From: Schlesneria sp. DSM 10557
GTDB taxonomy: Bacteria; Planctomycetota; Planctomycetia; Planctomycetales; Planctomycetaceae
Direction of reading: 5' to 3'
Length of the DNA stretch: 64,000 bases
NCBI RefSeq assembly: GCF_041860085.1
Contig: NZ_CP124747.1
Span: 5,789,001 to 5,853,000 of the forward strand
This document shows positions 1 to 64,000 of the stretch, one piece after another. Numbering within the stretch: position 1 is the stretch's first letter; the number at the start of each line of letters is the position of its first letter. The notes under the pieces are model-generated. The model was not told the origin of the DNA, did no database searches, and worked only from the letters and a program-made list of their open reading frames with translations. Both the position numbers and the translations under genes were made by a program.

Positions 1-185
1 GCTTTCTTCTTCTTTTTCTTGCCGACAACCAGGCGAACGACGCGCAGTTTTGGAAGACCGAATGGGCTCGTTCCGTCCGCCCAGCGTTCATCGGTTTGCA
101 TTTGAGTGATACGTTCGTCGCGGGACAACACACTGCGAAGGCGAGCCAGACGCCCCTTCCGCTTCAAACTCTTGTCGATAGTCAC
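1..185 (-). CDS. Small basic protein of the Chlamydia/Verrucomicrobia/Planctomycete family (3' end cut by window edge)
   Basis: Reading leftward from GTG at 185 gives a very basic protein that starts VTIDKSLKRKGRLARLRSV, has a central GLPKLRVVRLVVGKK stretch and runs into a lysine tract at the window edge. This matches my memory of the conserved small basic protein family limited to the Chlamydiae-Verrucomicrobia-Planctomycetes group (TIGR04137-like); its function is unknown. A GGGAG sequence lies about 9 bases before the GTG. The stop codon lies outside the window. The frame is open for its full 61 codons. The gene is a useful phylum marker for this sequence. Confidence 0.85.
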   Translation of the reverse strand, partial: MTIDKSLKRKGRLARLRSVLSRDERITQMQTDERWADGTSPFGLPKLRVVRLVVGKKKKKK

Positions 186-403
186 AGCAAATTACTCCCG
201 CCACACTGGCGATCTAAATTGAGCATACGATGCTTGAATACCCGGATGAAAGCACGCTCGACCCTGGACAGGGAGCCGCCATACGGGGGACATATCGTAG
301 TAGGATGCCACTCGGGTTTCAAGGCGCGTTTAAGCCGAAATGTCGGCCGGGGGGATTATTGAAACAATCCGGCAGGCAAGTCAGTTTCCACACACACCTC
401 CCC

Positions 404-432
404 TTGCCACTCCCCCGATCGATTCGATAGAT
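404..432 (+). promoter_or_regulatory. Possible sigma70-type promoter of the tRNA-Gln gene
   Basis: TTGCCA (404-409) and ATAGAT (427-432) are separated by 17 bases and end 11 bases before the mature tRNA 5' end. Spacing and position fit a promoter. The match is by eye only. Confidence 0.4.
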
Positions 433-443
433 TACCGCCTCCT

Positions 444-514
444 TACCCGATAGTGTAACGGTAGCACAACAGATTTTGGTTCTGTTTGTCCAGGTTCGAA
501 TCCTGGTCGGGTAA
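444..514 (+). tRNA. tRNA-Gln (anticodon UUG)
   Basis: A full cloverleaf can be drawn. The acceptor stem is TACCCGA (444-450) with TCGGGTA (507-513), and the discriminator is A514. The anticodon stem is ACAGA/TCTGT (469-473/481-485) around a 7-base loop carrying TTG at 476-478. The T stem is CCAGG/CCTGG with loop TTCGAAT. No CCA is encoded. The 3' part from 471 is also the left attachment core of an integrated element, so the tRNA gene has been kept intact by the insertion. Confidence 0.95.
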
Positions 515-527
515 TCTCTTTAAGTTG
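471..527 (+). repeat. attL: 57-bp direct repeat overlapping the tRNA-Gln 3' end
   Basis: Bases 471-527 are identical to 16981-17037. The repeat starts in the anticodon stem of tRNA-Gln, covers the T arm and acceptor 3' strand, and runs 13 bases past the gene. The copies differ immediately outside (470 C versus 16980 A; 528 T versus 17038 C). This is the classical footprint of tyrosine-integrase insertion into a tRNA gene. Confidence 0.95.
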
Positions 528-687
528 TTCCCATAGAACAGCTTACATTCACGCCCAGTTTTTTATTAACTGCCTCGCCTCACTTGGTGCTACGCGGGTG
601 CTACCTTGCATCCGACGAAAAGCGATTGCCTTTCGCTCTCCAGACGTCAACTTTGCTTGAAGTAATCATCACGTTTAAGGGCAAATC

Positions 688-1575
688 GTGATTGACGTGA
701 CACTCACAACGGTTGGAACCACACTCAGTTACGTCGCAAAGGCAGCGCGGTGGTGTGGTGGCAAGGGTCTTGTTTGGAAGGCCCGCGATCGAATGACGAT
801 CAGCATACTTCAGAACTTGCATATCGGCGTTGTGCATGAATGCAGGGCGCTGACTTCCGCGTTGCAGCCTGCCCCAGGTGAAGTCGCTTCGAGAATTGCT
901 TCTGGGCTGTGCGATCGAATGAACGATATCATGCGCACTATCTTGGAGCTGCAGCCGAATCAGTTGCATTGTTGCATTAAACTGATTGCACCGAAAGAAA
1001 ATCCAACTGAAGATGATCAGTTAGGCACATGGGCTCGATCCCAGCCGTTTGATGACCGGCCGGTCCACCAAGAACCGTCGAAGGATTTCCATTCAATTGA
1101 CAAAAACACCGTGTGGTGTGCATTCTATGGAAGAAATGATGGAGTGACGAACTGGACTCGCGTAAACTGTTTCTCGTGCAATGATTTGCTTAAACAGGCG
1201 CCACTCTTCAAGTGTGATCGCGATAATTGGCAACAATTTTACCAATCCGTCATGGTGTTCCCAATCAACTTTGCGATTGGTTCCGACAATCGCAGCTTTT
1301 CGCGACTTGGTTTTCTGGCGTTTGATTCTCCGATTCAGAATGCGTTTCGCGGTATGCCGAACATCTTTGAGTATCGCGACTCTATAAGTGAGTATCGAGA
1401 TCGATTGTTAGATTCAACCTGCTTCCACTTCGGCGCGATATGTGCCGACCTTTTGGGAGCGGCTATTGCGGATGCGTTCAGGTCAACAACGCAGCCAGCC
1501 GTTTTGCCAGTTGTTAAACCGACTCCGAACCACAGAAGCCATCACCCTAATCCCAAGAAGCGAAGGCGACGCTAA
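688..1575 (+). CDS. Hypothetical protein at the left end of the element (possible cargo)
   Basis: 295 residues starting from GTG, with AAGGG six bases upstream. I do not recognise the family. The segment around residues 180-265 (FPINFAIG, LGFLAFDSP, then a conserved-looking EYRD repeat and FHFGAICADLL) has the look of an alpha/beta sensor-type domain such as GAF, but that is only an impression. The C-terminus is a basic tail ending KKRRRR, suggesting nucleic-acid contact. It is transcribed away from the attachment site, alone and opposite to the following operon, which is where satellites and prophages often carry accessory or defence genes. No signal peptide or membrane segment is seen. Confidence 0.7.
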   Translation: MIDVTLTTVGTTLSYVAKAARWCGGKGLVWKARDRMTISILQNLHIGVVHECRALTSALQPAPGEVASRIASGLCDRMNDIMRTILELQPNQLHCCIKLIAPKENPTEDDQLGTWARSQPFDDRPVHQEPSKDFHSIDKNTVWCAFYGRNDGVTNWTRVNCFSCNDLLKQAPLFKCDRDNWQQFYQSVMVFPINFAIGSDNRSFSRLGFLAFDSPIQNAFRGMPNIFEYRDSISEYRDRLLDSTCFHFGAICADLLGAAIADAFRSTTQPAVLPVVKPTPNHRSHHPNPKKRRRR

Positions 1576-1882
1576 ATACATGGAACTCACTGAACGTCCC
1601 AGATCGAATCAATTGACTGATTACAGCCAAAGCGGGGTTTCGCTTGTTTCTGTTTCAGCCCCTATGGCACTCTTTGTATCTGGCCAGAAGGTTATGCAAC
1701 AAAAACTGACAGATCAAAAACGCCAAGCCAGTAGTGCAAAAAAGGCAAATCGATCGAAATGAGTTTCATGAAGTTGCATTGAGCGCGAGCGGAGCCCGCC
1801 TAGACTCCGTTCGCGCCCAATGCCGAATTGCTGCGGATTTTCAAAGATCAGTTACGACTAGCGGACTCTGCCGGTCAGGTCG
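1576..1882. other. Intergenic, convergent between cargo gene and leftward operon
   Basis: About 300 bases without a convincing gene. The overlapping open frames here lack ribosome-binding sites and read as low-complexity serine/arginine protein. No clear terminator hairpin with a T-run was found. Confidence 0.5.
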
Positions 1883-2032
1883 TCATTCGTCGTTAATCTG
1901 CTCAACCACCCAAACGGCACCCTCTTCGTCTTCCTGCTCAAGTTTCTCCAGTGCTGCGAGGATGAGTTTCAAGACTCGATGTCGTTCCACCTGCTGAGCC
2001 AGAGATGCGTCAACGTCTTCTGCGGTCTTCAT
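1883..2032 (-). CDS. Small acidic protein, last gene of leftward operon
   Basis: A 49-residue frame reading MKTAEDVDASLAQQVERHR and ending WVVEQINDE. It is supported by a strong GGAGG Shine-Dalgarno seven bases before the ATG and by a 4-base ATGA overlap with the stop of the preceding gene (2029-2433). It is rich in glutamate and probably helical. There is no recognised domain. The arrangement indicates translational coupling within the operon. Confidence 0.7.
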   Translation of the reverse strand: MKTAEDVDASLAQQVERHRVLKLILAALEKLEQEDEEGAVWVVEQINDE

Positions 2033-2433
2033 GCTACCGCCTCCTCTGCTGCTGAGATGTTGACCAACCGTGCGATCAGATCTAAGTCTCGGTCGTCGGT
2101 GACAGATTCAATGGCTTCCGCTACCCTGCTCATCAGGTCCGCCTGCACTCGAAGCCACTCAGCCACCTGTGCCGGTAATGGCTTCCGCAGGTCGAACTCA
2201 CCATCGTGAGCCCACCACTGATAAACGATGGTCGCTGCCTCCTCATCCGTCGACGCTCTCCAGCCGTCCTCGTCGCAGTCCTCGCCATCGTCGGCCAGAA
2301 CGAATGATGTAAACCCCCGGTGTTCCAGCAGCATGTCTTGCGTCACGCTGTCTGCCGCGTTGTCGATCAGGTCGGTGATCGGTCTCGAGATTTTGTCGAG
2401 ACGGTAGGCCAGTTTGTTTTCAGATGGCTTCAT
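2029..2433 (-). CDS. Hypothetical acidic protein, leftward operon
   Basis: 134 residues starting MKPSENKLAYRLDK, with AGGAG seven bases before the ATG. The start overlaps the previous gene's stop by four bases. It is acidic (DDGEDCDEDGW around residue 50) with a tryptophan-rich middle (YQWWAHDGEFDL) and a helical C-terminal third. I do not recognise a family. Tight packing with its neighbours suggests a shared role with the other small proteins of this operon. Confidence 0.75.
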   Translation of the reverse strand: MKPSENKLAYRLDKISRPITDLIDNAADSVTQDMLLEHRGFTSFVLADDGEDCDEDGWRASTDEEAATIVYQWWAHDGEFDLRKPLPAQVAEWLRVQADLMSRVAEAIESVTDDRDLDLIARLVNISAAEEAVA

Positions 2434-2615
2434 TCAGTCGCTCCTTCTTCTATGGGGATATTGGCTAAACGTCCGTAAACTGCGCCTCCAGTCCGGTGGA
2501 CGCACTCTTTGATGGCTTCCATGAGCTTTTCGGCTTCGAAGAGCACTCGACCATCCTTGATCACGACGAACTTGCCCAGTTGCTCCACTGGGGTATCGAC
2601 CGGTGCGTTCTCCAT
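2430..2615 (-). CDS. Small hypothetical protein, leftward operon
   Basis: 61 residues beginning MENAPVDTPVEQLGKFVV. The stop of the upstream gene lies four bases before this ATG and its own stop overlaps the next start (ATGA). The sequence VIKDGRVLFEAEKLMEAI suggests a short beta hairpin and helix. No family is recognised. Confidence 0.65.
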   Translation of the reverse strand: MENAPVDTPVEQLGKFVVIKDGRVLFEAEKLMEAIKECVHRTGGAVYGRLANIPIEEGATE

Positions 2616-2619
2616 GCAG

Positions 2620-2814
2620 TCACTGCCCCCTCTGGTTCAGGGTTGTGCTGTTGGGATCGCTCCAGAACCATTCGGCATCGACACTCAGGAGTGTCCTGCC
2701 GTCTCGTTCGAGGGGCCGAATCCGGTGCCTCTTGATGAGGCTCGCGAGTTCCTCTGGGACCCGGCTGTCACCTTGCTCGGGATTGGTCCGCTCGGCTGTA
2801 TGCAATGTCGACAT
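2620..2814 (-). CDS. Small hypothetical protein, leftward operon
   Basis: 64 residues beginning MSTLHTAERTNPEQGD, with GGAG at suitable distance before the ATG. The segment RIRPLERDGRTLLSVDAEWF may be a small DNA-binding-like or beta-rich fold, but nothing decisive is seen. It sits between a zinc-binding-type protein gene and the next overlapping gene. Confidence 0.65.
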   Translation of the reverse strand: MSTLHTAERTNPEQGDSRVPEELASLIKRHRIRPLERDGRTLLSVDAEWFWSDPNSTTLNQRGQ

Positions 2815-2857
2815 GCGTTATTCTCCAGCGGTTGGAAGTGGCTTGAATGAGGTCAGA

Positions 2858-3328
2858 CTACTGCCGCGAGAACTCGATCCTTCTGCGACGATCCCGGTGG
2901 AATGACTCGTCCCTGATATTCGCGTCGTCACCCGGTCGAACGATCTCAACGAGCTTGCAGGACTTGTGGTCTCTGCCGGAGAGAATGTCGACGCGGCAAC
3001 CAAGCGCCTTTGCCAGTGATTGTGCGGCACGTTCTGCTCGCTTTTCGCAGTCGTACTCGATGCCGTCGACGAACCACACTTGGCGATTGTGGTACTTGTC
3101 CAGAAACTCAATTGCCTTCTCGGTCAGTACCAGGACAGCTTTGTCGTCACCGAACTGACCGAGTTTCCGAACGGCTTTGACATGCTTGGGACATGCCAGG
3201 CACTTCCTCACGAGGTGTGCTGAGTTTGGCTGGTCTGGTTCCTCCGTCAGCTCACAGTTGCAGGCATAACATCGGGGGAACGCGGCCAGCATTTCACGGC
3301 GCAGTCGTTGCTTTATTCGCTGCCTCAT
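2858..3328 (-). CDS. Hypothetical protein with two CxxC knuckles, leftward operon
   Basis: 156 residues. The N-terminal third carries CYAC (about residues 20-23) and CLAC (about 43-46), a spacing suited to one structural zinc site. The rest is mixed alpha/beta with the segment VWFVDGIEYDCEKRAERA, and the tail is very basic (RDRRRRIEF). The start overlaps the preceding stop (ATGA). Small zinc-ribbon proteins are frequent in phages, where they often bind nucleic acid. The exact function is unknown. Confidence 0.75.
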   Translation of the reverse strand: MRQRIKQRLRREMLAAFPRCYACNCELTEEPDQPNSAHLVRKCLACPKHVKAVRKLGQFGDDKAVLVLTEKAIEFLDKYHNRQVWFVDGIEYDCEKRAERAAQSLAKALGCRVDILSGRDHKSCKLVEIVRPGDDANIRDESFHRDRRRRIEFSRQ

Positions 3329-3933
3329 GGGGTCACCGTCCCTTCGTCGGCCAATTTGGGATCGGTCACGGAATCAGCACGCCGCAGGCTGATCGTCCAT
3401 TGGCGGGGGATGCGAGCCAGGTCATAGCGGGTTTTGTTGGCCCGGTTTGCAGCATCTTCAGCCACCCGGAACGTCAGGCCCGCTTGAACGCACGGAGGGA
3501 AGTCCGCAGGGTCTGCGGGTCGATCCTGAGGGGAAATGCCAGACAGGATCACCACTGATCCTCGATTGGTCAGAACGGCCCACCGTCGCTTTCTCCTGCT
3601 GATGTCGCTCTGGTTGTAGAGCAGCACGTATTGCCCGGCCAGTTCCATACCGAGTTCATCGGTGACGCTGGGGGGAACGTCGCGGGAATTCGCAGGTTCC
3701 CAGCTCACGTTCTGAATCGTGACAGTGCCGCAGGTCGGGGAGTCCTTCCAGTATGACGGCCGCTTGGCTTTCATCCGCTCGATCGCTTGTTCCGCCTGCT
3801 CCACCGTAATCGGGGTTTGATGGACGATCGTCGCAGCATCATTGATCGTCGTCGTGGTTGGCTCGTCGTCCAAGATGTGGCCCGTAAAGTCCGGACGTTC
3901 CGCAGCGTGAAAAACGGGTGTAAGCGTCGCCAT
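3325..3933 (-). CDS. Hypothetical protein, first gene of leftward operon
   Basis: 202 residues from the ATG at 3933, chosen over an upstream in-frame start at 4011 because AAGGGAG lies about ten bases before it and the upstream extension reads as arginine/serine filler. No domain is recognised. The N-terminal 50 residues are threonine-rich and probably flexible. The C-terminal half (VLLYNQSDISRRKRRWAVL) looks like a compact beta-rich domain. It is the promoter-proximal gene behind an unusual structured leader at 4075-4175. Confidence 0.7.
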   Translation of the reverse strand: MATLTPVFHAAERPDFTGHILDDEPTTTTINDAATIVHQTPITVEQAEQAIERMKAKRPSYWKDSPTCGTVTIQNVSWEPANSRDVPPSVTDELGMELAGQYVLLYNQSDISRRKRRWAVLTNRGSVVILSGISPQDRPADPADFPPCVQAGLTFRVAEDAANRANKTRYDLARIPRQWTISLRRADSVTDPKLADEGTVTP

Positions 3934-4074
3934 GAATGAGACTCCCTTGTGAGAAAGGCCAGGCACCGAGCGCAACGGTAGCGCTGATGCTGTGCTGGTA
4001 CGTGAAAACACCGTGTCTAGAAACCGAGTGTCGACCGCTGAGCGTTGAGTCGCTGGGTCATGATGAAACGAAAA

Positions 4075-4175
4075 AACCCGACTGGGATTTGCTTGTTACC
4101 ACACGAGCGCCCAGTCGGGTTAAATCTGAATCGGGATATGTCTGACGTGAGAACTCGTCTCACTGCTCGTGTGGT
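4075..4175 (-). promoter_or_regulatory. Structured leader: terminator-like hairpin interlocked with a second stem
   Basis: On the minus strand, upstream of the leftward operon, two perfect stems alternate in the order A-B-A'-B'. Stem A pairs 4165-4175 with 4098-4108 (11 bp). Stem B pairs 4110-4121 with 4075-4086 (12 bp, GC-rich) and is followed by a run of T residues (complement of 4071-4076). A further perfect hairpin (GTGAGA/TCTCAC, 4147-4163) lies between. Stem B alone is a good rho-independent terminator about 140 bases ahead of the first gene. The A-A' pairing either competes with it or forms an H-type pseudoknot. An attenuator, a small RNA or a replication-origin structure are all possible. 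Confidence 0.6.
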
Positions 4176-4212
4176 GCAATGAAATTACGAACCGATAATT
4201 CGTTTGTCAAGT

Positions 4213-4225
4213 GTTCTTAAAGAAC
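4213..4225. promoter_or_regulatory. Palindromic operator-like site in divergent region
   Basis: GTTCTT-A-AAGAAC is a perfect 6-1-6 palindrome between the leftward operon and the rightward gene at 4283. A TTGTCA hexamer just before it (4204-4209) could be a -35 element for the rightward gene. Position and symmetry fit a repressor site controlling one or both directions. The binding protein is unknown. Confidence 0.4.
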
Positions 4226-4282
4226 TCGTAAAACTCTCTGTATCGGATTTTCACAATCCCGGGATTTGGGTCTAATTGCGAC

Positions 4283-4600
4283 ATGGCCAGAAACGAACTA
4301 CCTCCAGAATCATTTGAGCAGCTTGCCGCCGAGCTTTTAGAGGCATCGAACACGCTGTCAGGAATCGCGTCATTCATGCGGGAAAGTGGAATGCCTCGTG
4401 CGTTGGTCCATGCCGCAACAACTCAGAATCACCACGTTCCGAGCATCTTGGAATCCGTCGCGAAAATGAATGTCGATGTCCGGGTTCAAGTCCGTGCGTA
4501 TCTCGCGGGGGTCCCATCAAGCGCAGAGATTCACGTGCAGCAGAATGCTAACGCGAAGAAATCGGCCGCACGGAAGGCCAGGAAGAAACCTGGGGCGTGA
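4283..4600 (+). CDS. Small hypothetical protein with basic tail
   Basis: 105 residues beginning MARNELPPESFEQLAAEL. The first 75 residues are predicted helical. The tail is lysine/arginine/alanine-rich (KKSAARKARKKPGA), typical of small nucleic-acid-binding proteins. No clear Shine-Dalgarno precedes the ATG. It is the first of three rightward genes and faces the leftward operon across a region of inverted repeats, so it could be a regulator, but no HTH is visible. Confidence 0.65.
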   Translation: MARNELPPESFEQLAAELLEASNTLSGIASFMRESGMPRALVHAATTQNHHVPSILESVAKMNVDVRVQVRAYLAGVPSSAEIHVQQNANAKKSAARKARKKPGA

Positions 4601-4711
4601 AAGGTCTGGCTGCTGCGACGCAGGGATCCTGTTGAAGACACAGTTTAAGGTGGGATGGTATAAGTGATACCAAAGAGAAATTGACCGCGATTCTACATCA
4701 ATGGACAAGTC

Positions 4712-5080
4712 ATGACGTCAGCATGTGGACGATTTCGTAGTTGTGTCTCAGAGATGTGCTCTCAGATCGCTTCAGCTCACTTCGGTCGCATTTTACGTGA
4801 CCGTCGTCTAGTAGATGTGCTAACAGATTTCCAGAAGTGTAAAAGCAACCTTGAAGTCGGGATCGCAGCAGCAACGCAGATGTGCGAGGCCGACTTCACG
4901 GTCGACGATTTCGTGATCGGAGCCTCTATTGTCATGTTTTTTGAAGATGCAACCGGCGACTACATGGATGATTCGGACAAACAATCATGTGTCGAAGCAT
5001 TCAAGGAGCTTGTCGTTTCTTCCGCAACCAATGACGCCTACCGGCTTTGGGCGAAACAGTGGTTCCCGACCATCCATTAA
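4712..5080 (+). CDS. Hypothetical protein upstream of a Panacea-domain gene
   Basis: 122 residues, or about 108 if the in-frame ATG at 4754 is used; neither start has a convincing ribosome-binding site. It is mostly helical, with three cysteines in the N-terminal half. The middle segment (FTVDDFVIGASIVMFFEDATGDYMDDSDK) is acidic. No family is recognised. It lies 78 bases before the Panacea gene on the same strand. Panacea antitoxins are usually encoded beside their toxin, so this is the candidate partner, but I see no known toxin motif. Confidence 0.55.
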   Translation: MTSACGRFRSCVSEMCSQIASAHFGRILRDRRLVDVLTDFQKCKSNLEVGIAAATQMCEADFTVDDFVIGASIVMFFEDATGDYMDDSDKQSCVEAFKELVVSSATNDAYRLWAKQWFPTIH

Positions 5081-5158
5081 AGTGTTTGACTGGACTAGCG
5101 ATTGCCGGTACGATTCCGGTTTGGATATTGCGAGTGTCCGCACAAAAAGGAATACCGC

Positions 5159-5698
5159 ATGAACCGCAAAATGATTGATCGCGCGAAGCAAATAATCGTT
5201 GAAATCATTCGCCAGTCTGGAGGCGAATTTCACAATAAGACCAATCTCTACAAGGCTTTTTGGATTGCTCACCTTTCATTTGCAGATGCAACTGGTGGCA
5301 TATTGTCCACATGGCCAATTGTAAAAATGCCGAATGGCCCCGGCATTGATCGGCACCAAATCCTTCTCGGAGAGCTTTTAACGGACGGCATTATCGAAAT
5401 AGAACAGAAGGAAGGCCAATACGAAGCATTCATTTTTCGACTTTCTGACAAAACGTCGATCCCTCAAATGGAAGACGAAGAGCTAGATGCTATCAAAGAC
5501 GGAATTGCTGGCGTTCGAGGCAAGTCGGCCAAACAAGTGAGCTTCGAATCACATGAGAACTCGATCTCATGGAATCAGGCAGACATAGGCGAGGAAATGA
5601 ATCTTTATCTGGATATCATCCCGCCTGCGGATCGTGAGACACTCAAACGCGAGTCAGCGAAATTCGCGTCTTTTGCAAGCGAAGTTGTTGGAATATAA
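5159..5698 (+). CDS. Panacea (DUF4065/SocA-like) domain protein, possible antitoxin
   Basis: 179 residues from ATG 5159, preceded by AAGGAA at good spacing; the longer frame from 5102 has no ribosome-binding site. The pattern follows the Panacea domain: an early helix with NKTNLYKAFWIAHL, then PIVKMPNGPGIDRHQ (the family's 'yGP' turn), a winged segment LLTDGIIEIEQKEG, and after it ELDAIKDGIAGVRGKSAKQVS followed by SHENSISW. Panacea domains are known as versatile antitoxin domains and as phage-associated regulators. Here it is inside an integrated element, downstream of an unknown small gene. Confidence 0.65.
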   Translation: MNRKMIDRAKQIIVEIIRQSGGEFHNKTNLYKAFWIAHLSFADATGGILSTWPIVKMPNGPGIDRHQILLGELLTDGIIEIEQKEGQYEAFIFRLSDKTSIPQMEDEELDAIKDGIAGVRGKSAKQVSFESHENSISWNQADIGEEMNLYLDIIPPADRETLKRESAKFASFASEVVGI

Positions 5699-6011
5699 CG
5701 GTCAAAAACGCGAAGAAATCCGCTGCCAAGAGGCCCCCGAAACGACCTGTGACGTGATCGCCGGTAAATCGTCGCTAACATTGGCAGCAATTTCTGAGCA
5801 GCCCGCAGGCCCCAAATTTGTCACCTTTTAGTGACAAAATCCGCTCATCTTTTTCGAGTGTATAGGCGATTCCGCACTCACCTTTTAGGGGGAGTGACTT
5901 TTCAAAGCGGGAGCCGGTTACCGTTTTGCCGCCGACAGCAGCCGGACGGTTGAGAAACTTGTCAGTCGTCGGGAGTCAGGTCGATGTAACGCTGGTGTAA
6001 CGGCAGTTCCG
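5699..6011. other. Intergenic region rich in short inverted repeats
   Basis: No gene is seen. The region contains the perfect inverted repeat at 5817-5838, a weaker CACTCACC/GGGGGAGTG pair at about 5876-5898, and the GTTAC-AAAA-GTAAC repeat at its border (6011-6024). It lies between convergently read genes, so a regulatory or replication role for these sites is possible. Confidence 0.5.
5817..5838. promoter_or_regulatory. Inverted repeat TTTGTCAC-N6-GTGACAAA
   Basis: Perfect 8-bp arms around CTTTTA. The same half-site and spacing recur at 7782-7803 (perfect, 9-bp arms) and, with mismatches in one arm, at 6265-6286, all within the element. Recurrence at gene boundaries suggests an operator for an element-encoded regulator. 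Confidence 0.5.
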
Positions 6012-6275
6012 TTACAAAAGTAACGCTCGTGGGCGCAGGTTCCGAAACTGGAATTCCCGCCACGGGGTTTTTGATAGTTCCATCAACAACCTGATCAGCA
6101 GGTCCTGCTGGGATCGATCACCTTCTGCTGGTCTTGGCTTCACTTCTGAAACAACGGTGTTCATCACCATTGTTTCCCTCAGTTTGCACACAAACGAATG
6201 GTGGACACCACATCGGGTAGCGATCTCGCGTGCAGACCACTGTGACCAGCCAGGGTCACGCAGAAATGTAACCAA
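6012..6275 (-). pseudogene. ParB-type HTH domain, probably a 5'-truncated remnant
   Basis: 87 residues from a TTG at 6275. The segment DPGWSQWSAREIATRCGV followed by HHSFVCKLR matches the helix-turn-helix that sits in the C-terminal third of phage and plasmid ParB-like proteins. The usual preceding ParB/Srx nuclease-fold domain is absent. The in-frame sequence upstream is open for only about 19 more codons, and it runs through a terminator hairpin and an operator-like repeat. There is no ribosome-binding site. I infer a decayed gene fragment. A short functional DNA-binding protein started at TTG is less likely. Confidence 0.55.
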
Positions 6276-6286
6276 AAGGTGACAAA
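6265..6286. promoter_or_regulatory. Imperfect copy of the GGTGACAAA inverted repeat
   Basis: The right arm GGTGACAAA (6278-6286) is identical to the arm of the site at 7782-7803, with the same AAAA spacer. The left arm (AATGTAACC) has three differences. It overlaps the first codon of the HTH fragment. Confidence 0.4.
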
Positions 6287-6315
6287 AATAGCCTTCGACA
6301 ATGTTGACGAAGGCT
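6281..6315 (-). terminator. Rho-independent terminator after the 7727-6432 gene group
   Basis: Stem AGCCTTCG (6290-6297) pairs with CGAAGGCT (6308-6315), with further pairing possible in the loop. Read on the minus strand it is followed by ATTTTTG. It lies about 115 bases past the stop of the gene ending at 6432. Confidence 0.65.
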
Positions 6316-6431
6316 TACTTCCCATCACCACTGAACGCGATAAACGCGATTTCCGCCACTGAGATTTTGGACGATGGTTCTATCGGGGAATCAGATCGGA
6401 ACGCGGGATAAGCGATCCTCGCGAATCGATT

Positions 6432-6632
6432 TCATTGAGAACGCTCAGCAAGTGCCTCCAGCAGCAGCTTTGCGGTCTCTCTCTGCCGATCTGATCCCGT
6501 CAACGCCGCCTCCATTGCCGCAGACTGCATATCGGCAAGTTGCTTCTCTGTCACTGGCCAGCGATTACGCAGTGCCTGAAGGAACAGCCGCAGGTCACTG
6601 CGCTTGACGTTGCAGTGGTTACGGTCACTCAT
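6432..6632 (-). CDS. Small helical phage-type protein
   Basis: 66 residues from ATG 6632 (MSDRNHCNVKRSDLRLFL), overlapping the end of the preceding gene by eight bases. It is a mainly helical protein ending in RQRETAKLLLEALAERSQ. It accompanies the terminase-small-subunit-like gene, an association I recall from other planctomycete elements, so a joint role in DNA handling is plausible. No catalytic motif is visible. Confidence 0.65.
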   Translation of the reverse strand: MSDRNHCNVKRSDLRLFLQALRNRWPVTEKQLADMQSAAMEAALTGSDRQRETAKLLLEALAERSQ

Positions 6633-7059
6633 CGCGATCTGAGCCTTCCACCAGATTGATCCTCGCAAGCATGAGCGCCTTGTGCTGAGCCAGGTTCTCG
6701 GGTGTGACTGGTCCCAGCTCGGCTTGAAGTCGCTTCAGTTCGTCGGTCTGAGTGAGTGGGGTCTCACCAGCATGAACGATCGACGGGTCGTCGGCTTCAT
6801 CGGCAGTCGGCTTCGTGGCGACATAGGTCAGAATGAGTTTCGCCGCATTGAGATTGCCAGACTTCGCAGACGCAACCAGCGATTGCACGATCTCTGTCAT
6901 GTCATCCTCACTGATGGCGCTCAGCAGTGCAGACCGCAGCTTCGACACTTTCCCCGCGAACGGATTGCCGCGTGAGAATTTGTTGCCGATACCGAACCGG
7001 CCGCTGTTGGGATCTCGACCGAAAACACCGTTTGGTGACGGCGGAACTGCATCATCCAT
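6625..7059 (-). CDS. DUF5681-like / terminase-small-subunit-like protein
   Basis: 144 residues from ATG 7059, preferred to the ATG at 7074 because GGAG precedes it at workable distance. The N-terminus has the family's glycine/asparagine-rich motif SGRFGIGNKFSRGNPFAGKV. It is followed by a helical LRSALLSAISEDDMTEIV region and NAAKLILTYVATKP. Members of this family are found in phages and integrated elements and are commonly described as DUF5681 or small-terminase-like. If correct it would be the DNA-recognition half of packaging, without a large terminase in the element. A satellite would use such a gene to redirect a helper phage's packaging motor. Confidence 0.6.
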   Translation of the reverse strand: MDDAVPPSPNGVFGRDPNSGRFGIGNKFSRGNPFAGKVSKLRSALLSAISEDDMTEIVQSLVASAKSGNLNAAKLILTYVATKPTADEADDPSIVHAGETPLTQTDELKRLQAELGPVTPENLAQHKALMLARINLVEGSDRDE

Positions 7060-7162
7060 GAATTTTTTCTCCATGTAGTATTACCGCTGCAAAAAGTTTC
7101 TGACGGACACGAAGCGCGAGCAGGACCACCCGCTTGCCGTGTTTCGGTCCAGCAGGGACCCG

Positions 7163-7351
7163 CTACTCATCACGGGGGATCAGCTCACGTTGCACAGACT
7201 TGAATCGATACCCGCAGGTCCGGCATCTGTGCCACCGAATAGGCCGTCTGGTTGATGTGACGGGACAGTCCGCCCCTCGGCATCGCTTTCGCGGACACTG
7301 AATGACGTCGTACACGATCGGTCTCGGGTCGACTCGTGGGTCTCGTGGCAT
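7163..7351 (-). CDS. Zinc-ribbon protein
   Basis: 62 residues from ATG 7351, with GGAG six bases upstream. The core CPRKRCRGADCPVTSTRR followed by HRCRTCGYRFKSVQ has two cysteine pairs and the typical C-x2-C-G-x2-F knuckle of phage zinc ribbons. The gene overlaps the 3' part of the 7180-7587 frame by about 170 bases in another frame. The ribbon pattern makes this the stronger of the two in the overlap. The likely role is nucleic-acid binding or transcription control. Confidence 0.7.
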   Translation of the reverse strand: MPRDPRVDPRPIVYDVIQCPRKRCRGADCPVTSTRRPIRWHRCRTCGYRFKSVQRELIPRDE

Positions 7352-7587
7352 TCTGGCTCCAGGTCGTGAGCACCTCGCATACGTCGGGTGATCCGCTCGC
7401 CGTGCGACCACTCGCGCCTGATCCGCGCACACTCCGCTTCGATCTCTGCTGGTGTCGGCAAGTAGATCGGCTTCCGGCGCCGTGTCAGTGGTTCCGGGTT
7501 GGTGATCACCGCGTCAACTTCCGCTGTGGCCCCGCAGGCCGTACTGGTCCCAGTGGCATTTCCCGCGTCGTCTGCCGAGCTCCACAT
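7180..7587 (-). CDS. Small phage-type protein, long overlap with neighbours
   Basis: 135 residues from ATG 7587 (GGGAG eight bases upstream). The segment RRRKPIYLPTPAEIEAECA followed by RIRREWSHGERITRRM resembles a short helical protein common in planctomycete elements, which normally ends soon after this arginine-rich stretch. Here the frame continues for some 60 more residues, reading through the zinc-ribbon gene out of frame and with low-quality composition. Either the natural stop has been lost or the extra tail is real. The start also overlaps the 3' end of the upstream zinc-ribbon gene. Confidence 0.55.
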   Translation of the reverse strand: MWSSADDAGNATGTSTACGATAEVDAVITNPEPLTRRRKPIYLPTPAEIEAECARIRREWSHGERITRRMRGAHDLEPECHETHESTRDRSCTTSFSVRESDAEGRTVPSHQPDGLFGGTDAGPAGIDSSLCNVS

Positions 7588-7727
7588 TTCAAACACTCCC
7601 TATGTCTCATGGTCCGCGTGCCCCCGTCATCGTGAACAGTGTTGATCACATGCGAGAATCCGCCGCATTGCTTCCCGCGAACGATGGCAACGCACCGCAG
7701 GCCCCTTGTTCGTGATCGCCTCGGCAT
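7506..7727 (-). CDS. Ogr/Delta-like zinc-finger protein
   Basis: 73 residues from ATG 7727. The motif RCVAIVRGKQCGG, then a spacer with TRTMRHRECLKCGARQTTRE, keeps the order and spacing of Ogr/Delta-type phage late activators (Cys pair, arginine-rich turn, C-x2-C-G, then T-x-E). It is the first gene after the terminator at 7801-7839 and a perfect inverted repeat at 7782-7803. This position suits a late transcription activator, or, in a satellite, a protein responding to a helper. The activator role is inferred. Confidence 0.6.
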   Translation of the reverse strand: MPRRSRTRGLRCVAIVRGKQCGGFSHVINTVHDDGGTRTMRHRECLKCGARQTTREMPLGPVRPAGPQRKLTR

Positions 7728-7781
7728 GGTCGTCTCACTCCCTCGAAAAATGTCGTGATCCGCTCCAGCCGACCGACGGAA

Positions 7782-7803
7782 TTTGTCACCAAAAGGTGAC
7801 AAA
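7782..7803. promoter_or_regulatory. Perfect inverted repeat TTTGTCACC-AAAA-GGTGACAAA
   Basis: Nine-base arms around AAAA, located between the terminator of the large replication operon and the first gene of the next group (start 7727). It is the strongest of three related sites in the element and probably an operator. Confidence 0.55.
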
Positions 7804-7839
7804 AAGCGGGGTCAGCCAAGACTCAGAAACTGACCCCGC
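7801..7839 (-). terminator. Rho-independent terminator of the replication operon
   Basis: GCGGGGTCAG (7806-7815) pairs perfectly with CTGACCCCGC (7830-7839). On the minus strand a TTTTT run follows. It lies about 20 bases past the stop of the gene ending at 7861. Confidence 0.85.
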
Positions 7840-7860
7840 CCCCGGCCTACTTCAGCCAGA

Positions 7861-8298
7861 TCAATTGACTGATGGAATCGGTGTGGTCGTCGGTGGCGTA
7901 GAAGTCCCGAGATAATACAGCCGTCGAGACGCCCACATGACAAGCCCATCACACATTTCGGAGAATGTTTCGGCCACCTCGGGATAGTCGACTTTGAAAC
8001 TACTGGTCCAGCCGTAAACCATCCCCAACGCCTCGGCAAGACTGGCATCATCCCAGCTTAGAAAACAGATCGGTGTTGGTTGGGATGGGATATCGGGAGT
8101 GCCCGCGATCACCATATCCGCCCGGTGCTGTAACTCTCTGTCGATGGCATCATGAAGCCACTTTCCCAGCCGTGGACACGCACTCGGCGTGACCAACTCT
8201 GCCAGGTGTTTCATTTGTTGGAGACTATCGAGACTCCACTTACTGAAGTCGACTTTGTCGGACCATGTAAAACTTCCGTCGTCTGCTACTTCAAGCAT
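7861..8298 (-). CDS. Hypothetical protein, last gene of the replication operon
   Basis: 145 residues starting MLEVADDGSFTWSDKVDF. The start overlaps the preceding stop by eight bases. It is mixed alpha/beta and acidic, with a tryptophan-bearing segment GMVYGWTSSFKVDYPEV and a threonine/proline-rich end. No family is recognised. It is immediately followed by the operon terminator. Confidence 0.7.
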   Translation of the reverse strand: MLEVADDGSFTWSDKVDFSKWSLDSLQQMKHLAELVTPSACPRLGKWLHDAIDRELQHRADMVIAGTPDIPSQPTPICFLSWDDASLAEALGMVYGWTSSFKVDYPEVAETFSEMCDGLVMWASRRLYYLGTSTPPTTTPIPSVN

Positions 8299-8755
8299 TT
8301 TTCCGTTCCTTCGTGTTCAATTCTGGACCCCATTTGCCGATAGGACACGCACTACCAGCATGGGCAAGTTTGTTCATCAGTCTGTTCGCTTCGACACACG
8401 CACAGCCGCATAACTGGCAATGGGATTCACGCAAGTGTTCGCACGACTGACAGATCGTCAGCCGTCTCTTGATCAGTGCTTCACCACTACGTGGGAACCC
8501 GTGAAATGCGTTCCACGCCATCGCCCGCCCGAAGTTCCAAGTCTTGATCAGCAGGCTGGGAGCTTTCGCCATCGCCGCGTCCAGATCCGCAGTTGCTGCT
8601 GAAACCATCGCACCTGTGGAACTTGCTCCGGAATCCGGGAGCATCTTAGAAATCACGAACTCTGTGTAGCGCGAGTAATAACTATCAAATGTTTCTCCTT
8701 CGCGCTGAACGATCGTTCTCTTTGCTAACTGCCTTGTTTCTTCGCTGATTTTCAT
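8291..8755 (-). CDS. Hypothetical protein with C-terminal cysteine-rich zinc module
   Basis: 154 residues. The C-terminal 55 residues hold RLTICQSCEHLRESHCQLCG, then C-x-C and a final ACPIGKWGPE, seven cysteines in a pattern I associate with phage proteins carrying a compact zinc-binding end domain (a C-x2-C ... C-x2-C-G-C ... CP-x-GKW arrangement). The N-terminal half is helical, with alanine-rich segments. It sits between a possible structural-type gene and the last gene of the operon. The function is unknown. A structural or DNA-packaging accessory is possible. Confidence 0.7.
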   Translation of the reverse strand: MKISEETRQLAKRTIVQREGETFDSYYSRYTEFVISKMLPDSGASSTGAMVSAATADLDAAMAKAPSLLIKTWNFGRAMAWNAFHGFPRSGEALIKRRLTICQSCEHLRESHCQLCGCACVEANRLMNKLAHAGSACPIGKWGPELNTKERKNA

Positions 8756-8759
8756 GAGA

Positions 8760-9155
8760 TCACCATGTGAGTGTAATAGTTCGCGTGTCGCACGTTAGCG
8801 TGACTCCATTAACAGCATCTGCGACCACATTTAGACAGTGAATATCACTATCGTCTGTCCACGAAAATCGCACGCGGCCAGCAAGACCAGCACAAGCATC
8901 AACTGTGACCTGCCATCCAACCCCGGCAGTGAACCCGGTTCTCCTCCAAATAATAGGAGCTATTATTGAGACTTTCGGGAGTGTGAAGCTAGTTATGCTA
9001 CCAAGGTATGGCGCCCCACTAAATGCGACGTACACTGTTGAAACTGGCGTGAAGTCTGCGCAGTTGTAGACATGGCGACTTGATGACGAGCTGTTACTCG
9101 GACAGCACGCTGGGCAGTTGATAGTGGTCACAATTACGTCGCCCGGATTCGGCAT
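8760..9155 (-). CDS. Hypothetical serine/cysteine-rich beta protein
   Basis: 131 residues from ATG 9155, with GGAGGAG upstream. The N-terminus contains NCPACCPSNSSSSSRH, followed by a valine/threonine-rich beta-strand pattern to the end (GVTLTCDTRTITLTW). Such composition is seen in phage decoration or fibre proteins, but I cannot assign it. Its start lies inside the open frame that follows the TGA of the upstream coiled-coil gene. Confidence 0.65.
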   Translation of the reverse strand: MPNPGDVIVTTINCPACCPSNSSSSSRHVYNCADFTPVSTVYVAFSGAPYLGSITSFTLPKVSIIAPIIWRRTGFTAGVGWQVTVDACAGLAGRVRFSWTDDSDIHCLNVVADAVNGVTLTCDTRTITLTW

Positions 9156-9351
9156 AGACTCCTCCGTGAAGTGGCGAGCCAGTGCCCGCCGTTGATTGAA
9201 AAACGCATGCTCTCGATACCCGACGTGCCCGCCGTGGAAAGGCCACTGGTGTCACCTCGATGAGCTGAGTGACGGATGCGTCGGAAGCTATGCGACGCTT
9301 GAACGGCAACCGCGTGCCGAGTGGGAACAGGTCAATATCGTTCGGGTCTCA
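9094..9351 (-). other. In-frame open extension after the TGA of the coiled-coil gene
   Basis: After TGA at 9351-9349 the same frame stays open for 84 more codons. It starts DPNDIDLFPLGTRLPFKRR and contains SVTQLIEVTPVAFPRRARRV. The composition looks protein-like, and there is no good internal start (only TTG at 9309). It is either a stop-codon readthrough tail, the product of a nonsense mutation splitting one longer gene, or a small separate gene. The last 20 codons overlap the start of the next gene. Confidence 0.4.
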
Positions 9352-10047
9352 GATCAGTTCAGGGTTGCAGCACCACTCGTCTTCAATGGCTTTCCGCTCG
9401 ACCTTCTGGTCCTCGAACAGCTGATCAAGTTTCAACCGCCGCTGGTCCAATGTCTGGATCTCCGCGTCGAGACGGACAGCCCGTTCTGCAATCGTCGAAT
9501 CATGCCCGCTCGACAGTCGGTTACGGCAGTCGTCGAGAGCATTCTTCGCGTCTTTGAGTAGCCCTGAGACGGTCTCATGATCCCGCAGTCGTGCCTCACA
9601 TCGCCGCTCCAGTTCATCGAGCTTGCTCAACGCCTCGGGATGGCGACAAGACTTGATCAGCTCGGCCCGCGCCGCCTTACCGTTGGCTACCCGCTTCTGT
9701 GCCTCGGAGACAGCACACTGATTGTCATAAATCTGACTGTTGAACTGTTCAATCAGCTGATCCCGCTGCTTCACCAGATCGCCAATATCCTTCCCTCGCT
9801 GGGTGATCTCGGCTTGTGCGCCATCTATCAAGTCCATCTTTCGCCGCAGGTCCCGTCGTCGCTCGATCGACAGTTTGAACTCCTCCAGATCCGCGACAGT
9901 CAAGCCGCTTTGTTCCAGGTCCTCGTAACTCACATCCTCCGCACGGACGTAGGCCCTGATAACCCGCTGTCGCAGCAGTTCTCGCTGTTCCTTTCGTGCT
10001 GCCTCCTCTTGGAGTAGCCTGTCTCGAAGTGTCGGTCCGTCAGTCAT
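9349..10047 (-). CDS. Coiled-coil protein
   Basis: 232 residues from ATG 10047, preceded by AAAGGTGAG. Almost the entire chain is charged helix. Long heptad-like stretches run from about residue 60 to 225 (for example ERRRDLRRKMDLIDGAQAEI and SKLDELERRCEARLRDH). There is no membrane segment or signal. Coiled-coil proteins of this size in phages and satellites serve as scaffolds, tape-measure-like or DNA-organising proteins; which one applies here is not visible. The 3' end is unusual because the frame stays open past the TGA. Confidence 0.75.
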   Translation of the reverse strand: MTDGPTLRDRLLQEEAARKEQRELLRQRVIRAYVRAEDVSYEDLEQSGLTVADLEEFKLSIERRRDLRRKMDLIDGAQAEITQRGKDIGDLVKQRDQLIEQFNSQIYDNQCAVSEAQKRVANGKAARAELIKSCRHPEALSKLDELERRCEARLRDHETVSGLLKDAKNALDDCRNRLSSGHDSTIAERAVRLDAEIQTLDQRRLKLDQLFEDQKVERKAIEDEWCCNPELI

Positions 10048-10051
10048 GTGC

Positions 10052-10936
10052 TCACCTTTCCTCAAGTGAAGCGGCTAAAATGCGAACGTCCGAAGTTGGT
10101 ACGGTCGCTGGTTTGCTGAGAGTTACAGGGTCGTGCCCCGTGTCGCTGGCCCAAACATCGAGCAGTCGCTTTGGCGGTTCCGACTTGGAAATCGCGCTCA
10201 GTGGCAAGTGCTTCATCGTTTGAATTTCGTCGCTGACTGCTTCGAGATACGCCCACGGGTCGCCATAGCCGAAATACGACCATGCCATCAATTGAACTAA
10301 CGGCAGCCGAAGTTTCGTTGCCTCGATCAGTCGGCCAGAAACATGCAACGCCAGCCGAATGAATTGCCAGTCGTGATGAACCCATTTGGGATGATCTGCA
10401 TATTCTGGAAGTTCATCTGGATCGACTTCGGTATCTTCCTTGAACACCTGAAATTTCGTCTCTTGTCGAATGTGGTTGAAACTCGTGCACCAGTGCGGGA
10501 AGCACCCAACGCAGTGCGCCAGCTCGTGCCCCGCGACTTGCAACAGCCGTGAGTACCAGTCTGTATAGTCCTCGTCCGCTGCTGGGGGATCGTCTCGCAA
10601 ACAGAACGCAGGTCCGATGCCCCGCCACTGTGCCCCGATCTGTGGACGCAATGTGTCGGCCAGGTCCTGAGAAGTGATCCCGCAGAGGCTATCGTGCCAT
10701 CGCAGGCCGATCTCAGTCTCCCCAAGGATGTACAACCTACGGCACTTCGACTGCCGCAGTTCGTGCCTGATCATCGGCTTCAGGGTGTCTATCAGCTTCT
10801 GCCGTTCCCGTGCCCACGAGAAACGCCACGGTCGGACGATCTTTGGCGCAGGTCGCTCATACGCCTTGATCCATCGCCGTTCCCCCGTGCTTTCGTCGAG
10901 CCACAAGATTTTTTGGTAGGGGTTGTTTCTGTTCAA
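10052..10936 (-). CDS. Zincin-like protein with HExxH motif
   Basis: 294 residues from a TTG at 10936, with GAGAGG before it. The sequence GHELAHCVGCFPHWC places HELAH at residues 137-141, the metal-binding helix of metalloproteases. No conserved third ligand of a named subfamily can be fixed by eye; several later histidines and acidic residues (YADHPKWVHHDW) could provide it. No signal peptide is seen, so it would act in the cytoplasm. It overlaps no neighbour but is five bases from the coiled-coil gene, so they are probably cotranscribed. It could be a protease acting on element, host or helper proteins. An inactive structural fold is also possible. Confidence 0.65.
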   Translation of the reverse strand: MNRNNPYQKILWLDESTGERRWIKAYERPAPKIVRPWRFSWARERQKLIDTLKPMIRHELRQSKCRRLYILGETEIGLRWHDSLCGITSQDLADTLRPQIGAQWRGIGPAFCLRDDPPAADEDYTDWYSRLLQVAGHELAHCVGCFPHWCTSFNHIRQETKFQVFKEDTEVDPDELPEYADHPKWVHHDWQFIRLALHVSGRLIEATKLRLPLVQLMAWSYFGYGDPWAYLEAVSDEIQTMKHLPLSAISKSEPPKRLLDVWASDTGHDPVTLSKPATVPTSDVRILAASLEER

Positions 10937-11038
10937 AGTAGCCTCTCTCGGTTCCGCTTGGGATGGGGGTGAAATTTTGGGTGGCGCGCGGGATCGTGTG
11001 CAGTAACAAGGTTTGTCGACCTGACAGGAACCTATCCT

Positions 11039-11239
11039 TCATGGCCCCCTCCCTTCATGCCGCAGGATCACCTCACCATCACGCCTGATCTCGATCGATT
11101 GCTTCGACATTGTTCGGTCTGGTCCGATCCTCACCTCATTGTGATTCTCGATCTGTAGCCGTGGTGCAGTCGGCCCGATCGGCACCTGATCGCAGCAGCC
11201 GAGACTCAGCAGTGCCGCCGCCCATCTGTGTGATCTCAT
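11039..11239 (-). CDS. Small hypothetical protein, possible lipoprotein
   Basis: 66 residues from ATG 11239, following GGAAGGG. The N-terminus MRSHRWAAALLSLGCCDQVP has a short basic start, a hydrophobic stretch and a cysteine, like a lysis-type lipoprotein, though the residues before the cysteine are not a perfect lipobox. The rest (EIRRDGEVILRHEG) is beta-like. The start overlaps the previous stop by four bases. Confidence 0.55.
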   Translation of the reverse strand: MRSHRWAAALLSLGCCDQVPIGPTAPRLQIENHNEVRIGPDRTMSKQSIEIRRDGEVILRHEGRGP

Positions 11240-11430
11240 CGCCTGCCCTTCCAATTTCGATTCGGCTTTCCTGATCGCTTCCGGCCTGCTGCCGCCGCGA
11301 TGTCAATCAGGGGTCGTGTCTGCCCGCTCTCGTCGGTCCAGTTGAGCCACCGACACCGCTGGCAGTTCCATCTGCCGGACTGGGGCTTGCTCGATGTCTC
11401 GCCGCAGCCTGTGCATTTTGGTGGGGTCAT
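11236..11430 (-). CDS. Small zinc-ribbon protein
   Basis: 64 residues from ATG 11430 with AAGGGG upstream. CTGC at residues 6-9 and CQRC near 23-26 form a one-zinc ribbon, with W residues around the second knuckle (GRWNCQRCRWLNW). The C-terminal tail is basic. It overlaps both neighbours by four bases. It is presumably nucleic-acid binding, like the other ribbons of the element. Confidence 0.65.
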   Translation of the reverse strand: MTPPKCTGCGETSSKPQSGRWNCQRCRWLNWTDESGQTRPLIDIAAAAGRKRSGKPNRNWKGRR

Positions 11431-11783
11431 GATTTCCCCTTCGGCTTGAATATCCACTCGAACCCGGCGATCGAATTGCCTGGGGAATGTCGATCGAGCA
11501 GGTAATTGCGATACTCCTCCCCAACCGGACCGCGATCTAAGATCGTTCGGTTCTTGGCTTCAGCTTCCGAGAACTTCAGCCGACCGTCTGCGGCCAAGTA
11601 CAGCGTCACTGAGAACTTTGCGGGGTCGTCCTCCCAGTTCGTCGCGAACGACTCAAGCCATTCATCAAAACTGATTCCGGTTCCCAGTTGCTCATGTAAC
11701 CGTCTCGCATCGACGACGGTGATCGTGCTGCCGTCGACTCGGAGTTGTTCTGGTTCAAGTTGGACGTGTGTCTTTTCTGTCAT
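11427..11783 (-). CDS. Hypothetical protein downstream of the helicase
   Basis: 118 residues starting MTEKTHVQLEPEQLRVDG, with AGGAAAG before the ATG. It has the segment VDARRLHEQLGTGISFDEWL, then a beta-rich middle and an aromatic basic end (GFEWIFKPKGKS). No family is recognised. It lies 78 bases after the DnaB-like gene and overlaps the next zinc-ribbon gene. Confidence 0.65.
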   Translation of the reverse strand: MTEKTHVQLEPEQLRVDGSTITVVDARRLHEQLGTGISFDEWLESFATNWEDDPAKFSVTLYLAADGRLKFSEAEAKNRTILDRGPVGEEYRNYLLDRHSPGNSIAGFEWIFKPKGKS

Positions 11784-11860
11784 GCTTCTTTCCTCGATTT
11801 TGTGGGTAATGTGAATTGCCTGTGCATGTTTTGAGATTCAAGATTCGACGGCTTATTGGC

Positions 11861-13207
11861 TCACCAGACCACCTCCTGTTCCTCTGGCCCCAGCAGTCGC
11901 TGGCGCACTGGATCGATAGTCATCTGAATGACCGCCTGACTGATGCCGCGACTTCGATTTTTCGCGTGGTAGATTCGATACTCGGTCGGGTCGGCGTAGT
12001 TTGGATCTACCTTTGCAGGCCATTGGATGAACAAAATCACGTCAGCATCTTGCTCCAACTGGCCCGAGTCCCGCAGGTCGCTGAGTTGTGGGACCGCAGA
12101 CTGACGGCTTTCGATCGACCGGCTGAGTTGTGCGAGCAGTAACACGACAATCTCATGCTTGGTCGCGACCCGCTTCATCCGGGTTGATACGTCGCTGACC
12201 TGCTCGTACTTGCTGGAGCCAGCGCCCTTCAGTAACTGGGCATAGTCCACTGCAACGATCTTTACGCCGTGTCGCCTGACCGCCGAAGCAATCGCACGTT
12301 CTGCGACATCCACCGATCCGCAGGACTCAGCCACCAGTAACGGCGCCCGTCCCGCGAAGTGCTGTTGGGCTTCGTATTTCAACCGCTCCAGGTCCGCTGA
12401 CCAACCATTCACATCGGTCGGCATGATTCTCTGAACGGTCCGCTTTGCCAGGCTGATCGCCGACATCTCTTCGCTGACGATCATAGCCGGGACACCGTGC
12501 ATCGTCGCTTGCTCAACCCATTGCAACGCGGACAACGATTTTCCCTGACCCGGTCGCCCACCAATGATGATCAGCTCGCCAGGTGCCACCCCGCCTATCG
12601 CACGGTCAATTGCAGGAATCCCCACTCGCATTGTTTCCGCTTCGCCGCGTGCCAATCCGTCGACGTACTCGTGAACGACATCAGACATCAACTTTTCACG
12701 TCGACATCCAACTTGCGGCAGGTCCTCAGCCAGTCGGAGCAAGCTCGACCGCACGCCCTCGATACTGGCATGGGACTCCGTTAGTTTCAGCAGATCCTCG
12801 AGCCCACGCTGTAGCCTCCGCAGAGAAGCTTTCGAGTTGATGATCGAGATCCACTCTGCAACGTGCTCGGCCCCGAACGACTCGGCCTGATCCAATAATT
12901 CGAGCAGGTAGTTCACGCCGTCCGGCAACTCGCCCAATTTCCCGGTTTCCGACAGCCGATCGCCGACGGTCAGCACGTCAACTGGTCGCTGTTCGTCTGC
13001 CAACTCAATCATCGCGGCCAGTGTGGCCCGATGAGCATCACCCACCAGTGCCGACAGATCGAACTCGGTGATTGTGTCCCGCAGTTCATCGAACCGGACA
13101 AGCAACGTGCCCACCAGCAGTTTTTCAGCGTAGTCCGCACGAATGAGCCCCCCTTCGAACGGGATCTGCCATTTCTGGGCGCCGCGTCGTGTACGCGCCT
13201 CGCTCAT
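11861..13207 (-). CDS. DnaB-type replicative helicase
   Basis: 448 residues, the normal length of the family. An N-terminal helical domain (residues about 20-130) is followed by the RecA-like motor with Walker A GGRPGQGKS (about 216-224), Walker B VAVDYAQLL (about 318-326) and the helicase signature LSDLRDSGQLEQDADVILFI near residue 390. It unwinds DNA ahead of a replisome. GGAGG precedes the ATG, and the start overlaps the stop of the replication-protein gene (ATGA), so the two are translationally coupled. Having its own helicase and initiator suggests that the element replicates after excision. Confidence 0.95.
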   Translation of the reverse strand: MSEARTRRGAQKWQIPFEGGLIRADYAEKLLVGTLLVRFDELRDTITEFDLSALVGDAHRATLAAMIELADEQRPVDVLTVGDRLSETGKLGELPDGVNYLLELLDQAESFGAEHVAEWISIINSKASLRRLQRGLEDLLKLTESHASIEGVRSSLLRLAEDLPQVGCRREKLMSDVVHEYVDGLARGEAETMRVGIPAIDRAIGGVAPGELIIIGGRPGQGKSLSALQWVEQATMHGVPAMIVSEEMSAISLAKRTVQRIMPTDVNGWSADLERLKYEAQQHFAGRAPLLVAESCGSVDVAERAIASAVRRHGVKIVAVDYAQLLKGAGSSKYEQVSDVSTRMKRVATKHEIVVLLLAQLSRSIESRQSAVPQLSDLRDSGQLEQDADVILFIQWPAKVDPNYADPTEYRIYHAKNRSRGISQAVIQMTIDPVRQRLLGPEEQEVVW

Positions 13208-13965
13208 TGGATGATACCTCCGAGTGAATTGGTTCGGATCTCGGAGATTGGCTGAATACGTGGGGTGGTGACGTGCCCTGTGCGATGTGGTGTCAGTCCG
13301 TCGCCAGCGGAATCCGTGGTCGACCAGTTGCGGACCGCTGCCCTCCAGTCCTTCATCGCGTTTCGACCAACCTTCCAGCCGTTCGACTCGTAGTGATCAA
13401 CGAACTTCTGCGGATTGATCGTCGACGAGATCTCACGGCAGTAGGCCGACACTTCAGTGGCAGTAGGCTTAACGAACCTCACGACCTTCGGTTTCAGTTC
13501 TATTTCCCCATTCCCCTTTGGGTGGCGTGCGTCTTCTTGATGCACACTCTTACTATCCATTCCATTAGACTCCATTCCGTCGCGAGGAGTCGTCGAATGC
13601 TCGACGATAACTCGACGAGTGCTCGACGAATTTTGACCATCAGGACGAGGGTATTTCTTGGTGGGTCGGTCTATCTTTTGGTGCCGATCCCAGCCTGTAA
13701 CATGCCAATACCTCTCGTTTTCAGCCTCAAACTCAATGATCAGGCCGTTCCGCTTTAGTTCGTCGACCATGCCTTGGATCTCTTCATCGGCGATCGCATC
13801 ACCTGGGAAAACCTCCATCTTCAATCGCTTAATGCTCGCGGGATGAACTCCGCCGTCGTCGCAGAAGCACCACAAGCCGACGAACAGCAGTCGAGCACTC
13901 GTCGAGCACTCGACGATTTGTTCCGACGTGAAGAATTCCGGCTTGATCGTGCGAATGCGTGCCAT
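13204..13965 (-). CDS. Phage-type replication protein (DnaD/replisome-organiser-like)
   Basis: 253 residues from ATG 13965, chosen over a longer frame because GGAGG lies just upstream and the protein then begins MARIRTIKPEFFTSEQI, the typical start of this family. That start is followed by LLFVGLWCFCDDGGVHPAS, then a winged-helix-like region with ENERYWHVTGWDRHQKIDRP. The middle is a serine/threonine linker, and the C-terminal part (FVDHYESNGWKVGRNAMKDW) is the domain seen in phage replisome organisers that load DnaB. The next gene is exactly such a helicase. Confidence 0.85.
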   Translation of the reverse strand: MARIRTIKPEFFTSEQIVECSTSARLLFVGLWCFCDDGGVHPASIKRLKMEVFPGDAIADEEIQGMVDELKRNGLIIEFEAENERYWHVTGWDRHQKIDRPTKKYPRPDGQNSSSTRRVIVEHSTTPRDGMESNGMDSKSVHQEDARHPKGNGEIELKPKVVRFVKPTATEVSAYCREISSTINPQKFVDHYESNGWKVGRNAMKDWRAAVRNWSTTDSAGDGLTPHRTGHVTTPRIQPISEIRTNSLGGIIQ

Positions 13966-14234
13966 CAATACACCTCCCGATCGATGCCGTATTGACGCAA
14001 AACTTTCGGCAGGATCGCCCCCAGCAGGACAGGCCCGCAAGCTGGCGAATCGTCTGAGACGCGACAACCGGACGCATCAAGTCCATGTCGCCGCCGCAGT
14101 CTGATGGACGCATCTCGCAGGATCGCCCGCACTCCGGGTGTGAGCCCGATAGCCGAGTCAACGACAACACGAACCGGCGCCGTCGGAATTGTTCGACATG
14201 GGATCTTGCTAACTAGCCGTGTCGCTCGTACCAT
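13965..14234 (-). CDS. Small basic hypothetical protein ahead of the replication gene
   Basis: 89 residues from ATG 14234 (AAGGAA upstream); the stop TGA shares one base with the next ATG. It is basic and arginine-rich (RAILRDASIRLRRRHGLDAS), with a cysteine pair in SGCRVSDDSPACGP. A DNA-binding role is plausible from charge and position. No family is recognised. Confidence 0.6.
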   Translation of the reverse strand: MVRATRLVSKIPCRTIPTAPVRVVVDSAIGLTPGVRAILRDASIRLRRRHGLDASGCRVSDDSPACGPVLLGAILPKVLRQYGIDREVY

Positions 14235-14293
14235 GATGTTTCCTTGGTTTTGCCCGGTGCGGATGGTTGGTCGCCTCGCATCGGGCTTTTTTG

Positions 14294-14482
14294 TTACCGT
14301 GCCTTCAAAAATGCGTCGTGCAGCACCCGCCGCTGCTGTGGTGTCAGCTCCGAGTGCTTCCACCCGTGAGCCATCAGCCAGCCGCTGAAGGTCGATTCAT
14401 CGATCGCCCGCAGGCTGTTATTGCGATCGGTGTTCGGCTTGCTTTTGGGGATGTCGGCCACCCCGTAAATCTTGTTTGTCAT
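14294..14482 (-). CDS. Small hypothetical protein
   Basis: 62 residues starting MTNKIYGVADIPKSKPNTD, preceded by AAGGG seven bases away. The C-terminal half (SGWLMAHGWKHSELTPQQRR) may be a short helical hairpin. It is 21 bases from the AlpA-like gene and probably in the same transcript. No assigned function. Confidence 0.65.
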   Translation of the reverse strand: MTNKIYGVADIPKSKPNTDRNNSLRAIDESTFSGWLMAHGWKHSELTPQQRRVLHDAFLKAR

Positions 14483-14503
14483 CGTGAAACCCTTCGTTGT
14501 GCG

Positions 14504-14707
14504 TCAGCAGCCGTGCCCGGCCGAACATGTTGCTGTTCGCTGTTCCAGCCATTCTTCAATGTCAGACAGGCGATAGCGGACAGCCCGCCCGACCTTGACG
14601 AACTTCAGATTGTTCATTCCACGGCATCGCCAGACGGCTAGGGTCTGAGGCTTCACTGCAAGCAATTCGGCGGCCTCATCTTCATTAAGAAGTGACTTGA
14701 GAGACAT
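14504..14707 (-). CDS. AlpA/excisionase-type HTH protein
   Basis: 67 residues from ATG 14707, with GGAGG nine bases upstream. The sequence LNEDEAAELLAVKPQTLAVW, then the wing KFVKVGRAVRYRLSDIEEWL, is the MerR-like winged HTH of the helix-turn-helix 17 / AlpA / Xis group. Such proteins direct excision with a tyrosine integrase or activate the element's early genes. It is the first gene of the long leftward replication operon, separated from the integrase module by a terminator, which fits a switch between integration and replication. Confidence 0.9.
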   Translation of the reverse strand: MSLKSLLNEDEAAELLAVKPQTLAVWRCRGMNNLKFVKVGRAVRYRLSDIEEWLEQRTATCSAGHGC

Positions 14708-14780
14708 AAGCGTGAACCTCCTGATCTGATGAACTAGGTGCCGCAATCGGAATCAACTTGCGACGGGGGGGATTAAAACG

Positions 14781-14810
14781 AAAAAAACCCGCCAAAAAAG
14801 GCGGGTTTCA
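14781..14810 (-). terminator. Rho-independent terminator after the integrase module
   Basis: AAACCCGCC (14785-14793) and GGCGGGTTT (14800-14808) enclose AAAAAA. On the minus strand TTTTTTT follows, and on the plus strand the stem itself ends in TTT. It lies about 30 bases past the stop at 14840 and isolates the integrase transcript from the AlpA-led operon. Confidence 0.9.
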
Positions 14811-14839
14811 TGTGTTGTCACGAACTTGTCCGGTCTATG

Positions 14840-15577
14840 TCACGGCTTCCAATACCACGCAAAGCGGGCTGCCTCTCGACGCATGGTTTCGGGATCCTTC
14901 TGAATCTGATGCCGGTCGCAAAATTCTCTTATACATTGGATATCAGTTGCAAAAGACGCGCGATTCCTTTTGAGAAACTTGATTAACTCCAAAGTGTCTG
15001 GATTCTCCGGGAGTTTATTTTCCTCTTTTCTGGTCTTGTCACGGCCTCGGGATGTCTTTGTGATGGAATTTCGCTCGATGTCCATTGTTGCTGCCAGTCG
15101 GAGCCAGTCGGGAGAATTCATTTCATCGACGATGACTCGGAACTTCTTTGTTAGCGGAACCCGATTTGTGTCAATGAATCTGCTCACGTAATTGTGCCAC
15201 GCCACGACGTCCTTGCTGGAGTGCGATGAATCGTCAAACCCCATTGCAGGGTCAAAAATTGTCTCCCAACATGACGCAATCAGCATGGCCGCGCAGCCGT
15301 GCGCAGTCGCCGCTGATAACTGTAGCGAAAGGTCAGTCTTCCACGGGGATATCGTAAAGACGCATGGCTCCTGTGAGTCCAACAGGATCCGGTCTTCCCA
15401 AGGGTGCAGCCAAATTGCTCCGACCGTCTCCCGTAAGATGTTGCTGGCTTGTACTGGCCCCCAAAGTAAGAGGCTGTGAATGTTATCATTCATCTGAGCT
15501 TCCACTGGGATTCGACGGATAAGCGTTGAGAGGCAAGTGGAAATGTAGTTGAATTCCTCGATCGCCGGTTCAACCAT
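14840..15577 (-). CDS. Hypothetical protein translationally coupled to the integrase
   Basis: 245 residues from ATG 15577, overlapping the integrase stop by eight bases. The N-terminal 130 residues are mixed hydrophobic (QASNILRETVGAIWLHPW, HGCAAMLIASCWETIFDPAM), but not clear membrane helices. The C-terminal part is charged (KTSRGRDKTRKEENKLPE). No domain is recognised. Being encoded in the integrase transcript rather than in the replication operon, it would be expressed in the integrated state. A recombination accessory, an immunity function or cargo are the options. Confidence 0.7.
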   Translation of the reverse strand: MVEPAIEEFNYISTCLSTLIRRIPVEAQMNDNIHSLLLWGPVQASNILRETVGAIWLHPWEDRILLDSQEPCVFTISPWKTDLSLQLSAATAHGCAAMLIASCWETIFDPAMGFDDSSHSSKDVVAWHNYVSRFIDTNRVPLTKKFRVIVDEMNSPDWLRLAATMDIERNSITKTSRGRDKTRKEENKLPENPDTLELIKFLKRNRASFATDIQCIREFCDRHQIQKDPETMRREAARFAWYWKP

Positions 15578-16775
15578 CAGTGTTTTCCGCCTTTCCGGTA
15601 TCTGGCTTCCCTGCTGCAGAAATCGCCGCAGTGGCTTTGGTCATCGCATCCCGAACCCGCTCCAGCATCAAACGAGCGTAAACTTCCGTAGTTGCCGTGT
15701 TCTTGTGGCCGAGCGATTGCCCAATCGTCAGGAGGGACTCGCCCCCCAGCGCCTGCCATGAGCCGAGAGTCCTTCTCAAGTCGTGAATGTGCAGATCAGG
15801 CATCCCCGCTGCGGACGTGATCGCCCTCCATGACTTAGTTACGTCGGTGATATGCCCCGTCTTTGAGCCTGCCACCCGTGCCGGAAAGACGAAGTTCTGC
15901 TCCTCGTTGGATTCGCCTCTGAGTTTCTTGAGAACTTCGACCGCTTCCGGTGTCAATGGGACAACCTGGGGTTCGCCCTGCTTCGTATCTGGGATTCGCC
16001 ACGTTTTCGCTATCAAGTCGACCGCATCCCATGTCATCGCCAGCACGTTTGATTTTCTGGCACCCGTCCAAAGCATCAGTTTGAACGCGGACGCGAGCAG
16101 TTGATTATCTGCGGTCTCAAGTGATGCCAAAAAGGGAGGGAGTTCATCTGGTTGCAGGAATCGATCCCTGCTCTTCTCTGCGAACCGTTTCACCCCCGCT
16201 GTGGGGTTCGCTCGGTTCTTGAATTCGCCGATATCTCTGGCGACTCCGTACATCTTCGAAAGCAATGACAGCATTCGATTTGCGGCTATCTTGCCGTTCG
16301 TCTTGCCGATCTTCGCGTGCAATGACTGGCAATCACTGAATTGAACAGAACCGAGTTTACGATGCTTCCACGGTTCTAAGTACCGTTTCCACAACCCTTT
16401 GTCCTCGGAAATGCTTCGTGCCTTCTTATGAGCTTCCGCGTGGTCCTCCAGGTATCTCTGCCACAAGTCGCCGAGTGTCAATTCCCCCCGGATCTTCCGC
16501 TTCGCCTCGGCGGGGTCATCACCGTCTGCGATTCGAGCCAACAGCTTGTTCGCCTTGTCGCGAGCAGCGTCGACTGTCACTTCCGGGAACTTCCCAAGAT
16601 TGTGCCGTTCCGGCCTGCCGTTGACCTTTTTGTACAGATAGAACGACTTCGCCCCGGTCGGCATCGTGAGCAGTGCCAACCCGCTGACTTTCGTGTCATA
16701 CGTCCATCGACGGCCCGCAATCAGAGGGGAGAGCTTCTCGATTGCCGCCATTGTGAAGTTGATTTTTTCCGTCAC
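15570..16775 (-). CDS. int: Tyrosine recombinase (integrase)
   Basis: 401 residues from GTG 16775, chosen because the protein then begins VTEKINFTMAAIEKL, a usual start of the arm-binding domain. Order of parts: arm-type DNA-binding domain (about 1-85), SAM-like core-binding domain (100-200), catalytic domain. Catalytic residues visible: Arg in TGARKSN (about 240), His-x-x-Arg in HDLRRT (331, 334), His in LGHKN (357), and Tyr in TTEVYARL (366). It joins the element's attachment site to tRNA-Gln. Its gene lies about 200 bases from the right repeat and reads inward. Confidence 0.97.
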   Translation of the reverse strand: MTEKINFTMAAIEKLSPLIAGRRWTYDTKVSGLALLTMPTGAKSFYLYKKVNGRPERHNLGKFPEVTVDAARDKANKLLARIADGDDPAEAKRKIRGELTLGDLWQRYLEDHAEAHKKARSISEDKGLWKRYLEPWKHRKLGSVQFSDCQSLHAKIGKTNGKIAANRMLSLLSKMYGVARDIGEFKNRANPTAGVKRFAEKSRDRFLQPDELPPFLASLETADNQLLASAFKLMLWTGARKSNVLAMTWDAVDLIAKTWRIPDTKQGEPQVVPLTPEAVEVLKKLRGESNEEQNFVFPARVAGSKTGHITDVTKSWRAITSAAGMPDLHIHDLRRTLGSWQALGGESLLTIGQSLGHKNTATTEVYARLMLERVRDAMTKATAAISAAGKPDTGKAENTDG

Positions 16776-16980
16776 CGTCGCGCCTATTCGGACAAACAGA
16801 AATTTGACCACACAGAGTGGTGCTACCGGTAGAACCAAAACCCGGTGCTACCTCGGTGCTACTTTGCCAATCATCCACCGTCAAAATCAGTTTGTCTACG
16901 TCAATCCAGAAAACGCTACATTTACCGAGAAAATCAACTCCTATCGAGAATCGTCAATTTCCGTCAAAAACCCTGTTTCA

Positions 16981-17037
16981 AGATTTTGGTTCTGTTTGTC
17001 CAGGTTCGAATCCTGGTCGGGTAATCTCTTTAAGTTG
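16981..17037 (+). repeat. attR: second copy of the 57-bp repeat (3' tRNA-Gln fragment)
   Basis: Identical to 471-527. It holds the tRNA-Gln 3' portion from the anticodon stem onward but no acceptor 5' strand or D arm, so it is not a functional tRNA gene. It marks the right end of the element. Confidence 0.95.
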
Positions 17038-17949
17038 CTTCTCTTACGCGGCTTACAATCTTCGATCCGCGGTCGCCGGTTGAGATCACCTGATCTTCTG
17101 GTGCTGCTGATTGGTTCGCTTGAGCAACCTGTCTCAGCTTTTGTCTTTACTTCTTCTGACCGTCAACGCTGGTCCGATTTTTTACTTCGTCTACCCCCCC
17201 TTCCGCGTGTGATTTAATCTCGTTCCGGAAGCGTTCACCGGTCGCTGATATTGAGACAGGAAAATGAAGTCCGGCGGTCTTTGCCGTTTCTTTTCTGTCT
17301 GGGGCGTTGGCGAAAGGGGACGGCCTCTCACGACGATGTCTGGCCACGGCAATGTCCCGCGTTCCTACGCCAGCCCGTCTCGCGCCTGACAGCCGAAGCG
17401 TCCCGGAATGGGGTGCGGGTCTCTGACGCGTGCCTGTAGAGAGGCGTAGCGCGCGGCTCTCGGGCAGCGGGAGGCCGTTCTCTCCCTTACGTCTGTCCTC
17501 GAAGTGCTGTCATCGGGCTGCGGGCTCAGCTCAACATTCGGTTGCCGGTTTCCAGCGAACCCAGCCCGATCATCGCAGCCGATTGTAACTCATTGTCGGT
17601 ACGTACCCGTCCACGCCTGTTTTTCCTTATCGGAAATACCGACGGTTGTCGGAATCGGTTGTCGCAATCGCAGGAGGCCGGCAGAATACGATTGCAGTCG
17701 AGGGACGATGTTGTCGTTCTGCATCAACGCGGCAGGCGTCACCTTTCCGGCAGCGGGATCACCATCGCTCGTTACGGAATGAGTCAGGTCGATGTCGGTT
17801 TCTTTTCTGAAATTGGCGAAATACGGCTCGGCAATCCCTTGTCTTCACTGCACAATAGGAATGGGGCTAACCTTGTGTGAATGGATGCTGTCCACCAGTG
17901 ACGAATGGAGTGAACGTCTGGTGTTGCGGGATTTGGGGGAGCGAATTCA
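17038..17949. other. Long intergenic region right of the element
   Basis: About 910 bases with no frame that has a ribosome-binding site or convincing composition. The frames present read as arginine/serine-rich noise. No RNA gene or strong hairpin was recognised. The promoter of the following gene presumably lies near its end. Confidence 0.5.
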
Positions 17950-18909
17950 ATGAGTTATGTGAGCGGATACGCCATGCGGCTTGTTGGTTGCCTGGCCCTG
18001 GGAGCGGGCGGACTGTACGTCTTCGGATCGATTCTTCCTCTCCCATTGACGTCGCATCCCATCGTCGCAAGGAAGCCGCTTCTGCCTGCGATTGAGCAGG
18101 ATCTGTCGTCCGCTGCACCGGCGGATGTGGCACAGGATGGTGGTGGCGACGGCACTGCATCGCCGATCCTAGCGGAGGAGTCGGCCGAGTCCTCCGCGAC
18201 GTCAACGCTTCGCCGGAAGATTGAACTTCTGGATCGAGGTCTGGCCTGGCTGCAGCAACTGAAGGACTACACCGTGACGCTTCAAAAGCAGGAAGTCGTC
18301 AACGGAGTGTTGCTGGACGAACAGACGATCTCGATCAAATGCCGGCACAATCCCTTCAGTGTTTACCTGGCCTGGCATAGTGGATTCGCTGGCCGCGAAG
18401 TGATCTACGTTCAGGGGCAGAACAGCGGCAACATGGTGGTTCACGAGGGGGGCTGGAAATCACGTATTCCCGCGCTGTCGCTCCCCACCGACGGACTTCT
18501 GGCCATGCGCGACGCTCGTTATCCCGTCACCATGGCGGGACTCATGGGACTGATCGAGATCATGCGCGGCGTGCATGCGAATGATCTCGCCAGTGCAAAC
18601 TATGTCTCCTGCGAAGTCGACGAACATCGGCAATTTGACGGGCGTCCCTGCTCGATGTTCACCACGCGCTACCAATCGCGTATCGGGTCCCCCGTCTATC
18701 GTAAATCAATTACGCTCATCGATCACGAATGGAGTGTACCGCTGCATTCGCGCCACTTCGAATGGTTGAACTCGGGTGCAGTATTGGATGAAGAGCAATT
18801 GGACGAAGCGACGTTGATCGAGTGCTACTCTTTCACCGGATTGAATATCGACTGCGGCCTGACTGATTTCGATTTCGACCGTACGAACCCCGAGTACCAG
18901 TTCCGCTGA
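17950..18909 (+). CDS. DUF1571-family exported protein
   Basis: 319 residues. An N-terminal hydrophobic segment (about residues 8-30, MRLVGCLALGAGGLYVFGSI) suggests a signal peptide or anchor, followed by a low-complexity linker. The domain from about residue 95 carries LDRGLAWLQQLKDYTVTLQK, IKCRHNPFSVYLAW, then GREVIYVQGQNSGNM. This follows the planctomycete DUF1571 pattern, whose function is unknown; it resembles outer-membrane lipoprotein-carrier-like beta folds. It is the first host gene right of the element. A stem-loop (about 18939-18968) follows the stop, without a T-run. Confidence 0.8.
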   Translation: MSYVSGYAMRLVGCLALGAGGLYVFGSILPLPLTSHPIVARKPLLPAIEQDLSSAAPADVAQDGGGDGTASPILAEESAESSATSTLRRKIELLDRGLAWLQQLKDYTVTLQKQEVVNGVLLDEQTISIKCRHNPFSVYLAWHSGFAGREVIYVQGQNSGNMVVHEGGWKSRIPALSLPTDGLLAMRDARYPVTMAGLMGLIEIMRGVHANDLASANYVSCEVDEHRQFDGRPCSMFTTRYQSRIGSPVYRKSITLIDHEWSVPLHSRHFEWLNSGAVLDEEQLDEATLIECYSFTGLNIDCGLTDFDFDRTNPEYQFR

Positions 18910-19079
18910 ACGGCGGCAGAAGCAAAACCAGCTATCGGTCAGACAAGCGCCCTTGCGGCGCTGTCTGAGCGGTGGAAATCATACCGAAACGGGCTTGCTC
19001 ATCCCGCTCCCCACTCTGGTCGATCGCGGGTCGATCGCGCGAGAAGCGTCGGAATGATCCGATCGAGGATGCTACCGAA

Positions 19080-20558
19080 CTATGCACGCGCCGCAGAGAT
19101 GCCGCGTCGCAGCGTTTCCCGCAGTTCGTCCAGTGAAGCGGGCTGGCCTGTAAAAAGTTCGAACTGGGCCGCAGCCTGGCGAACGAACATTTCCACTCCT
19201 GTGACGACGGTGCAGCCGCGGGCCTTGGCCTGTTTCACGAGCAGGGTGTTTTCAGGAGTGTAGATCGTGTCGAACACGATCATGCCGTCACGCATCCAGT
19301 GATCAAAAAAGGGTGTTTCATCCAAATTGGGAAACATCCCGACGGGGGTGCAATTGATCAGAATGTCCGCGTATTCGGCCCCGCGATTTTCCCACGTGAC
19401 ATGACGGCAATTGAGTTCCCCGGCCAGGACCTTTGCTCGTGATGCAGTCCGGTTGCAAACCACAAGTGCGCCCCCAGCCTTGACGATCCCCATTCCGATG
19501 GCGCGTGCGGCACCGCCGGATCCGAGCATGAGGACGCGTTTTCCCTCGAGCGTTTCACCCGGTCGCAGAGCGAGCTTCACGCTCTCGAGTGCGGCTGTGT
19601 AGTCGGTGTTGGACGAGACCCATTGCTGGTCCTTACCGCGGTACAGCGTGTTGACGGCACCGATCTGCTGGACGAATTCTTCGCACTTGGGAAACTTGGC
19701 CAGCACTGCTTCTTTATGAGGAATCGTGACGCTGAGGCCGCGGAAGTCGAGGGCATCCAGGTCCGCCAGTCCTTGAGTGAGCTGGTCGCGGGCAATCCGG
19801 ATGGGGACATAGACGCCGTTGAAGCCGATTTTCCGCATCATACGGTTATGCAGCAGGGGGCTCAGACTATGCCCGATCGGGTCGCCGATCACGCCGAACA
19901 ACTGCGTCTGCGCGTTGATCGATTCGTAGAAGTAAGTCTCCTGCATGTCCTGGAAAGAGAGCTGACCCGGGGCAATTTCACGATCGGGGCTGAATGCCGC
20001 GTACGAGAAGGGGGCGCCCAGCTTTGCACAAACAACGCGACTCCAGACGCCGAACTCACCCATACAGAACGCGACCGTCGGAACCTTGGCGTTCTTCACC
20101 AGCTTCAGCACACGAGCACAATCACTGGGGGAACTGGCGAGAGTGACCAGCTTGATGATGTCGGGATTCATCTCGGCCATGTTGGCCCAGATTTCCTCCA
20201 CATTTTCGGGAGTTCCCTTGAAATCGTGATGGCTGACGATTCGCTTGGTCTTGCCGTATCGCGGGATGGACTTGGCAATATCGTCTTCCAGATCGACATA
20301 GTCCGCGCCCGAGATGATGGCGGTTCGAAGCAGCAACTGCCGTTCTTCTTCGGTCCCTCGCCACTTTCCGCCGTCCTGGGCTCGCCGGCAGGTGAGGACC
20401 ACCGGTGTCGGTCGATCTTTCAGCAGGCGAGGAATATCGGGTTGCCGCGAAAGCCAGTCGACACGCAGTTCGACGAGCTTAGCACCTCGTTCGGACAGGG
20501 CTTGATGTTCAGCCTGCATCATTCGATGTCGCGTGCGGGCGATGGACACACAAATCAT
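19080..20558 (-). CDS. aroDE: Bifunctional 3-dehydroquinate dehydratase / shikimate dehydrogenase
   Basis: 492 residues. Residues 1-215 are a type I (Schiff-base) dehydroquinase, with HHDFKGTPENV supplying the catalytic His and DIIKLVTLA the Schiff-base Lys. Residues 220-492 are AroE: GVIGDPIGHSLSPLLHN (shikimate binding), SVTIPHKE (catalytic Lys), NTDY, the NADP loop LGSGGAARA and NRTASRA. It catalyses steps three and four of the shikimate pathway in the cytoplasm. The fusion is known in plants, chlamydiae and planctomycetes. The start gives the usual short N-terminus MICVSIAR. It lies about 100 bases after mutL on the same strand. Confidence 0.95.
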   Translation of the reverse strand: MICVSIARTRHRMMQAEHQALSERGAKLVELRVDWLSRQPDIPRLLKDRPTPVVLTCRRAQDGGKWRGTEEERQLLLRTAIISGADYVDLEDDIAKSIPRYGKTKRIVSHHDFKGTPENVEEIWANMAEMNPDIIKLVTLASSPSDCARVLKLVKNAKVPTVAFCMGEFGVWSRVVCAKLGAPFSYAAFSPDREIAPGQLSFQDMQETYFYESINAQTQLFGVIGDPIGHSLSPLLHNRMMRKIGFNGVYVPIRIARDQLTQGLADLDALDFRGLSVTIPHKEAVLAKFPKCEEFVQQIGAVNTLYRGKDQQWVSSNTDYTAALESVKLALRPGETLEGKRVLMLGSGGAARAIGMGIVKAGGALVVCNRTASRAKVLAGELNCRHVTWENRGAEYADILINCTPVGMFPNLDETPFFDHWMRDGMIVFDTIYTPENTLLVKQAKARGCTVVTGVEMFVRQAAAQFELFTGQPASLDELRETLRRGISAARA

Positions 20559-20663
20559 TTCAGGTGCAATTCCAATTTCTTCGGGCGGTCGTCAGCGGGT
20601 GAACCCTGCGAGCCCGTCTCCGCATCAGCTTCCACGGGGGAACTGTTGGGTAACGGCGACGCC

Positions 20664-22700
20664 CTATCCAAGTCGTCCAAACTGGCGATCCAGTTCCATG
20701 CGGCTGAGCGACAGCGCCGTCGGTCGCCCATGCGGGCAATGGTGTGCGTCGTCAACCAGATGTCGCTGCATCAACAAACTATCAATCTCTTCCTGTGACA
20801 GTCGCTGTCCCGCCTTCACGGCTGCTTTACAGGACATCATGTGCAACAGTTCGTCGAGAATATCGCGTCGCGCCGAGGATTGCACCCCGGCTGATCCTCC
20901 GTCCTCCAGCTTCGCGATCATCTCACGAATCAATTCCTGCAAGTCGAGCTTTCTCAGCATTGCGGGATAACTGGTGACGATCAAGGTCCCATTTCCGAAA
21001 TCTTCCAGTCCCAGTCCCGCCCGTTGCAGTGACTCATTCTGTTCCAGCAGAAGTGCCGCCTCACGCGGCGTCACTTCGACCGGCTGTGGGACGAGCAGTC
21101 GCTGAGATTCGACGGCACCGGCGAGAACTCGTGTCCGCAGGTGTTCGTACATGATTCGTTCGTGCAGAGCATGCTGATCGATCACCGTGACTCCTTCGGG
21201 AGTTTCCACGATGAGATAACAGTCGTGTACCTGCATCGCACGATGAGCCGAAGCGTAAGGAAGGGACTTGATCGTCTCCTTCACCGCCTCGATCGCCGCA
21301 CTTTGTCCCATCGCGGCAGGTACCTCCTCAGAGATCGACCGAAACTCGGGTTCTGTTTCGTCCGATCCCGCAAGCGGCAACGTGTGCTGCGGGTCCACTG
21401 CATGGGCGACGGCGACGGTCTCAGCGGAGTCGAAAAGATTTCCCGTGCGAGATCCTTCGGATGTGCGTCCAATCATCCAGGGCTCGGCCAGCGCAGGTGC
21501 CCCCGGTGAAGCATACGTGGTCGACGCAAACCCGGTTGCTGCCGCTGCCGTGCTGCTGTCACCCGGGACGATTTTTTCTGCCAGCCAACTGGAAATCTGC
21601 TCGGTCAGCTCGCGCTGCTCCGTTCGAGCCCGCGGTTCCGGCTGTGTAAATCCGGAGAGTAATCCTCCGTTAGACCCCGTTGTGGCAGGAAGCCTTAGCT
21701 GGCTCTGCAGATCCATGCTCAAGAATTTGGACCGCACCATCGACAGGAGTTGTCGAAATAACTGCTGACTGTCCTGAAACCGAACTTCGACTTTCGTCGG
21801 GTGAACGTTGACATCGACCCGGTCGGGGGGAAGCTCGATATACAGAAACGCGACCGGTTGACGTCCCACCATCAACAGACCCCGGTAGGCCTCGGTCAGG
21901 GCATGCAGCAGTGAACGGTCAGTGATCCAGCGGCCGTTGAGAAAAATGTACTGGTGTTTGCGTGACGACTTCGACTGATTCGGGTGACCGACATAGCCCC
22001 ACATCCGTACGCCAGACTGCGTCGACTCGACGGAAATCAGATCGTCAGTGATTTCTCCACCGAAAAAGAGCCGGAGACGATCGATCGGGCGGTCCGAGGC
22101 GGGAAGTTCCGCGACGAGCTTATCGTTGTGACGCAGCACCATGTGCAGGCGAGGGTTGGCCAGGGCGACACGCGTGAACTGTTCATGGATGTGACCGAAC
22201 TCGGTCGACATCGTTTTGAGAAACTTGCGTCGAACGGGCGTGTTCTCGAACAGGTTTCGAATTTCGATTTGCGTTCCCAGGGGGCACCCGCACGGCTTGG
22301 GAGGAACGATATCACCCAGGTTAACGGTCAGTTCCATCCCATGTGTCTGGTCCGCCTGGCGCGACCGGATACGCAGCCGACTCACCTCGGCGACGGAGGC
22401 GAGCGCTTCTCCCCGGAACCCCATGGTCTGCACGCCGAACAGGTCGTCAGCCTGACGAATTTTGCTGGTCGCATGTGAGGCGACTGCCAGCAGCAGGTCA
22501 TCGGGGTGGATTCCTTCTCCGTCATCCACAATCCGGATCAGTTCACTGCCGCCGGCCACGATATCGACTTCGATCCGGGTTGAGAGCGCATCAACACTGT
22601 TCTCCAGCAGTTCTTTGACCACGCTGGCCGGTCGTTCAATGACTTCTCCGGCGGCGATCTTATTGATTACGCTCGTCGAGAGTTGCTGAATCCGAGACAT
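20664..22700 (-). CDS. mutL: DNA mismatch repair protein MutL
   Basis: 678 residues from ATG 22700. The N-terminal GHKL ATPase has ELLENSVDA, DDGEGIHPDD and GFRGEALASV. A proline/serine/alanine-rich linker spans about 340-480. The C-terminal dimerisation domain contains DQHALHERIMYE, which fits the DQHA-x2-E-x4-E metal-binding motif of endonuclease-active MutL, plus CKAAVKAGQ and CPHGRP. This MutL should therefore nick DNA itself, unlike the E. coli protein that depends on MutH. MutS is not in the window. Confidence 0.96.
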   Translation of the reverse strand: MSRIQQLSTSVINKIAAGEVIERPASVVKELLENSVDALSTRIEVDIVAGGSELIRIVDDGEGIHPDDLLLAVASHATSKIRQADDLFGVQTMGFRGEALASVAEVSRLRIRSRQADQTHGMELTVNLGDIVPPKPCGCPLGTQIEIRNLFENTPVRRKFLKTMSTEFGHIHEQFTRVALANPRLHMVLRHNDKLVAELPASDRPIDRLRLFFGGEITDDLISVESTQSGVRMWGYVGHPNQSKSSRKHQYIFLNGRWITDRSLLHALTEAYRGLLMVGRQPVAFLYIELPPDRVDVNVHPTKVEVRFQDSQQLFRQLLSMVRSKFLSMDLQSQLRLPATTGSNGGLLSGFTQPEPRARTEQRELTEQISSWLAEKIVPGDSSTAAAATGFASTTYASPGAPALAEPWMIGRTSEGSRTGNLFDSAETVAVAHAVDPQHTLPLAGSDETEPEFRSISEEVPAAMGQSAAIEAVKETIKSLPYASAHRAMQVHDCYLIVETPEGVTVIDQHALHERIMYEHLRTRVLAGAVESQRLLVPQPVEVTPREAALLLEQNESLQRAGLGLEDFGNGTLIVTSYPAMLRKLDLQELIREMIAKLEDGGSAGVQSSARRDILDELLHMMSCKAAVKAGQRLSQEEIDSLLMQRHLVDDAHHCPHGRPTALSLSRMELDRQFGRLG

Positions 22701-23184
22701 CAAAAACCGATCCGTGGAACAAAGCGGAAAAGCGGCCCGAGGGCTTTGGGGAATGCGGTTTAATCACCCTGCGTCACGATGCCAGGAAGAGACCCGTCAG
22801 GCAGCGAGGACCGTTCCTCGTTCCGTCACCCTTCCCGAGACGGGCGAAACCTGCGCTGAATGAAAGTCACACGCGGTCAGTCAGGATAACGCGACACAGA
22901 GGATTCTCGTAGGGTTCAGTCCGTTTCGGAAGGCTGGATCGGGCCCCTTTCCACTTCGGGTGGCGTGTAAAACGCATTATCCTTACTGATGTCAAAAAAC
23001 TGATGTCAAAAATTTACGAACGATTCCGAGAATTCTGTTGGTGCTGCCGAATACCAGGTCGATCGATCAACCGGATTTGATTTGAGCAGGCCGTCAACCG
23101 TAAGTGCCTAATTCAAACAATCGTTTGTGCCGTTCAGCCCAGGTAATGCACGGACGATGCGAGGGGCAATCGAGGCCGCCGCTC
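22701..23184. other. Intergenic region upstream of mutL
   Basis: About 480 bases without a gene. It holds a tandem 14-base repeat (ACTGATGTCAAAAA-like, 22985-23012). The mutL promoter should lie in its left part. No hairpin with a T-run was found after the stop at 23185. Confidence 0.45.
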
Positions 23185-25635
23185 TCAGACCAGCTTCCAG
23201 CGTTTTCGCAGCAGCCATTCGGCCGTCAGCAGCAGCGTGATCAGCGTAAAAAATTCCCAGCGGTTCCAGATCGGAATCGGTTCATCGGTCTCCAGGGGGA
23301 CAGGCGTTCCCCGAGGAATCTCGGAGGTCAGTTTGTCGACATCCTCAAGAGTGTAAAGCCGACCGTGGCTGGTGGTGGCTGCCAGCTTCAGGTCCGCCTT
23401 GTCGAGGCCTCGTCGCAGCATTTCGCGCTGAGGAACTTCCACTCGGAAATCGACGGAAGGGGGGGCCTCGTTGAAGGCGGGTTGTGAGACCCAGCCATGA
23501 TAGCTTCCTTCGCCCAGTCGTGTGAGCTGGCCTTCGAACGCTGTGGGGAGGTCACGCAGTCGCGTCAGATTTACCGTCTGACGGCCTTCTCCTTTTTGTT
23601 CGACGATCACACTGACTCCGTCCGGATTTGTCGGCAGGAATTTTTCGTCAACGAATTTCACCCGGAGAGTCACTGGCTGGCCGCGCTGGTAGACGAGTTG
23701 ATCGACTGTCAGTTCTGCGGTGCGGTCCTTGCCGATGAGCTTACTGCGACTGAGATAGCGAATGGCCTGAATCCAGTAGCGGCCGAAGTAAACATCTCCT
23801 ACACGGAACCTCCAGCGCCAGGTTTCGTCCGTCGCATGGAACAGTACTTTCCCTGCAGCCGCTTGCTGCATCAGGATGACGGGCAGCTTCACATTGGCGA
23901 TGCTGCTGTTTCGGGTGGGGTGTTCCGCAAAAATCCGGGCACCCGGCTTCGGTTTTGTCAGGTCGACCAGCCAGGTGAAGTTGGGCAGGCTGTTCCAGAT
24001 TTTCAGGCTGTCAACGTCACTGTTACCAAGCCGGAACAGGCTGTTCCCTTTCTGTCCTTCCAGCGTCAGGACGGGGTGGAAGGTGTCCGTTGCGTCCTCC
24101 GCAGGAAGTTTGACCGCAGAAACGAGGAAGGGGAGCAAGTTTTCGATGGGCGTTCCAGCAAACTGGACCGGGTTGTATTGGGGACCTGCGATCAGAATCA
24201 GTCCGCCCCCCTTTTCCCAGACGAATTCTCGCACGTTTTCGAGGGCTGCGTTGCCAAGTTGTTTGGGTGCGAGATCGCCCAGGATCAGGACGTCGAATCG
24301 AGCGAGGTCTTCCTTCTTCACGGGAAAGTGGGAAACGGCCGTGCGATCCTCGTCCGTATATTCGACGTCGGCTTCCTGCAGCAGTGTGCTCAGCTCGATC
24401 GATTTGTCCCGCTCCAGCAATTGTTTCAGGAAGCGGAATTCATACCGTGGACCGCTATCCGCCAGCAGCACACGAATCTTCTCTTCCCGTACGCTGACAT
24501 GACGTGTTTCGGAGTTATTGGAACGATTCGACTCTTCTGGCTGCTGAGCAATTTCCAGCACATAATCGAACTCGCCTGCCACGCTCGACGCATACGACAG
24601 TTCGACCGCGGTGGTCTGTCCGTCCGGGGGAGCCGCCACGTCCTGCTGGGCCAGGACGGTATTGTCCCCCTCTTTGCGCAGTTGCAGGCTAAGCTTCTTT
24701 CCCGCGAATCCAAAGCTGCGCAGTTTGGCTCTGAAGATCATCGGATCGCCGACGAACGCGACGTCATCCACCAGCGTGTCGTAAAGATAAAGATCTTTCG
24801 CGGCGGCTTCACTTCCCAGTCCGACGATGTGAAGCTGAACACCCTTGCGTCGAGCGGACTCAGCGACGGTCGACAGTTTGTCGACGTCGGACACACTGGC
24901 GACACCGTCCGTAAACAGGACAATCGCAGCGGGGGGAACTCCGCGTAGATCGCCCAGTACCTTTTTCACTGCAGGAGCAGGGCGGGTCTGATCGCCGTCA
25001 GGTCGCAGGGTGGTCAGTTCGTGAAGTGCGGCAGAAAAGACTTCGGCTGCGGAAGGGGACTCAGTCGAATCGGGCGCGCCCCCCGTCTCAGGTCCGCTCA
25101 GGTCACTGGCGTCCAGAGGGTACGCGGTTTCTGCAAATCGGTAGAGCCGAACCTGGTGATCTTGTTGAAGCTCTTTCAGCATTCGCCCCTGGTCTCGCGT
25201 CAGCAGTTGCTGTGCGATTGCCAGTCGATGCATGTCGGTACCGGTGTTCTTCGCCAGTTCGTCCACGAGCCGCGTTGACTTTGAACCGGCGGGATACTGG
25301 TCCCGTAACGACATACTCGCGGACGAATCGACCATAACAGCGACAATGGGCAGGCCTGTTCGCTCGATCGTCAGGCTGAGTTCAGTCAGCAGAGCGAGGA
25401 TCAGAGCGAAGACCGCCAGTCTGAGACCCGTCAGCAGGCTCCGGTTGACCCAGCCGACAGAGGTCGCTTCGCGGCGATAAATACTGACCACGAACACAAC
25501 CACGATGACAGCACCGACCAGGACCGCCCATTGGGGTTCCGGCCAGTGCCAGTCGAATCTCCACGCTGTCCCTTCGCCCGGTCGAGGAGCACGCAGGCCA
25601 AGATACCACGCCAGAAATCGTTGAATTATGTCCAT
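23185..25635 (-). CDS. VWA / glutamine-amidotransferase-like membrane protein
   Basis: 816 residues from ATG 25635; a GTG ten codons earlier is an alternative. Two N-terminal transmembrane segments (AVLVGAVIVVVFVVSIY and LLTGLRLAVFALILALL) precede a von Willebrand A domain with an intact MIDAS start (VDSSASMS) and VLFTDGVAS. The middle region (RVLLADSGPRYEFRFLKQLL to GGGLILIAGPQYN) has the class I amidotransferase-like fold used in such proteins without an evident catalytic triad. The chain ends with another membrane helix and RKRWKLV. Homologues usually sit beside MoxR and DUF58 genes. Here MoxR is 8 kb away. Likely an envelope-associated assembly or chaperone-like factor; the exact role is unknown. 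Confidence 0.8.
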   Translation of the reverse strand: MDIIQRFLAWYLGLRAPRPGEGTAWRFDWHWPEPQWAVLVGAVIVVVFVVSIYRREATSVGWVNRSLLTGLRLAVFALILALLTELSLTIERTGLPIVAVMVDSSASMSLRDQYPAGSKSTRLVDELAKNTGTDMHRLAIAQQLLTRDQGRMLKELQQDHQVRLYRFAETAYPLDASDLSGPETGGAPDSTESPSAAEVFSAALHELTTLRPDGDQTRPAPAVKKVLGDLRGVPPAAIVLFTDGVASVSDVDKLSTVAESARRKGVQLHIVGLGSEAAAKDLYLYDTLVDDVAFVGDPMIFRAKLRSFGFAGKKLSLQLRKEGDNTVLAQQDVAAPPDGQTTAVELSYASSVAGEFDYVLEIAQQPEESNRSNNSETRHVSVREEKIRVLLADSGPRYEFRFLKQLLERDKSIELSTLLQEADVEYTDEDRTAVSHFPVKKEDLARFDVLILGDLAPKQLGNAALENVREFVWEKGGGLILIAGPQYNPVQFAGTPIENLLPFLVSAVKLPAEDATDTFHPVLTLEGQKGNSLFRLGNSDVDSLKIWNSLPNFTWLVDLTKPKPGARIFAEHPTRNSSIANVKLPVILMQQAAAGKVLFHATDETWRWRFRVGDVYFGRYWIQAIRYLSRSKLIGKDRTAELTVDQLVYQRGQPVTLRVKFVDEKFLPTNPDGVSVIVEQKGEGRQTVNLTRLRDLPTAFEGQLTRLGEGSYHGWVSQPAFNEAPPSVDFRVEVPQREMLRRGLDKADLKLAATTSHGRLYTLEDVDKLTSEIPRGTPVPLETDEPIPIWNRWEFFTLITLLLTAEWLLRKRWKLV

Positions 25636-25723
25636 TAACACTGTTGTCGCGTAGGTGTTGGTCACACCGGAGCAGTGTCCGATGTGACCTGGCTGTCATT
25701 CAGAGATCCTTGAGCGTACAGAG

Positions 25724-25752
25724 AATCCCGCCGCGGTACGAGCGGCGGGATT
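25724..25752 (-). terminator. Strong stem-loop after the SDR gene
   Basis: AATCCCGCCGC (25724-25734) pairs perfectly with GCGGCGGGATT (25742-25752) across a 7-base loop. On the minus strand it is followed by CTCTGT, a weak T-run. It lies between two minus-strand genes and probably ends transcription of the SDR gene. Confidence 0.6.
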
Positions 25753-25767
25753 GTGAAGGGGACACGA

Positions 25768-26550
25768 CTACATGGAACCTTCTGCCCGGTTGGACCACCA
25801 GGGGAGACTGACACCCCCATCGATCGTGACCGTGCTGCCGGTCATATAGTCGGCGTCGTCACTCAGGATATAAGCCACGCCCTTGCCGATTTCGTCGGGG
25901 CGACCCAGTCGCTTCCAGGGAAGAGTCTGAGCGCCGGCGGCGATCTGTTCTTCGGTGAAGAACTTGCGCTCACCCGGTGTGTCGATCCAGCCTGGATGAA
26001 CAATGTTGACTCGGATGCGGTGCGGTGCGAGTTCGATTGCGGCCGTGCGTGCCATGTGGTCGATCGCGGCCTTGGCCATGTTGTAGGCCATGGCGGTCGG
26101 GATGGGGATCACGGCATGAGGCGAACTGATCACCACAATCGAGCCACCCGAGTTTTGCTTGACCATCTGCAGTGCGGCGGCGCGAACACCGTAGAACGCG
26201 CCCCACATGCCGACGTCGATGGTTTTACGGAATCCTTCCAGATCCGCTTCGAGCATCAGTTGTCGGTCGGAGTAGACGGCGTTCGAAACGAACAGGTCAA
26301 GTTGTCCGAATGCTTTTGCCGTTTCGGCAACCATTTCTTCGACCCGTTCACGATTCGCGACATCCCCCTGAAGGGTGATGGCTTTGCCGCCAAATCCCCG
26401 AATCTCCTTGGCCACTTCTTCCGCTTCACCGGCGTGTGAGAAGTAGTTGATGGCGACATTCGCACCGGCCCGACCTAACTCAATCGCGCATCCGCGACCG
26501 ATTCCTCGAGAAGCCCCGGTAACCAGAACATTCTTCCCCGACAGTTTCAT
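25768..26550 (-). CDS. Short-chain dehydrogenase/reductase
   Basis: 260 residues from ATG 26550, with GGGAG eight bases upstream. Classical SDR: cofactor loop TGASRGIGRG near the N-terminus, the DVAN-type segment GDVANRER, a catalytic Ser in IVVISSPHAVIP, and Tyr-x3-Lys as YNMAKAAIDHM. The substrate loop is followed by HPGWIDTPGERKFF, and the C-terminus ends TVTIDGGVSLPWW. A cytoplasmic NAD(P)H-dependent oxidoreductase, closest in style to FabG/glucose-1-dehydrogenase-like members. The substrate cannot be read from sequence. Confidence 0.92.
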   Translation of the reverse strand: MKLSGKNVLVTGASRGIGRGCAIELGRAGANVAINYFSHAGEAEEVAKEIRGFGGKAITLQGDVANRERVEEMVAETAKAFGQLDLFVSNAVYSDRQLMLEADLEGFRKTIDVGMWGAFYGVRAAALQMVKQNSGGSIVVISSPHAVIPIPTAMAYNMAKAAIDHMARTAAIELAPHRIRVNIVHPGWIDTPGERKFFTEEQIAAGAQTLPWKRLGRPDEIGKGVAYILSDDADYMTGSTVTIDGGVSLPWWSNRAEGSM

Positions 26551-26809
26551 CCCCACAACTCCCAATGCAACAACTAAGCGACGTGACCGGAGTACGTAAT
26601 TTCTTCCGATCCGGATTGTCGCGGATTATTGCGCGGGATGCGAGAGATGCCACCTTCTTTCATCAAAGGGGCTGTTTTCAGAAACGCCTGACAGCGGGGC
26701 CTGTTGATCAGGCAAAGTCCATTGCGAACAGGTGGACCGAGCCCCGCCGAGAAGCCCCCGCGGGATCTCTTCATCGCTAGAGAAGGTTAGTGCCGCCGAC
26801 ATCGCTGCG

Positions 26810-27343
26810 TCAGCGTTCGAGCGTCGCGGAGCCGGCCTGCTGAATTTCGGAACGTTTATCCAGAACGGTCGCGACCGTCTGCTGAAACGCTTTGACGTTC
26901 GCGAAGCCTTCGGCCTTGTGGATGAAGTCCGCCTGCGGCGTCAGAAAAACTGTGCTGGGCAGTTTTTCAACGTGCAGCATTTTGACCACTTTCTTTTCCT
27001 TGTCGTAATCGAGGTAAACGGGGATAAATTGACTCTCAATCAGAGTCACGATCCGTTTATCGCTGAATGTTTCACGGTCGAGTTTGTGACAGAACGAGCA
27101 CCAGGTCGCTCCGAAGACAATCATCAGCGGCTTGTTCTGCTCGATCGCGATCTTTTGAGCGGCCTGCAGATTTTTTTGCCACTTCACCTTTGGTGTTGCG
27201 ACCTTCGACGGGGTTGCGACTTTCGAGGGGGCAGAGACCTTGGATGTCCCCGAGGTCTTGGGGGCGGCATCGGACAGACTTCCCGTGACTCCAACCAGCA
27301 GTCCGGCTCTAACGCAGTCCAAGCAGAATGTGCGACGATCCAT
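26810..27343 (-). CDS. Exported thioredoxin-fold protein
   Basis: 177 residues from ATG 27343, with GGAAGG upstream. The N-terminus MDRRTFCLDCVRAGLLVGVT resembles a twin-arginine signal. A lysine/proline/threonine repeat linker (SKVATPSKVATPK) precedes the thioredoxin domain with active site ATWCSFCHKLD and the cis-proline region LPSTVFLTP. It probably acts as a thiol-disulfide reductase or thioredoxin-like reductant outside the cytoplasm. The linker carries three near-identical short repeats. Confidence 0.85.
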   Translation of the reverse strand: MDRRTFCLDCVRAGLLVGVTGSLSDAAPKTSGTSKVSAPSKVATPSKVATPKVKWQKNLQAAQKIAIEQNKPLMIVFGATWCSFCHKLDRETFSDKRIVTLIESQFIPVYLDYDKEKKVVKMLHVEKLPSTVFLTPQADFIHKAEGFANVKAFQQTVATVLDKRSEIQQAGSATLER

Positions 27344-27506
27344 GGGCCAACCTTCCAAAGTAGTCGGACATCTGTCACTGGCGATCACTACAGATCAATA
27401 TCGGCGGTTCCGAACGGTTTACTGGCCTCCTTTTCATCGAATCCCGCGACAATTTGCGGTTTTTTCTCATGTTTCCTACGATTTCGGTGAGAGACTGCCT
27501 ACTTGA

Positions 27507-27779
27507 TTGAACAGATGGACTTGCGTAGTGACCTCGACACACCCCAATGATCCGTTGCATGGTGTAACGCTCGCCGTGATGCTCGAAAGGCTGGAGCGTG
27601 AATACGGCTGGGATGGGTTGGCTCAATTCATTCCGGTCCGCTGCTTCCTGTTCGATCCCAGTATGAACTCGAGCTTACGCTTCTTGCGGAAAACGCCCTG
27701 GGCTCGTGCCAAGGTCGAAGCGCTCTACCTGCGCACCGTGTCCGACGAAGCACCAAACGGGGAGAACAACCCGTCCTGA
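27507..27779 (+). CDS. VF530-family (DUF2132) protein
   Basis: 90 residues from TTG 27507; a GTG at 27528 gives an equally plausible shorter form and neither has a strong ribosome-binding site. The family core is very clear: NDPLHGVTLAVMLERLEREY, then YGWDGLAQFIPVRCF and FLRKTPWARAKVEALYL. VF530 proteins are small helical proteins proposed to bind DNA. It stands alone and reads toward the SbcD-like gene. Confidence 0.85.
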   Translation: MNRWTCVVTSTHPNDPLHGVTLAVMLERLEREYGWDGLAQFIPVRCFLFDPSMNSSLRFLRKTPWARAKVEALYLRTVSDEAPNGENNPS

Positions 27780-28001
27780 TAAACTGGTGGATTTGTGCGT
27801 AACGATGCTGATTTGGGGTGTTTCGGGGTTTTCCGATGGTTGTGTCGATAGTACACTCTCGGCTATCCGCGCAGGGACCGCGTGCAGCGTCGTACTGAAG
27901 TTCGGTCATCGAAACAGGGGACGCACGGGAGGAATACGCAGGTCAGCGCGGATCAGTTCGACAAACGACAGGTCGAAGACGGTTGTATCGGAAGGGATGC
28001 C

Positions 28002-29273
28002 GTGAGGGTGACAAAACCACTTCGCTTAATTCATGCTGCGAATTTGCAGCTGGACTGCCCTTTGCGTGGACCGGGCACACTGAATGAGGATGTCCGCGAG
28101 ATCGTGGAACTCGCCACGATCACCGCGTTCGATCGAATCATTGCCAAGTGTCTCGAAAAAGATGTCGAAGGATTGCTCATCACCGGCAACACGTTCGACG
28201 CCGGTTATCCCAGTCTCGCCGCAGAAGTCGCTCTTCGCGAAGGCTTCACGCGGCTGGCCGAACGTCAGATTCCCGTCTTCGTGACCCCGGGCCGCATGGA
28301 CCCCGCTACGGCATGGCAAGAAATCCCCACACTGCCTGAGAATGTCAACCTTCTGCTGGAACCTCGCGAGGCCCCGGTGGAACTGATCGACAAAGGAAGG
28401 CTGCTGGCACTTCTCTTGCCCGTCACACCAGAGACATCCATCGAACCGGAAGAGCTGACACGCCTGCTGGGAGATCGGGGGGATCCGCAAAGTGGACGCC
28501 CGCTGGTGGTGGGGATGCTGATTTCCGATCGGTCGACCGACCGGCGCGATCGGCCGCGGCTGTCGACGACTCGCTTCGCTGCACTGGATTGCCTGCTGTG
28601 TCCTGCCGGAACGGACACCGAATCGCTCCCTCTGATTGACGGTCATGTCTTAGCACAGGCTGCACCGCAGGGAATGAGCGCGAGCGAAACCGGTATACGT
28701 GGCGTGACACTGCTGGAAGTCGACGGTCAGAAGAAGACGAAGCAGATCGCCATTCCCACGGCTCCTGTTCGCTGGGAATCCCTCGTGCAACTGGTGGATC
28801 ATGTCAACAGCCGTGACGACTTGCTCGAACGGATGGTCGCACAACTGGAGCGACTGCCGCTGATCGAGGGCGAAAATGTCCGGATCATCGACTGGAAGCT
28901 CGATCGTGAATCGGGTGACGCACGAGGCTGGGAGACGGACGCGATGGCGGCCGATCTGGCATCGGCACTGACGGAACTGACCGACCAGTACGAAGGGCTG
29001 CGGTATGTCCATCGGGTGCGCCCGCTGGAACTGGACCTGACCATTATCGAACCGGCCCATCGTGAAGTGTTGACCGAGTATCTGCTGGCGTTGGAACGTC
29101 GGGCTCCTGCCAATCCCCAGGCTTTTTCACGGTGGATTACGGAAGCCCGAGTGGAAGAGGTCCTGAAGTCAACCCGGTGGGAAGAATGGGCCGAAGCGAT
29201 TCCGACCGAGCAGGTGACTCAACTGGCACAGCAACTCGGCTGGAAATGGTGTTCGAATATCGGAAAGAAGTAG
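28002..29273 (+). CDS. SbcD/YhaO-like phosphoesterase, metal ligands lost (probable pseudoenzyme)
   Basis: 423 residues from GTG 28002 (GAAGGG seven bases before). The fold pattern of SbcD/Mre11-type nucleases is recognisable: an N-terminal LRLIHAANLQLD, LLITGNTFDAGYP, VFVTPGRMDP, and a later AAPQGMSASETGIRGVTLLE. In active enzymes these positions read ADxHL, GDxFD, GNHD and GHxH. Here Asp and His of the first are Asn and Gln, Asp of the second is Asn, NH of the third is RM, and the GHxH is absent. The gene precedes a YhaN-like ATPase, like yhaO-yhaN in Bacillus. I infer a structural partner for the ATPase that has no nuclease activity. Confidence 0.75.
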   Translation: MRVTKPLRLIHAANLQLDCPLRGPGTLNEDVREIVELATITAFDRIIAKCLEKDVEGLLITGNTFDAGYPSLAAEVALREGFTRLAERQIPVFVTPGRMDPATAWQEIPTLPENVNLLLEPREAPVELIDKGRLLALLLPVTPETSIEPEELTRLLGDRGDPQSGRPLVVGMLISDRSTDRRDRPRLSTTRFAALDCLLCPAGTDTESLPLIDGHVLAQAAPQGMSASETGIRGVTLLEVDGQKKTKQIAIPTAPVRWESLVQLVDHVNSRDDLLERMVAQLERLPLIEGENVRIIDWKLDRESGDARGWETDAMAADLASALTELTDQYEGLRYVHRVRPLELDLTIIEPAHREVLTEYLLALERRAPANPQAFSRWITEARVEEVLKSTRWEEWAEAIPTEQVTQLAQQLGWKWCSNIGKK

Positions 29274-29529
29274 TCCGTGACCGACGCCGATATCCCGGCC
29301 CGGTGACAGACGGATTGAAGTGATGAAGAACGATGATTGGAACGAGAAAACCCAGGCGGCGGCAGCACTCACAGCGGGTGAGGTTCGTCTGAGCGGCCTG
29401 AATGAAAACGATGAAACAAGCTTAGATGAAACAAGTTTAGAGGTGTGACCCACCTGCGTTGGTTGAGCGAATTCCGTGTAACGCTGCGTCAACACACTGC
29501 CTCATTCATCGCCGTGAGAGAAAACACTG

Positions 29530-32500
29530 ATGCGGATCACTGGGATTGAGATCGAACGATTCGGCGTCTGGCAAGATTACCAGCAGCCTTTGAATCGCGA
29601 AGGACTGACCGTCTTTTACGGCCCCAACGAAGCGGGTAAGACCACGCTGCTGCGATTCATTCGTGGTGTGCTTTACGGTTTTCCTCCGGACGAACAACTG
29701 ACGGGCCTCAAGAAAAAAGCACGTCGCGAAGCACAGTCGGGGCTCTTGCGTGTCGAACACCGATCAAACCAGTACGAGATTCGACGAACGGGCTATGGTG
29801 AGGATTCCGGCATTCTGTCCGTCAATGGGATCCCCAATGGCGAATCCACCTCCGCCTTCATGGAAGAATTGCTCGCCTCAACGGATGAAAAGCTGTTCGA
29901 ATCGGTTTTCGCTGTCGGACTTCCCGAACTTCAGCAGTTTGCCACGCTGACCGCTGATCAGGTTGGTGACCATCTTTACGGCATGACCCTGGGACCTCAG
30001 GGACGCGTGCTGATGGAACTTCCCAACCGCGCAAACCAGGAACTCAATCGGTTACTGACTGCCAACGGTGATTCCGTCATCGCACAACTGTTGAAACGTC
30101 GCGAAGAACTGTCACGGCAGACGGGAAGCACCGCCCGGCAGCGCGATCGATACCGAGAACTGCTGCGTAAAAAATCGGAACTCGACGAACGGGTGGTCAA
30201 GCAGCGGAGTCGGCAGACAGAGCTTCAGGCCAAGATCCGGGGTTACGGGCATCTGGAAAAGGTCCATCCACCCTGGTCGCGCTGCCGGGAATATCGGCAT
30301 GAACTCAATCAGCTTCCTGACTTCAGCGCCTTTCCTGCGGACGGAGTGACACGCCTTGAGCGGCTTGAAATGGACATCAACTCGGCTGTCCGTTCCCGTG
30401 AGTCGCTTTTGGCAGAAGTCTCACAGATCAATCAGAAGCTCGCTTCGATTCGCATTGATCCTGAAATCCGACGGTTCTCGGGGGCCATCCAGATCCTCGT
30501 CGAACAGCGGGCCCTGACGAAGGACGTCGAGCCGCGGGTTCACGAACTCGAGGCAGAGGCCGCGAAGCAGCAGCAGGTCTTAAATGGTCTGCTCACGAAT
30601 CTGGGTTCGCACTGGACGATGGAGCGGCTGGATGCGGTGCAGGATTCTCCGGAAGCCACGGCGCTGTTCATCAAAACGGCTCGTGATTACGAATCGATCG
30701 GGACGAAAACCCGTCGGATGCAGCGCCGATATCGCAAGGCAAATGGCCTGAATCGCGACAAGGAAATGGCACTGCGAACGGAACTTCAGGAGCATGGAGT
30801 TCCGGCTGAATCCTTGAATGAATCAATCGATGTTGCACAGAAGCGATTCGAGGGACTTGTCGATCTCGGTCGGTGGCATTCCAAAGAGACACAGCTCGAA
30901 CACCAGACCTTCGGGATCGATGAACAACTCGAACGTCTGCACGATCGCCATGGCATCCCCAACTGGATTTATGGAATTCTGGCGTGGTTCACCATCGCCG
31001 GATTCGCCCTGTTTGTCGCGGGGGCCTATGCCGCCGTTTATACCGGCTGGCTGGTGGGTCTGATCTTCATCGTCCTGTCGGTTTTCGCCGGGGCCACCGC
31101 CTGGGCCTTCCGAACGCACTTTGAGCACCATCTGCAGGAACAGGTCTCTCAACTGCGCGATCAGCGCCGCGAAATTGAGACCAATCGCTGGACCATTCTC
31201 CGTCACATTCAGACCTTCATTGATCAGAATGGATTACGTCCCTGGGTCGGGGCGGAAGTGGCACCGCAGCAGTTCGCCAGTGGAGAGCTACTGGCGAAGG
31301 CATCACGCCGAACTGCCGATCTGGAACGGGTGCAGCGCGAGTACACCCAGGTGCTGCAGCTCCGGCGCAGGCTGAGTGCATTCCGCGGAAAGTTGCAGAT
31401 TCAGCAGCGGGAACTCGCAAACGCCCGGAAAAACTGGTGTCAGGCTCTCTCGAACCTTGGTTTGGATGAGACCGTCAATGTCGATGCCGCCATCGAACAC
31501 TGGAAACAAGTCATCGTCGCCCGCGACCGGCGGAAGAAACATCTCGCGGTTGTGGAGCAGTCTCGCGAAATTCGCCGGTCCTTCGATCGATTCCAGAAGC
31601 AGGTCGAAGAGCTGGGCCACCGCATGCAGCGACCGTCGCTGAACTACTCGAATCCGTCCGAAGTGGTCGATCTATGGGAAACGGAGCTGCGAACCGCTCG
31701 TGAACTTGTCCATGAACGGTCGCAGCTGCGAAAACTGCATGTTCAACGACGGCGGGAAGCGGTCGACTTTCAGCGCAAGATCGATGTGCTGACCAAGAAT
31801 CACGATGCCTTGCTGGCGCTGGCTGGGGTCACGCATCGTTCTCAGTTAGAGCATCGGCTGGAACTGATGGAACGTCGTAAGAAGGTCGAATCCCTGCTGG
31901 AACAGTCGACGCGCGAGCTCGAGCATCTGGTGCAGTCCAACCCGGACCTGGCTGTCGTTGAAGAAGATCTCTTGAGGTACAACCCCAAGGACGCAGCCGC
32001 ACTGATCAAGCAGTTCAATGACGAACATGATGAGCTGGACCGGCTTCTTCAGCAGACGTTCGAGCAAATCGGAACGATCAAGCAGGAATCGAAACAGCTC
32101 GAACAGGACCGACGCGGCACCCGCATTCGGCGAGAGCTGGCACAGGTGGAATCAGAACTGCATTCGGCATGGCATACCTGGTTCGCCGCGTCGTTGTCGG
32201 AAGAAGCGATCGAGGAAGTGGCGGCTCAGTTCGAGCAGGCCAACCAGCCCGAAATGCTGGCAGCCGCAATCCCATTCCTGCAGAAGCTGACACTTGGAAA
32301 GTATCACCACCTCTGGACGCCGCTCGGTCGAAAGCAGCTTTTCGTCGATGATGACAAGAACGAGTCACGGCCAGCGGAACGCTTGAGCGGCGGAACGCGC
32401 GAGCAATTGTTCCTGTCGATCCGCCTGGCGATGGTGAAAGCCTTTGCGAAGAATGGCATCGATCTGCCGATGGTGCTGGACGATGTGACTGTGAACTTCG

Positions 32501-32685
32501 ACCAGGACCGGTCTGAAGCGGCGGTCGACACGTTACTGGACTTCACACGCGACGGTCAGCAACTGCTGGTCTTCACCAGTCACCTGCACTACGCTCAACT
32601 CTTCGAGAAGCGAGGCGTTAAGCCGATCTATCTTCCTTCGCGGCATCCCACGGGGGGAGTCGTTGAAGAGCGTCGAGCCGGGTGA
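29530..32685 (+). CDS. YhaN/SbcC-like ATPase with coiled coils and central membrane hairpin
   Basis: 1051 residues. Walker A GPNEAGKTTLLRF at about 34-46, then long charged coiled coils to residue 470. Two adjacent hydrophobic segments around 478-530 (WIYGILAWFTIAGFALF, LVGLIFIVLSVFAGATAWAF) are followed by a second coiled coil, the ABC-type signature LSGGTREQLFLSIRLAM and Walker B LPMVLDDVTVNFD. This is the architecture of YhaN-type ATPases, which are SbcC/Rad50 relatives tied to the membrane. It probably works with the SbcD-like protein encoded just before it in DNA repair or structure maintenance at the membrane. It ends at a strong terminator. Confidence 0.9.
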   Translation: MRITGIEIERFGVWQDYQQPLNREGLTVFYGPNEAGKTTLLRFIRGVLYGFPPDEQLTGLKKKARREAQSGLLRVEHRSNQYEIRRTGYGEDSGILSVNGIPNGESTSAFMEELLASTDEKLFESVFAVGLPELQQFATLTADQVGDHLYGMTLGPQGRVLMELPNRANQELNRLLTANGDSVIAQLLKRREELSRQTGSTARQRDRYRELLRKKSELDERVVKQRSRQTELQAKIRGYGHLEKVHPPWSRCREYRHELNQLPDFSAFPADGVTRLERLEMDINSAVRSRESLLAEVSQINQKLASIRIDPEIRRFSGAIQILVEQRALTKDVEPRVHELEAEAAKQQQVLNGLLTNLGSHWTMERLDAVQDSPEATALFIKTARDYESIGTKTRRMQRRYRKANGLNRDKEMALRTELQEHGVPAESLNESIDVAQKRFEGLVDLGRWHSKETQLEHQTFGIDEQLERLHDRHGIPNWIYGILAWFTIAGFALFVAGAYAAVYTGWLVGLIFIVLSVFAGATAWAFRTHFEHHLQEQVSQLRDQRREIETNRWTILRHIQTFIDQNGLRPWVGAEVAPQQFASGELLAKASRRTADLERVQREYTQVLQLRRRLSAFRGKLQIQQRELANARKNWCQALSNLGLDETVNVDAAIEHWKQVIVARDRRKKHLAVVEQSREIRRSFDRFQKQVEELGHRMQRPSLNYSNPSEVVDLWETELRTARELVHERSQLRKLHVQRRREAVDFQRKIDVLTKNHDALLALAGVTHRSQLEHRLELMERRKKVESLLEQSTRELEHLVQSNPDLAVVEEDLLRYNPKDAAALIKQFNDEHDELDRLLQQTFEQIGTIKQESKQLEQDRRGTRIRRELAQVESELHSAWHTWFAASLSEEAIEEVAAQFEQANQPEMLAAAIPFLQKLTLGKYHHLWTPLGRKQLFVDDDKNESRPAERLSGGTREQLFLSIRLAMVKAFAKNGIDLPMVLDDVTVNFDQDRSEAAVDTLLDFTRDGQQLLVFTSHLHYAQLFEKRGVKPIYLPSRHPTGGVVEERRAG

Positions 32686-32756
32686 GTGATTGCAGGATTC
32701 ACGGGCCCGAGATTCGGGTCCTGTACAGGCTGATCTCGTTTGGAACGACCCCTAAA

Positions 32757-32805
32757 AACGAAAAACAGGAGCGAGGCAGTTATTGCCTTGCTCCTGTTTT
32801 TCGTT
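32757..32805. terminator. Bidirectional rho-independent terminator
   Basis: GAAAAACAGGAGCGAGGCA (32760-32778) pairs with 32784-32802, with one mismatch, across a five-base loop, with A and T tracts built into the stem. It serves the plus-strand ATPase gene and lies beyond the minus-strand microprotein gene ending at 32960. Confidence 0.9.
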
Positions 32806-32959
32806 GTTTCAAGGGGTTTGTCAGCTTTGCGGCCGGTTCGCAGTCAGCACGTCCGCGGTACTCGCCGCAAAACGCACAAAAGTCCGACGCAGCCGAACAC
32901 CCCGAGTATCAGCCAACCGGGCTTAACCCCCGGTGATGGCAGGCACTACCTCAGTGTGA

Positions 32960-33058
32960 TCACACACCCAGCTTGCGTCGGCGGGCTTTGCGGGCCTTCG
33001 AGCTGGCAGGACGTGAACCGTGGTTGGCCTTGTTGACCTTGCGAGTATTCTTCGCCAT
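32960..33058 (-). CDS. 32-residue highly basic microprotein
   Basis: Reads MAKNTRKVNKANHGSRPA and ends SSKARKARRRKLGV, with 13 Lys/Arg in 32 residues. The ATG is preceded by AAGGAAG at six bases, one of the best Shine-Dalgarno sites in the window, while the longer in-frame extension upstream lacks one. The composition is like a ribosomal or RNA-binding peptide, but it matches none of the standard small ribosomal proteins I know (L34, L36, THX). A second such gene follows upstream at 33318-33410. Confidence 0.7.
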   Translation of the reverse strand: MAKNTRKVNKANHGSRPASSKARKARRRKLGV

Positions 33059-33317
33059 TTTTGCTTCCTTTGTGTTGAGACGGCGAACAATGCCGCACGT
33101 TGTCATTTTGGTTCGAGAAACCGCACCAGAATTTCTGTTCGGTTCCGGCCGAAAGTGGCCAAATATTATACCAGAACAGCCTCGTACACAACGCGGCACC
33201 CGAAAGCAGCCTGCGTTCTGTGGAAGCTTGTCCGAGATCTCGTTTCAACGGAAGAAATCGAAGGCCTGACAAACTGGCGGAATGAGTGGCTCTCCCTGCC
33301 AGTTCGCGGCGTCACAA

Positions 33318-33410
33318 TTACTTACCGTACTTCTGCTTACGGATCTTGCGTCGCTTGATCTTCCAGCGACGATCTCGTTTCTGCTTCGTCGTCAACTTCA
33401 CTTGTTTCAT
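33318..33410 (-). CDS. 30-residue highly basic microprotein
   Basis: Reads MKQVKLTTKQKRDRRWKIK and ends RRKIRKQKYGK, with 16 Lys/Arg in 30 residues and a single Trp. AAGGGG lies six bases before the ATG. It is on the same strand as the 32-residue gene, about 260 bases before it. The charge and the YGK end recall very small ribosome-associated proteins such as bTHX, but the identity is uncertain. The two genes together are unlikely to be chance, given two strong ribosome-binding sites. Confidence 0.7.
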   Translation of the reverse strand: MKQVKLTTKQKRDRRWKIKRRKIRKQKYGK

Positions 33411-33695
33411 GTCGAACCCCTTATGGGACTAATGCCAATGTGCCGGCAATGGCCGGATTATTCGAGCCCGAGAAGATAGCAGCACATCCTGATTTCGGAA
33501 AGTGTGGACGCACCCTCGGCGAGGGATTATCGGCTACAACGGGTAAACTCACTTGCAAAATCATGCTGCGTGACGTTCACCCCGGCATTTCGCCTTCGCG
33601 TTTTTCGGTGTCGCCTGCCTTCAGTACAACGCTGCCTCCGGTCGATGTGGTTCCGCCTGTAGCTATCTGGTGACAGGCAGGGATGCGGCGTGAGG
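33411..33695. other. Intergenic between MoxR and microprotein genes
   Basis: About 285 bases without a recognisable gene. The promoter for the microprotein gene at 33410 should lie here. No T-tailed hairpin after the moxR stop is evident. Confidence 0.4.
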
Positions 33696-34712
33696 TCACA
33701 CGTACTTCGGGATTTTCGGTTCCGGAACTTCGTCCAGCAGCCGGGCGACCACCGATTCCGGCGTCATTCCTTCCGCCTGAGCCTGAAAATTCGTGGCCAG
33801 GCGATGACGGAGCACTGGAATCGCGACCCGGCGGATGTCGTCGATGGACACACTCGGGCGTCCGTCCATCGCGGCCAGCGCTTTGCCGCCGGAAATGAGG
33901 AACTGTCCGGCGCGGGGACCGGCTCCCCAGTCGACCAGCTCGCGAACGAACTTCGGAGCGCTTTCATCGAGCGGCCGTGTCGCCCGGACCAGGCGAGCCA
34001 CATAGTTGACCGTCAGGGGGCCGATTTCGATCGCGTGGATCTGCTTCTGCAGGTACAGAATCGATTTCGCGGAAAGAACTTTGCGAACTTCCTGACGTTC
34101 GGTCGAGTTCGCGGCATGCAGAATCTGCTCTTCTTCCGCCAGATTCGGGTAGTCGACTTTCACGTTAAACATGAAACGGTCGAGCTGTGCTTCCGGGAGA
34201 GGATACGTTCCTTCCTGCTCGATCGGGTTTTGTGTCGCAATAACGAAGAACGGTTCGGGAAGGCGATACGTCATCTGGCCGACCGTGACTTCCTTTTCCT
34301 GCATCGCCTGCAAGAGGGCCGCCTGGGTCTTGGGGGGCGTACGGTTGATTTCGTCCGCCAGCAGCACGTTGGTGAAGACCGGGCCTTCGACAAAACGAAA
34401 CTCGCGGCGTCCCGCATCGTTTTCGTCGAGCACATTGGTGCCGGTGATGTCGGAGGGCATCAGGTCGGGAGTGAACTGGATCCGCTTGAACTGGACATCC
34501 AGAATTTGAGCAATCGTCGAGACGGTCAGTGTCTTCGCCAGACCGGGGACACCCACCAGCAGGCAATGCCCCCCTGTGAAAATGGCCGCGAGAATCTGCT
34601 CGATCACGGCATCCTGGCCGACGATGACCTTGTGTAATTCTTCGATCATCAATTCGCGATGTTTCCGAAACCGCTCCAGAAATTCGTCGAAATCCGGTTT
34701 CTTTTCAGCCAA
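33696..34712 (-). CDS. MoxR-family AAA+ ATPase
   Basis: 338 residues. Walker A LLVGVPGLAKTLTV (about 50-63), the MoxR segment FKRIQFTPDLMPSDITGTNV, Walker B VLLADEINRTPPKTQ, sensor IATQNPIEQEGTYPLPEAQL, and a C-terminal lid with DDIRRVAIPVLRHR. MoxR ATPases act as chaperone-like remodelers with VWA proteins, usually encoded in an operon with DUF58 and VWA genes. No DUF58 gene adjoins it here; the nearest VWA membrane protein in the window is at 23185-25635. Confidence 0.95.
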   Translation of the reverse strand: MAEKKPDFDEFLERFRKHRELMIEELHKVIVGQDAVIEQILAAIFTGGHCLLVGVPGLAKTLTVSTIAQILDVQFKRIQFTPDLMPSDITGTNVLDENDAGRREFRFVEGPVFTNVLLADEINRTPPKTQAALLQAMQEKEVTVGQMTYRLPEPFFVIATQNPIEQEGTYPLPEAQLDRFMFNVKVDYPNLAEEEQILHAANSTERQEVRKVLSAKSILYLQKQIHAIEIGPLTVNYVARLVRATRPLDESAPKFVRELVDWGAGPRAGQFLISGGKALAAMDGRPSVSIDDIRRVAIPVLRHRLATNFQAQAEGMTPESVVARLLDEVPEPKIPKYV

Positions 34713-35033
34713 GGCAGGCCCTTTCCTACTCGCAAATCAGTCACGACACCGGTCAGCCGGCCCGAATCACGCATCAATTGATGCGGGTTGTTTCCCGAAC
34801 AGGGAAATCTCAGCATCCTTTGTCTTTCACACACAGTCCACTGTACGGTACGTGAATGAAGATGAAAAGTTGTGGATCGGGATTGTCGAGACTTCCGGGC
34901 GGGACTTTCTCTGGTAGCATACAGGGGCTTGTCAGCCAGGAAGGCCGGGTCGCATCGCTTCGTGCTGCCGCAAACAGTTGACGCTGTTTCAACAGGCCGG
35001 AACGGATGCAGGTTACTTGAGGGAGGTCCAGGG
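34713..35033. other. Divergent intergenic region between moxR and murA
   Basis: About 320 bases. The frame running into murA stays open from 34872, but the protein it adds resembles no MurA N-terminus. Promoters for both genes presumably lie here. No clear operator seen. Confidence 0.4.
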
Positions 35034-36431
35034 ATGGACATGCTTGTCGTGCGTGGAGGTCGCCCCCTGCGTGGTCGCGTTCGGGTGAGTGGAGCCAAAA
35101 ACGCCGCTCTGCCGATCATGGCTGCGGCCCTGGTCGCCGAAGGGACTTCCGTTCTGCACGGTGTTCCCGATCTGGTTGACGTCACTACCCTCTCAAGTGT
35201 GCTCCGTTCGCTGGGGATGTCGGTCGATCGTCGCCCTGACGGGGCGTTAGCCCTGACTGTGTGTGACGAGCAGCGTTGTCTGGCGGACTATGAACTTGTC
35301 AGGCGAATGCGTGCCAGTGTCTGTGTCCTGGGACCGCTGCTCGGTCGGCGAGGTCGTGCCTGCGTCTCGCTGCCGGGAGGGTGCAACATCGGGCACCGGC
35401 CGATTGATCTTCATCTGAAGGGGCTGCGGGCGCTGGGGGCCCAGATCACGATCGACCGCGGATATGTCTTCGCTCGGGCTGACAAGCTGACTGGTGCCGA
35501 TATCTATCTGGGGGGCTCGTTCGGCAGTACGGTCACTGGTACGTGCAACGTCATGTGTGCCGCTGTTTTCGCTCACGGAACGACGACCATTTCTGCCGCC
35601 GCATGTGAACCGGAAGTCGTCGATCTGGGACGGTACCTGAACGCCATGGGGGCGAAAATCGAAGGGCTGGGAACTCCGTTTTTACGCATCGAGGGGGTCT
35701 CTCATCTCTCGGCAGTGGAACACACGGTGATCCCGGATCGAATTGAAGCGGCCACGCTACTGATCGCAGGGGCCATTTCCGGGGGCCGATTGCAGATCGA
35801 AAACCTCGATCCGACCCATCTCGCGGCGGTCATTGATGCACTCCGCACAATCGGGATTATGGTCGAGACGCATGACAGAACGGCGATTGTCACCGCCCCC
35901 GAGAGACTGCGGCCGCTCGATATCACAGCGCTCCCCTATCCTGGCATCCCCACGGACGTCCAGGCTCAGTTCACGGCCCTGCTCTCGCTAGCAGAAGGAA
36001 TCAGCATTGTTACGGACAAGGTCTTTCCCGACCGGTTCATGCACATTCCTGAACTGATGCGAATGGGGGCGAATGTGCGCCGTGAAGGGGCCAGCTCGAT
36101 TGTCAGCGGAACTCCGAATCTCACCGGTGCCTGCGTGATGGCGTCTGACTTGCGGGCGAGCGCCGCTCTTTTGCTCGCGGCACTCGCAGCAGACGGAGAA
36201 TCCGTGATTCGACGGGTTTATCATCTCGATCGGGGCTATGAACGTCTCGAGAACAAGCTGAATCAGGTGGGGGCCGATATCCGCCGGGTGAACGATCAGC
36301 CGGACAACATGCCCGCCAGCCTGCAGCTTTCCGAGGACGAACAGCAGCCGCTGGCCCTGGATTCCAGCGATTCACCCCCACCCCCCAAGTTCCTGTCTCG
36401 CAAGGATGCCACGGTTCCGCAACCGCAGTAA
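35034..36431 (+). CDS. murA: UDP-N-acetylglucosamine 1-carboxyvinyltransferase
   Basis: 465 residues from ATG 35034 (GGGAGG upstream), beginning [19 protein letters not shown] like other MurA proteins. The KNAALP motif and the catalytic-Cys loop [16 protein letters not shown] (the Cys that attacks phosphoenolpyruvate and is the fosfomycin target) are present, as are the tandem inside-out alpha/beta barrel repeats, [12 protein letters not shown] and [15 protein letters not shown]. It carries out the first committed step of peptidoglycan precursor synthesis. A proline-rich tail of about 40 residues after residue 425 exceeds the usual family length. An intact murA agrees with planctomycetes having peptidoglycan. 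Confidence 0.97.
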
Positions 36432-36563
36432 GCGAACGGGTCAGTCAGCGCCACACCGAACGGAATGCGGGTGATACCGCAAGTCGGGGCCGGGGCGGCG
36501 AACGCTTCCCAGCTGCGGGACTCGTCCGCAAGGGGTATCGACCGATGGCGTTCCGGAAACGAC

Positions 36564-36600
36564 GAAGGGATGTCACCGGCATTGCCGATGACATCCCTTC
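36564..36600. terminator. Long stem-loop between convergent murA and argH
   Basis: GAAGGGATGTCA (36564-36575) pairs perfectly with TGACATCCCTTC (36589-36600) across a 13-base loop that itself contains CCGGCATTGCCG-type symmetry. It lies between two convergent genes. No T-run, so termination may need a factor. Confidence 0.55.
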
Positions 36601-36652
36601 GAGCATACGGACTCGTGTCGAGCGAAACCATCTGGTGAGCAGTTCTTCCAGA

Positions 36653-38062
36653 CTATCCTTTGAGTCGTTCTCGCCAGGCGGCGACTTGCGTTTGCACTGC
36701 GACTCGACCGCCGCTGCCGTGGCTGGAAAGGCGCGCGACGACGTTCTGAACGCCAACGTAGTCTGACACACCTGCTTCGATCTTGTCACAGGCCTGCTGT
36801 AGTTCGGCGAGGGTCAGGTCGGCGAGCTTACACTTCTTCGACTCACACAGCCGGACCAGTTTCCCCACGACTTCGTGACCGGTTCGCATGGGAACGCCCC
36901 GTCCGATGAGGTATTCCATCAGCGTGGTGGCATCCAGGAATCCTTCCTCAAGCCGCGCGTTGATGGTTTCAACCTGCAGGCGGGCTCGCCGGACGATGTT
37001 CGGTGCCAGTTCCAGACAGGCCTGGACGGTGTCGAGTGCATCGAAGAAGGCGAGCTTGTCTTCCTGGAGATCGCGGTTGTAGGCCAGGGGGAGCCCCTTC
37101 AGAAGCGTCAGAATCTGGGTGACGTCGGCGATCACGCGAGCGGACTTACCGCGAATCAGCTCCAGCACATCGGGATTCCGCTTCTGCGGCATGATCGATG
37201 AACCGGTCGTATACGCGTCGGGCAGTTTGAGGAAGCCGAATTCCGTCGTGCACCACAGGATCCATTCCTCGGCCCAGCCACTCAGGTGAACGGCAATCAG
37301 TGACAGGTCGAAGATCGATTCGGCGAGATAATCCCGGTCGCTCGAGACGTCCAGGCTGTTTGCGGCAACGGCGATGGAACAGGTGTCCGTCGCTGCGGTA
37401 CCAGTGAAGCCGAGCAGCTTTGCCGATTCGTCGCGATCGATGGGAAGGGATGTACCGGCAAGGGCGGCAGCGCCCAGTGGCAGGACGTTGACTCGTTTCA
37501 GGCAGTCAGCAATTCGCTCGCGATCGCGCTGAAACTTTTCGCAGTAGGCCAGCCAGTAGTGAGACGCCATGACGGGTTGAGCACGCTGCAGGTGCGTGAA
37601 TCCCGGCAGGACGACGTCCGCATCGGCTTCACATCGCTCGACAAAGGCCTTTTGCAGTTCTTCGAGCAATCCGTCGAGGGTTGTCAGGGAATCGCGCACG
37701 TACAGCTTGAGATCCGTCGAGACCTGATCATTTCGACTGCGAGCGGTGTGCAGTTTGCGGCCCACATCGCCGATCCGCTGAATCAGGGCCGACTCGATGT
37801 GCATATGGATGTCTTCGAGTTCCGTCTTCCAGACCATCTCGCCCCGGGCGATTTCGCCCCCGATCTGGTCCAGGGTTTCGACAATCTGACGGCATTCGTC
37901 CGCAGTGAGCAGTCCGACTTTGGCCAGCATGCGAGCGTGCGCCTGCGAACCCCGAATATCGACGGCGGCAAGTCGATGATCAAAGGAAATGGATTCGGTG
38001 AATTTCTCGACGCGCGGGTCGGTCTGTTCGTCGAAGGCACCGCCCCAAGGTTTGACGGACAA
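36653..38062 (-). CDS. argH: Argininosuccinate lyase
   Basis: 469 residues from TTG 38062, where AGGAG precedes by seven bases; a TTG at 38077 five codons earlier is the alternative. It starts near [20 protein letters not shown], as expected for ArgH. The fumarase/aspartase superfamily signature [12 protein letters not shown] is present, along with [14 protein letters not shown] (substrate binding) and [11 protein letters not shown]. It catalyses the last step of arginine synthesis, releasing fumarate. No other arg gene is in the window. Start on TTG is unusual but supported by the ribosome-binding site. Confidence 0.96.
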
Positions 38063-38290
38063 GATTGGCTCCTGCAATAAAATCTCTGTATCGATCAGGC
38101 GTGATGCACGCTTTTATCAAAATCTCGTTGAAGCAGGTACGGTTCGCAACGCCCATAGGCAGAAAAACTCCGTGCCATGTTCTTGCCGGAAGGGCTGCTT
38201 CTGATCACCGGACGTGCCCCGTTCCCGACGCCGTTGGGCTGTCCCTCAAAGGGTTCAATGCACGACGCATTCGGTTCGCGCGGCGTCGGC

Positions 38291-39211
38291 CTAGGAACCG
38301 TGGACGGTCTCTCGAGGCCAGGTGTACCCTTTCTGCTGGCGAAAACCCTTCAGCCGAATCGTTCCGTCAGGATCCAGGTCCATGACGGAATAACCATTGT
38401 TTTCGGTACCGGCGCCCTCCACCATCGCAACCAGAGTGCAGTAGTGAATGCCGCCGATCTCGCGGAGATCGTTCTGATGGCTATGTCCCTGGAAGACTGC
38501 CAGCACCTTGCCGGACTGCTCCAGCACCTGACGAACTTCCGGGCCGTTTTTCACCCCGTGATCGTTACTCACATCCAGACGCTGATGGGCGAAGACGACC
38601 GTCTTTTTCTGAGTCCCCTTGAGGTCCGCTCGAAGCCATTCCACCTCGGCCGGAGGGATGTTGGCGTCCGTCCACTGGGAATTTTTTCGTCCATACGGTT
38701 GGCCGTCACTGCGGAAACACGCGTCGAGCACGACGAAATGAAAGTCCCCCCGGTCGAATGAGTAATAAGACTTTGATTGACCGACGGCCTCCAGAAACTC
38801 GTTCTTGGTCAGCGTATCGACGCAGTGATTTCCCAGGACATAGTGGCGATCCCGGGAAATTGCCGAGAACTCGCGATCGATCGTGTTGAGGTATCGCAGC
38901 TCTGTTTCCACGGTATCCGCGGCGTCGATGAAGTCACCCAGTTCGACGACAAAGTTCGCTGTCTGCTGCTCAAACTCGGTCGCTGCATCGGTCAGTTTCT
39001 TCAGGGTGTCGCGATAGTGACGAGTCCCCGCCGCAGGTTTATCTGCGTAGTGCAGGTCTGTAATCAGGCCCACTTTCAGCGATTTTTCATTGGGTTCCGC
39101 GAAGAGAGAGTGGGGATCGAGTACGGAGGCGGCGGCCAGGCAAAGCACACCGTGATGAAAAAAGGCTCGTCTACCGACACGTGTTGCGCTCTCGCGGTCG
39201 CTCATCATCAT
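38291..39211 (-). CDS. Exported calcineurin-type metallophosphoesterase
   Basis: 306 residues from the first of three consecutive ATG codons at 39211 (AAGG upstream). The N-terminus RVGRRAFFHHGVLCLAAASV suggests a twin-arginine signal. Metal-binding motifs in order: LITDLHYADK (D-x-H), VVELGDFIDA (GD), YVLGNHCVD (GNH), AHQRLDV and VFQGHSHQND (GHxH). This is a complete dinuclear phosphoesterase site, in contrast to the degenerate SbcD-like protein. The substrate is unknown: nucleotides, phospholipid heads or sugar phosphates are possible. It is outside the cytoplasm if the signal is used. Confidence 0.88.
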   Translation of the reverse strand: MMMSDRESATRVGRRAFFHHGVLCLAAASVLDPHSLFAEPNEKSLKVGLITDLHYADKPAAGTRHYRDTLKKLTDAATEFEQQTANFVVELGDFIDAADTVETELRYLNTIDREFSAISRDRHYVLGNHCVDTLTKNEFLEAVGQSKSYYSFDRGDFHFVVLDACFRSDGQPYGRKNSQWTDANIPPAEVEWLRADLKGTQKKTVVFAHQRLDVSNDHGVKNGPEVRQVLEQSGKVLAVFQGHSHQNDLREIGGIHYCTLVAMVEGAGTENNGYSVMDLDPDGTIRLKGFRQQKGYTWPRETVHGS

Positions 39212-39612
39212 TTTTTCGCCTTGTGGTAAAGGAATCGAAAGGACACCCGGTGCGGAAACAAGGGCTGGTTCTCCCTTGATGAACACATCTTCGCCACGTG
39301 ACCCGGGGCCGGCATGCAGGTGACGAAGATGAGTCGGGGAGTCACTTCCGGCCAGTATATCCCCCTTGGCCCGTTTTGAGGCCATGTTAGCAGGGGGGAA
39401 CTGCATTCGAGCGATCTGACTGTTTTGCTGCGAATTCTCCTGAATTCCAATCTCTGATCAAAAAAGTCTTATATACGTCTCGACAAAGGTTGTTTGAACG
39501 AGTAATGTCGGTTTCGGGAAGCCGAAGTCCTGTCCGTCAGGCTCCCCGGATCCCCGCAGCGGGCCACTACTGCACCAAACCCTCGCACGGCTGAGCAAAC
39601 AGGAGCGTTTAA

Positions 39613-40854
39613 ATGACCGAGAATCAGGGTCCTCAAGTTGTCGTCATTGGTGGTGGTCCTGCCGGATCGACGGTGGCGACACTCCTGGCTCAACAGGGGA
39701 TCAATGTCGAACTGTTCGAACGCGAAGTATTTCCCCGGTTTCACATTGGCGAATCATTGATTCCCGAGACGTACTGGGTGCTTGAGCGACTGAAGATGCT
39801 CGACAAGATGAAGCGGAGCCATTTCGTCAAGAAGCACAGTGTTCAGTTCGTAAACGCCAGCGGACGAAGTTCGACTCCGTTCTACTTTCACGACAACAAA
39901 CCGCACGAATGTTCGGCAACCTGGCAGGTGCTTCGTAGCGAGTTTGATGAGATGATGCTCATGAACGCTCAAGAGCAGGGCGTAAAGGTTCATCAGGGGG
40001 CGCGTGTCCGGGACGTGCTGTTCGAGGGGGAACGGGCCGTTGGGATTGAAGTCACGACGCGAGAGCAGGGGACGCGAAAAATCCTGGCGGATGTCGTGGT
40101 CGATGCGAGCGGCCAGAGTTCGATGATTATCAACCGGTTCGGACTGCGGGTCTCGGACCCGCAGCTCAACAAGGGAGCAATCTGGACTTACTTTGAAGGA
40201 GCCTACCGGGACACCGGTCGTGACGAAGGGGCCACGCTGGTACTTCAGACGCACGACAAACAGGGGTGGTTCTGGTACATCCCGCAGCACGATAATCGTG
40301 TCAGCGTCGGTGTTGTGGGGGATTTCGATTACCTCTTCAAAAACCGGGGGGACCACGAGCAGACGTACCTTGAGGAACTGGACCGTTGCCCCAGTGTCAA
40401 AGAACGTGTTTCGGTCGGACGACGAGCGTCCCGTTACTATGCGACGAAGGACTATACGTACCGCTCCAGCCGTGCCTCGGGGGACGGCTGGGTGCTGGTG
40501 GGTGACGCCTTCGGCTTCCTCGATCCCCTGTATTCGTCCGGAGTCCTGCTGGCACTGAAGTCAGGGGAACTCGCGGCCGACAGCATTGTCGAAGGTCTGG
40601 CGAAGGGAGATACCTCCCGTGCCCAGCTCGGGAAATGGGAAGCCGATTATGTCCGCGGAATGAATCGCATGCGGCGACTGGTGTGCGAGTACTACGACGG
40701 ATTCAGTTTCGGCCGGTTCGTTCGCCGGTTCCCTCATCTGCGAGGGGCGGTGACAGACCTGCTGATCGGTGATCTGTTCAAAGAGGAACTCGACACCGTC
40801 TTTGAGTCCATCGACCTGATGCGGAGTGAAGCTCTGAACGCCCAGCCGACCTGA
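39613..40854 (+). CDS. FAD-dependent oxidoreductase of the flavin-halogenase family
   Basis: 413 residues. FAD-binding start VVIGGGPAGSTVATLLAQQG, then FHIGESLIPETYWVL, a conserved segment of tryptophan/pyrrole halogenase relatives. At about residues 218-223, GWFWYIPQHD contains a complete W-x-W-x-I-P motif, the signature that distinguishes flavin-dependent halogenases from monooxygenases. GDAFGFLDPLYSSGV is the second FAD motif. It would use FADH2, oxygen and halide to halogenate an aromatic substrate, with a separate flavin reductase that is not encoded nearby. Many members of this family are not tested as halogenases, so the substrate and reaction stay open. Confidence 0.8.
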   Translation: MTENQGPQVVVIGGGPAGSTVATLLAQQGINVELFEREVFPRFHIGESLIPETYWVLERLKMLDKMKRSHFVKKHSVQFVNASGRSSTPFYFHDNKPHECSATWQVLRSEFDEMMLMNAQEQGVKVHQGARVRDVLFEGERAVGIEVTTREQGTRKILADVVVDASGQSSMIINRFGLRVSDPQLNKGAIWTYFEGAYRDTGRDEGATLVLQTHDKQGWFWYIPQHDNRVSVGVVGDFDYLFKNRGDHEQTYLEELDRCPSVKERVSVGRRASRYYATKDYTYRSSRASGDGWVLVGDAFGFLDPLYSSGVLLALKSGELAADSIVEGLAKGDTSRAQLGKWEADYVRGMNRMRRLVCEYYDGFSFGRFVRRFPHLRGAVTDLLIGDLFKEELDTVFESIDLMRSEALNAQPT

Positions 40855-41173
40855 TCAACTTGACTTCTCTTCCTCTGATCCGGAATGCAAAATAAGGCTT
40901 CAAGCCGAAGAAGGATCGAGGAATCACTGACAACGTCGATCTGAACCAGGAAATTTCCGCTGAGCCGCACGGGCGGCTCAGCTCTTTCCCGCCGCATTGG
41001 CAAAATGCAAACCTCCCCGGGGCTTTCTGAGTTTGTCTCAGAGCAAAAGCCCCTCAATTCAGCCTGCCAGACACCTGTTTGCCCGTGTTTTCCAGTTCCC
41101 TCACAGATTACGATTTTCCCGACAATCTGCGATGTGAACCACGCCCACCTAACTTGATGCTGAGGAATCCAGG
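40855..41173. other. Intergenic region after the halogenase-like gene
   Basis: About 320 bases, no gene. Contains the stem-loop at 40958-40981. The promoter for the haem protein gene at 41174 presumably lies in the AT-richer right half. Confidence 0.45.
40958..40981 (+). terminator. Stem-loop terminator of the halogenase-like gene
   Basis: GCTGAGCCGC (40958-40967) pairs perfectly with GCGGCTCAGC (40972-40981) around ACGG, followed by TCTTTCCC. It sits about 105 bases beyond the stop. Confidence 0.65.
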
Positions 41174-41731
41174 ATGACCAGCCGAACGCTCGTATGTATC
41201 GTCGTGATTTGTGCGGCAGTCGTATTACTCAGTGGTGTGAAGTCACCAGCAGGGGACGATCCGCAGGGGAAGAAGGGGGGGGCCAAACGGAAACCCGAAC
41301 CAACCGTTCGCTTTACCGTTGAAGCTGCGAAGGAGCGATCGGAGCTGATGCATCACATCTATGCCGCCACGCTGGACACGATGCACCATCACTATTTCCG
41401 CGTGAACAAATCGGTGCTTCCTGCGCGGGCGATGGAGGACGTTTTTGCCGATGTCGCACAGCAGACGCATTCCACTGCGCGGTGGATCTCCGTCAATACG
41501 AAGCCGATGAGTGTCGATCACGAGCCCAGCACTGACTTTGAACGAAACGCCGCTGCCGCCATCGCTTCGGGTAAAACGGAGTTCGGTGCTGTGGAAGATG
41601 GCTACTACCGTCGGGCGGGGATGATTCCTCTTTCCGCCGGATGTGTGGGATGTCATACAGGAATGGCGACGGACCCCGGGAAAACTCCCCGTTTCGCCGC
41701 ACTCGTCATCAGTATTCCTGTCCAGGAATAA
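41174..41731 (+). CDS. DUF3365-type haem c protein
   Basis: 185 residues with an N-terminal signal (LVCIVVICAAVVLLSGV) and a lysine/glycine-rich linker. A single CVGCH haem c site lies near residue 157, in SAGCVGCHTGMA. The helical region before it (LMHHIYAATLDTMHHHYFRV) and the short C-terminal strand fit DUF3365 / Tll0287-like sensors, which bind a haem in a PAS-like fold. It is located outside the cytoplasm. A role in redox sensing or electron transfer is inferred. Confidence 0.8.
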   Translation: MTSRTLVCIVVICAAVVLLSGVKSPAGDDPQGKKGGAKRKPEPTVRFTVEAAKERSELMHHIYAATLDTMHHHYFRVNKSVLPARAMEDVFADVAQQTHSTARWISVNTKPMSVDHEPSTDFERNAAAAIASGKTEFGAVEDGYYRRAGMIPLSAGCVGCHTGMATDPGKTPRFAALVISIPVQE

Positions 41732-42030
41732 TTCGTTCGGTACTCGTCTCCATAAAACCCTCGACGCATGCGCTGCCAGACGCTTGCGTTCGTCTTTGGC
41801 AATTGCGCGGCGTCGGCTGTGCGGATTTCGCGACCTTGGCCGGGCGGGATCGGCGACAGACCGGCAATTTCGGCTGCTGGGCGCCGATTCCTTCCGAATT
41901 GGAACCCCCTTTCTTGGCACGGGTTTCCGTCAGGTCGAATTGGTATTTGCAGAAAGAGGGGTTGCTGCGATTCTACGGCTCGTTTCGCGTGAGTCACGGA
42001 GTCAGATTACTACGCCGAGCGTGCATTGCC

Positions 42031-44724
42031 ATGTCGCACAAAGCTATCCCGCAAAGTTCCCGCCGAAGACGCTCTTCGCGGCACAATAATCCGATTTCGG
42101 ACTTTGGCATTTCTTCCACCAAAGCGAACCAGCCCTTTCTGGTGACAGCGACAGACATCTGTCTGTGGGGGACCCTCATCGCGGTCTCGATTGGAATGGC
42201 AGGGCGTCTCCCCAGCGGTCAACTGGCCCTGGTCATTGGCGCTTCCGTCACGACATTCTGCTGGATCATGCATCTGCTGACGACCTCAGAACCACGGTAT
42301 TCGTGGAGCGGCAGTGAATGGCTGTGGATCGCCGGGATCCTGGTCGGGGTGGCCCAGATCGTGCCGCTGCCGACAGAATATCTGCTCGCCATTTCCCCGC
42401 AGATCAAAGAAGTCCTGCCGTTCTGGTTTGATCCCGAAACAGCCGGCATCTTCCCGAGTGCCTGGAATCAGTTGTCACTGGCACCTTGGGAAACGACATC
42501 GGGAATCGCCACGTTCGTGTCCTATGCGCTGCTGTTTCTCATCGCCTTCCAGCGAATTCGAACCGTGGATGACGTCGAACAGACGCTCTGCCGCTGTGCG
42601 CTGGCGGCGGTGGCGATGATGTGCTTCGCCCAGGTCCAGTTTCTGCTGAGCAACGGGAAGTTCTTCTGGGTCTATGAACATCCCTTCATGTCGACGATGA
42701 CCTATCCGCTGGGTTGTTTCACGAATCGAAACCATCTTTCCCAGTTTCTGGCTCTCGGAACCGCTCCGCTGATCTGGTGGGTCCTTCGGCGCCTGCAACA
42801 GCAGAAAGAGGATCGGGCGAACAGCACCGGCATGCCAGACGGGATGCACGGTCTATGCGTGACGCTGCTGCTCTGTGCGCTGGGGGGGATTGTCCTCACC
42901 GTGCTGCTGACTTTGTCCCGTGGGGGACTGGCCGCTGTGGCGCTGACGACACTCGTCGCAATCATCGTGCTCTGTCGCACAGGGCTGGCCTCGGCGAAGT
43001 TTGGTTTTGCACTCATTCTGGTCGGAGTCGGCGCGAGCACCCTGTTCTCGATGAGTAAGTACGAGGCGGTTTTGGCAAATCGTCTTGAACAGGACAGCGG
43101 ACGTACCGAGATCTGGCAGGCAAATATTCGTGTCGCGCAGGAATTTCCCGTCCTGGGAACCGGTGTGGGGACACATAGCGATGCCTATCAATTGCATATC
43201 CAGAACGAAGGGGAAGATGGCTATGAGTACTCGCATGCAGAGTGCGGTTATCTTCAGATTGCGTCTGAGTCGGGGATCGCCGGACTGGTCGTGACGGGAC
43301 TGGTCATCGCGACCTGCTTCTGGTGGTGCCTGGGGGCACTTTGGAACAGGGATCAGAAAGCGAGTTCCGCCGCCGCCGCCATCCTGGCGAGTCTGATAGC
43401 CAACGTCGCGCATGCGGCCTGCGACTTCTTCTGGTACACCCCGTCGTGCATGATCATGCTGGCTGTGCAACTGGCTTGCGTTGCCCGGCTGTACCGTATC
43501 GCGCGGCAAAGCGCGGGGGCTCGGGCCTATACGTTCCGACTTCCACGCCTGGTTTCGGCGATGGGGATGTGTGTCGTCGGCGCTGTCGCCGTCTGGATGT
43601 TTGATCTCAAGTATCCTTCGCTGCAGGCCGCGATGTATCGCACGCACGGACCGCGATTGGAGACGTCTGAAGACAACGATCTGACAGAGGAAGAATTCGA
43701 GGCGGAAACACAGCAGCGTCTCAAAGAAATTGTGCTGGCCGCGCGCGTGAATCCGCACGATGCCAAACTGCAGGAAACGGCCTGCTTTGCCTACATGCAG
43801 CTCTTCGATCTGCGACAGCAGAAGGCCGAGAACACCATGTCGGTGGGGATGCTGCGTGACGCTGTGAAAGCATCGGAATTCCCTTCCGCGGAAGCCTCCA
43901 GCGAGTGGCTCAGTCGCTCCGTCGGGACCAATCTCAAGTTCCTTAGGCTGGCCAAACGCTCTCTCAACCGGTCACTGACCAACAGTCCTTTACGGTCGAA
44001 GTCGTACATCCTGCTGGCCGACCTCAATTTTCTGGATCGCCTGGATGATGCGGACTTTCTGGAACGCTGCCTCAGCCAGTCGCTGAAACTGCGGCCCCGG
44101 GACCCCGATACGATGTATCTGGTTGGTGCTTCGGAACTGCAGGAAGGGGACATGGACCGAGCTCTCGAGTACTGGCGTCCCGCGTTCGCTGGCAGCCGCC
44201 GCATGCAGGAACGGATCGCGAACATCCTGGCCGGTCAGATGGACGTGGAATTCTTTGAAACCGAATTTCAGCCTGACTGGAAAGCACTGGAGCTCATCGG
44301 ACAAGCCTACAAGAAAGTGGGGCGCGACGAAGAGGCTGAACGGGTCCAGCGGAGATACATCGAAGAAGGACTCGTCCGGGCAGAATCCCTCACGTCCGAT
44401 GAGGAACTGGAAACCACCATGATCTCGGTCAGAAACGCCTGCATTGAACTGGGGGATCGCGACGAGGCGGTGAATGTATTGAAGCTGGCCGTGGAACGGT
44501 TGCCTCATTCGTACTCGATTCACTACATGCTCGGCCTGGACCTGATGAATTCCGATCGCGTCGTCGAAGCGTCAGAGCATCTCGAATGGTGCACTAACCG
44601 GCAGCCGGGTGACTCGAACCTGCGAAAACTGACCTCCAAGGCGGTCATCGAACGGCTGAAGCTGACCCCTTCTTCGATGGATGAGATCGAAGACGAAATC
44701 GAACAGACCAGTTTTCAACCCTGA
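42031..44724 (+). CDS. O-antigen ligase-like membrane protein with C-terminal TPR region
   Basis: 897 residues from ATG 42031; the frame is open further upstream, but that part overlaps the preceding gene and looks non-coding. About ten transmembrane segments lie in the first 490 residues. The Wzy_C/WaaL-type loop holds GRTEIWQANIRVAQEFPVLG and the later HAECGYLQIASESGIAGL. After the last membrane helix (about residue 515) a long helical region contains tetratricopeptide-like repeats (DADFLERCLSQSLKLRPRD, DEAVNVLKLAVERLPHSYS). Proteins of this form ligate or polymerise surface glycans; the TPR part may dock partners. No other polysaccharide genes adjoin it. Confidence 0.85.
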   Translation: MSHKAIPQSSRRRRSSRHNNPISDFGISSTKANQPFLVTATDICLWGTLIAVSIGMAGRLPSGQLALVIGASVTTFCWIMHLLTTSEPRYSWSGSEWLWIAGILVGVAQIVPLPTEYLLAISPQIKEVLPFWFDPETAGIFPSAWNQLSLAPWETTSGIATFVSYALLFLIAFQRIRTVDDVEQTLCRCALAAVAMMCFAQVQFLLSNGKFFWVYEHPFMSTMTYPLGCFTNRNHLSQFLALGTAPLIWWVLRRLQQQKEDRANSTGMPDGMHGLCVTLLLCALGGIVLTVLLTLSRGGLAAVALTTLVAIIVLCRTGLASAKFGFALILVGVGASTLFSMSKYEAVLANRLEQDSGRTEIWQANIRVAQEFPVLGTGVGTHSDAYQLHIQNEGEDGYEYSHAECGYLQIASESGIAGLVVTGLVIATCFWWCLGALWNRDQKASSAAAAILASLIANVAHAACDFFWYTPSCMIMLAVQLACVARLYRIARQSAGARAYTFRLPRLVSAMGMCVVGAVAVWMFDLKYPSLQAAMYRTHGPRLETSEDNDLTEEEFEAETQQRLKEIVLAARVNPHDAKLQETACFAYMQLFDLRQQKAENTMSVGMLRDAVKASEFPSAEASSEWLSRSVGTNLKFLRLAKRSLNRSLTNSPLRSKSYILLADLNFLDRLDDADFLERCLSQSLKLRPRDPDTMYLVGASELQEGDMDRALEYWRPAFAGSRRMQERIANILAGQMDVEFFETEFQPDWKALELIGQAYKKVGRDEEAERVQRRYIEEGLVRAESLTSDEELETTMISVRNACIELGDRDEAVNVLKLAVERLPHSYSIHYMLGLDLMNSDRVVEASEHLEWCTNRQPGDSNLRKLTSKAVIERLKLTPSSMDEIEDEIEQTSFQP

Positions 44725-44872
44725 TCTCTCGGCGAACGAGAACGACGCGGGGGCGTGTGAAGTACCGGGTGAATCCCTGAATGCGAGGCCACCTCTCTCA
44801 TGGAGGTCATCTCGAAACGCCCCGCTCTACCAGACGCACGTGCATCGAAGAAGGCGCGTTAGGCGTTTTGTT

Positions 44873-46675
44873 TCACCGGGCTGTCGGCGTCAGGAAAGTT
44901 GATTCAAATTCCAGTTGGATGTTGCCGACTTCGCAGTCGTCGAATTCGGTGGTCCGCTTCTCCAGAGAATGCTGTTTCAACTGGAACGTATTCCGGCCGG
45001 GCTTTAGCAGGCTGTCGGGAATGGGGAGCCGGACTCGATCCGGATTTGCGGCACTTGCCTTGAAACGGACCTGCGAATTCAAATCCCCGATGCTGTCCCC
45101 ATTGATCAGAACTTCCGTGATCAATTGACCGCGGCGAAGTTCGGGAAGAAACGGGCTGGCGGGCGGGGCTTTCGGACCTGACGCCTCGAGTTCGGCGACG
45201 TCGATTGTGAAGAACGCCTCCCCGGCGGGAACGTCATTGAGCACGACCTCACCCGAGACTTCGGTTCCGTCCGGTAATTGACGATGAAAATCGGAGCGAA
45301 TGGAATTTCCCAGATGAAACCGTCGTGCGTCGACCAGAAGCGACTGGCCGAAGAAACGTGGGGTCACTCGAAGGACTTCAGACCATCGAAACGTCATGTC
45401 TCCCATCAGCGGATGCCTTACCTGGATTTGCCTGGCGTCGATATCACGGATCGTGCCGGTCAGACGCTCGGGCAGGCAGTCGGGACGGTCGACGAAGGGC
45501 TGCAGTTGAATGAGGGCCGAGACACCTGTTGCCGGATTGGTTCGCTGGTTGACTGCGCGATCGGGTTGATGCCAGTTCAAGGAAACCAGTTGCGAGAGCG
45601 GGATTGATCGGGACTGACCCAGCGCTATCAGTTGAACGCTGGGAGGCGAAAGGTGGGTGATCTGACCGAACAGTTCATCTCCCGTGATGGTGACGAGCTT
45701 GTCACGCAGACCGGCGTCGATTGATCCCGCCTGTGGCTGGCTTGTCTCGACGTATCTGCGAACGTGCAGTTCATCAATCCACAGACCGTTGCCGGAATCT
45801 GGATTTGCAGGTCGGAAGTCGATCGAAGCCAGCGGGGTCGCAGGTCCCCTGACAGTCGCGAGCGTGGATTCATCGATCAGAAACTCGACGCGGCCCCCTT
45901 GAGCACGCATCAGGAAGGTGTGCCAGCCAGGTTCCATCTTCAGCCGCGGGGGGGCAGGTGAAATCGCGATTCCCGCGATCGACACGGAATGGTCAGCTCC
46001 CACGCGGACAATCATCGATTCGGCGTCGGGGGCGTCACGGTTCCAGACGAGCCGCCACTCTCCCGCACTCTGACTCGGATCATGCACCTGGGCAAAGAAT
46101 GAGAACTCCAAGCGGCCGGACATGATCGGTGGATCGAGCGGAATCGAGTATCCCGTTGCTGACGGGTCCAGACGCAGAGACGACTTCCCGTCGGCGGCAC
46201 GGTGAGGATCCAGTATCCGTCCCTCACCAGTTTCCGTCGGGGCGGATGAGTCGTGTTCAAACCCGTCGTAAAGCAGATCCGCTTCGCCGGGCGGGTTGGC
46301 GATCTGTGTGATGGCAGAGGAGGGAACTTCAACGATTTGTCGAGTCTGCAGCCGCACCTTCGTAGCGTGCTCGCCCCGGGCAAGCAACTCGCCCAGGAAT
46401 CGATCCCCGCTGATCAGTGTGAACTGGTACAGAAAGCGGTGTGACCGGCTGACGCGCGGCTGGCGGGGAAGATCAATTCGTGTGCCACGGATCGTTTGCG
46501 ACAGACGAGTCAGCCCGCTGCCGAATTCGCCTGTCAACGGGGCGATCAGTTCGGCAGAGTGGCTGGGGCGAGTAACGACCTCAAGAGCTTCTTCGAGGGC
46601 AAGAACGGGCGCAGCGGGGGTGAGGATCAGTAGCAGGCAATACAGAGGCTCGGCGAATCGAATGCGACCAGACAA
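44873..46675 (-). CDS. Large secreted protein with a LamG-like segment
   Basis: 600 residues from TTG 46675 (GAGG eight bases upstream), with a signal peptide (PLYCLLLILTPAAPVLA). The part around residues 170-310 (LEFSFFAQVHDPSQSAGEW, GWHTFLMRAQGGRVEFLID, LWIDELHVRRYV) follows the concanavalin-like LamG/3-keto-disaccharide hydrolase pattern. The C-terminal 100 residues (GEVVLNDVPAGEAFFTIDVA, LLKPGRNTFQLKQHSLEKR) resemble a galactose-binding-like beta sandwich. The flanking parts contain repeated LITLSGD-like strands. It is probably a cell-surface or periplasmic carbohydrate- or protein-binding protein. It is 55 bases downstream of the NHL-repeat gene and may share its transcript. Confidence 0.75.
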   Translation of the reverse strand: MSGRIRFAEPLYCLLLILTPAAPVLALEEALEVVTRPSHSAELIAPLTGEFGSGLTRLSQTIRGTRIDLPRQPRVSRSHRFLYQFTLISGDRFLGELLARGEHATKVRLQTRQIVEVPSSAITQIANPPGEADLLYDGFEHDSSAPTETGEGRILDPHRAADGKSSLRLDPSATGYSIPLDPPIMSGRLEFSFFAQVHDPSQSAGEWRLVWNRDAPDAESMIVRVGADHSVSIAGIAISPAPPRLKMEPGWHTFLMRAQGGRVEFLIDESTLATVRGPATPLASIDFRPANPDSGNGLWIDELHVRRYVETSQPQAGSIDAGLRDKLVTITGDELFGQITHLSPPSVQLIALGQSRSIPLSQLVSLNWHQPDRAVNQRTNPATGVSALIQLQPFVDRPDCLPERLTGTIRDIDARQIQVRHPLMGDMTFRWSEVLRVTPRFFGQSLLVDARRFHLGNSIRSDFHRQLPDGTEVSGEVVLNDVPAGEAFFTIDVAELEASGPKAPPASPFLPELRRGQLITEVLINGDSIGDLNSQVRFKASAANPDRVRLPIPDSLLKPGRNTFQLKQHSLEKRTTEFDDCEVGNIQLEFESTFLTPTAR

Positions 46676-46730
46676 ACAAGGATCCTCGAATCTTCAGTCT
46701 GACCATGTGAGTGGCGGTTCATTCCCCGCA

Positions 46731-47819
46731 CTACCGGACGAGCTTTCTCACCTTATGATTACTGCTGTCCCCAACGTAGATCGCACCATCACGTGCGACG
46801 AAAACTCCATGGGGACGGTGAAGCTGGCATTTGAGCGGATCGCCGTCGGGGCCGTCCCCCGGTTTACCTGTTCCGATCAGCGTATCGATCTTCCCCGATT
46901 CCTTGTGGATGATTCGGACCGCGTGATTTTCTGTATCGCACAGTAATAGATTGCCGTCGTGATCGATGGCAATTCCTTTCGGGCCGGCAAGCTGAGCTTT
47001 TCGAGCGTCACCGCCGTCTCCTGAGAATCCCTGTTTGCCTGTCCCCGCGACATGGTGCATGATTCCCTCGGCGCGGTCGATGCGGTAAACGGAGTTGCCC
47101 TCCCGCAGGATCACATACAGATCACCATTGCTGGCGACGGCGATCGACCGGGGACCGTTTAAGGCTGATTCCGCCAGCAATCCCCCGTCCCTGGTGGCGG
47201 TACGCTCACCTGTCCCCGCGAATGTCGAGATGATCCCCGTGCTGAAATCGATTCGTCGGACCCGATGATTTTTGATGTCGCAGATGAACGCACCCGACTC
47301 ACCATCGAGAACTACGGCGATCGGCAAGTTCAACTGAGCCTTCACAGCAGGACCGCCGTCACCGGCAAAGCCCGGGACTCCCGTCCCGGCGATGGTGCTG
47401 ATCAGGCCCGACTTCGTGGCCACTTTGCGAATCGCCTGCGAGTTTGTGTCCGAGATGTAAAAGTTGCCTTCCGCATCAAACCGCAACTCATGAGGTTCGT
47501 GCAGCAAGGCCGACGTGGCTGCGGCGCCGTCCCCACCGTAGCCCGGCTTGCCTGCTGTTCCGGCAACCGTGGAGAGTGTCTTCTTCTCTAAATCGAGCCG
47601 CCGGACAATGTGATTGGAAAACTCGCAGAAATAGAGGGCTCCGTCCGGGCCGATCTCCAGTCCGAACGGCTGATTGAGATTGGCTTTCGTCGCCGGGCCA
47701 CCATCACCGGAATAGCCCTCCTGACCACTGCCGGCCAGTGTGAAGATTTCGCCCGCGACGGCGGCGGACGCGGTGACACCGAAGACAACGAGAAGGCTGA
47801 GCCAGGTTGAAAGCTTCAT
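46731..47819 (-). CDS. Secreted NHL-repeat beta-propeller protein
   Basis: 362 residues from ATG 47819, beginning with a signal peptide (TWLSLLVVFGVTASAAVA). About six repeats of about 55 residues follow the scheme AGTG-x2-G-x2-GDGG-x-A-x2-A-x-L-x2-P, then D-G-x-LY-x-D-x2-N-x2-VR (for example GYSGDGGPATKANLNQPFG and YVGDSSNHKVRKLVR at the end). This gives a complete six-bladed propeller. These planctomycete proteins are secreted and probably bind ligands or act like vanadium/serine-peroxidase-style scaffolds. No catalytic residues are evident. The gene diverges from the cytochrome peroxidase gene. Confidence 0.88.
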   Translation of the reverse strand: MKLSTWLSLLVVFGVTASAAVAGEIFTLAGSGQEGYSGDGGPATKANLNQPFGLEIGPDGALYFCEFSNHIVRRLDLEKKTLSTVAGTAGKPGYGGDGAAATSALLHEPHELRFDAEGNFYISDTNSQAIRKVATKSGLISTIAGTGVPGFAGDGGPAVKAQLNLPIAVVLDGESGAFICDIKNHRVRRIDFSTGIISTFAGTGERTATRDGGLLAESALNGPRSIAVASNGDLYVILREGNSVYRIDRAEGIMHHVAGTGKQGFSGDGGDARKAQLAGPKGIAIDHDGNLLLCDTENHAVRIIHKESGKIDTLIGTGKPGDGPDGDPLKCQLHRPHGVFVARDGAIYVGDSSNHKVRKLVR

Positions 47820-48160
47820 ACGTGGTTTCTCACATTCGTGACTCGGGTGCTGGTTCAGGTCGATGGTAGTCATCGTTGCGCAGGCATTTCAATGATACCA
47901 GAAACCGCTTCATCGCCGTCCCCAACGAACGGCCTGGAGTTCGAAATCACACAAATTCTTCCTGCCGGGTCAGACTCATCTAGGCGGCGCAGGGGCTTTG
48001 CCACAGGGGTTCGCCCAGACGTCTTGAGCGAGCGATTAATTGAGGCGTTCCGCTTGGATTATTTGGGGATCACGCCTACTCTTCTAGGATATATCAGTCA
48101 CTCCCACGAACGCGTTTCCGTCTGGAAGCGGGGCTTCGGGGATCTTCAAGGAGACGCTGA
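47820..48160. other. Divergent intergenic region, NHL gene and cytochrome peroxidase
   Basis: About 340 bases with no gene of its own. Promoters for both flanking genes should be here. No palindromic site stood out. Confidence 0.4.
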
Positions 48161-49396
48161 ATGAGATTCGCAACGTGTCTAGCCATCCTTCTCTCTTCCG
48201 TGCATGTCGCGACGGCACAGGAAAACACGTCCCCTAAAGTCCTGCTGGGATCACCCGATCTGACAGCAGGGATTCCGGGACAGGGAGAATTGACCATCGA
48301 ACAGATCAAGCGATGGCTCGATAACCCTGCCAACCATGTCACGCTCGAAGTCGAACTGCCGGAAGGGCTGTCGCTGGGGGCGAACAATATTTCGATCCCC
48401 AAGAATAACCCGATGACGCGGGCCAAAATTGAGCTGGGACGACAGCTCTTCTTTGATACGCGACTCTCGGCCGACACCACGATCAGTTGCGCCAGTTGCC
48501 ATCATCCTGAAGATGCCTACGGCCGTAATACGACCTTCGGCGAAGGGATCGGCGGACAGGTGGGCGGACGCAATTCCCCCATCGCTTATAACCGCATCCT
48601 GAGCACCCTTCAGTTCTGGGACGGCCGGGCCGATTCGCTGGAAGAGCAGGCCAAAGGGCCGATCGCCAACCCGATCGAAATGGGACATACGCACGAAGCC
48701 GCCACGACCGGTTTGAAGGGAATCGAAGGCTACCGGCTGCAGTTCGAAAAGATCTTCCCTGGGGAAGGAGTCACGATCGATGCCGCCGCCAAGGCGATCG
48801 CTGCATTTGAACGGGCACTGGTGACCGGTACCTCGCCCGCCGATTACTACGAGCCACTGCTCAACTTTGAAAAGACGTTCAAAGACGATCTGAAAGACAT
48901 GAAGGCCTTCAAGGAAGACGACCGCGAATCCTATGACCTTTACTGGAAGCTCAAACGAGCCAGCAACGCTCATCCGGTCTCGCAGTCAGCCAAACGAGGT
49001 CGCGAACTGTTCTTCGGCAAGGCGAACTGCACCGCCTGCCATGCCGGGGCCAACTTCACCGACGAGAAGTTCCACAACATCGGCATCGGGATGGATAAGA
49101 AAGATCCCGATCTGGGCCGCTATGACGTCACGAAGGATGATAAAGACCGTGGTGCCTTCAAGACCCCAACGGTTCGAAACGTTGCTCAGACCGGCCCCTT
49201 CATGCACGATGGCAGCCTGAACACGCTCGAAGAGGTCGTCGAATGGTACGACAAAGGGGGCCATCCGAATCCTTACCTGAGCGACAAGATGAAAAAGCTG
49301 AACCTGACCGCTCAGGAAAAGGAAGACCTCGTCGCCTACATGATCGCCCTGCAGGGAGACCTGCCACCCGTCCGCATGGACCGCCTGCCCAAGTAA
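48161..49396 (+). CDS. Di-haem cytochrome c peroxidase (MauG/CCP family)
   Basis: 411 residues; AAGGAG lies seven bases before ATG 48161. The signal peptide is followed by two haem c sites, CASCH near residue 109 in SCASCHHPEDAYGRNT and CTACH near 289 in NCTACHAGANF. Other family segments are GRNSPIAYNRI, FWDGRADSLEEQAKGPI and FKTPTVRNVAQTGPFMHDGS. It reduces hydrogen peroxide with electrons from small cytochromes in the periplasm. MauG-like oxidative chemistry is an alternative for the family. The gene is monocistronic and ends at a strong terminator. Confidence 0.93.
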   Translation: MRFATCLAILLSSVHVATAQENTSPKVLLGSPDLTAGIPGQGELTIEQIKRWLDNPANHVTLEVELPEGLSLGANNISIPKNNPMTRAKIELGRQLFFDTRLSADTTISCASCHHPEDAYGRNTTFGEGIGGQVGGRNSPIAYNRILSTLQFWDGRADSLEEQAKGPIANPIEMGHTHEAATTGLKGIEGYRLQFEKIFPGEGVTIDAAAKAIAAFERALVTGTSPADYYEPLLNFEKTFKDDLKDMKAFKEDDRESYDLYWKLKRASNAHPVSQSAKRGRELFFGKANCTACHAGANFTDEKFHNIGIGMDKKDPDLGRYDVTKDDKDRGAFKTPTVRNVAQTGPFMHDGSLNTLEEVVEWYDKGGHPNPYLSDKMKKLNLTAQEKEDLVAYMIALQGDLPPVRMDRLPK

Positions 49397-49437
49397 CCAC
49401 GTAAGTCTGTTCGGAACGCCGACGCGACAATCGCTCA

Positions 49438-49472
49438 AGGCCCGTGTGTACAACCGCACGGGCCTCATTTTT
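49438..49472 (+). terminator. Rho-independent terminator of the cytochrome peroxidase gene
   Basis: AGGCCCGTG (49438-49446) pairs with CACGGGCCT (49457-49465), and CATTTTT follows. Confidence 0.88.
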
Positions 49473-50065
49473 CGTACCTTGGGCACGAGGCCTCGCGTCG
49501 TCCTGCAAGAGCTTCAGCTTTACAAAGCCACCACTGGCACAATCGAACTTTTAAACCTGATTTCGACAATCTGATCGGCAATTAAGCCATTTTCTCCCCT
49601 GACTGGATGGGCCGCCCGTTCGCCGCTCCTGATTTACTTCGCTGGACGGACCAGAGGCGCTGCGACACAAATCCGCGACCGTGCCCACTCCCGAACAAAC
49701 GGGAATCTGAAACCAATCTGAATTCAAAAATACTTTTGAGGGAGGAGTCGCTAAGTTCTGCAATACTTCGCAATGCTTGCGAAAATTTCATCGTGACTCA
49801 TGGGGTCAAACTTGCACGCGTCACTGCCAAGAAGGTGTTGGAACGCTAACGCCACGCAGCAGCGTGTAATTCTACTTTGCTGATCCGAGTGGGAGATGGT
49901 CTGATCGCTCGGCGAGCCGTTTGCGGTTGCCCCCTCGAAATCAATCCCCAACGCCGTCATCGCCAGGGAAAAGTTTTGCTTGTTTCCAGTGACGTGGACA
50001 CGGCGAAAATCCTCTCACGTTCTCATTTGCAAAGAGAGGATTGTTCTTTTATCGTCGGCGTCACG
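49473..50065. other. Intergenic region before the metal-uptake locus
   Basis: About 590 bases. A frame at 49607-49849 lacks a ribosome-binding site and has no recognisable protein character. I looked for a Fur-type 19-base palindrome rich in GATAAT and found none. The promoter of the uptake locus should be in the right half. Confidence 0.45.
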
Positions 50066-51340
50066 ATGCCCCCTAACCCCGCCCCAGCCAGCCATGTTTC
50101 CAATCTCTCGCCTCACATCGAGCCAATCAACATGGGGGATCCCGGTTCGAATACCCGTAACTCGATTTCCCCCCTGCAATCGCCGCTGGAATTAATGAGG
50201 GCCAGAAAATCGGGCCAAACGTCCGCTGCGGGAGCGCACCGCAGGCGAAGTTGGATCTCGAAATCAATGCTCCATCTGATCCGCCGTGGACATCTTTACG
50301 CGGGGCTCTTACTGATCCCGTGGGTCATCCTGTTTGGCGTGACGGGCTTCCTGTTTAATCACTCGACGTTCTGGCCGGAACAGCCGGTGATTCATGTTCG
50401 TCAGAGTCATACACGAGGTACCTCTGTCGCTTCGTTACCCAAAGCCGTCGACATTGCAGAAGAGGTTGTCAGTGGGATCAATGCTAAAGTTGGGTCTCGT
50501 TACAAACTTGTGAATCCTGGTTCCGTGAATTTCACGCGGGGTGCTTTTGGCGCGGTTTTGAATGGAGCCGGAGGAGACCGCTACACCGTTCAGCTCTTTC
50601 CAAACGGCACTGGGGTGATTCGTGTCGCTCCGGCCGGGGCGGCAAATGCACAAGAGGCCGAAGGAGAGCGTACCACGCAGCGACGGCGAGAGACCCCAGT
50701 TGAAAAAGTGGGAGGAAGTGAATCGTCCCGGGGACCAGATGATGAAAAGGACGGGAAAAACCAAACCGTGCCCGCAGGAGAGACTGGTCCGGTTTCTCAA
50801 CCCCAATTGCCGGAACGCAATCGACGACCTGAAGCAGAGAAAGGAGCGCCGTTCGCGACTTCTCAGGGAATGCTGCTTAAAACCTCGGTGCATGAGGCCA
50901 TGGAGTCTGGGCTACCGGAGGTGCTCCGCCGGCTAAAGCTGGACCACACCAAGGCAAGTAATATTCGTGCCAGTACGGTGAAGTTCAAGATGTCAGACGA
51001 TGAGAAAACCTGGGATGTGACCTACGATCCCAATTCCGGTGCCGTCTCGGGCATCGATACTTCGGAATCGCCGGGTATCTCGTTTCGCATGTTTCTACTG
51101 CGACTCCATATGACGCATGGCTATTTGCCAGGAGACGGGAGTGTTCGATGGCTGTGGGTGATCATGGCAGATGCGACAGCGCTGATCATGATCTTCTGGG
51201 CGGTCTCGGGACTTGTCATGTGGTGGCAGATCAAACGGACCCGGCTTCCGGGAAGTATTTGTCTGGGGATTAGTCTATTGGTAGCAATCTATATCGGACT
51301 TGGAATGCACGAAATGATTGCGTCGGCAATCAAGCCCTGA
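50066..51340 (+). CDS. PepSY-associated transmembrane protein
   Basis: 424 residues from ATG 50066; later ATGs at 50132 or 50195 are possible, as none has a strong ribosome-binding site. The first membrane helix follows IRRGHLYAGLLLIPWVILFG with the typical GFLFNHSTFWP. A periplasmic part contains a low-complexity charged insert (about 195-250, many E/R/Q/P). The PepSY-like segment is VHEAMESGLPEVLRRLKLD. FRMFLLRLHMTHGY precedes two terminal helices. This family often accompanies iron-siderophore uptake and may act as a ferric reductase. Here it lies upstream of an ABC metal-chelate transporter. Confidence 0.8.
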   Translation: MPPNPAPASHVSNLSPHIEPINMGDPGSNTRNSISPLQSPLELMRARKSGQTSAAGAHRRRSWISKSMLHLIRRGHLYAGLLLIPWVILFGVTGFLFNHSTFWPEQPVIHVRQSHTRGTSVASLPKAVDIAEEVVSGINAKVGSRYKLVNPGSVNFTRGAFGAVLNGAGGDRYTVQLFPNGTGVIRVAPAGAANAQEAEGERTTQRRRETPVEKVGGSESSRGPDDEKDGKNQTVPAGETGPVSQPQLPERNRRPEAEKGAPFATSQGMLLKTSVHEAMESGLPEVLRRLKLDHTKASNIRASTVKFKMSDDEKTWDVTYDPNSGAVSGIDTSESPGISFRMFLLRLHMTHGYLPGDGSVRWLWVIMADATALIMIFWAVSGLVMWWQIKRTRLPGSICLGISLLVAIYIGLGMHEMIASAIKP

Positions 51341-52035
51341 AAGCCTGTTGAAACCCGAGACCGTCACGCAAAGTCATTCAAGACCAGCGAGACTTCGCAA
51401 GTTCCGGAGCGACGGTCCCATTTCTCGGCAGGCAGCTCACGCCGATACGCCGGGTTGCGTTCGTCACAGTATGGATCCTGTCCCTGCTGTGAGCAGTCCA
51501 CCTGATAAACTTGTGTTGCGTGGTCCTGTTTTGCGCGGTGAGGTTGACCCGATCTCCGTTTCCAGTACGAACGCCGTCAGATGGAATGGTGGCCCGTTGC
51601 GAATGTTCGCATGTGGTTCCTGCGAGACGACGTCAGGAGTAATCGATATGAGGGACTGACGAACGACCAGAAATCACTGATTGCTCCGGTGCGAAATGCA
51701 CCTTCTGGATCTGAGGTGCGGCCTGGTGAAAATTTCCCCAATGTGCTGATGAAATCACCACCGTTCGCCACGCGCCTCAATCAGGAATTGCTAAAACGGA
51801 ATTGCCTGATTTGGCGATGGGTTCTGGTGTCAGATTCACCGTCCCGTGTTGATGTGTCGGCTGGCGCTACTGCCCAACGGTCTGGCACACAGTTTGCTTT
51901 AGAAAATCGATTCGGCCAATGCCTCGATCGCTCTCCACAAATCCCCGTTGCAAGATTGAGATCAGAATTTCTCCGAAGAACGGGCGACTCGAATTGAACT
52001 TTGATGAAACGAAACAGGAAAGAGATTTTTACGAC
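51341..52035. other. Intergenic region within the metal-uptake locus
   Basis: About 695 bases. Two plus-strand frames (to 51659 and 51581-51997) have no ribosome-binding site and no family resemblance. The gap separates the PepSY gene from the DUF1559-led operon, which must therefore have its own promoter here. Confidence 0.45.
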
Positions 52036-53022
52036 ATGAAGAAGACGCGGGGATTCACGTTAATTGAACTTTTGGTCGTTATCGCAATTATTGCCGTCCT
52101 GATCGCCCTGCTTCTGCCAGCCGTACAACAAGCGCGCGAGGCGGCCCGTCGCACGCAATGTAAGAACAATCTGAAGCAGTTGGCGCTCGCTTTCCACAAT
52201 TATGCGGACAACTTCGGCATGCTTCCGCTTCCTGATATCGGAATCACCTTTGCGGCCCGCACCCCGATCCACTGGGACATGAGCTGGAGCATCTCATTGT
52301 TGCCTCAATTGGATCAGGCACCTCTGTTCAATCTGTTCAATCAGAATGCGCCGAATGGCGTATCAGATGCGGCTAATCAGATGGTCATCTCTACGACCTT
52401 GCCCGCATTCGTTTGCCCCACGACGCCCCGTAGCGGAAAGATTCAAGGTATCATTGAAGTCCAGCTTCCGATTGCCTCTGCCGTGGTCAACCCGGACTTC
52501 ACCGCGGCTCCGAGTGACTACCTGATTCCTCGGAGCTTTCAGGACTCAGCTTTCACGCCGACGGAAGTCTTCGGGGCGTTCTGCAATCCCAATAGCGCTG
52601 GCACGCTTGACCTGACCCGTGCCGGGGCTCGGTTTCAAGATATCACTGATGGACTTTCAAACACGATACTTTTAGTAGAGCGAGCGGGGTTTCCGACCAT
52701 CCTGGTTTCACAAGGGGGCGTAACCAAGGCACCCACCAGTTCCACTTATCCTGCTGTCGTTCAAAAGCATTACAGCGGTTGGTGGGCTTCCACTCAAAAC
52801 GATCGGGTCCGCGCCTGGAATGCCCAAGGGACGTCCTATGGATCGGGTCCCTGTGTCATCAATTGCTCGAACGACTGGGGTGGAGCTTATTCGTTTCATA
52901 CCGGCGGGATGCAAGCTCCGCTCGCGGATGGCTCCGTTCGCTTCTTGAGCGCGAACCTGGATAAATCGACTTTTCGCGCATTAATTGGCAAAAGCGATGC
53001 CGTCGTCGTCGGCGAGTTCTAA
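52036..53022 (+). CDS. DUF1559 pseudopilin-like protein
   Basis: 328 residues from ATG 52036. The N-terminus is a type IV prepilin signal, MKKTRGFTLIELLVVIAII, with the cleavage point after G6 and the conserved Glu at +5. It continues PAVQQAREAARRTQCKNNLK, which is diagnostic for DUF1559. The end has FHTGGMQAPLADGSVRFLS, the H-x-GG-x-N/Q-x3-ADGSV motif of this planctomycete family. DUF1559 proteins are greatly expanded in planctomycetes and of unknown role. Here one heads an operon with a lipoprotein and an ABC importer, 53 bases before the next gene. Confidence 0.95.
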   Translation: MKKTRGFTLIELLVVIAIIAVLIALLLPAVQQAREAARRTQCKNNLKQLALAFHNYADNFGMLPLPDIGITFAARTPIHWDMSWSISLLPQLDQAPLFNLFNQNAPNGVSDAANQMVISTTLPAFVCPTTPRSGKIQGIIEVQLPIASAVVNPDFTAAPSDYLIPRSFQDSAFTPTEVFGAFCNPNSAGTLDLTRAGARFQDITDGLSNTILLVERAGFPTILVSQGGVTKAPTSSTYPAVVQKHYSGWWASTQNDRVRAWNAQGTSYGSGPCVINCSNDWGGAYSFHTGGMQAPLADGSVRFLSANLDKSTFRALIGKSDAVVVGEF

Positions 53023-53075
53023 GGTGGAGCCTCAGATCAAAGAGAGAGCTTCGCACATCGGTTTCGAAAGATCCC

Positions 53076-53522
53076 ATGGATAAATTTTGTCCCGCATTCC
53101 TCATCGTCGCATCTATCGTTCTCCCTGGATGCAGCCATCAGAAACCTGGCAAGGATTGGCTACCAACCTATCGCGCCGAGGGTTATGTCACCGTTCAAGG
53201 AGAGCCTGCAGTGGGGGCGATTGTTCGCCTGTTCCCTACCGTCCCGCAGGAAGACACAAAAACTCCTGTGATTCCAACGGGAGTCGTCAATGAAGACGGT
53301 CTTTTCGAATTGACCTCTTACAGCACCGGCGACGGCGCTCCAGAAGGGGAGTATTTCATCACGGTCGAGTGGCCCGATCCGACCATCAGCACATCCCAAA
53401 GTGCCGTGCCGGAAGATCCGCCCGATCGACTGAAACACAGGTATTCGGACCCGAAACGGTCCAAGTTGAAGGCCTCTATCTCCGCGGAAGAGAATCTGTT
53501 GGACGAAATTTCACTCGATTGA
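53076..53522 (+). CDS. Lipoprotein with transthyretin-like domain
   Basis: 148 residues. The N-terminus FLIVASIVLPGCSHQ is a lipoprotein signal with Cys as the lipidated residue. The remainder, starting AEGYVTVQGEPAVGAIVRLF and including GVVNEDGLFELTSY and APEGEYFITVEWP, is the beta-sandwich typical of carboxypeptidase-regulatory or transthyretin-like domains. Such lipoproteins regularly follow DUF1559 genes in planctomycetes. It is 23 bases before the substrate-binding protein gene. Confidence 0.85.
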   Translation: MDKFCPAFLIVASIVLPGCSHQKPGKDWLPTYRAEGYVTVQGEPAVGAIVRLFPTVPQEDTKTPVIPTGVVNEDGLFELTSYSTGDGAPEGEYFITVEWPDPTISTSQSAVPEDPPDRLKHRYSDPKRSKLKASISAEENLLDEISLD

Positions 53523-53545
53523 GTTGACCATTCTTCGAAGGTGCC

Positions 53546-54754
53546 ATGCCAACGATGCGGACCAGGCTGTTCACGAGTTCATTGATATCTCTGATCGGCA
53601 TTGGCGTCGCAGTCTGGTGGCTGGTTCGGCTGTCTGCTCCACCATTCGCGTCTACCCCTTTGGTCTCCCCGACCCAGCCCATATCCATCACGGGGCGATC
53701 GAAGCGGGTGACTGACCTCGCAGGACGAGAAGTCGAAATTCCGTCGCAGGTAAGTCGCTTTGTCCTGATGCGGGGAATGGGATTGTATGATGTCGCCGTA
53801 CTTTTGGGGGACGAAACGCCTGAGAAGCTCGCTGGGTGGGACTCGTCTCTCAAGACCAGCGACCGCGATGCCTATGATAAGTTCGTTGACCGATTCCCCG
53901 GTCTCGCGGAGATTCCGATGCTCGGTGACACGCTCAAGAAAAGTGTCAGCGCTGAAGGGATCCTGGCCCTCCAACCCGATCTTGTGATTGGTGGGACTTA
54001 TATGATGGGCCAGACCGAGTGTCTTGATCAAGTCGAACAGGCGGGGGTTCCTGTTCTGTACCTGAGTTCCGACGATCCGTTCAGCGATCCTCAAAAGAGT
54101 TTAATGTTACTGGGCGAGGTCTTCGGTAAGCAGCAACGGGCGCGAGAGATCGTCGAATGGGTCGATCGTGAGATCCAAATGGTCCAGGATCGAATGTCGC
54201 GTCTGGAAGAGGCAATACCCTCAATCTATGTCGAGGCGGGGAATTTTGGCGCGGGGAAATACGGCAACACCTTTGGCTGCAGCCCTCAAAAGAAACGGAT
54301 GAATTGGGGAAGCATTCTCGCTCAAATCCGGTGCCAGAATGTGGGTGAGGACGTTTCCGGACCTTACGGCATGGGAGTCATACAACCGGAGTATTTACTG
54401 AGTCGCAATCCCGACGTCGTTGTAATCACCGGTGCCTGCTGGGAAGCGTTCCCGGAAAGCCTGCATCTGGGCTATGCCGCCGATGCGGAGAAGGCTCGGA
54501 TTAATCTTCGTGCCTATCAGTCACGTCCCGGATGGACTGAGTTGAACGCGGTGAAGAACGGCCGCGTCTATGGACTGAACACCCGACTGGGCAGCCATAT
54601 CATGAGTTTTGTGGCGGTGCAGCAACTGGCCCAGTGGCTTTATCCATCGCAATTCCAGGATCTGAATCCACGTCAGCGGTTGCAGGAATTTCATGAAACG
54701 TACATGCCGATCGACTTCAGTGGAACATGGATGGTCGAATTGAAGGGGGATTGA
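53546..54754 (+). CDS. Metal-chelate ABC transporter substrate-binding protein
   Basis: 402 residues with an N-terminal membrane anchor or signal (LISLIGIGVAVWWLVRLSA). The class III periplasmic-binding (BtuF/FepB-type) pattern is present: VTDLAGREVEIPSQVSRFVL, LQPDLVIGGTYMM, QAGVPVLYLSSDDP, then the long connecting helix and NPDVVVITGACWEAFPES. It binds a cobalamin-, haem- or siderophore-type ligand and hands it to the permease. The ligand cannot be told from the sequence. The TGA shares one base with the permease ATG, so the two are coupled. Confidence 0.9.
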   Translation: MPTMRTRLFTSSLISLIGIGVAVWWLVRLSAPPFASTPLVSPTQPISITGRSKRVTDLAGREVEIPSQVSRFVLMRGMGLYDVAVLLGDETPEKLAGWDSSLKTSDRDAYDKFVDRFPGLAEIPMLGDTLKKSVSAEGILALQPDLVIGGTYMMGQTECLDQVEQAGVPVLYLSSDDPFSDPQKSLMLLGEVFGKQQRAREIVEWVDREIQMVQDRMSRLEEAIPSIYVEAGNFGAGKYGNTFGCSPQKKRMNWGSILAQIRCQNVGEDVSGPYGMGVIQPEYLLSRNPDVVVITGACWEAFPESLHLGYAADAEKARINLRAYQSRPGWTELNAVKNGRVYGLNTRLGSHIMSFVAVQQLAQWLYPSQFQDLNPRQRLQEFHETYMPIDFSGTWMVELKGD

Positions 54755-55812
54755 TGTCTTGTGATTCCTCAACCAGCCAGTTCAGCGGTGCGCGGCGCCG
54801 TCGAGGATTATGTCGGCTCGGGATTCTGGTCTTGGTGCTTCTGCTGATCACGGGCTCGCTTGTGGTGGATCTTGTGACAGGACCTGCCGCACTATCGCCA
54901 GGAGAAGTCGCAGGGACGATTTTTCAACCGAGTTCCGTGACCAGATCACAACGAATCATCGTGTGGTCATTTCGTCTTCCAACAGCCCTGATGGGAATTG
55001 CCGTCGGAGCTGCTTTGGGGCTGGCGGGTGGGCAGATGCAGTCGGTGCTCAACAACCGTTTGGCCAGCCCCTATACCCTTGGTGTTTCTGCGGCAGCCGC
55101 ATTTGGGGCTGCCCTGGTCATTGTTTTCGGGTCTGGGCGAATCGGAATGACTTCTTCGGTTGCAATCCCTGGTGGAGCATTCGTTTCTGCCCTCGGATGC
55201 TCATTGGTGTTGTTTGCCATTGGGCGTACTCAGACTAGTGGGTCTGAAACGCTGATCCTGGTCGGAGTTGCGTTGCATTTTCTATTCAGCTCTGGACTGG
55301 CATTGGTTCAATACACCGCCACCAATGATGCGCTCAATGCCATCATTTTCTGGACATTCGGAAGCCTGCAGGGGGCGAACTGGCAAAAAGTGGGTGTCCT
55401 GGCAATCGTACTTTGCGGAACGTTTGCGGTAATACAATCAAAGGTCTGGCAGCTGACCGCTCTACAACTGGGTGATGAATACGCCCTAAGCCTGGGTGTC
55501 GACGTTGGAAAATTGAAGCTGCAAACGATCCTTGTCGTCTCGGTTTTGACAGCAACGGCCGTTTCCTTTACCGGTTCAATCGGGTTTGTCGGTCTGGTTG
55601 CCCCTCATCTCGCTCGGATGTTGATAGGTGAAGACCAGCGTTTTTTTATTTTTCTTTCGGCAGGATTAGGAGCACTCCTTGTTTCGATTGCTTCAGTGCT
55701 CTGCAAGACGCTCGTCCCGGGAACAGTGTTCCCGATTGGGATTGTGACTGCGGCCATCGGTTCTCCATTTTTTGCCGCAATGGCAATCTGGACGCGGAGA
55801 ACTCGCCCATGA
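54754..55812 (+). CDS. FecCD/BtuC-type ABC transporter permease
   Basis: 352 residues from ATG 54754 (AAGGGGGA upstream). About nine to ten membrane segments. The family hallmarks are LPTALMGIAVGAALGLAGGQ and MQSVLNNRLASPYTLGVSAA near residues 75-115. SIGFVGLVAPHLARMLIGED is the cytoplasmic coupling helix contacting the ATPase. It forms the dimeric channel of the importer. It overlaps the ATPase gene by four bases (ATGA). Confidence 0.95.
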   Translation: MSCDSSTSQFSGARRRRGLCRLGILVLVLLLITGSLVVDLVTGPAALSPGEVAGTIFQPSSVTRSQRIIVWSFRLPTALMGIAVGAALGLAGGQMQSVLNNRLASPYTLGVSAAAAFGAALVIVFGSGRIGMTSSVAIPGGAFVSALGCSLVLFAIGRTQTSGSETLILVGVALHFLFSSGLALVQYTATNDALNAIIFWTFGSLQGANWQKVGVLAIVLCGTFAVIQSKVWQLTALQLGDEYALSLGVDVGKLKLQTILVVSVLTATAVSFTGSIGFVGLVAPHLARMLIGEDQRFFIFLSAGLGALLVSIASVLCKTLVPGTVFPIGIVTAAIGSPFFAAMAIWTRRTRP

Positions 55813-56606
55813 CGTTGCGGACGGACAACGTCTCGTTTGGATACGGGGCTCGGCGCGTCCTTGATCAGGTAAGTCTCTCATTTGAACCGGGGATCACGGC
55901 GCTCGTCGGCCCCAATGCCGCCGGAAAATCGACACTTCTCAAATGTCTGTGCGATGTCCTCACTCCTGCAGGGCAGGTATCACTGAATGGCCGGCTCATT
56001 CGTGAGATGTCACGTCGAGAGATTTCCCAAGCCGTTGGCTATCTGCCACAGACAGGTTTCTCGCGCGGCGAACTCACTGTATTCGAAACTGTTCTTCTGG
56101 GGCTCTTACACAATCTTGGTTGGCGGGTTTCCTCGTCAGATGCCCAGTCCGTCTATTCACTCCTGGACGAAATGTCGCTGGCTCCTCTCGCCGATCGGTT
56201 CATCGGTGAATTGAGTGGTGGGCAGGCGCAACTGGTTGCCATCGCACAAGCCTTGATTCGTAAGCCCGCGATCCTGCTGCTCGATGAACCCACATCGAAT
56301 CTCGATCTTCGTCGGCAATTCGAAGTCAGTTCCCTGATCCGACAGATCACGAAATCGCGAAGCCTGGTCACCGTCATTTCCATGCACGATCTGAATCTGG
56401 CGGCCCGCTATGCAGACTGGATCGCAGTATTAAAAGAGGGGGAGGTATATGCGATGGGAACTCCTGTCGAAGTTCTGACCGCTGAAATGATGGCCGAGGT
56501 CTATGATGTCGACGCAATCGTCAACCGGGATGGCTCAGGCGTTCCTTCGATTTATGTTTCAGGAGCCGGAACGAATCTCGTGAGAGACTCCGGGGCCCGA
56601 TTCTGA
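55809..56606 (+). CDS. FecE/BtuD-type ABC transporter ATPase
   Basis: 265 residues. Walker A LVGPNAAGKSTLLKCL, Q-loop YLPQTGFSRGEL, signature LSGGQAQLVAIAQALI, Walker B AILLLDEPTSNLD and the switch His in SMHDLNLAARYAD. It drives import through the adjacent permease. The operon DUF1559-lipoprotein-binding protein-permease-ATPase ends here; no clear terminator is seen before the convergent gene at 56722. Confidence 0.96.
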   Translation: MTLRTDNVSFGYGARRVLDQVSLSFEPGITALVGPNAAGKSTLLKCLCDVLTPAGQVSLNGRLIREMSRREISQAVGYLPQTGFSRGELTVFETVLLGLLHNLGWRVSSSDAQSVYSLLDEMSLAPLADRFIGELSGGQAQLVAIAQALIRKPAILLLDEPTSNLDLRRQFEVSSLIRQITKSRSLVTVISMHDLNLAARYADWIAVLKEGEVYAMGTPVEVLTAEMMAEVYDVDAIVNRDGSGVPSIYVSGAGTNLVRDSGARF

Positions 56607-56721
56607 AAACGACATGGGGTGGACTTGCTGACTTCGGAAATTCAGCCGTTTCGATCATGCTTTGACCCAACCGCGTACGGCGATCTTTTGCTCAAATCAC
56701 GCAGGTACAAGAGACCAAAGA

Positions 56722-57423
56722 TCAATAAGCTTTCGTTGCCGCATACGGCTGGTACGCCAGGACCTCTTGTGCCTGCTCGGGACGGTAGTAGTTATTCATC
56801 TGCATCCACAGGTTTTCGTCGACGGACTCTGGTTCTTCCGGACGGCGTACTGCTCGCAGCATCAAGCGCCAACCTTCAGCATGTGCGGGCGCGTCCCGAT
56901 GAAACGAGCCGAATCCCATTTTGACGAGTTCGCCCGGCCGCAATTGGCTGCGAACAATCTCACCCTCCGCGATCATTCGTTCGATTGCCAAATTATAAAG
57001 CACCTGCTGCGGATGGCCTGACGGATAGTCCGGCAGGTCGACCTGGCCCGTCACGTATTCCGTCAGTGAGACATCGCCAAAGACGCAAATGATCGTTTCC
57101 AGTTTGCGAACACGTTGATCGCAATTCTGATAATCGGGGCCACTCCCATCGGGACGACCGGGAACCATATCGGAATGCCAGCCGAGCAATTGATGCAGGG
57201 GGTACCAGCCTTTGCGAAGCCAGGCGAGCTTGGATCGAATCGTCAAATGCGGATCGTCGCGCCACGATTGGGGCAACAGTTCGACGAAAGATTTCGTCGC
57301 AGGGCCGCCGAGCCGCAACGCGGTTTCACGAGAGGCCTGATAAAGATTGCGTTCTTCAGCGATGATTTGCTGTGGCACCTCCGGAGCCAACGCAATGGTT
57401 TCAAATCGAGACTGAAAAATCAT
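56722..57423 (-). CDS. Unrecognised protein, paralogue of its upstream neighbour
   Basis: 233 residues from ATG 57423 (GAGAGG upstream). I do not recognise the family. It is clearly related to the product of 57432-58061. Both have SFVELLPQSW / AFLDSLPDEW, LAWLRKGWYPLHQLLGWHSD / LVWLPSGFRQGQMLWCHEPF, VPGRPDG / FPGRTDG, a central acidic helix, and near the end FGSFHRDAPA / WGSFHRHAVA followed by an RA-x-R. The paired His and Asp residues (WH-x-D, SFHRDA) could form a metal or catalytic site, recalling cupin or 2-oxoglutarate-oxygenase folds, but no standard motif is complete. No signal peptide. Confidence 0.75.
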   Translation of the reverse strand: MIFQSRFETIALAPEVPQQIIAEERNLYQASRETALRLGGPATKSFVELLPQSWRDDPHLTIRSKLAWLRKGWYPLHQLLGWHSDMVPGRPDGSGPDYQNCDQRVRKLETIICVFGDVSLTEYVTGQVDLPDYPSGHPQQVLYNLAIERMIAEGEIVRSQLRPGELVKMGFGSFHRDAPAHAEGWRLMLRAVRRPEEPESVDENLWMQMNNYYRPEQAQEVLAYQPYAATKAY

Positions 57424-57431
57424 AGCACCTC

Positions 57432-58061
57432 TCACAAGTTCGTCGCGTTGCGGATGCCATTGACAAGGGGACGATTATCGCCACGCGTGGCGCGGATCCA
57501 GAAATGAAAACCGCTCGTCTTTGCCACGGCGTGCCGATGAAATGAACCCCAGCGGTAGCGGTACATCGTGTTGGCCGGGACCTGATGGATTGTCAGCCGC
57601 TGATCACCGATCGCTGCTTCAAGTCGCGTATGCCGAAGTCGGATCTCATCCATTCCCAGCGGTCCACTGTCGCATTCTGCCGCTGCAACAGCTCCCTCCA
57701 GAAACTCAATGTCAGTTTTACCGAAGCAGCATGCAATATGCTCTGCATTGCGATTAAGGTTCGACTCTCCTGGTACGCCATCCGTTCTTCCAGGAAACGG
57801 TTCATGGCACCAGAGCATCTGCCCCTGTCGAAATCCGGAGGGGAGCCAGACGAGCGTCGAATCGATGACGAGGTGCCCGGCTTTCCACTCGTCGGGAAGC
57901 GAATCAAGAAACGCTCTTGCCACTTGGCCTGATGTCTTCCGGGCGAACTGAAGACCAGCAGCAAAGAGTGGTGTCTCTCCGCGCAGGTCGTTACCCGTAC
58001 ACGGGAATTCCTTCATGCGAACGACCACCTCGTTCTTGCGTTGCCCATCGACAGTAGCCAT
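57432..58061 (-). CDS. Unrecognised protein, tandem paralogue
   Basis: 209 residues from ATG 58061 (AGGAAG eight bases before). It ends nine bases before the next gene's ATG, so the two form one transcript. It shares with that gene the LP-x2-W, WL-x2-G, PGR-x-DG and GSFHR-x-A motifs in the same order, at an identity I judge by eye to be roughly a quarter to a third. It lacks the WH-x-D of its sister (WCHEP instead), so the two may differ in activity or act as a heteromer. The function is unknown. Confidence 0.75.
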   Translation of the reverse strand: MATVDGQRKNEVVVRMKEFPCTGNDLRGETPLFAAGLQFARKTSGQVARAFLDSLPDEWKAGHLVIDSTLVWLPSGFRQGQMLWCHEPFPGRTDGVPGESNLNRNAEHIACCFGKTDIEFLEGAVAAAECDSGPLGMDEIRLRHTRLEAAIGDQRLTIHQVPANTMYRYRWGSFHRHAVAKTSGFHFWIRATRGDNRPLVNGIRNATNL

Positions 58062-58446
58062 TCGTCAACTTCCTCGCGCTCTCTCAACGCTTGCATCGTG
58101 TGCCTGGTTCTGTTTCCGCCCGCACAGGGGTGATCATTTGCTGCTCGAAGTGATTCGAGGGGAGCGCAAGCGGTCCCGGTAAGGATCGGTCTCCATCGGG
58201 CCGGTGAAGCCAGTTCGTTTCGAATTCTACCACTCCTCTCGGTATCATTCGACGATCTGCCATTCGATGATAACCGTCGCTTCTCGCAGGACCACGATTT
58301 GAGTAAGCCATCTCTGAGAATGAGGGCCAATTCAGTGACACCCGGCATGACGCCTGACTTGCTTGCCCCGACTACAACCATTCGTCTCCCAAGTTCCGTC
58401 CGCCTGGAAGCGTGCAACTGTGTTTTCTTCCGATCGCCCGTCCGTG
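58062..58446. other. Divergent intergenic region before the MFS gene
   Basis: About 385 bases without a gene. Promoters for the tandem paralogues and for the MFS transporter should lie here. No strong palindrome. Confidence 0.4.
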
Positions 58447-59706
58447 ATGCTGTTTCGTTTTTCTCTGTACGGATTCCTCAAAAACCAGACCTATTTTGAG
58501 CCGTTCCTCATTCTGTTCTTTCTGGAACAGGAGCTGAACTTTTTCGAGATCGGAGTCGCGATGGGGGTGGGAGCGGCTGTCTCCAACCTGCTTGAGATTC
58601 CCACGGGGGCGGCTGCTGATTTGTACGGTCGCCGCCGCTGCATGGTTGCCTCGTTTGTGATCTACATCCTGTCGTTCCTGATTCTGGCGACAGGCACAGC
58701 CTATTGGCAGCTTCTGGTTGGAGTGGCCTTGGTGGGAAGCGCCGACGCTTTTCGGGGTGGCATCCATAAGGCGATGATTCTCGATTGGCTACGTGCACAA
58801 GGGCGTGAGAATGAGCGTACCAGGATCTACGGGTATACGCGCTCCTGGTCGAAGATGGGGTCTGCGGTATCGGTGCTGATCGGGGCCGCACTCGTTTTTA
58901 TGACGTCCAACTATCGCCTGATTATCGGTTTTGCGATCATCCCGTATGTCTTGAACCTCATCAATCTGGCGACCTACCCGGCATATCTTGACGCGGTGCC
59001 CAGGCAAAAACTCTCTCTGACGGCAGTGCTACGGCATATGTATCAGGTGGCCCGCGAATCCCTGAACCATCCGATGTTGCGCCGACTGACTTGGGAAACG
59101 ATCGGGTTTCAGGGAGTCTACGAAGCGGTGAAGGACTACCTGCAACCGGTGCTGAAAGTGGCTGCCCTGTCCTCGCCGTTATTTCTGGATCTTGGCGACA
59201 AGCAACGGTCCGCGCTGCTGGTCGGTCTGGTTTATTTTGTGCTGCATCTGTTGGCGAGCGCCTCTTCCCGACACGCACACAGCCTTTCCCAATGGTGTGG
59301 AAGTGACGAACGTGCCTCGTATCGCGTCTGGCAAATCGTCGCGCTGGGTTACGTCGCCCTCTTGCCGGCGCTCTATTTCAAGACCTCTTCAATCGTGATC
59401 CCGATTTTCATTCTGCTCGCCTGCGCACAAAATGTGTGGCGTCCGATCCTGATCAGTCGATTTGACGCTCATTCCGACCCAAGCGTCGGTGCAACGCTTC
59501 TGTCGATTGAATCGCAGGCCGCTTCGCTGGCGACTCTGATTCTGGCGCCTCTGCTCGGGTATGTCATCGACTTGGCAACGTCGTTGGAAGGTGGAACAAC
59601 TGAACGCAGCTTCTGGCCAATCGCAGTCATTGGAGCTGTCCCCGCAATTCTCTTTTCGATCGACAGGACGCGACGTACTTCCACTTCACACTCGGGCGAT
59701 CATTGA
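58447..59706 (+). CDS. Major facilitator superfamily transporter
   Basis: 419 residues from ATG 58447; no good ribosome-binding site, and an upstream in-frame ATG at 58363 adds a non-membrane extension. About twelve membrane segments. The loop between helices 2 and 3 has GAAADLYGRRRCMVASFVIY, a version of the MFS G-x3-D-x2-GR(R/K) motif. The second half is separated by a charged loop (SSRHAHSLSQWCGSDERASY). Probably an exporter; the substrate is unknown. It diverges from the unknown paralogue pair. Confidence 0.88.
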   Translation: MLFRFSLYGFLKNQTYFEPFLILFFLEQELNFFEIGVAMGVGAAVSNLLEIPTGAAADLYGRRRCMVASFVIYILSFLILATGTAYWQLLVGVALVGSADAFRGGIHKAMILDWLRAQGRENERTRIYGYTRSWSKMGSAVSVLIGAALVFMTSNYRLIIGFAIIPYVLNLINLATYPAYLDAVPRQKLSLTAVLRHMYQVARESLNHPMLRRLTWETIGFQGVYEAVKDYLQPVLKVAALSSPLFLDLGDKQRSALLVGLVYFVLHLLASASSRHAHSLSQWCGSDERASYRVWQIVALGYVALLPALYFKTSSIVIPIFILLACAQNVWRPILISRFDAHSDPSVGATLLSIESQAASLATLILAPLLGYVIDLATSLEGGTTERSFWPIAVIGAVPAILFSIDRTRRTSTSHSGDH

Positions 59707-59848
59707 CCCGGGTGTGAAGCAAAAGTTCGAGCTGCCTACATCCTCTGTTGGCCAAACCTTTCGAAACCGCCTCGTCGACTTTCCATTCGAGAGATGTCTG
59801 TTGTCGGGATTGCAGTCGTTCAATCCCGGAAGGAATCTCGGAGAGCAG

Positions 59849-61222
59849 TCATTTCTTCAGCGAGTTGACGACCTTCTTCAGGCCGGCAAAGACTCGTTCT
59901 TCGACATCTTCGGCCCAGCGATCGGTCGGCAGTCCATATACCATCATCGAGCTTTGACCTTCATAGCCCCCTTCGAGCAGAACCCGGCGCGAAGGAATGT
60001 ACGCCATGACATCATTCGAGTAGGCCGTGACCCATGTCTGCTCACCAAACTCGGCCTTGATCCGCAGCGAGTAATCCACCACCACTTCGCCCCCCAGGGT
60101 GACCCAAAGCTGATCGTCACCGAGTTTCCATGCCTGGACGGGATAAGGATACTCCGTGAGCTGAATGGTGCCGGACTGAAGTCCCTTAAGGACACGAGCG
60201 GCCCAGCGCTGGGTATAGCTGACCGGTTCGGCAGCCATTTTTTCCAGTCGGTCGATTGCCGGGAGAGCATTCATCGCCAGGGGGACCATCGCATGCCGAG
60301 TCGCCAGAGATGATTTGACGGGTTCGAGGGAATTCTTCAGGACCGCGTCGACCGCGTTTGCGAGTCGGTTTCCGTATTCCTGACACAACTCCACGGTGCG
60401 GCGCGGAAGTGGGTTCTGATCTGCTCCACAACCCATCGTGAACAGGGCCGTTACTCCGGGGTGCTTTTCTTCGAGTGCGTACTGAGCGAAACCGGCGTAG
60501 TCACCGCACCACTGCTGGAATGAGAGCGTGGTGTTGTGGCAGGCATAGATAAACACCACCGCTTTCAGCGAGCCATCCGGCCGTTTGACGGCGAGCACCG
60601 GGACCGTATGGTCTACGGGGCCGAGCAGCAGGTTTTGTTCTCGCAGCGAGGGAACGTCGGGTTCGCGGTTGGTGCGACGATTAACGCCAATGTCGGCCGA
60701 ACCGACACCGCGCGACAAGGTCGCCGGTTCCAGATCGGCAATCGCTTTGCCAATGGTGGAAACGATCTCGGTGACCAGCCAGTCGGAATATTCATTGATG
60801 TCGGCCATCTGCTGATCGCTGACCGGATAAATATCCAGTAACGCCCCTTTCAGCACCGGGCCACAATGCGTGTGCGAGGCGTTCAGCATGAATTGAGACT
60901 GGTCCAGTCCATACTGTGTCTTCAGCTGTTTACTGACTTCGTCGTAGATCGACTGAGGAATGCCGAGCGTATCGCTCGAAAGCACAATCCCCCGGTGGCC
61001 CTGAGCATCTTCCACGGCCAGGACCCGGATGTAGAGGTCGTGAAGTTTTCCTTCGGCGGGGGCCGTCCGCCCGCCATACCCTGCCATCCACAAGGGCTTG
61101 GAAGGGGTGATGACCGCTTTGGCGGTACCGGCCTTCCAGTTGTATTCGGAGGCCTGAAGAGGCAAGGCCATCAGGGCCACCCCCAGAACCAGCATGCGAA
61201 TCGAACCTGCGATCATGGACAT
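59849..61222 (-). CDS. Neutral/alkaline ceramidase-type secreted protein
   Basis: 457 residues from ATG 61222; a GTG at 61288 gives a longer form without a better ribosome-binding site. Signal peptide (RMLVLGVALMALPLQASE), then the family start AGTAKAVITPSKPLWMAGYG. Metal-site motif LNASHTHCGP, further YACHNTTLSF, and ALFTMGCGADQNPLPRR where true ceramidases have a GD-x-SPN-type catalytic segment. Only the N-terminal ceramidase domain is present, as usual for planctomycete members. It is probably an exported amidase-like hydrolase. Whether it cleaves ceramide is uncertain. Confidence 0.85.
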   Translation of the reverse strand: MSMIAGSIRMLVLGVALMALPLQASEYNWKAGTAKAVITPSKPLWMAGYGGRTAPAEGKLHDLYIRVLAVEDAQGHRGIVLSSDTLGIPQSIYDEVSKQLKTQYGLDQSQFMLNASHTHCGPVLKGALLDIYPVSDQQMADINEYSDWLVTEIVSTIGKAIADLEPATLSRGVGSADIGVNRRTNREPDVPSLREQNLLLGPVDHTVPVLAVKRPDGSLKAVVFIYACHNTTLSFQQWCGDYAGFAQYALEEKHPGVTALFTMGCGADQNPLPRRTVELCQEYGNRLANAVDAVLKNSLEPVKSSLATRHAMVPLAMNALPAIDRLEKMAAEPVSYTQRWAARVLKGLQSGTIQLTEYPYPVQAWKLGDDQLWVTLGGEVVVDYSLRIKAEFGEQTWVTAYSNDVMAYIPSRRVLLEGGYEGQSSMMVYGLPTDRWAEDVEERVFAGLKKVVNSLKK

Positions 61223-61384
61223 CAGCGGTGCTTTCGTTAGAGAAACCTGGTCGAAGTCGAGCCCCTTAAAGTGTTTCTTTGTACGCACTCGACAACATCG
61301 GGTTCAACGATACATCAATGTTTTTTCATGAATTGAAGCGCATTTGAGTCCGTGGGAGTGACAGCAGGTTGTGTTACGTAAGTG

Positions 61385-61523
61385 AGTGATTGATCCGCCG
61401 ATGACGCAGAGCGACGCAGATTCCAAGGGCAAGAGAAACCTCTGCGAAAATCAGCGCAATCTGCGGATCAATCGTGCCTCGGAACGCCGTCGCAAAGTGG
61501 AACCGGCATCCTGCCGGTTTCAG
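61385..61523 (+). repeat. Dispersed ~139-bp repeat, copy 1
   Basis: Matches 62356-62494 base for base without gaps, with about ten differences counted by eye. The unit contains the inverted pair GATCCGC/GCGGATC spanning its left two thirds and the hairpin AACCGGCATCCTGCCGGTT at its right end. This copy continues with CAGGATTTTCTGACC, shared by the partial copy at 62200. Confidence 0.85.
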
Positions 61524-61812
61524 GATTTTCTGACCCCGCTTTCAAACGGATGTGTCAGCCGCCATCAGGAAGGTCAAATTGGCGGAAGGTGTTGAAGTGG
61601 CTTTTCCTCCTCAACTCTCTGCGATTGTGGGTAAGTCGAATCCTTCGGCGGAACAGCTTTTGACACCTGCCCCGCTTTCTGTTCGTCTGAAATTTTCTTT
61701 CGTTTTGTCGATCGTCCGACTGTTCGTTCGACCATGGTGTGAGGAGATCGGCACGGTGACGTTCGGCCGAGTACGACCTTGAGTGTAAACGGGTGCCACA
61801 GGGGAATGCATC

Positions 61813-62193
61813 ATGCGCGTCATGGTATTGGGGAAGGCGAGCAAAGATACCGAAGCGGGGGCGATGCCCTCTCCGCAGGCGTGGGAGGCGATGGAACGGT
61901 TTAACGAGGAATTGCTTAAGGCGGGGATCGTGCTGGCTGGCGAAGGCCTGATGCCGAGTGCAAAAGGGGTGCGAATTCGCTATTCCGGCAAGGATCGGCA
62001 CGTGATGCAGGGGCCGTTCGCGGAAACAAAGGAAATCGTCGCGGGATACTCGATCTGGGATGTACAATCGATCGACGAGGCCATCGACTGGGCGAAACGC
62101 TGTCCCCTGGAGGATGGCGCCGAGGTCGAAATACGCCCGATTTTTTCGTATTCGGAAGAGGATGTCAGCGAGATTTTGACTTCGCCTCAGTGA
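61813..62193 (+). CDS. YCII-related (DGPF-type) protein
   Basis: 126 residues with GGGGAA before the ATG. It opens MRVMVLGKASKDTEAGAMPS, has an EGLMPSAKGVRIRYSGKD core, then QGPFAETKEIVAGYSIWDV, the position of the DGPF motif, and EIRPIFSYSEED at the end. YCII-like ferredoxin-fold proteins include small hydrolase- or lyase-like enzymes and partners of ECF sigma factors. No sigma factor adjoins it here. It lies between two copies of a dispersed repeat. Confidence 0.9.
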   Translation: MRVMVLGKASKDTEAGAMPSPQAWEAMERFNEELLKAGIVLAGEGLMPSAKGVRIRYSGKDRHVMQGPFAETKEIVAGYSIWDVQSIDEAIDWAKRCPLEDGAEVEIRPIFSYSEEDVSEILTSPQ

Positions 62194-62199
62194 CCCCTG

Positions 62200-62237
62200 T
62201 GGAACCGGTATCCTGCCAGTTTCAGGATTTTCTGACC
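62200..62237 (+). repeat. Partial copy of the dispersed repeat (right end only)
   Basis: About 38 bases match the right end of copy 1 with two differences in the hairpin part (GGAACCGGTATCCTGCC...), followed by the identical CAGGATTTTCTGACC. It lies seven bases after the YCII stop. Confidence 0.7.
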
Positions 62238-62355
62238 ACTCCGCTGCAGGCGGGCACAAAAAAGGCACTACCGAAAAGCGGCGGGGCTCCGCGTCTCCTT
62301 TTGAACATCCCTGCCAACGGTCAAATTGGAATCTTCGTGTGGGGTCCGGGGAGAA

Positions 62356-62494
62356 AGTGATCGATCCGCCGATGACGCAGAGCGACGCAGATTTCAAGGA
62401 CAAGAGAAACCTCTGCGAAAATCGGCGCAATCTGCGGATCAATCGTGTCTGGGAACGCCGTTTCAATGTGGAATCGGCATCCTGCCGGTTTCAG
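62356..62494 (+). repeat. Dispersed ~139-bp repeat, copy 2
   Basis: Gap-free match to 61385-61523. It includes the ACGCAGAGCGACGCAGAT core and the same terminal hairpin. The two copies bracket the YCII gene in direct orientation. Confidence 0.85.
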
Positions 62495-62596
62495 CTCTTC
62501 TCCGCTGACACCAAGGCGGTCGCGGAACCGGTGAGGAACTCGAAATTCTTGAGCTGACTGTCCCATTTTTTCCCGTCGTCCAGTATTGTGATTAAC

Positions 62597-62643
62597 TTGC
62601 GACAAAAAAATATGTTGACACGATGTCGCAATGAGCGTAGTCT
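62597..62643 (+). promoter_or_regulatory. Promoter embedded in a TTGCGACA/TGTCGCAA palindrome
   Basis: TTGACA (62615-62620) and TAGTCT (62638-62643) are 17 bases apart, a good sigma70-type promoter. The -35 lies between the arms of an inverted repeat, TTGCGACA (62597-62604) and TGTCGCAA (62624-62631), so the right arm falls in the promoter spacer. A repressor bound there would block the promoter. A TTGCGACA half-site also occurs at 4277 inside the tRNA element. Confidence 0.6.
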
Positions 62644-62680
62644 CTGAAGCCATCATGAGCGATTCACAAGGGAATCCGCG

Positions 62681-63802
62681 TTGAGCAGGTGGGGGGGGGC
62701 TGGGGCGATGCTGCTGGAAGTGATGAGTGGGGTTGAGTCGCGACCGCTGGAGTGGGTTTGGGAGGGCGTGGTCCCGCTTGGGAAACTGACGCTGCTGATT
62801 GGCGAGCCGGGAATCGGGAAAAGTCTGGTCGCGATGGATACCATTGCACGAGCGACACAGGGGCGACAAGGGCTGGCCGAAGATCCCCGCGGGCTGCCGG
62901 GCGATGTGATCCTGTTTGCGGGTGAGGATGATCTTTGCAGCACGATCCGTCCACGGCTGGATGCTGCGGGAGCTGTCATCGAGCGCGTCAGTGTCGTCCA
63001 GAATTTTGATGTCGACTCACTGGCACCTTCGTCTTACGAGCGACCGAGGCTGGATGAAGATCTCTCGATCGAGATGCTCGAGTGCTGTCTGCAAGGGAAC
63101 CGGGAAGCGAACCAGCCTGTCCAACTGATCGTCATCGATCCGATCAATTGTTATCTGGATCACATCGACAGCCAGCATGAAGACCGGGTTCGGGTGATGG
63201 CGTCTAAACTGGCGGATCTGGCACAGCGGTGCAATGTCGCCATTCTGCTGATCGCTCAACCTGCCCGAGTGGGGATTGGCAAGCGAGGGGCCTGGATGCC
63301 GACAACCCGCGTGTTTGCGAAAGCGGCTCGCTCGGTCTGGCTCGTCACACAGGACCCTGATGACGGGCAGCGTCGATTACTGCTTCCCATCAAAACGAAC
63401 CTCTGCGCGTTGCCCCCGGGGTTTGGGTTTCAAATTCACAATCAGGCCATCGTGTGGGAGACGGACTCCGTGTCGATGACGGCGGAGCAGTATCTGGAAG
63501 AGTCTCAAGAGCAGCAGCGAGTTCAGGTCCGCCAGAAATCGAGCGAGCTGACGCGCGTGGTCGACTGGTTGCGGGCCCGGCTCAGTCAGGGAGAGGTCCC
63601 TTCATCGCTGCTTCGGGAGGAAGCCGCGGAGTTTCAGATCACCGAAGCGACGTTGCGGCGTGCATTGCGGTTGTTGAATTGCCAGAAGTCCAAAGAAAAA
63701 TGTGCCACAGGTCGCTGGTTCTGGCGACTCCCGGAGCCGTGGGACGAGGCAGCTGGGGCGAATGTCGAAGTTGCTCAACCTGCTCAAATTGAGCAACTTT
63801 AA
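62681..63802 (+). CDS. RepA/RecA-like AAA ATPase
   Basis: 373 residues from TTG 62681, preceded by AAGGGAA at seven bases; ATG 62708 is the alternative. Walker A LLIGEPGIGKSLVAMD, a following VILFAGEDDLCSTIRPRL, Walker B QLIVIDPINCYLDH, then LLIAQPAR. This is the hexameric RepA/AAA_25 pattern of plasmid and phage replicative helicases. The C-terminal 100 residues look like a winged helix (SLLREEAAEFQITEATLRRA). A ten-codon ORF (62655-62684) overlaps the TTG start. Such ATPases are often followed by a primase-polymerase gene; the window ends first. It may belong to an accessory element. Confidence 0.8.
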   Translation: MSRWGGAGAMLLEVMSGVESRPLEWVWEGVVPLGKLTLLIGEPGIGKSLVAMDTIARATQGRQGLAEDPRGLPGDVILFAGEDDLCSTIRPRLDAAGAVIERVSVVQNFDVDSLAPSSYERPRLDEDLSIEMLECCLQGNREANQPVQLIVIDPINCYLDHIDSQHEDRVRVMASKLADLAQRCNVAILLIAQPARVGIGKRGAWMPTTRVFAKAARSVWLVTQDPDDGQRRLLLPIKTNLCALPPGFGFQIHNQAIVWETDSVSMTAEQYLEESQEQQRVQVRQKSSELTRVVDWLRARLSQGEVPSSLLREEAAEFQITEATLRRALRLLNCQKSKEKCATGRWFWRLPEPWDEAAGANVEVAQPAQIEQL

Positions 63803-63857
63803 AACCGCAGAATCGCCCTGAAAACAGGGAAGTTGCTCAACTCGTTCAACTTGCTCA
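63768..63857 (+). repeat. Cluster of TTGCTCAA repeats at the ATPase 3' end
   Basis: AAGTTGCTCAA (63768-63778) and TTGAGCAACTT (63789-63799) form an 11-bp inverted repeat within the last codons. AAGTTGCTCAA recurs directly at 63830-63840, and CTTGCTCAA follows at 63850-63858, before a T7 run. It may act as a terminator, or the repeats may be iterons or a binding array downstream of a replication-type gene. Confidence 0.5.
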
Positions 63858-64000
63858 ACACATTTTTTTCCGCGTGACAACAGAGGAGCAAGAGCGGGTC
63901 ATGTTAGGACGGTCGAGTCGCTGTTTCGAACGGTCAGTGACTGCGGAAACCAGATGGTCCCACCTGGTCGGTCTGACCACTGTTATGGCAGAAAGTGTCA

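Follow-up and report, generated by a model that had tools for sequence, protein, structure and literature searches.

A likely family of recombining phage satellites integrated at five tRNA genes of one planctomycete chromosome

Five related elements, E1 to E5, were found in five different tRNA genes of a single planctomycete chromosome. They are likely to be phage satellites that form one family and recombine with each other, a subgroup having its own capsid gene. Judged from their sequences, they probably depend on particles of another origin for their transfer, because they encode integration and DNA-copying functions and no full set of particle genes, while two of them have a capsid gene of their own. 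Searches of one open-access library, judged partly by titles and abstracts, gave no publication about such satellites in Planctomycetota. A complete chromosome in which five elements coexist and recombine, two of them with their own capsid gene, would let the gain and loss of a satellite capsid be watched.

E1 lies in the window, the whole 64,000-nt stretch of the Schlesneria sp. DSM 10557 chromosome that was analysed, and its features are listed in Table 1. An earlier sequence-only reading had described it as a satellite-like element integrated at tRNA-Gln. The perfect 57-bp direct repeats bear out the integration, with a spacing of 16,510 (chance about 1e-30, even base use assumed). The tyrosine integrase near a repeat, the AlpA-type switch protein and the element's own initiator and DnaB helicase were all recovered by profile search, the initiator being scanned as a longer ORF (13204-14067). 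E1 holds 97 ORFs of at least 60 aa, eight of them of at least 200 aa; 30 ORFs, including all of these eight, were scanned against PHROGs. Among these 30 no virion protein was found: as the reading had claimed, no capsid, portal, tail or large terminase gene matched, and the complete set of a temperate phage (TerL, portal, capsid, tail) is absent. Two matches to structurally named families were not counted: the 238-aa coiled coil matched phrog_788 ‘tail protein’ at E=0.035, and the AlpA-type protein matched phrog_57 ‘terminase small subunit’ at E=0.0043. Eight proteins of E1 and one of E3 had no PADLOC match; E2 has a Fic protein.

Table 1. Features of E1 and of its attachment site (positions in the window; E-values from Pfam and PHROG profiles).
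Feature	Position	Strand	Evidence or remark
tRNA-Gln(TTG), integration site	443..516	+	ARAGORN
Left attachment repeat, 57 bp	471..527	+	overlaps 3' part of tRNA-Gln
134-aa protein	2029..2433	-	common to E1, E2, E3
156-aa Cys-rich protein	2858..3328	-	common to E1 and E2
228-aa protein	3325..4011	-	common to E1, E2, E3
Tract identical to E3, 1,146 bp	4596..5741
122-aa cargo ORF	4712..5080	+	inside the exact tract common to E1 and E3
198-aa Panacea/SocA-like protein, possible antitoxin	5102..5698	+	PF13274 0.0093 (below cut-off), phrog_1281 1.6e-4
22-bp palindrome, 1 mismatch	5817..5838	.
87-aa HTH ORF	6012..6275	-	HTH_23 0.0035, below cut-off; palindrome overlaps its 5' end
22-bp palindrome, 3 mismatches	6265..6286	.
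149-aa DUF5681-like protein, possible TerS (weak)	6625..7074	-	DUF5681 0.052, phrog_38011 0.014
Tract identical to E2, 6,975 bp	7071..14045		= G000:C1:2935832-2942806
98-aa ORF, NrdR-like zinc ribbon, not Ogr	7506..7802	-	PF22811 1.2e-4, below cut-off; start uncertain
22-bp palindrome TTTGTCACC-N4-GGTGACAAA, exact	7782..7803	.
145-aa protein	7861..8298	-	no family in profile search
154-aa protein, C-terminal DUF6171-like Cys domain	8291..8755	-	PF19668 1.8e-5 (below cut-off), phrog_13558 2.1e-7
131-aa Cys/Ser-rich protein	8760..9155	-	found only in E1-E5
238-aa protein, coiled-coil-like by eye	9349..10065	-	usual neighbour of peptidase
HExxH metallopeptidase-like protein, 294 aa	10052..10936	-	motif and profile
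73-aa zinc-ribbon-like protein	11236..11457	-	weak, below cut-off
118-aa protein, weak AntA antirepressor match	11427..11783	-	PF08346 0.0037, below cut-off
DnaB-type replicative helicase, 448 aa	11861..13207	-	PF03796 1.2e-43, phrog_19 2.7e-58
Phage-type replication initiator, 253 aa	13204..13965	-	phrog_2149 8.4e-36; identical copy in E2
62-aa ORF	14294..14482	-	no family in profile search
AlpA-type excisionase/regulator, 80 aa	14504..14746	-	HTH_17 9.6e-12, phrog_66 1e-8
245-aa protein	14840..15577	-	8-nt overlap with integrase ORF; no family in Pfam/PHROG profile search
Tyrosine integrase, 422 aa from first possible start	15570..16838	-	PF00589 5.6e-24, Arm-DNA-bind_3 4.7e-15, phrog_1 1.3e-64
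Right attachment repeat, 57 bp	16981..17037	+	identical to left copy

The satellite-like element proposed for a planctomycete is still the best reading of E1, and relatives of it exist. Its likeness to phage-inducible islands stands as far as the integrase, the AlpA-type protein, own replication and the missing virion set are concerned, but two of the calls behind it do not fare as well. No Ogr model is listed among the Pfam matches of the 98-aa ORF, the supposed ‘Ogr-like’ zinc finger; it matches an NrdR-like Zn ribbon (22.4 bits, cut-off 27.2) and DUF7129 (E=0.038), both below cut-off. The ‘TerS-like’ protein is a weak lead, with a faint resemblance to DUF5681, but its PHROG match is to a family of unknown function and no TerS model matched. 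A relative of this protein in genome G122 is located after DnaB, the peptidase and the coiled coil. Neither the DUF5681-like protein of E1 nor the peptidase-like protein had a match in 50,697 phage records, which is counted against the satellite reading. Also counted against it are the initiator, of a type ordinary in phages (502 phage records), and the matches of DnaB at 55 places in 160 loci.

Four relatives of E1 (E2–E5, 9.9–17.1 kb) are present in the same chromosome, at tRNA-Leu, -Lys, -Arg and -Ala. From E1 to E5 the elements measure 16,510, 15,685, 17,107, 9,917 and 10,375 bp, with perfect repeats of 57, 58, 25, 45 and 44 bp, and each encodes a different tyrosine integrase of PF00589. 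The expectation of related islands was borne out by these four relatives, but the accompanying search for empty tRNA-Gln sites gave none. In that search joined flanks and a tRNA scan reaching at most 1.5 kb into the flanks were applied to 16 loci found via the neighbouring 319-aa gene (14 in relatives, the own locus and one own paralogue). None of the 16 had a tRNA gene; the place is not syntenic at those loci, because joined-flank matches covered only the 319-aa gene region.

On sequence comparison E1–E5 are mosaics that exchange modules. The long tracts identical to E2 and E3 (Table 1) lie in different parts of E1, and the 131-aa and 154-aa genes are common to all five elements. In 13 of 16 gene comparisons dN/dS was 0.07–0.41; the other three were without any difference. 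These data bear on the unlikely alternative that E1–E5 are decayed tailed prophages, no longer mobile after the loss of their packaging and tail genes. The phage-type replication modules would suit such remnants, as would the rearranged and shorter DUF5681-like ORF of E2 and the capsid gene kept in E4 and E5 ahead of the two genes common to all. Against decay speak similar functions being retained and the same ones absent in five elements, the presence of an integrase and perfect repeats in each of them, dN/dS values that stay under 0.5 wherever a comparison showed differences, and the recent exchange of 6,975 bp.

The peptidase-like protein has an invariant HE..H followed by a later H and R in 11 sequences, and its profile matched in 36 of 397 class genomes. 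In 13 of 15 fetched peptidase loci a match to the profile of the 238-aa coiled coil was found. Elsewhere this pair occurs near a helicase and, in two genomes, near lambda-type portal genes (by eye), the latter being a further point counted against the satellite reading. A capsid-remodelling role was considered for the pair because it is located upstream of the 131-aa gene, the position of the capsid gene in E4 and E5; these locations elsewhere weaken that idea. The 131-aa protein was found in one of 170 family genomes, with five copies there. The E3 copy of the 154-aa gene has no stop inside.

In E4 and E5 a capsid gene precedes the 131-aa and 154-aa genes. The E5 protein is HK97-type (PF05065 4.9e-32, phrog_10 6.4e-23), that of E4 is 98% identical to it, and E5 also encodes a small terminase (phrog_83 8.4e-6). 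Of the 20 E2–E5 proteins scanned against PHROGs, none matched TerL, portal or tail families. Pattern-limited IMG/VR scans for the 131-aa protein, the E5 capsid protein and the DUF5681-like protein gave no relatives. The capsid protein of E4/E5 and the small terminase of E5 argue against E1 being an excising, replicating integrative element with no dedicated helper, spread by transformation, general transduction or chance packaging. So do the phage-type replication genes and the absence of conjugation genes from the family matches of scanned E1–E5 proteins. We consider this quite improbable, even though neither a packaging signal nor a helper was identified and the TerS call in E1 is weak, as such an element would predict.

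For a satellite family the following cycle can be proposed. An incoming or induced helper would trigger the AlpA-type protein and the integrase, and these two, going by the anatomy of E1, would excise it via the 57-bp repeats and restore tRNA-Gln. The initiator would load DnaB, and E1 would then be copied with the host polymerase, as the known functions of these families suggest. The large terminase and portal of the helper would package E1 DNA into helper heads and tails, and the DUF5681-like protein may, tentatively, redirect packaging. Since an HK97-type capsid protein of their own is present, E4 and E5 would borrow terminase, portal, connector and tail. Upon entry into a new host the same integrase would presumably act at tRNA-Gln.

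A second, GTA-like cluster in the chromosome contains TerL (phrog_979 2.7e-136), portal (phrog_2662 7.9e-33), capsid, connector and tail genes, and no integrase was seen by eye in its ORF lists. Apparently it is inherited with the host: its capsid protein and TerL and a host gene give concordant distances (Mantel r ~0.85, p ~0.002 in each of three pairs, 8 genomes). The cluster is a possible helper of E1–E5, which would make them satellites parasitising a domesticated particle. That E1 in particular is packaged with the TerL, portal, capsid and tail proteins of this particle is highly improbable. The required genes are at hand and apparently inherited along with the host, and the C-terminal domain of the 154-aa protein resembles the last gene of the cluster (49–55% over ~77 aa); but such a Cys domain, which ends the GTA-like tail cluster, also occurs in other, unrelated contexts, and the protease gene of the cluster is interrupted here by an IS66-type insertion. 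The E5 capsid is only 28–30% identical to that of the cluster, against 35.8% over 68% of its length for Streptomyces phage Dagobah, and derivation of the E4/E5 capsid from the GTA-like capsid is not supported. Homology of the 131-aa protein with the Ser-rich protein of the cluster is likewise unsupported, as the two do not align (hhalign probability 0.3%). A broader version, with the capsid gene as an exchangeable module that only some members possess and all members borrowing terminase, portal and tail from the inherited GTA-like particle and not from a phage, is very doubtful.

A 22-bp palindrome also separates the elements from the cluster, where it is absent. Allowing two mismatches, it occurs nine times in 7.07 Mb, always within E1–E5 (0.98% of the genome), and its reversed control not once. 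These are not nine independent events, because the motif was defined from E1 itself and some of its copies fall within stretches that the elements share. A pattern-limited IMG/VR scan gave no exact copy. An intrinsic terminator was ruled out by eye, there being no T-run.

Features general to satellites are seen in the family: attachment repeats with an integrase in E1–E5, no complete virion set (30 ORFs of E1, 20 proteins of E2–E5), and own replication and regulation genes in E1. P4-like satellites have their own replication, lack a virion set and integrate at tRNA genes. E1 resembles them in all three respects, but no P4-type gene set was present among the family matches of its scanned proteins. 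With the PICI E1 shares an integrase and an AlpA-type regulator and, as with the PICMI, small size, integration, own replication genes and the lack of a virion set. PICMI satellites carry int together with a gene that overlaps it, alpA, and a primase (DUF3987/DUF5906), the last mandatory in the published model (PMC10803314). The arrangement of integrase, overlapping gene, alpA and replication genes in E1 is similar, but neither primase domain matched in Pfam or PHROG profiles; compared by gene content, E1 differs from PICI and PICMI in its tRNA-Gln site and in an initiator and DnaB replacing the primase. The cf-PICI encode capsid, protease, portal and connectors, as well as HNH and the two terminase subunits (PMC10690885). 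From this set E1 has nothing, E4 only the capsid protein and E5 the capsid protein and small terminase, yet E4 and E5 resemble both the cf-PICI and the Streptomyces satellites Mulch and Flayer in that a small integrative element encodes a capsid protein of its own.

The reading of E1, the 16.5-kb element in tRNA-Gln, from sequence alone was right for the most part. The perfect 57-bp repeats were found again at a spacing of 16,510 bp, and the integrase, AlpA-type protein, initiator and DnaB were borne out by family searches. The absence of capsid, portal, tail and large terminase (TerL) genes also held, with no match of credible score among 30 ORFs searched against PHROGs (20 of these also against Pfam), a set that includes all eight ORFs of at least 200 aa; two weak PHROGs rows with structural names were set aside as below that score. 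The Ogr-like zinc finger was without support from family models, and the proposed small terminase (TerS), a 149-aa DUF5681-like protein, drew weak support from Pfam and PHROGs. The interpretation of E1 as a satellite, replicating by its own genes and borrowing a helper's particles, is plausible and is now backed by a family of five elements, with a helper that is putative and unproven.

With the E1 initiator as query, an identical (100%) copy was found at 2.94 Mb of the same chromosome, and additional element places turned up with other E1 proteins. All five elements (E1–E5) carry a PF00589 integrase, situated at the end far from the tRNA in E1 and adjoining it in E2–E5; no DNA match was found among the five integrase genes. 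A Fic-domain protein is encoded beside the integrase of E2 (PADLOC SoFic, 1.7e-19).

Coordinates of the elements and associated features (G000, Schlesneria sp. DSM 10557; C1, its contig; window, G000:C1:5789001-5853000; L, loci with their own coordinates)
Feature	Position	Size	Perfect repeat
E1, tRNA-Gln	tRNA at window 443-516	16,510 bp	57 bp
E2, tRNA-Leu	G000:C1:2929426	15,685 bp	58 bp
E3, tRNA-Lys	G000:C1:807858	17,107 bp	25 bp
E4, tRNA-Arg CCT	G000:C1:2796103	9,917 bp	45 bp
E5, tRNA-Ala GGC	G000:C1:299793	10,375 bp	44 bp
E1/E2 identical tract	window 7071-14045	6,975 bp	
E1/E3 exact cargo tract	window 4596-5741	1,146 bp	
Palindrome copy and hairpin-like stretch, E1	window 6265-6316		
Fic-domain gene, E2	G000:C1:2930754-2931380 (L017:8755-9381)		
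Capsid-connector-tail cluster	G000:C1:3817400-3833260 (L065, L123, with TerL/portal)		
TerL and portal	G000:C1:3994800-3997800		
Tape-measure-like ORF, G077	L146:8662-11031	789 aa	
ORF adjoining peptidase gene, G441	L414:7281-9644	787 aa	
ORF adjoining peptidase gene, G362	L417:11011-13374	787 aa	

The elements share DNA in a mosaic fashion. E1 and E2 have a block of 7.3 kb in common at 99.36%, in which a long tract is identical, with the differences at the edges. Besides their exact cargo tract, E1 and E3 have other common blocks at 74–98%, and E4 and E5 have 3.3 kb in common at 95%. The gene for a Cys/Ser-rich protein of 131 aa is present in all five elements and in no other of the 170 genomes of the taxonomic family. 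Values of dN/dS were 0.07 to 0.41 in 13 of 16 pairwise gene comparisons, into which the 131-aa gene enters four times; the other three were without differences.

The palindromic motif TTTGTCACC-N4-GGTGACAAA (at most two mismatches) occurs at nine places, all inside the elements (two in E1, one in E2, three in E3, two in E4, one in E5), but these are not independent, since E1 was the source of the motif and several of the copies fall within stretches common to the elements. Together the elements make up 0.98% of the genome (7,067,087 bp, single contig), and the same genome-wide search with the reversed motif gave no site. A scan of 21 regions at up to four mismatches brought up a further site in each of the elements E1, E2 and E5, and nothing beyond the elements. 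A GACCCC-type box adjoins several sites, and the palindrome is possibly an operator or packaging site. Behind one copy comes a stretch that resembles a hairpin, with matching places in E2, E3 and E5; judged by eye, the stem varies between elements yet seems to keep pairing.

E4 and E5 both encode an HK97-type major capsid protein of 453 aa (98% identical; PF05065 4.9e-32 and phrog_10 6.4e-23 for E5), and E5 a small terminase of 194 aa (phrog_83 8.4e-6; PF23931 0.0023, below cut-off). The remaining ORFs of at least 200 aa gave no match to large terminase, portal or tail families. In E4 they encode a helicase, the integrase and proteins of 246 and 221 aa; in E5 they encode the integrase, a protein resembling an initiator, and proteins of 237 and 228 aa. 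The PHROGs scan of E2 and E3 was confined to eight proteins plus those in common with E1.

A possible helper is a second structural gene set of the same chromosome, which looks like a domesticated, GTA-like one: a capsid-connector-tail cluster at about 3.817–3.833 Mb, and TerL and portal genes 164 kb away at 3.995 Mb. The set was apparently handed down with the host. Matches to its capsid protein turned up in 29 of the 170 family genomes, close ones (those at 69–89% together with the own copy) in 9 of the 15 genomes of the genus, one of 63% in G102, and matches in 12 genomes of another genus, g10 (11 at 43–54%, one at 24%; not a share of g10). The TerL was found in 12 of the 170, eight of them in the genus. 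By these counts, the close capsid gene is absent or unassembled in six of the 15 genomes and TerL in seven. Over eight genomes, the capsid protein, TerL and a host gene that has paralogues gave concordant distances (r about 0.85, p about 0.002); the tree shapes were not identical, G000 and G140 (same genus) changing place. The same M3-peptidase gene adjoins the cluster in G000, G144, G146 and G147 and was not found in the examined stretches of G135, G142 and G145. Relatives of the capsid gene, at 54–86%, also lie on nine IMG/VR contigs, so free phages with this gene are a possibility. In G000 the cluster protease gene is split by a transposase gene (IS66-type, by eye), which counts against the cluster as a working helper there. 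In genus g10 (G025, G026, G028, G033; L368-L375) a similar structural cluster was seen, with a capsid protein about 50% identical and, in three of the four genomes examined, a portal relative about 5 kb upstream.

Relatives of the E1 initiator occur in 12 of the 170 family genomes, source genome counted, and in 502 phage records; that of G140 is 54% identical. The profile of the E1 peptidase, a 294-aa HExxH metallopeptidase-like protein, matched in 36 of the 397 genomes searched in the class, which belong to 26 of 185 genera. Fifteen of the 45 listed places were examined, and at 13 a match to its 238-aa coiled-coil neighbour lay close by; G391 and G356 gave none near the peptidase. One ORF of G279 matches both profiles, and in G285 the coiled-coil match is in two pieces. 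In G122, genes for DnaB, the peptidase, the coiled coil and a DUF5681-like protein come after an initiator-like gene (by eye) in E1's relative order, and two recombinase-like genes (by eye) come next. Lambda-type portal genes (by eye) lie near the peptidase-coiled coil pair in G276 and G288, and the pair is thus no mark of satellites. In G077 the pair is followed by a tape-measure-like ORF (by eye). The 787-aa ORFs of G441 and G362 are identical across the 95 residues compared despite different genera as given, which suggests a recent transfer.

No claim to novelty is made for the GTA-like cluster; a passage of PMC7947584 mentions, close to GTA terminases, a prophage from the planctomycete Zavarzinella formosa. 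Satellites of the cf-PICI type carry a complete set of capsid and packaging genes, according to an excerpt of PMC10690885, and PICMI are described in part of PMC10803314 with int, a gene overlapping int, alpA and primase. Set against that excerpted description, the early arrangement of E1 is similar and includes an 8-nt overlap between the integrase ORF and an ORF of 245 aa, whereas E1 differs in carrying an initiator plus DnaB. Likened to cf-PICI and PICMI rather than assigned to either, E1 may work as these satellites do.
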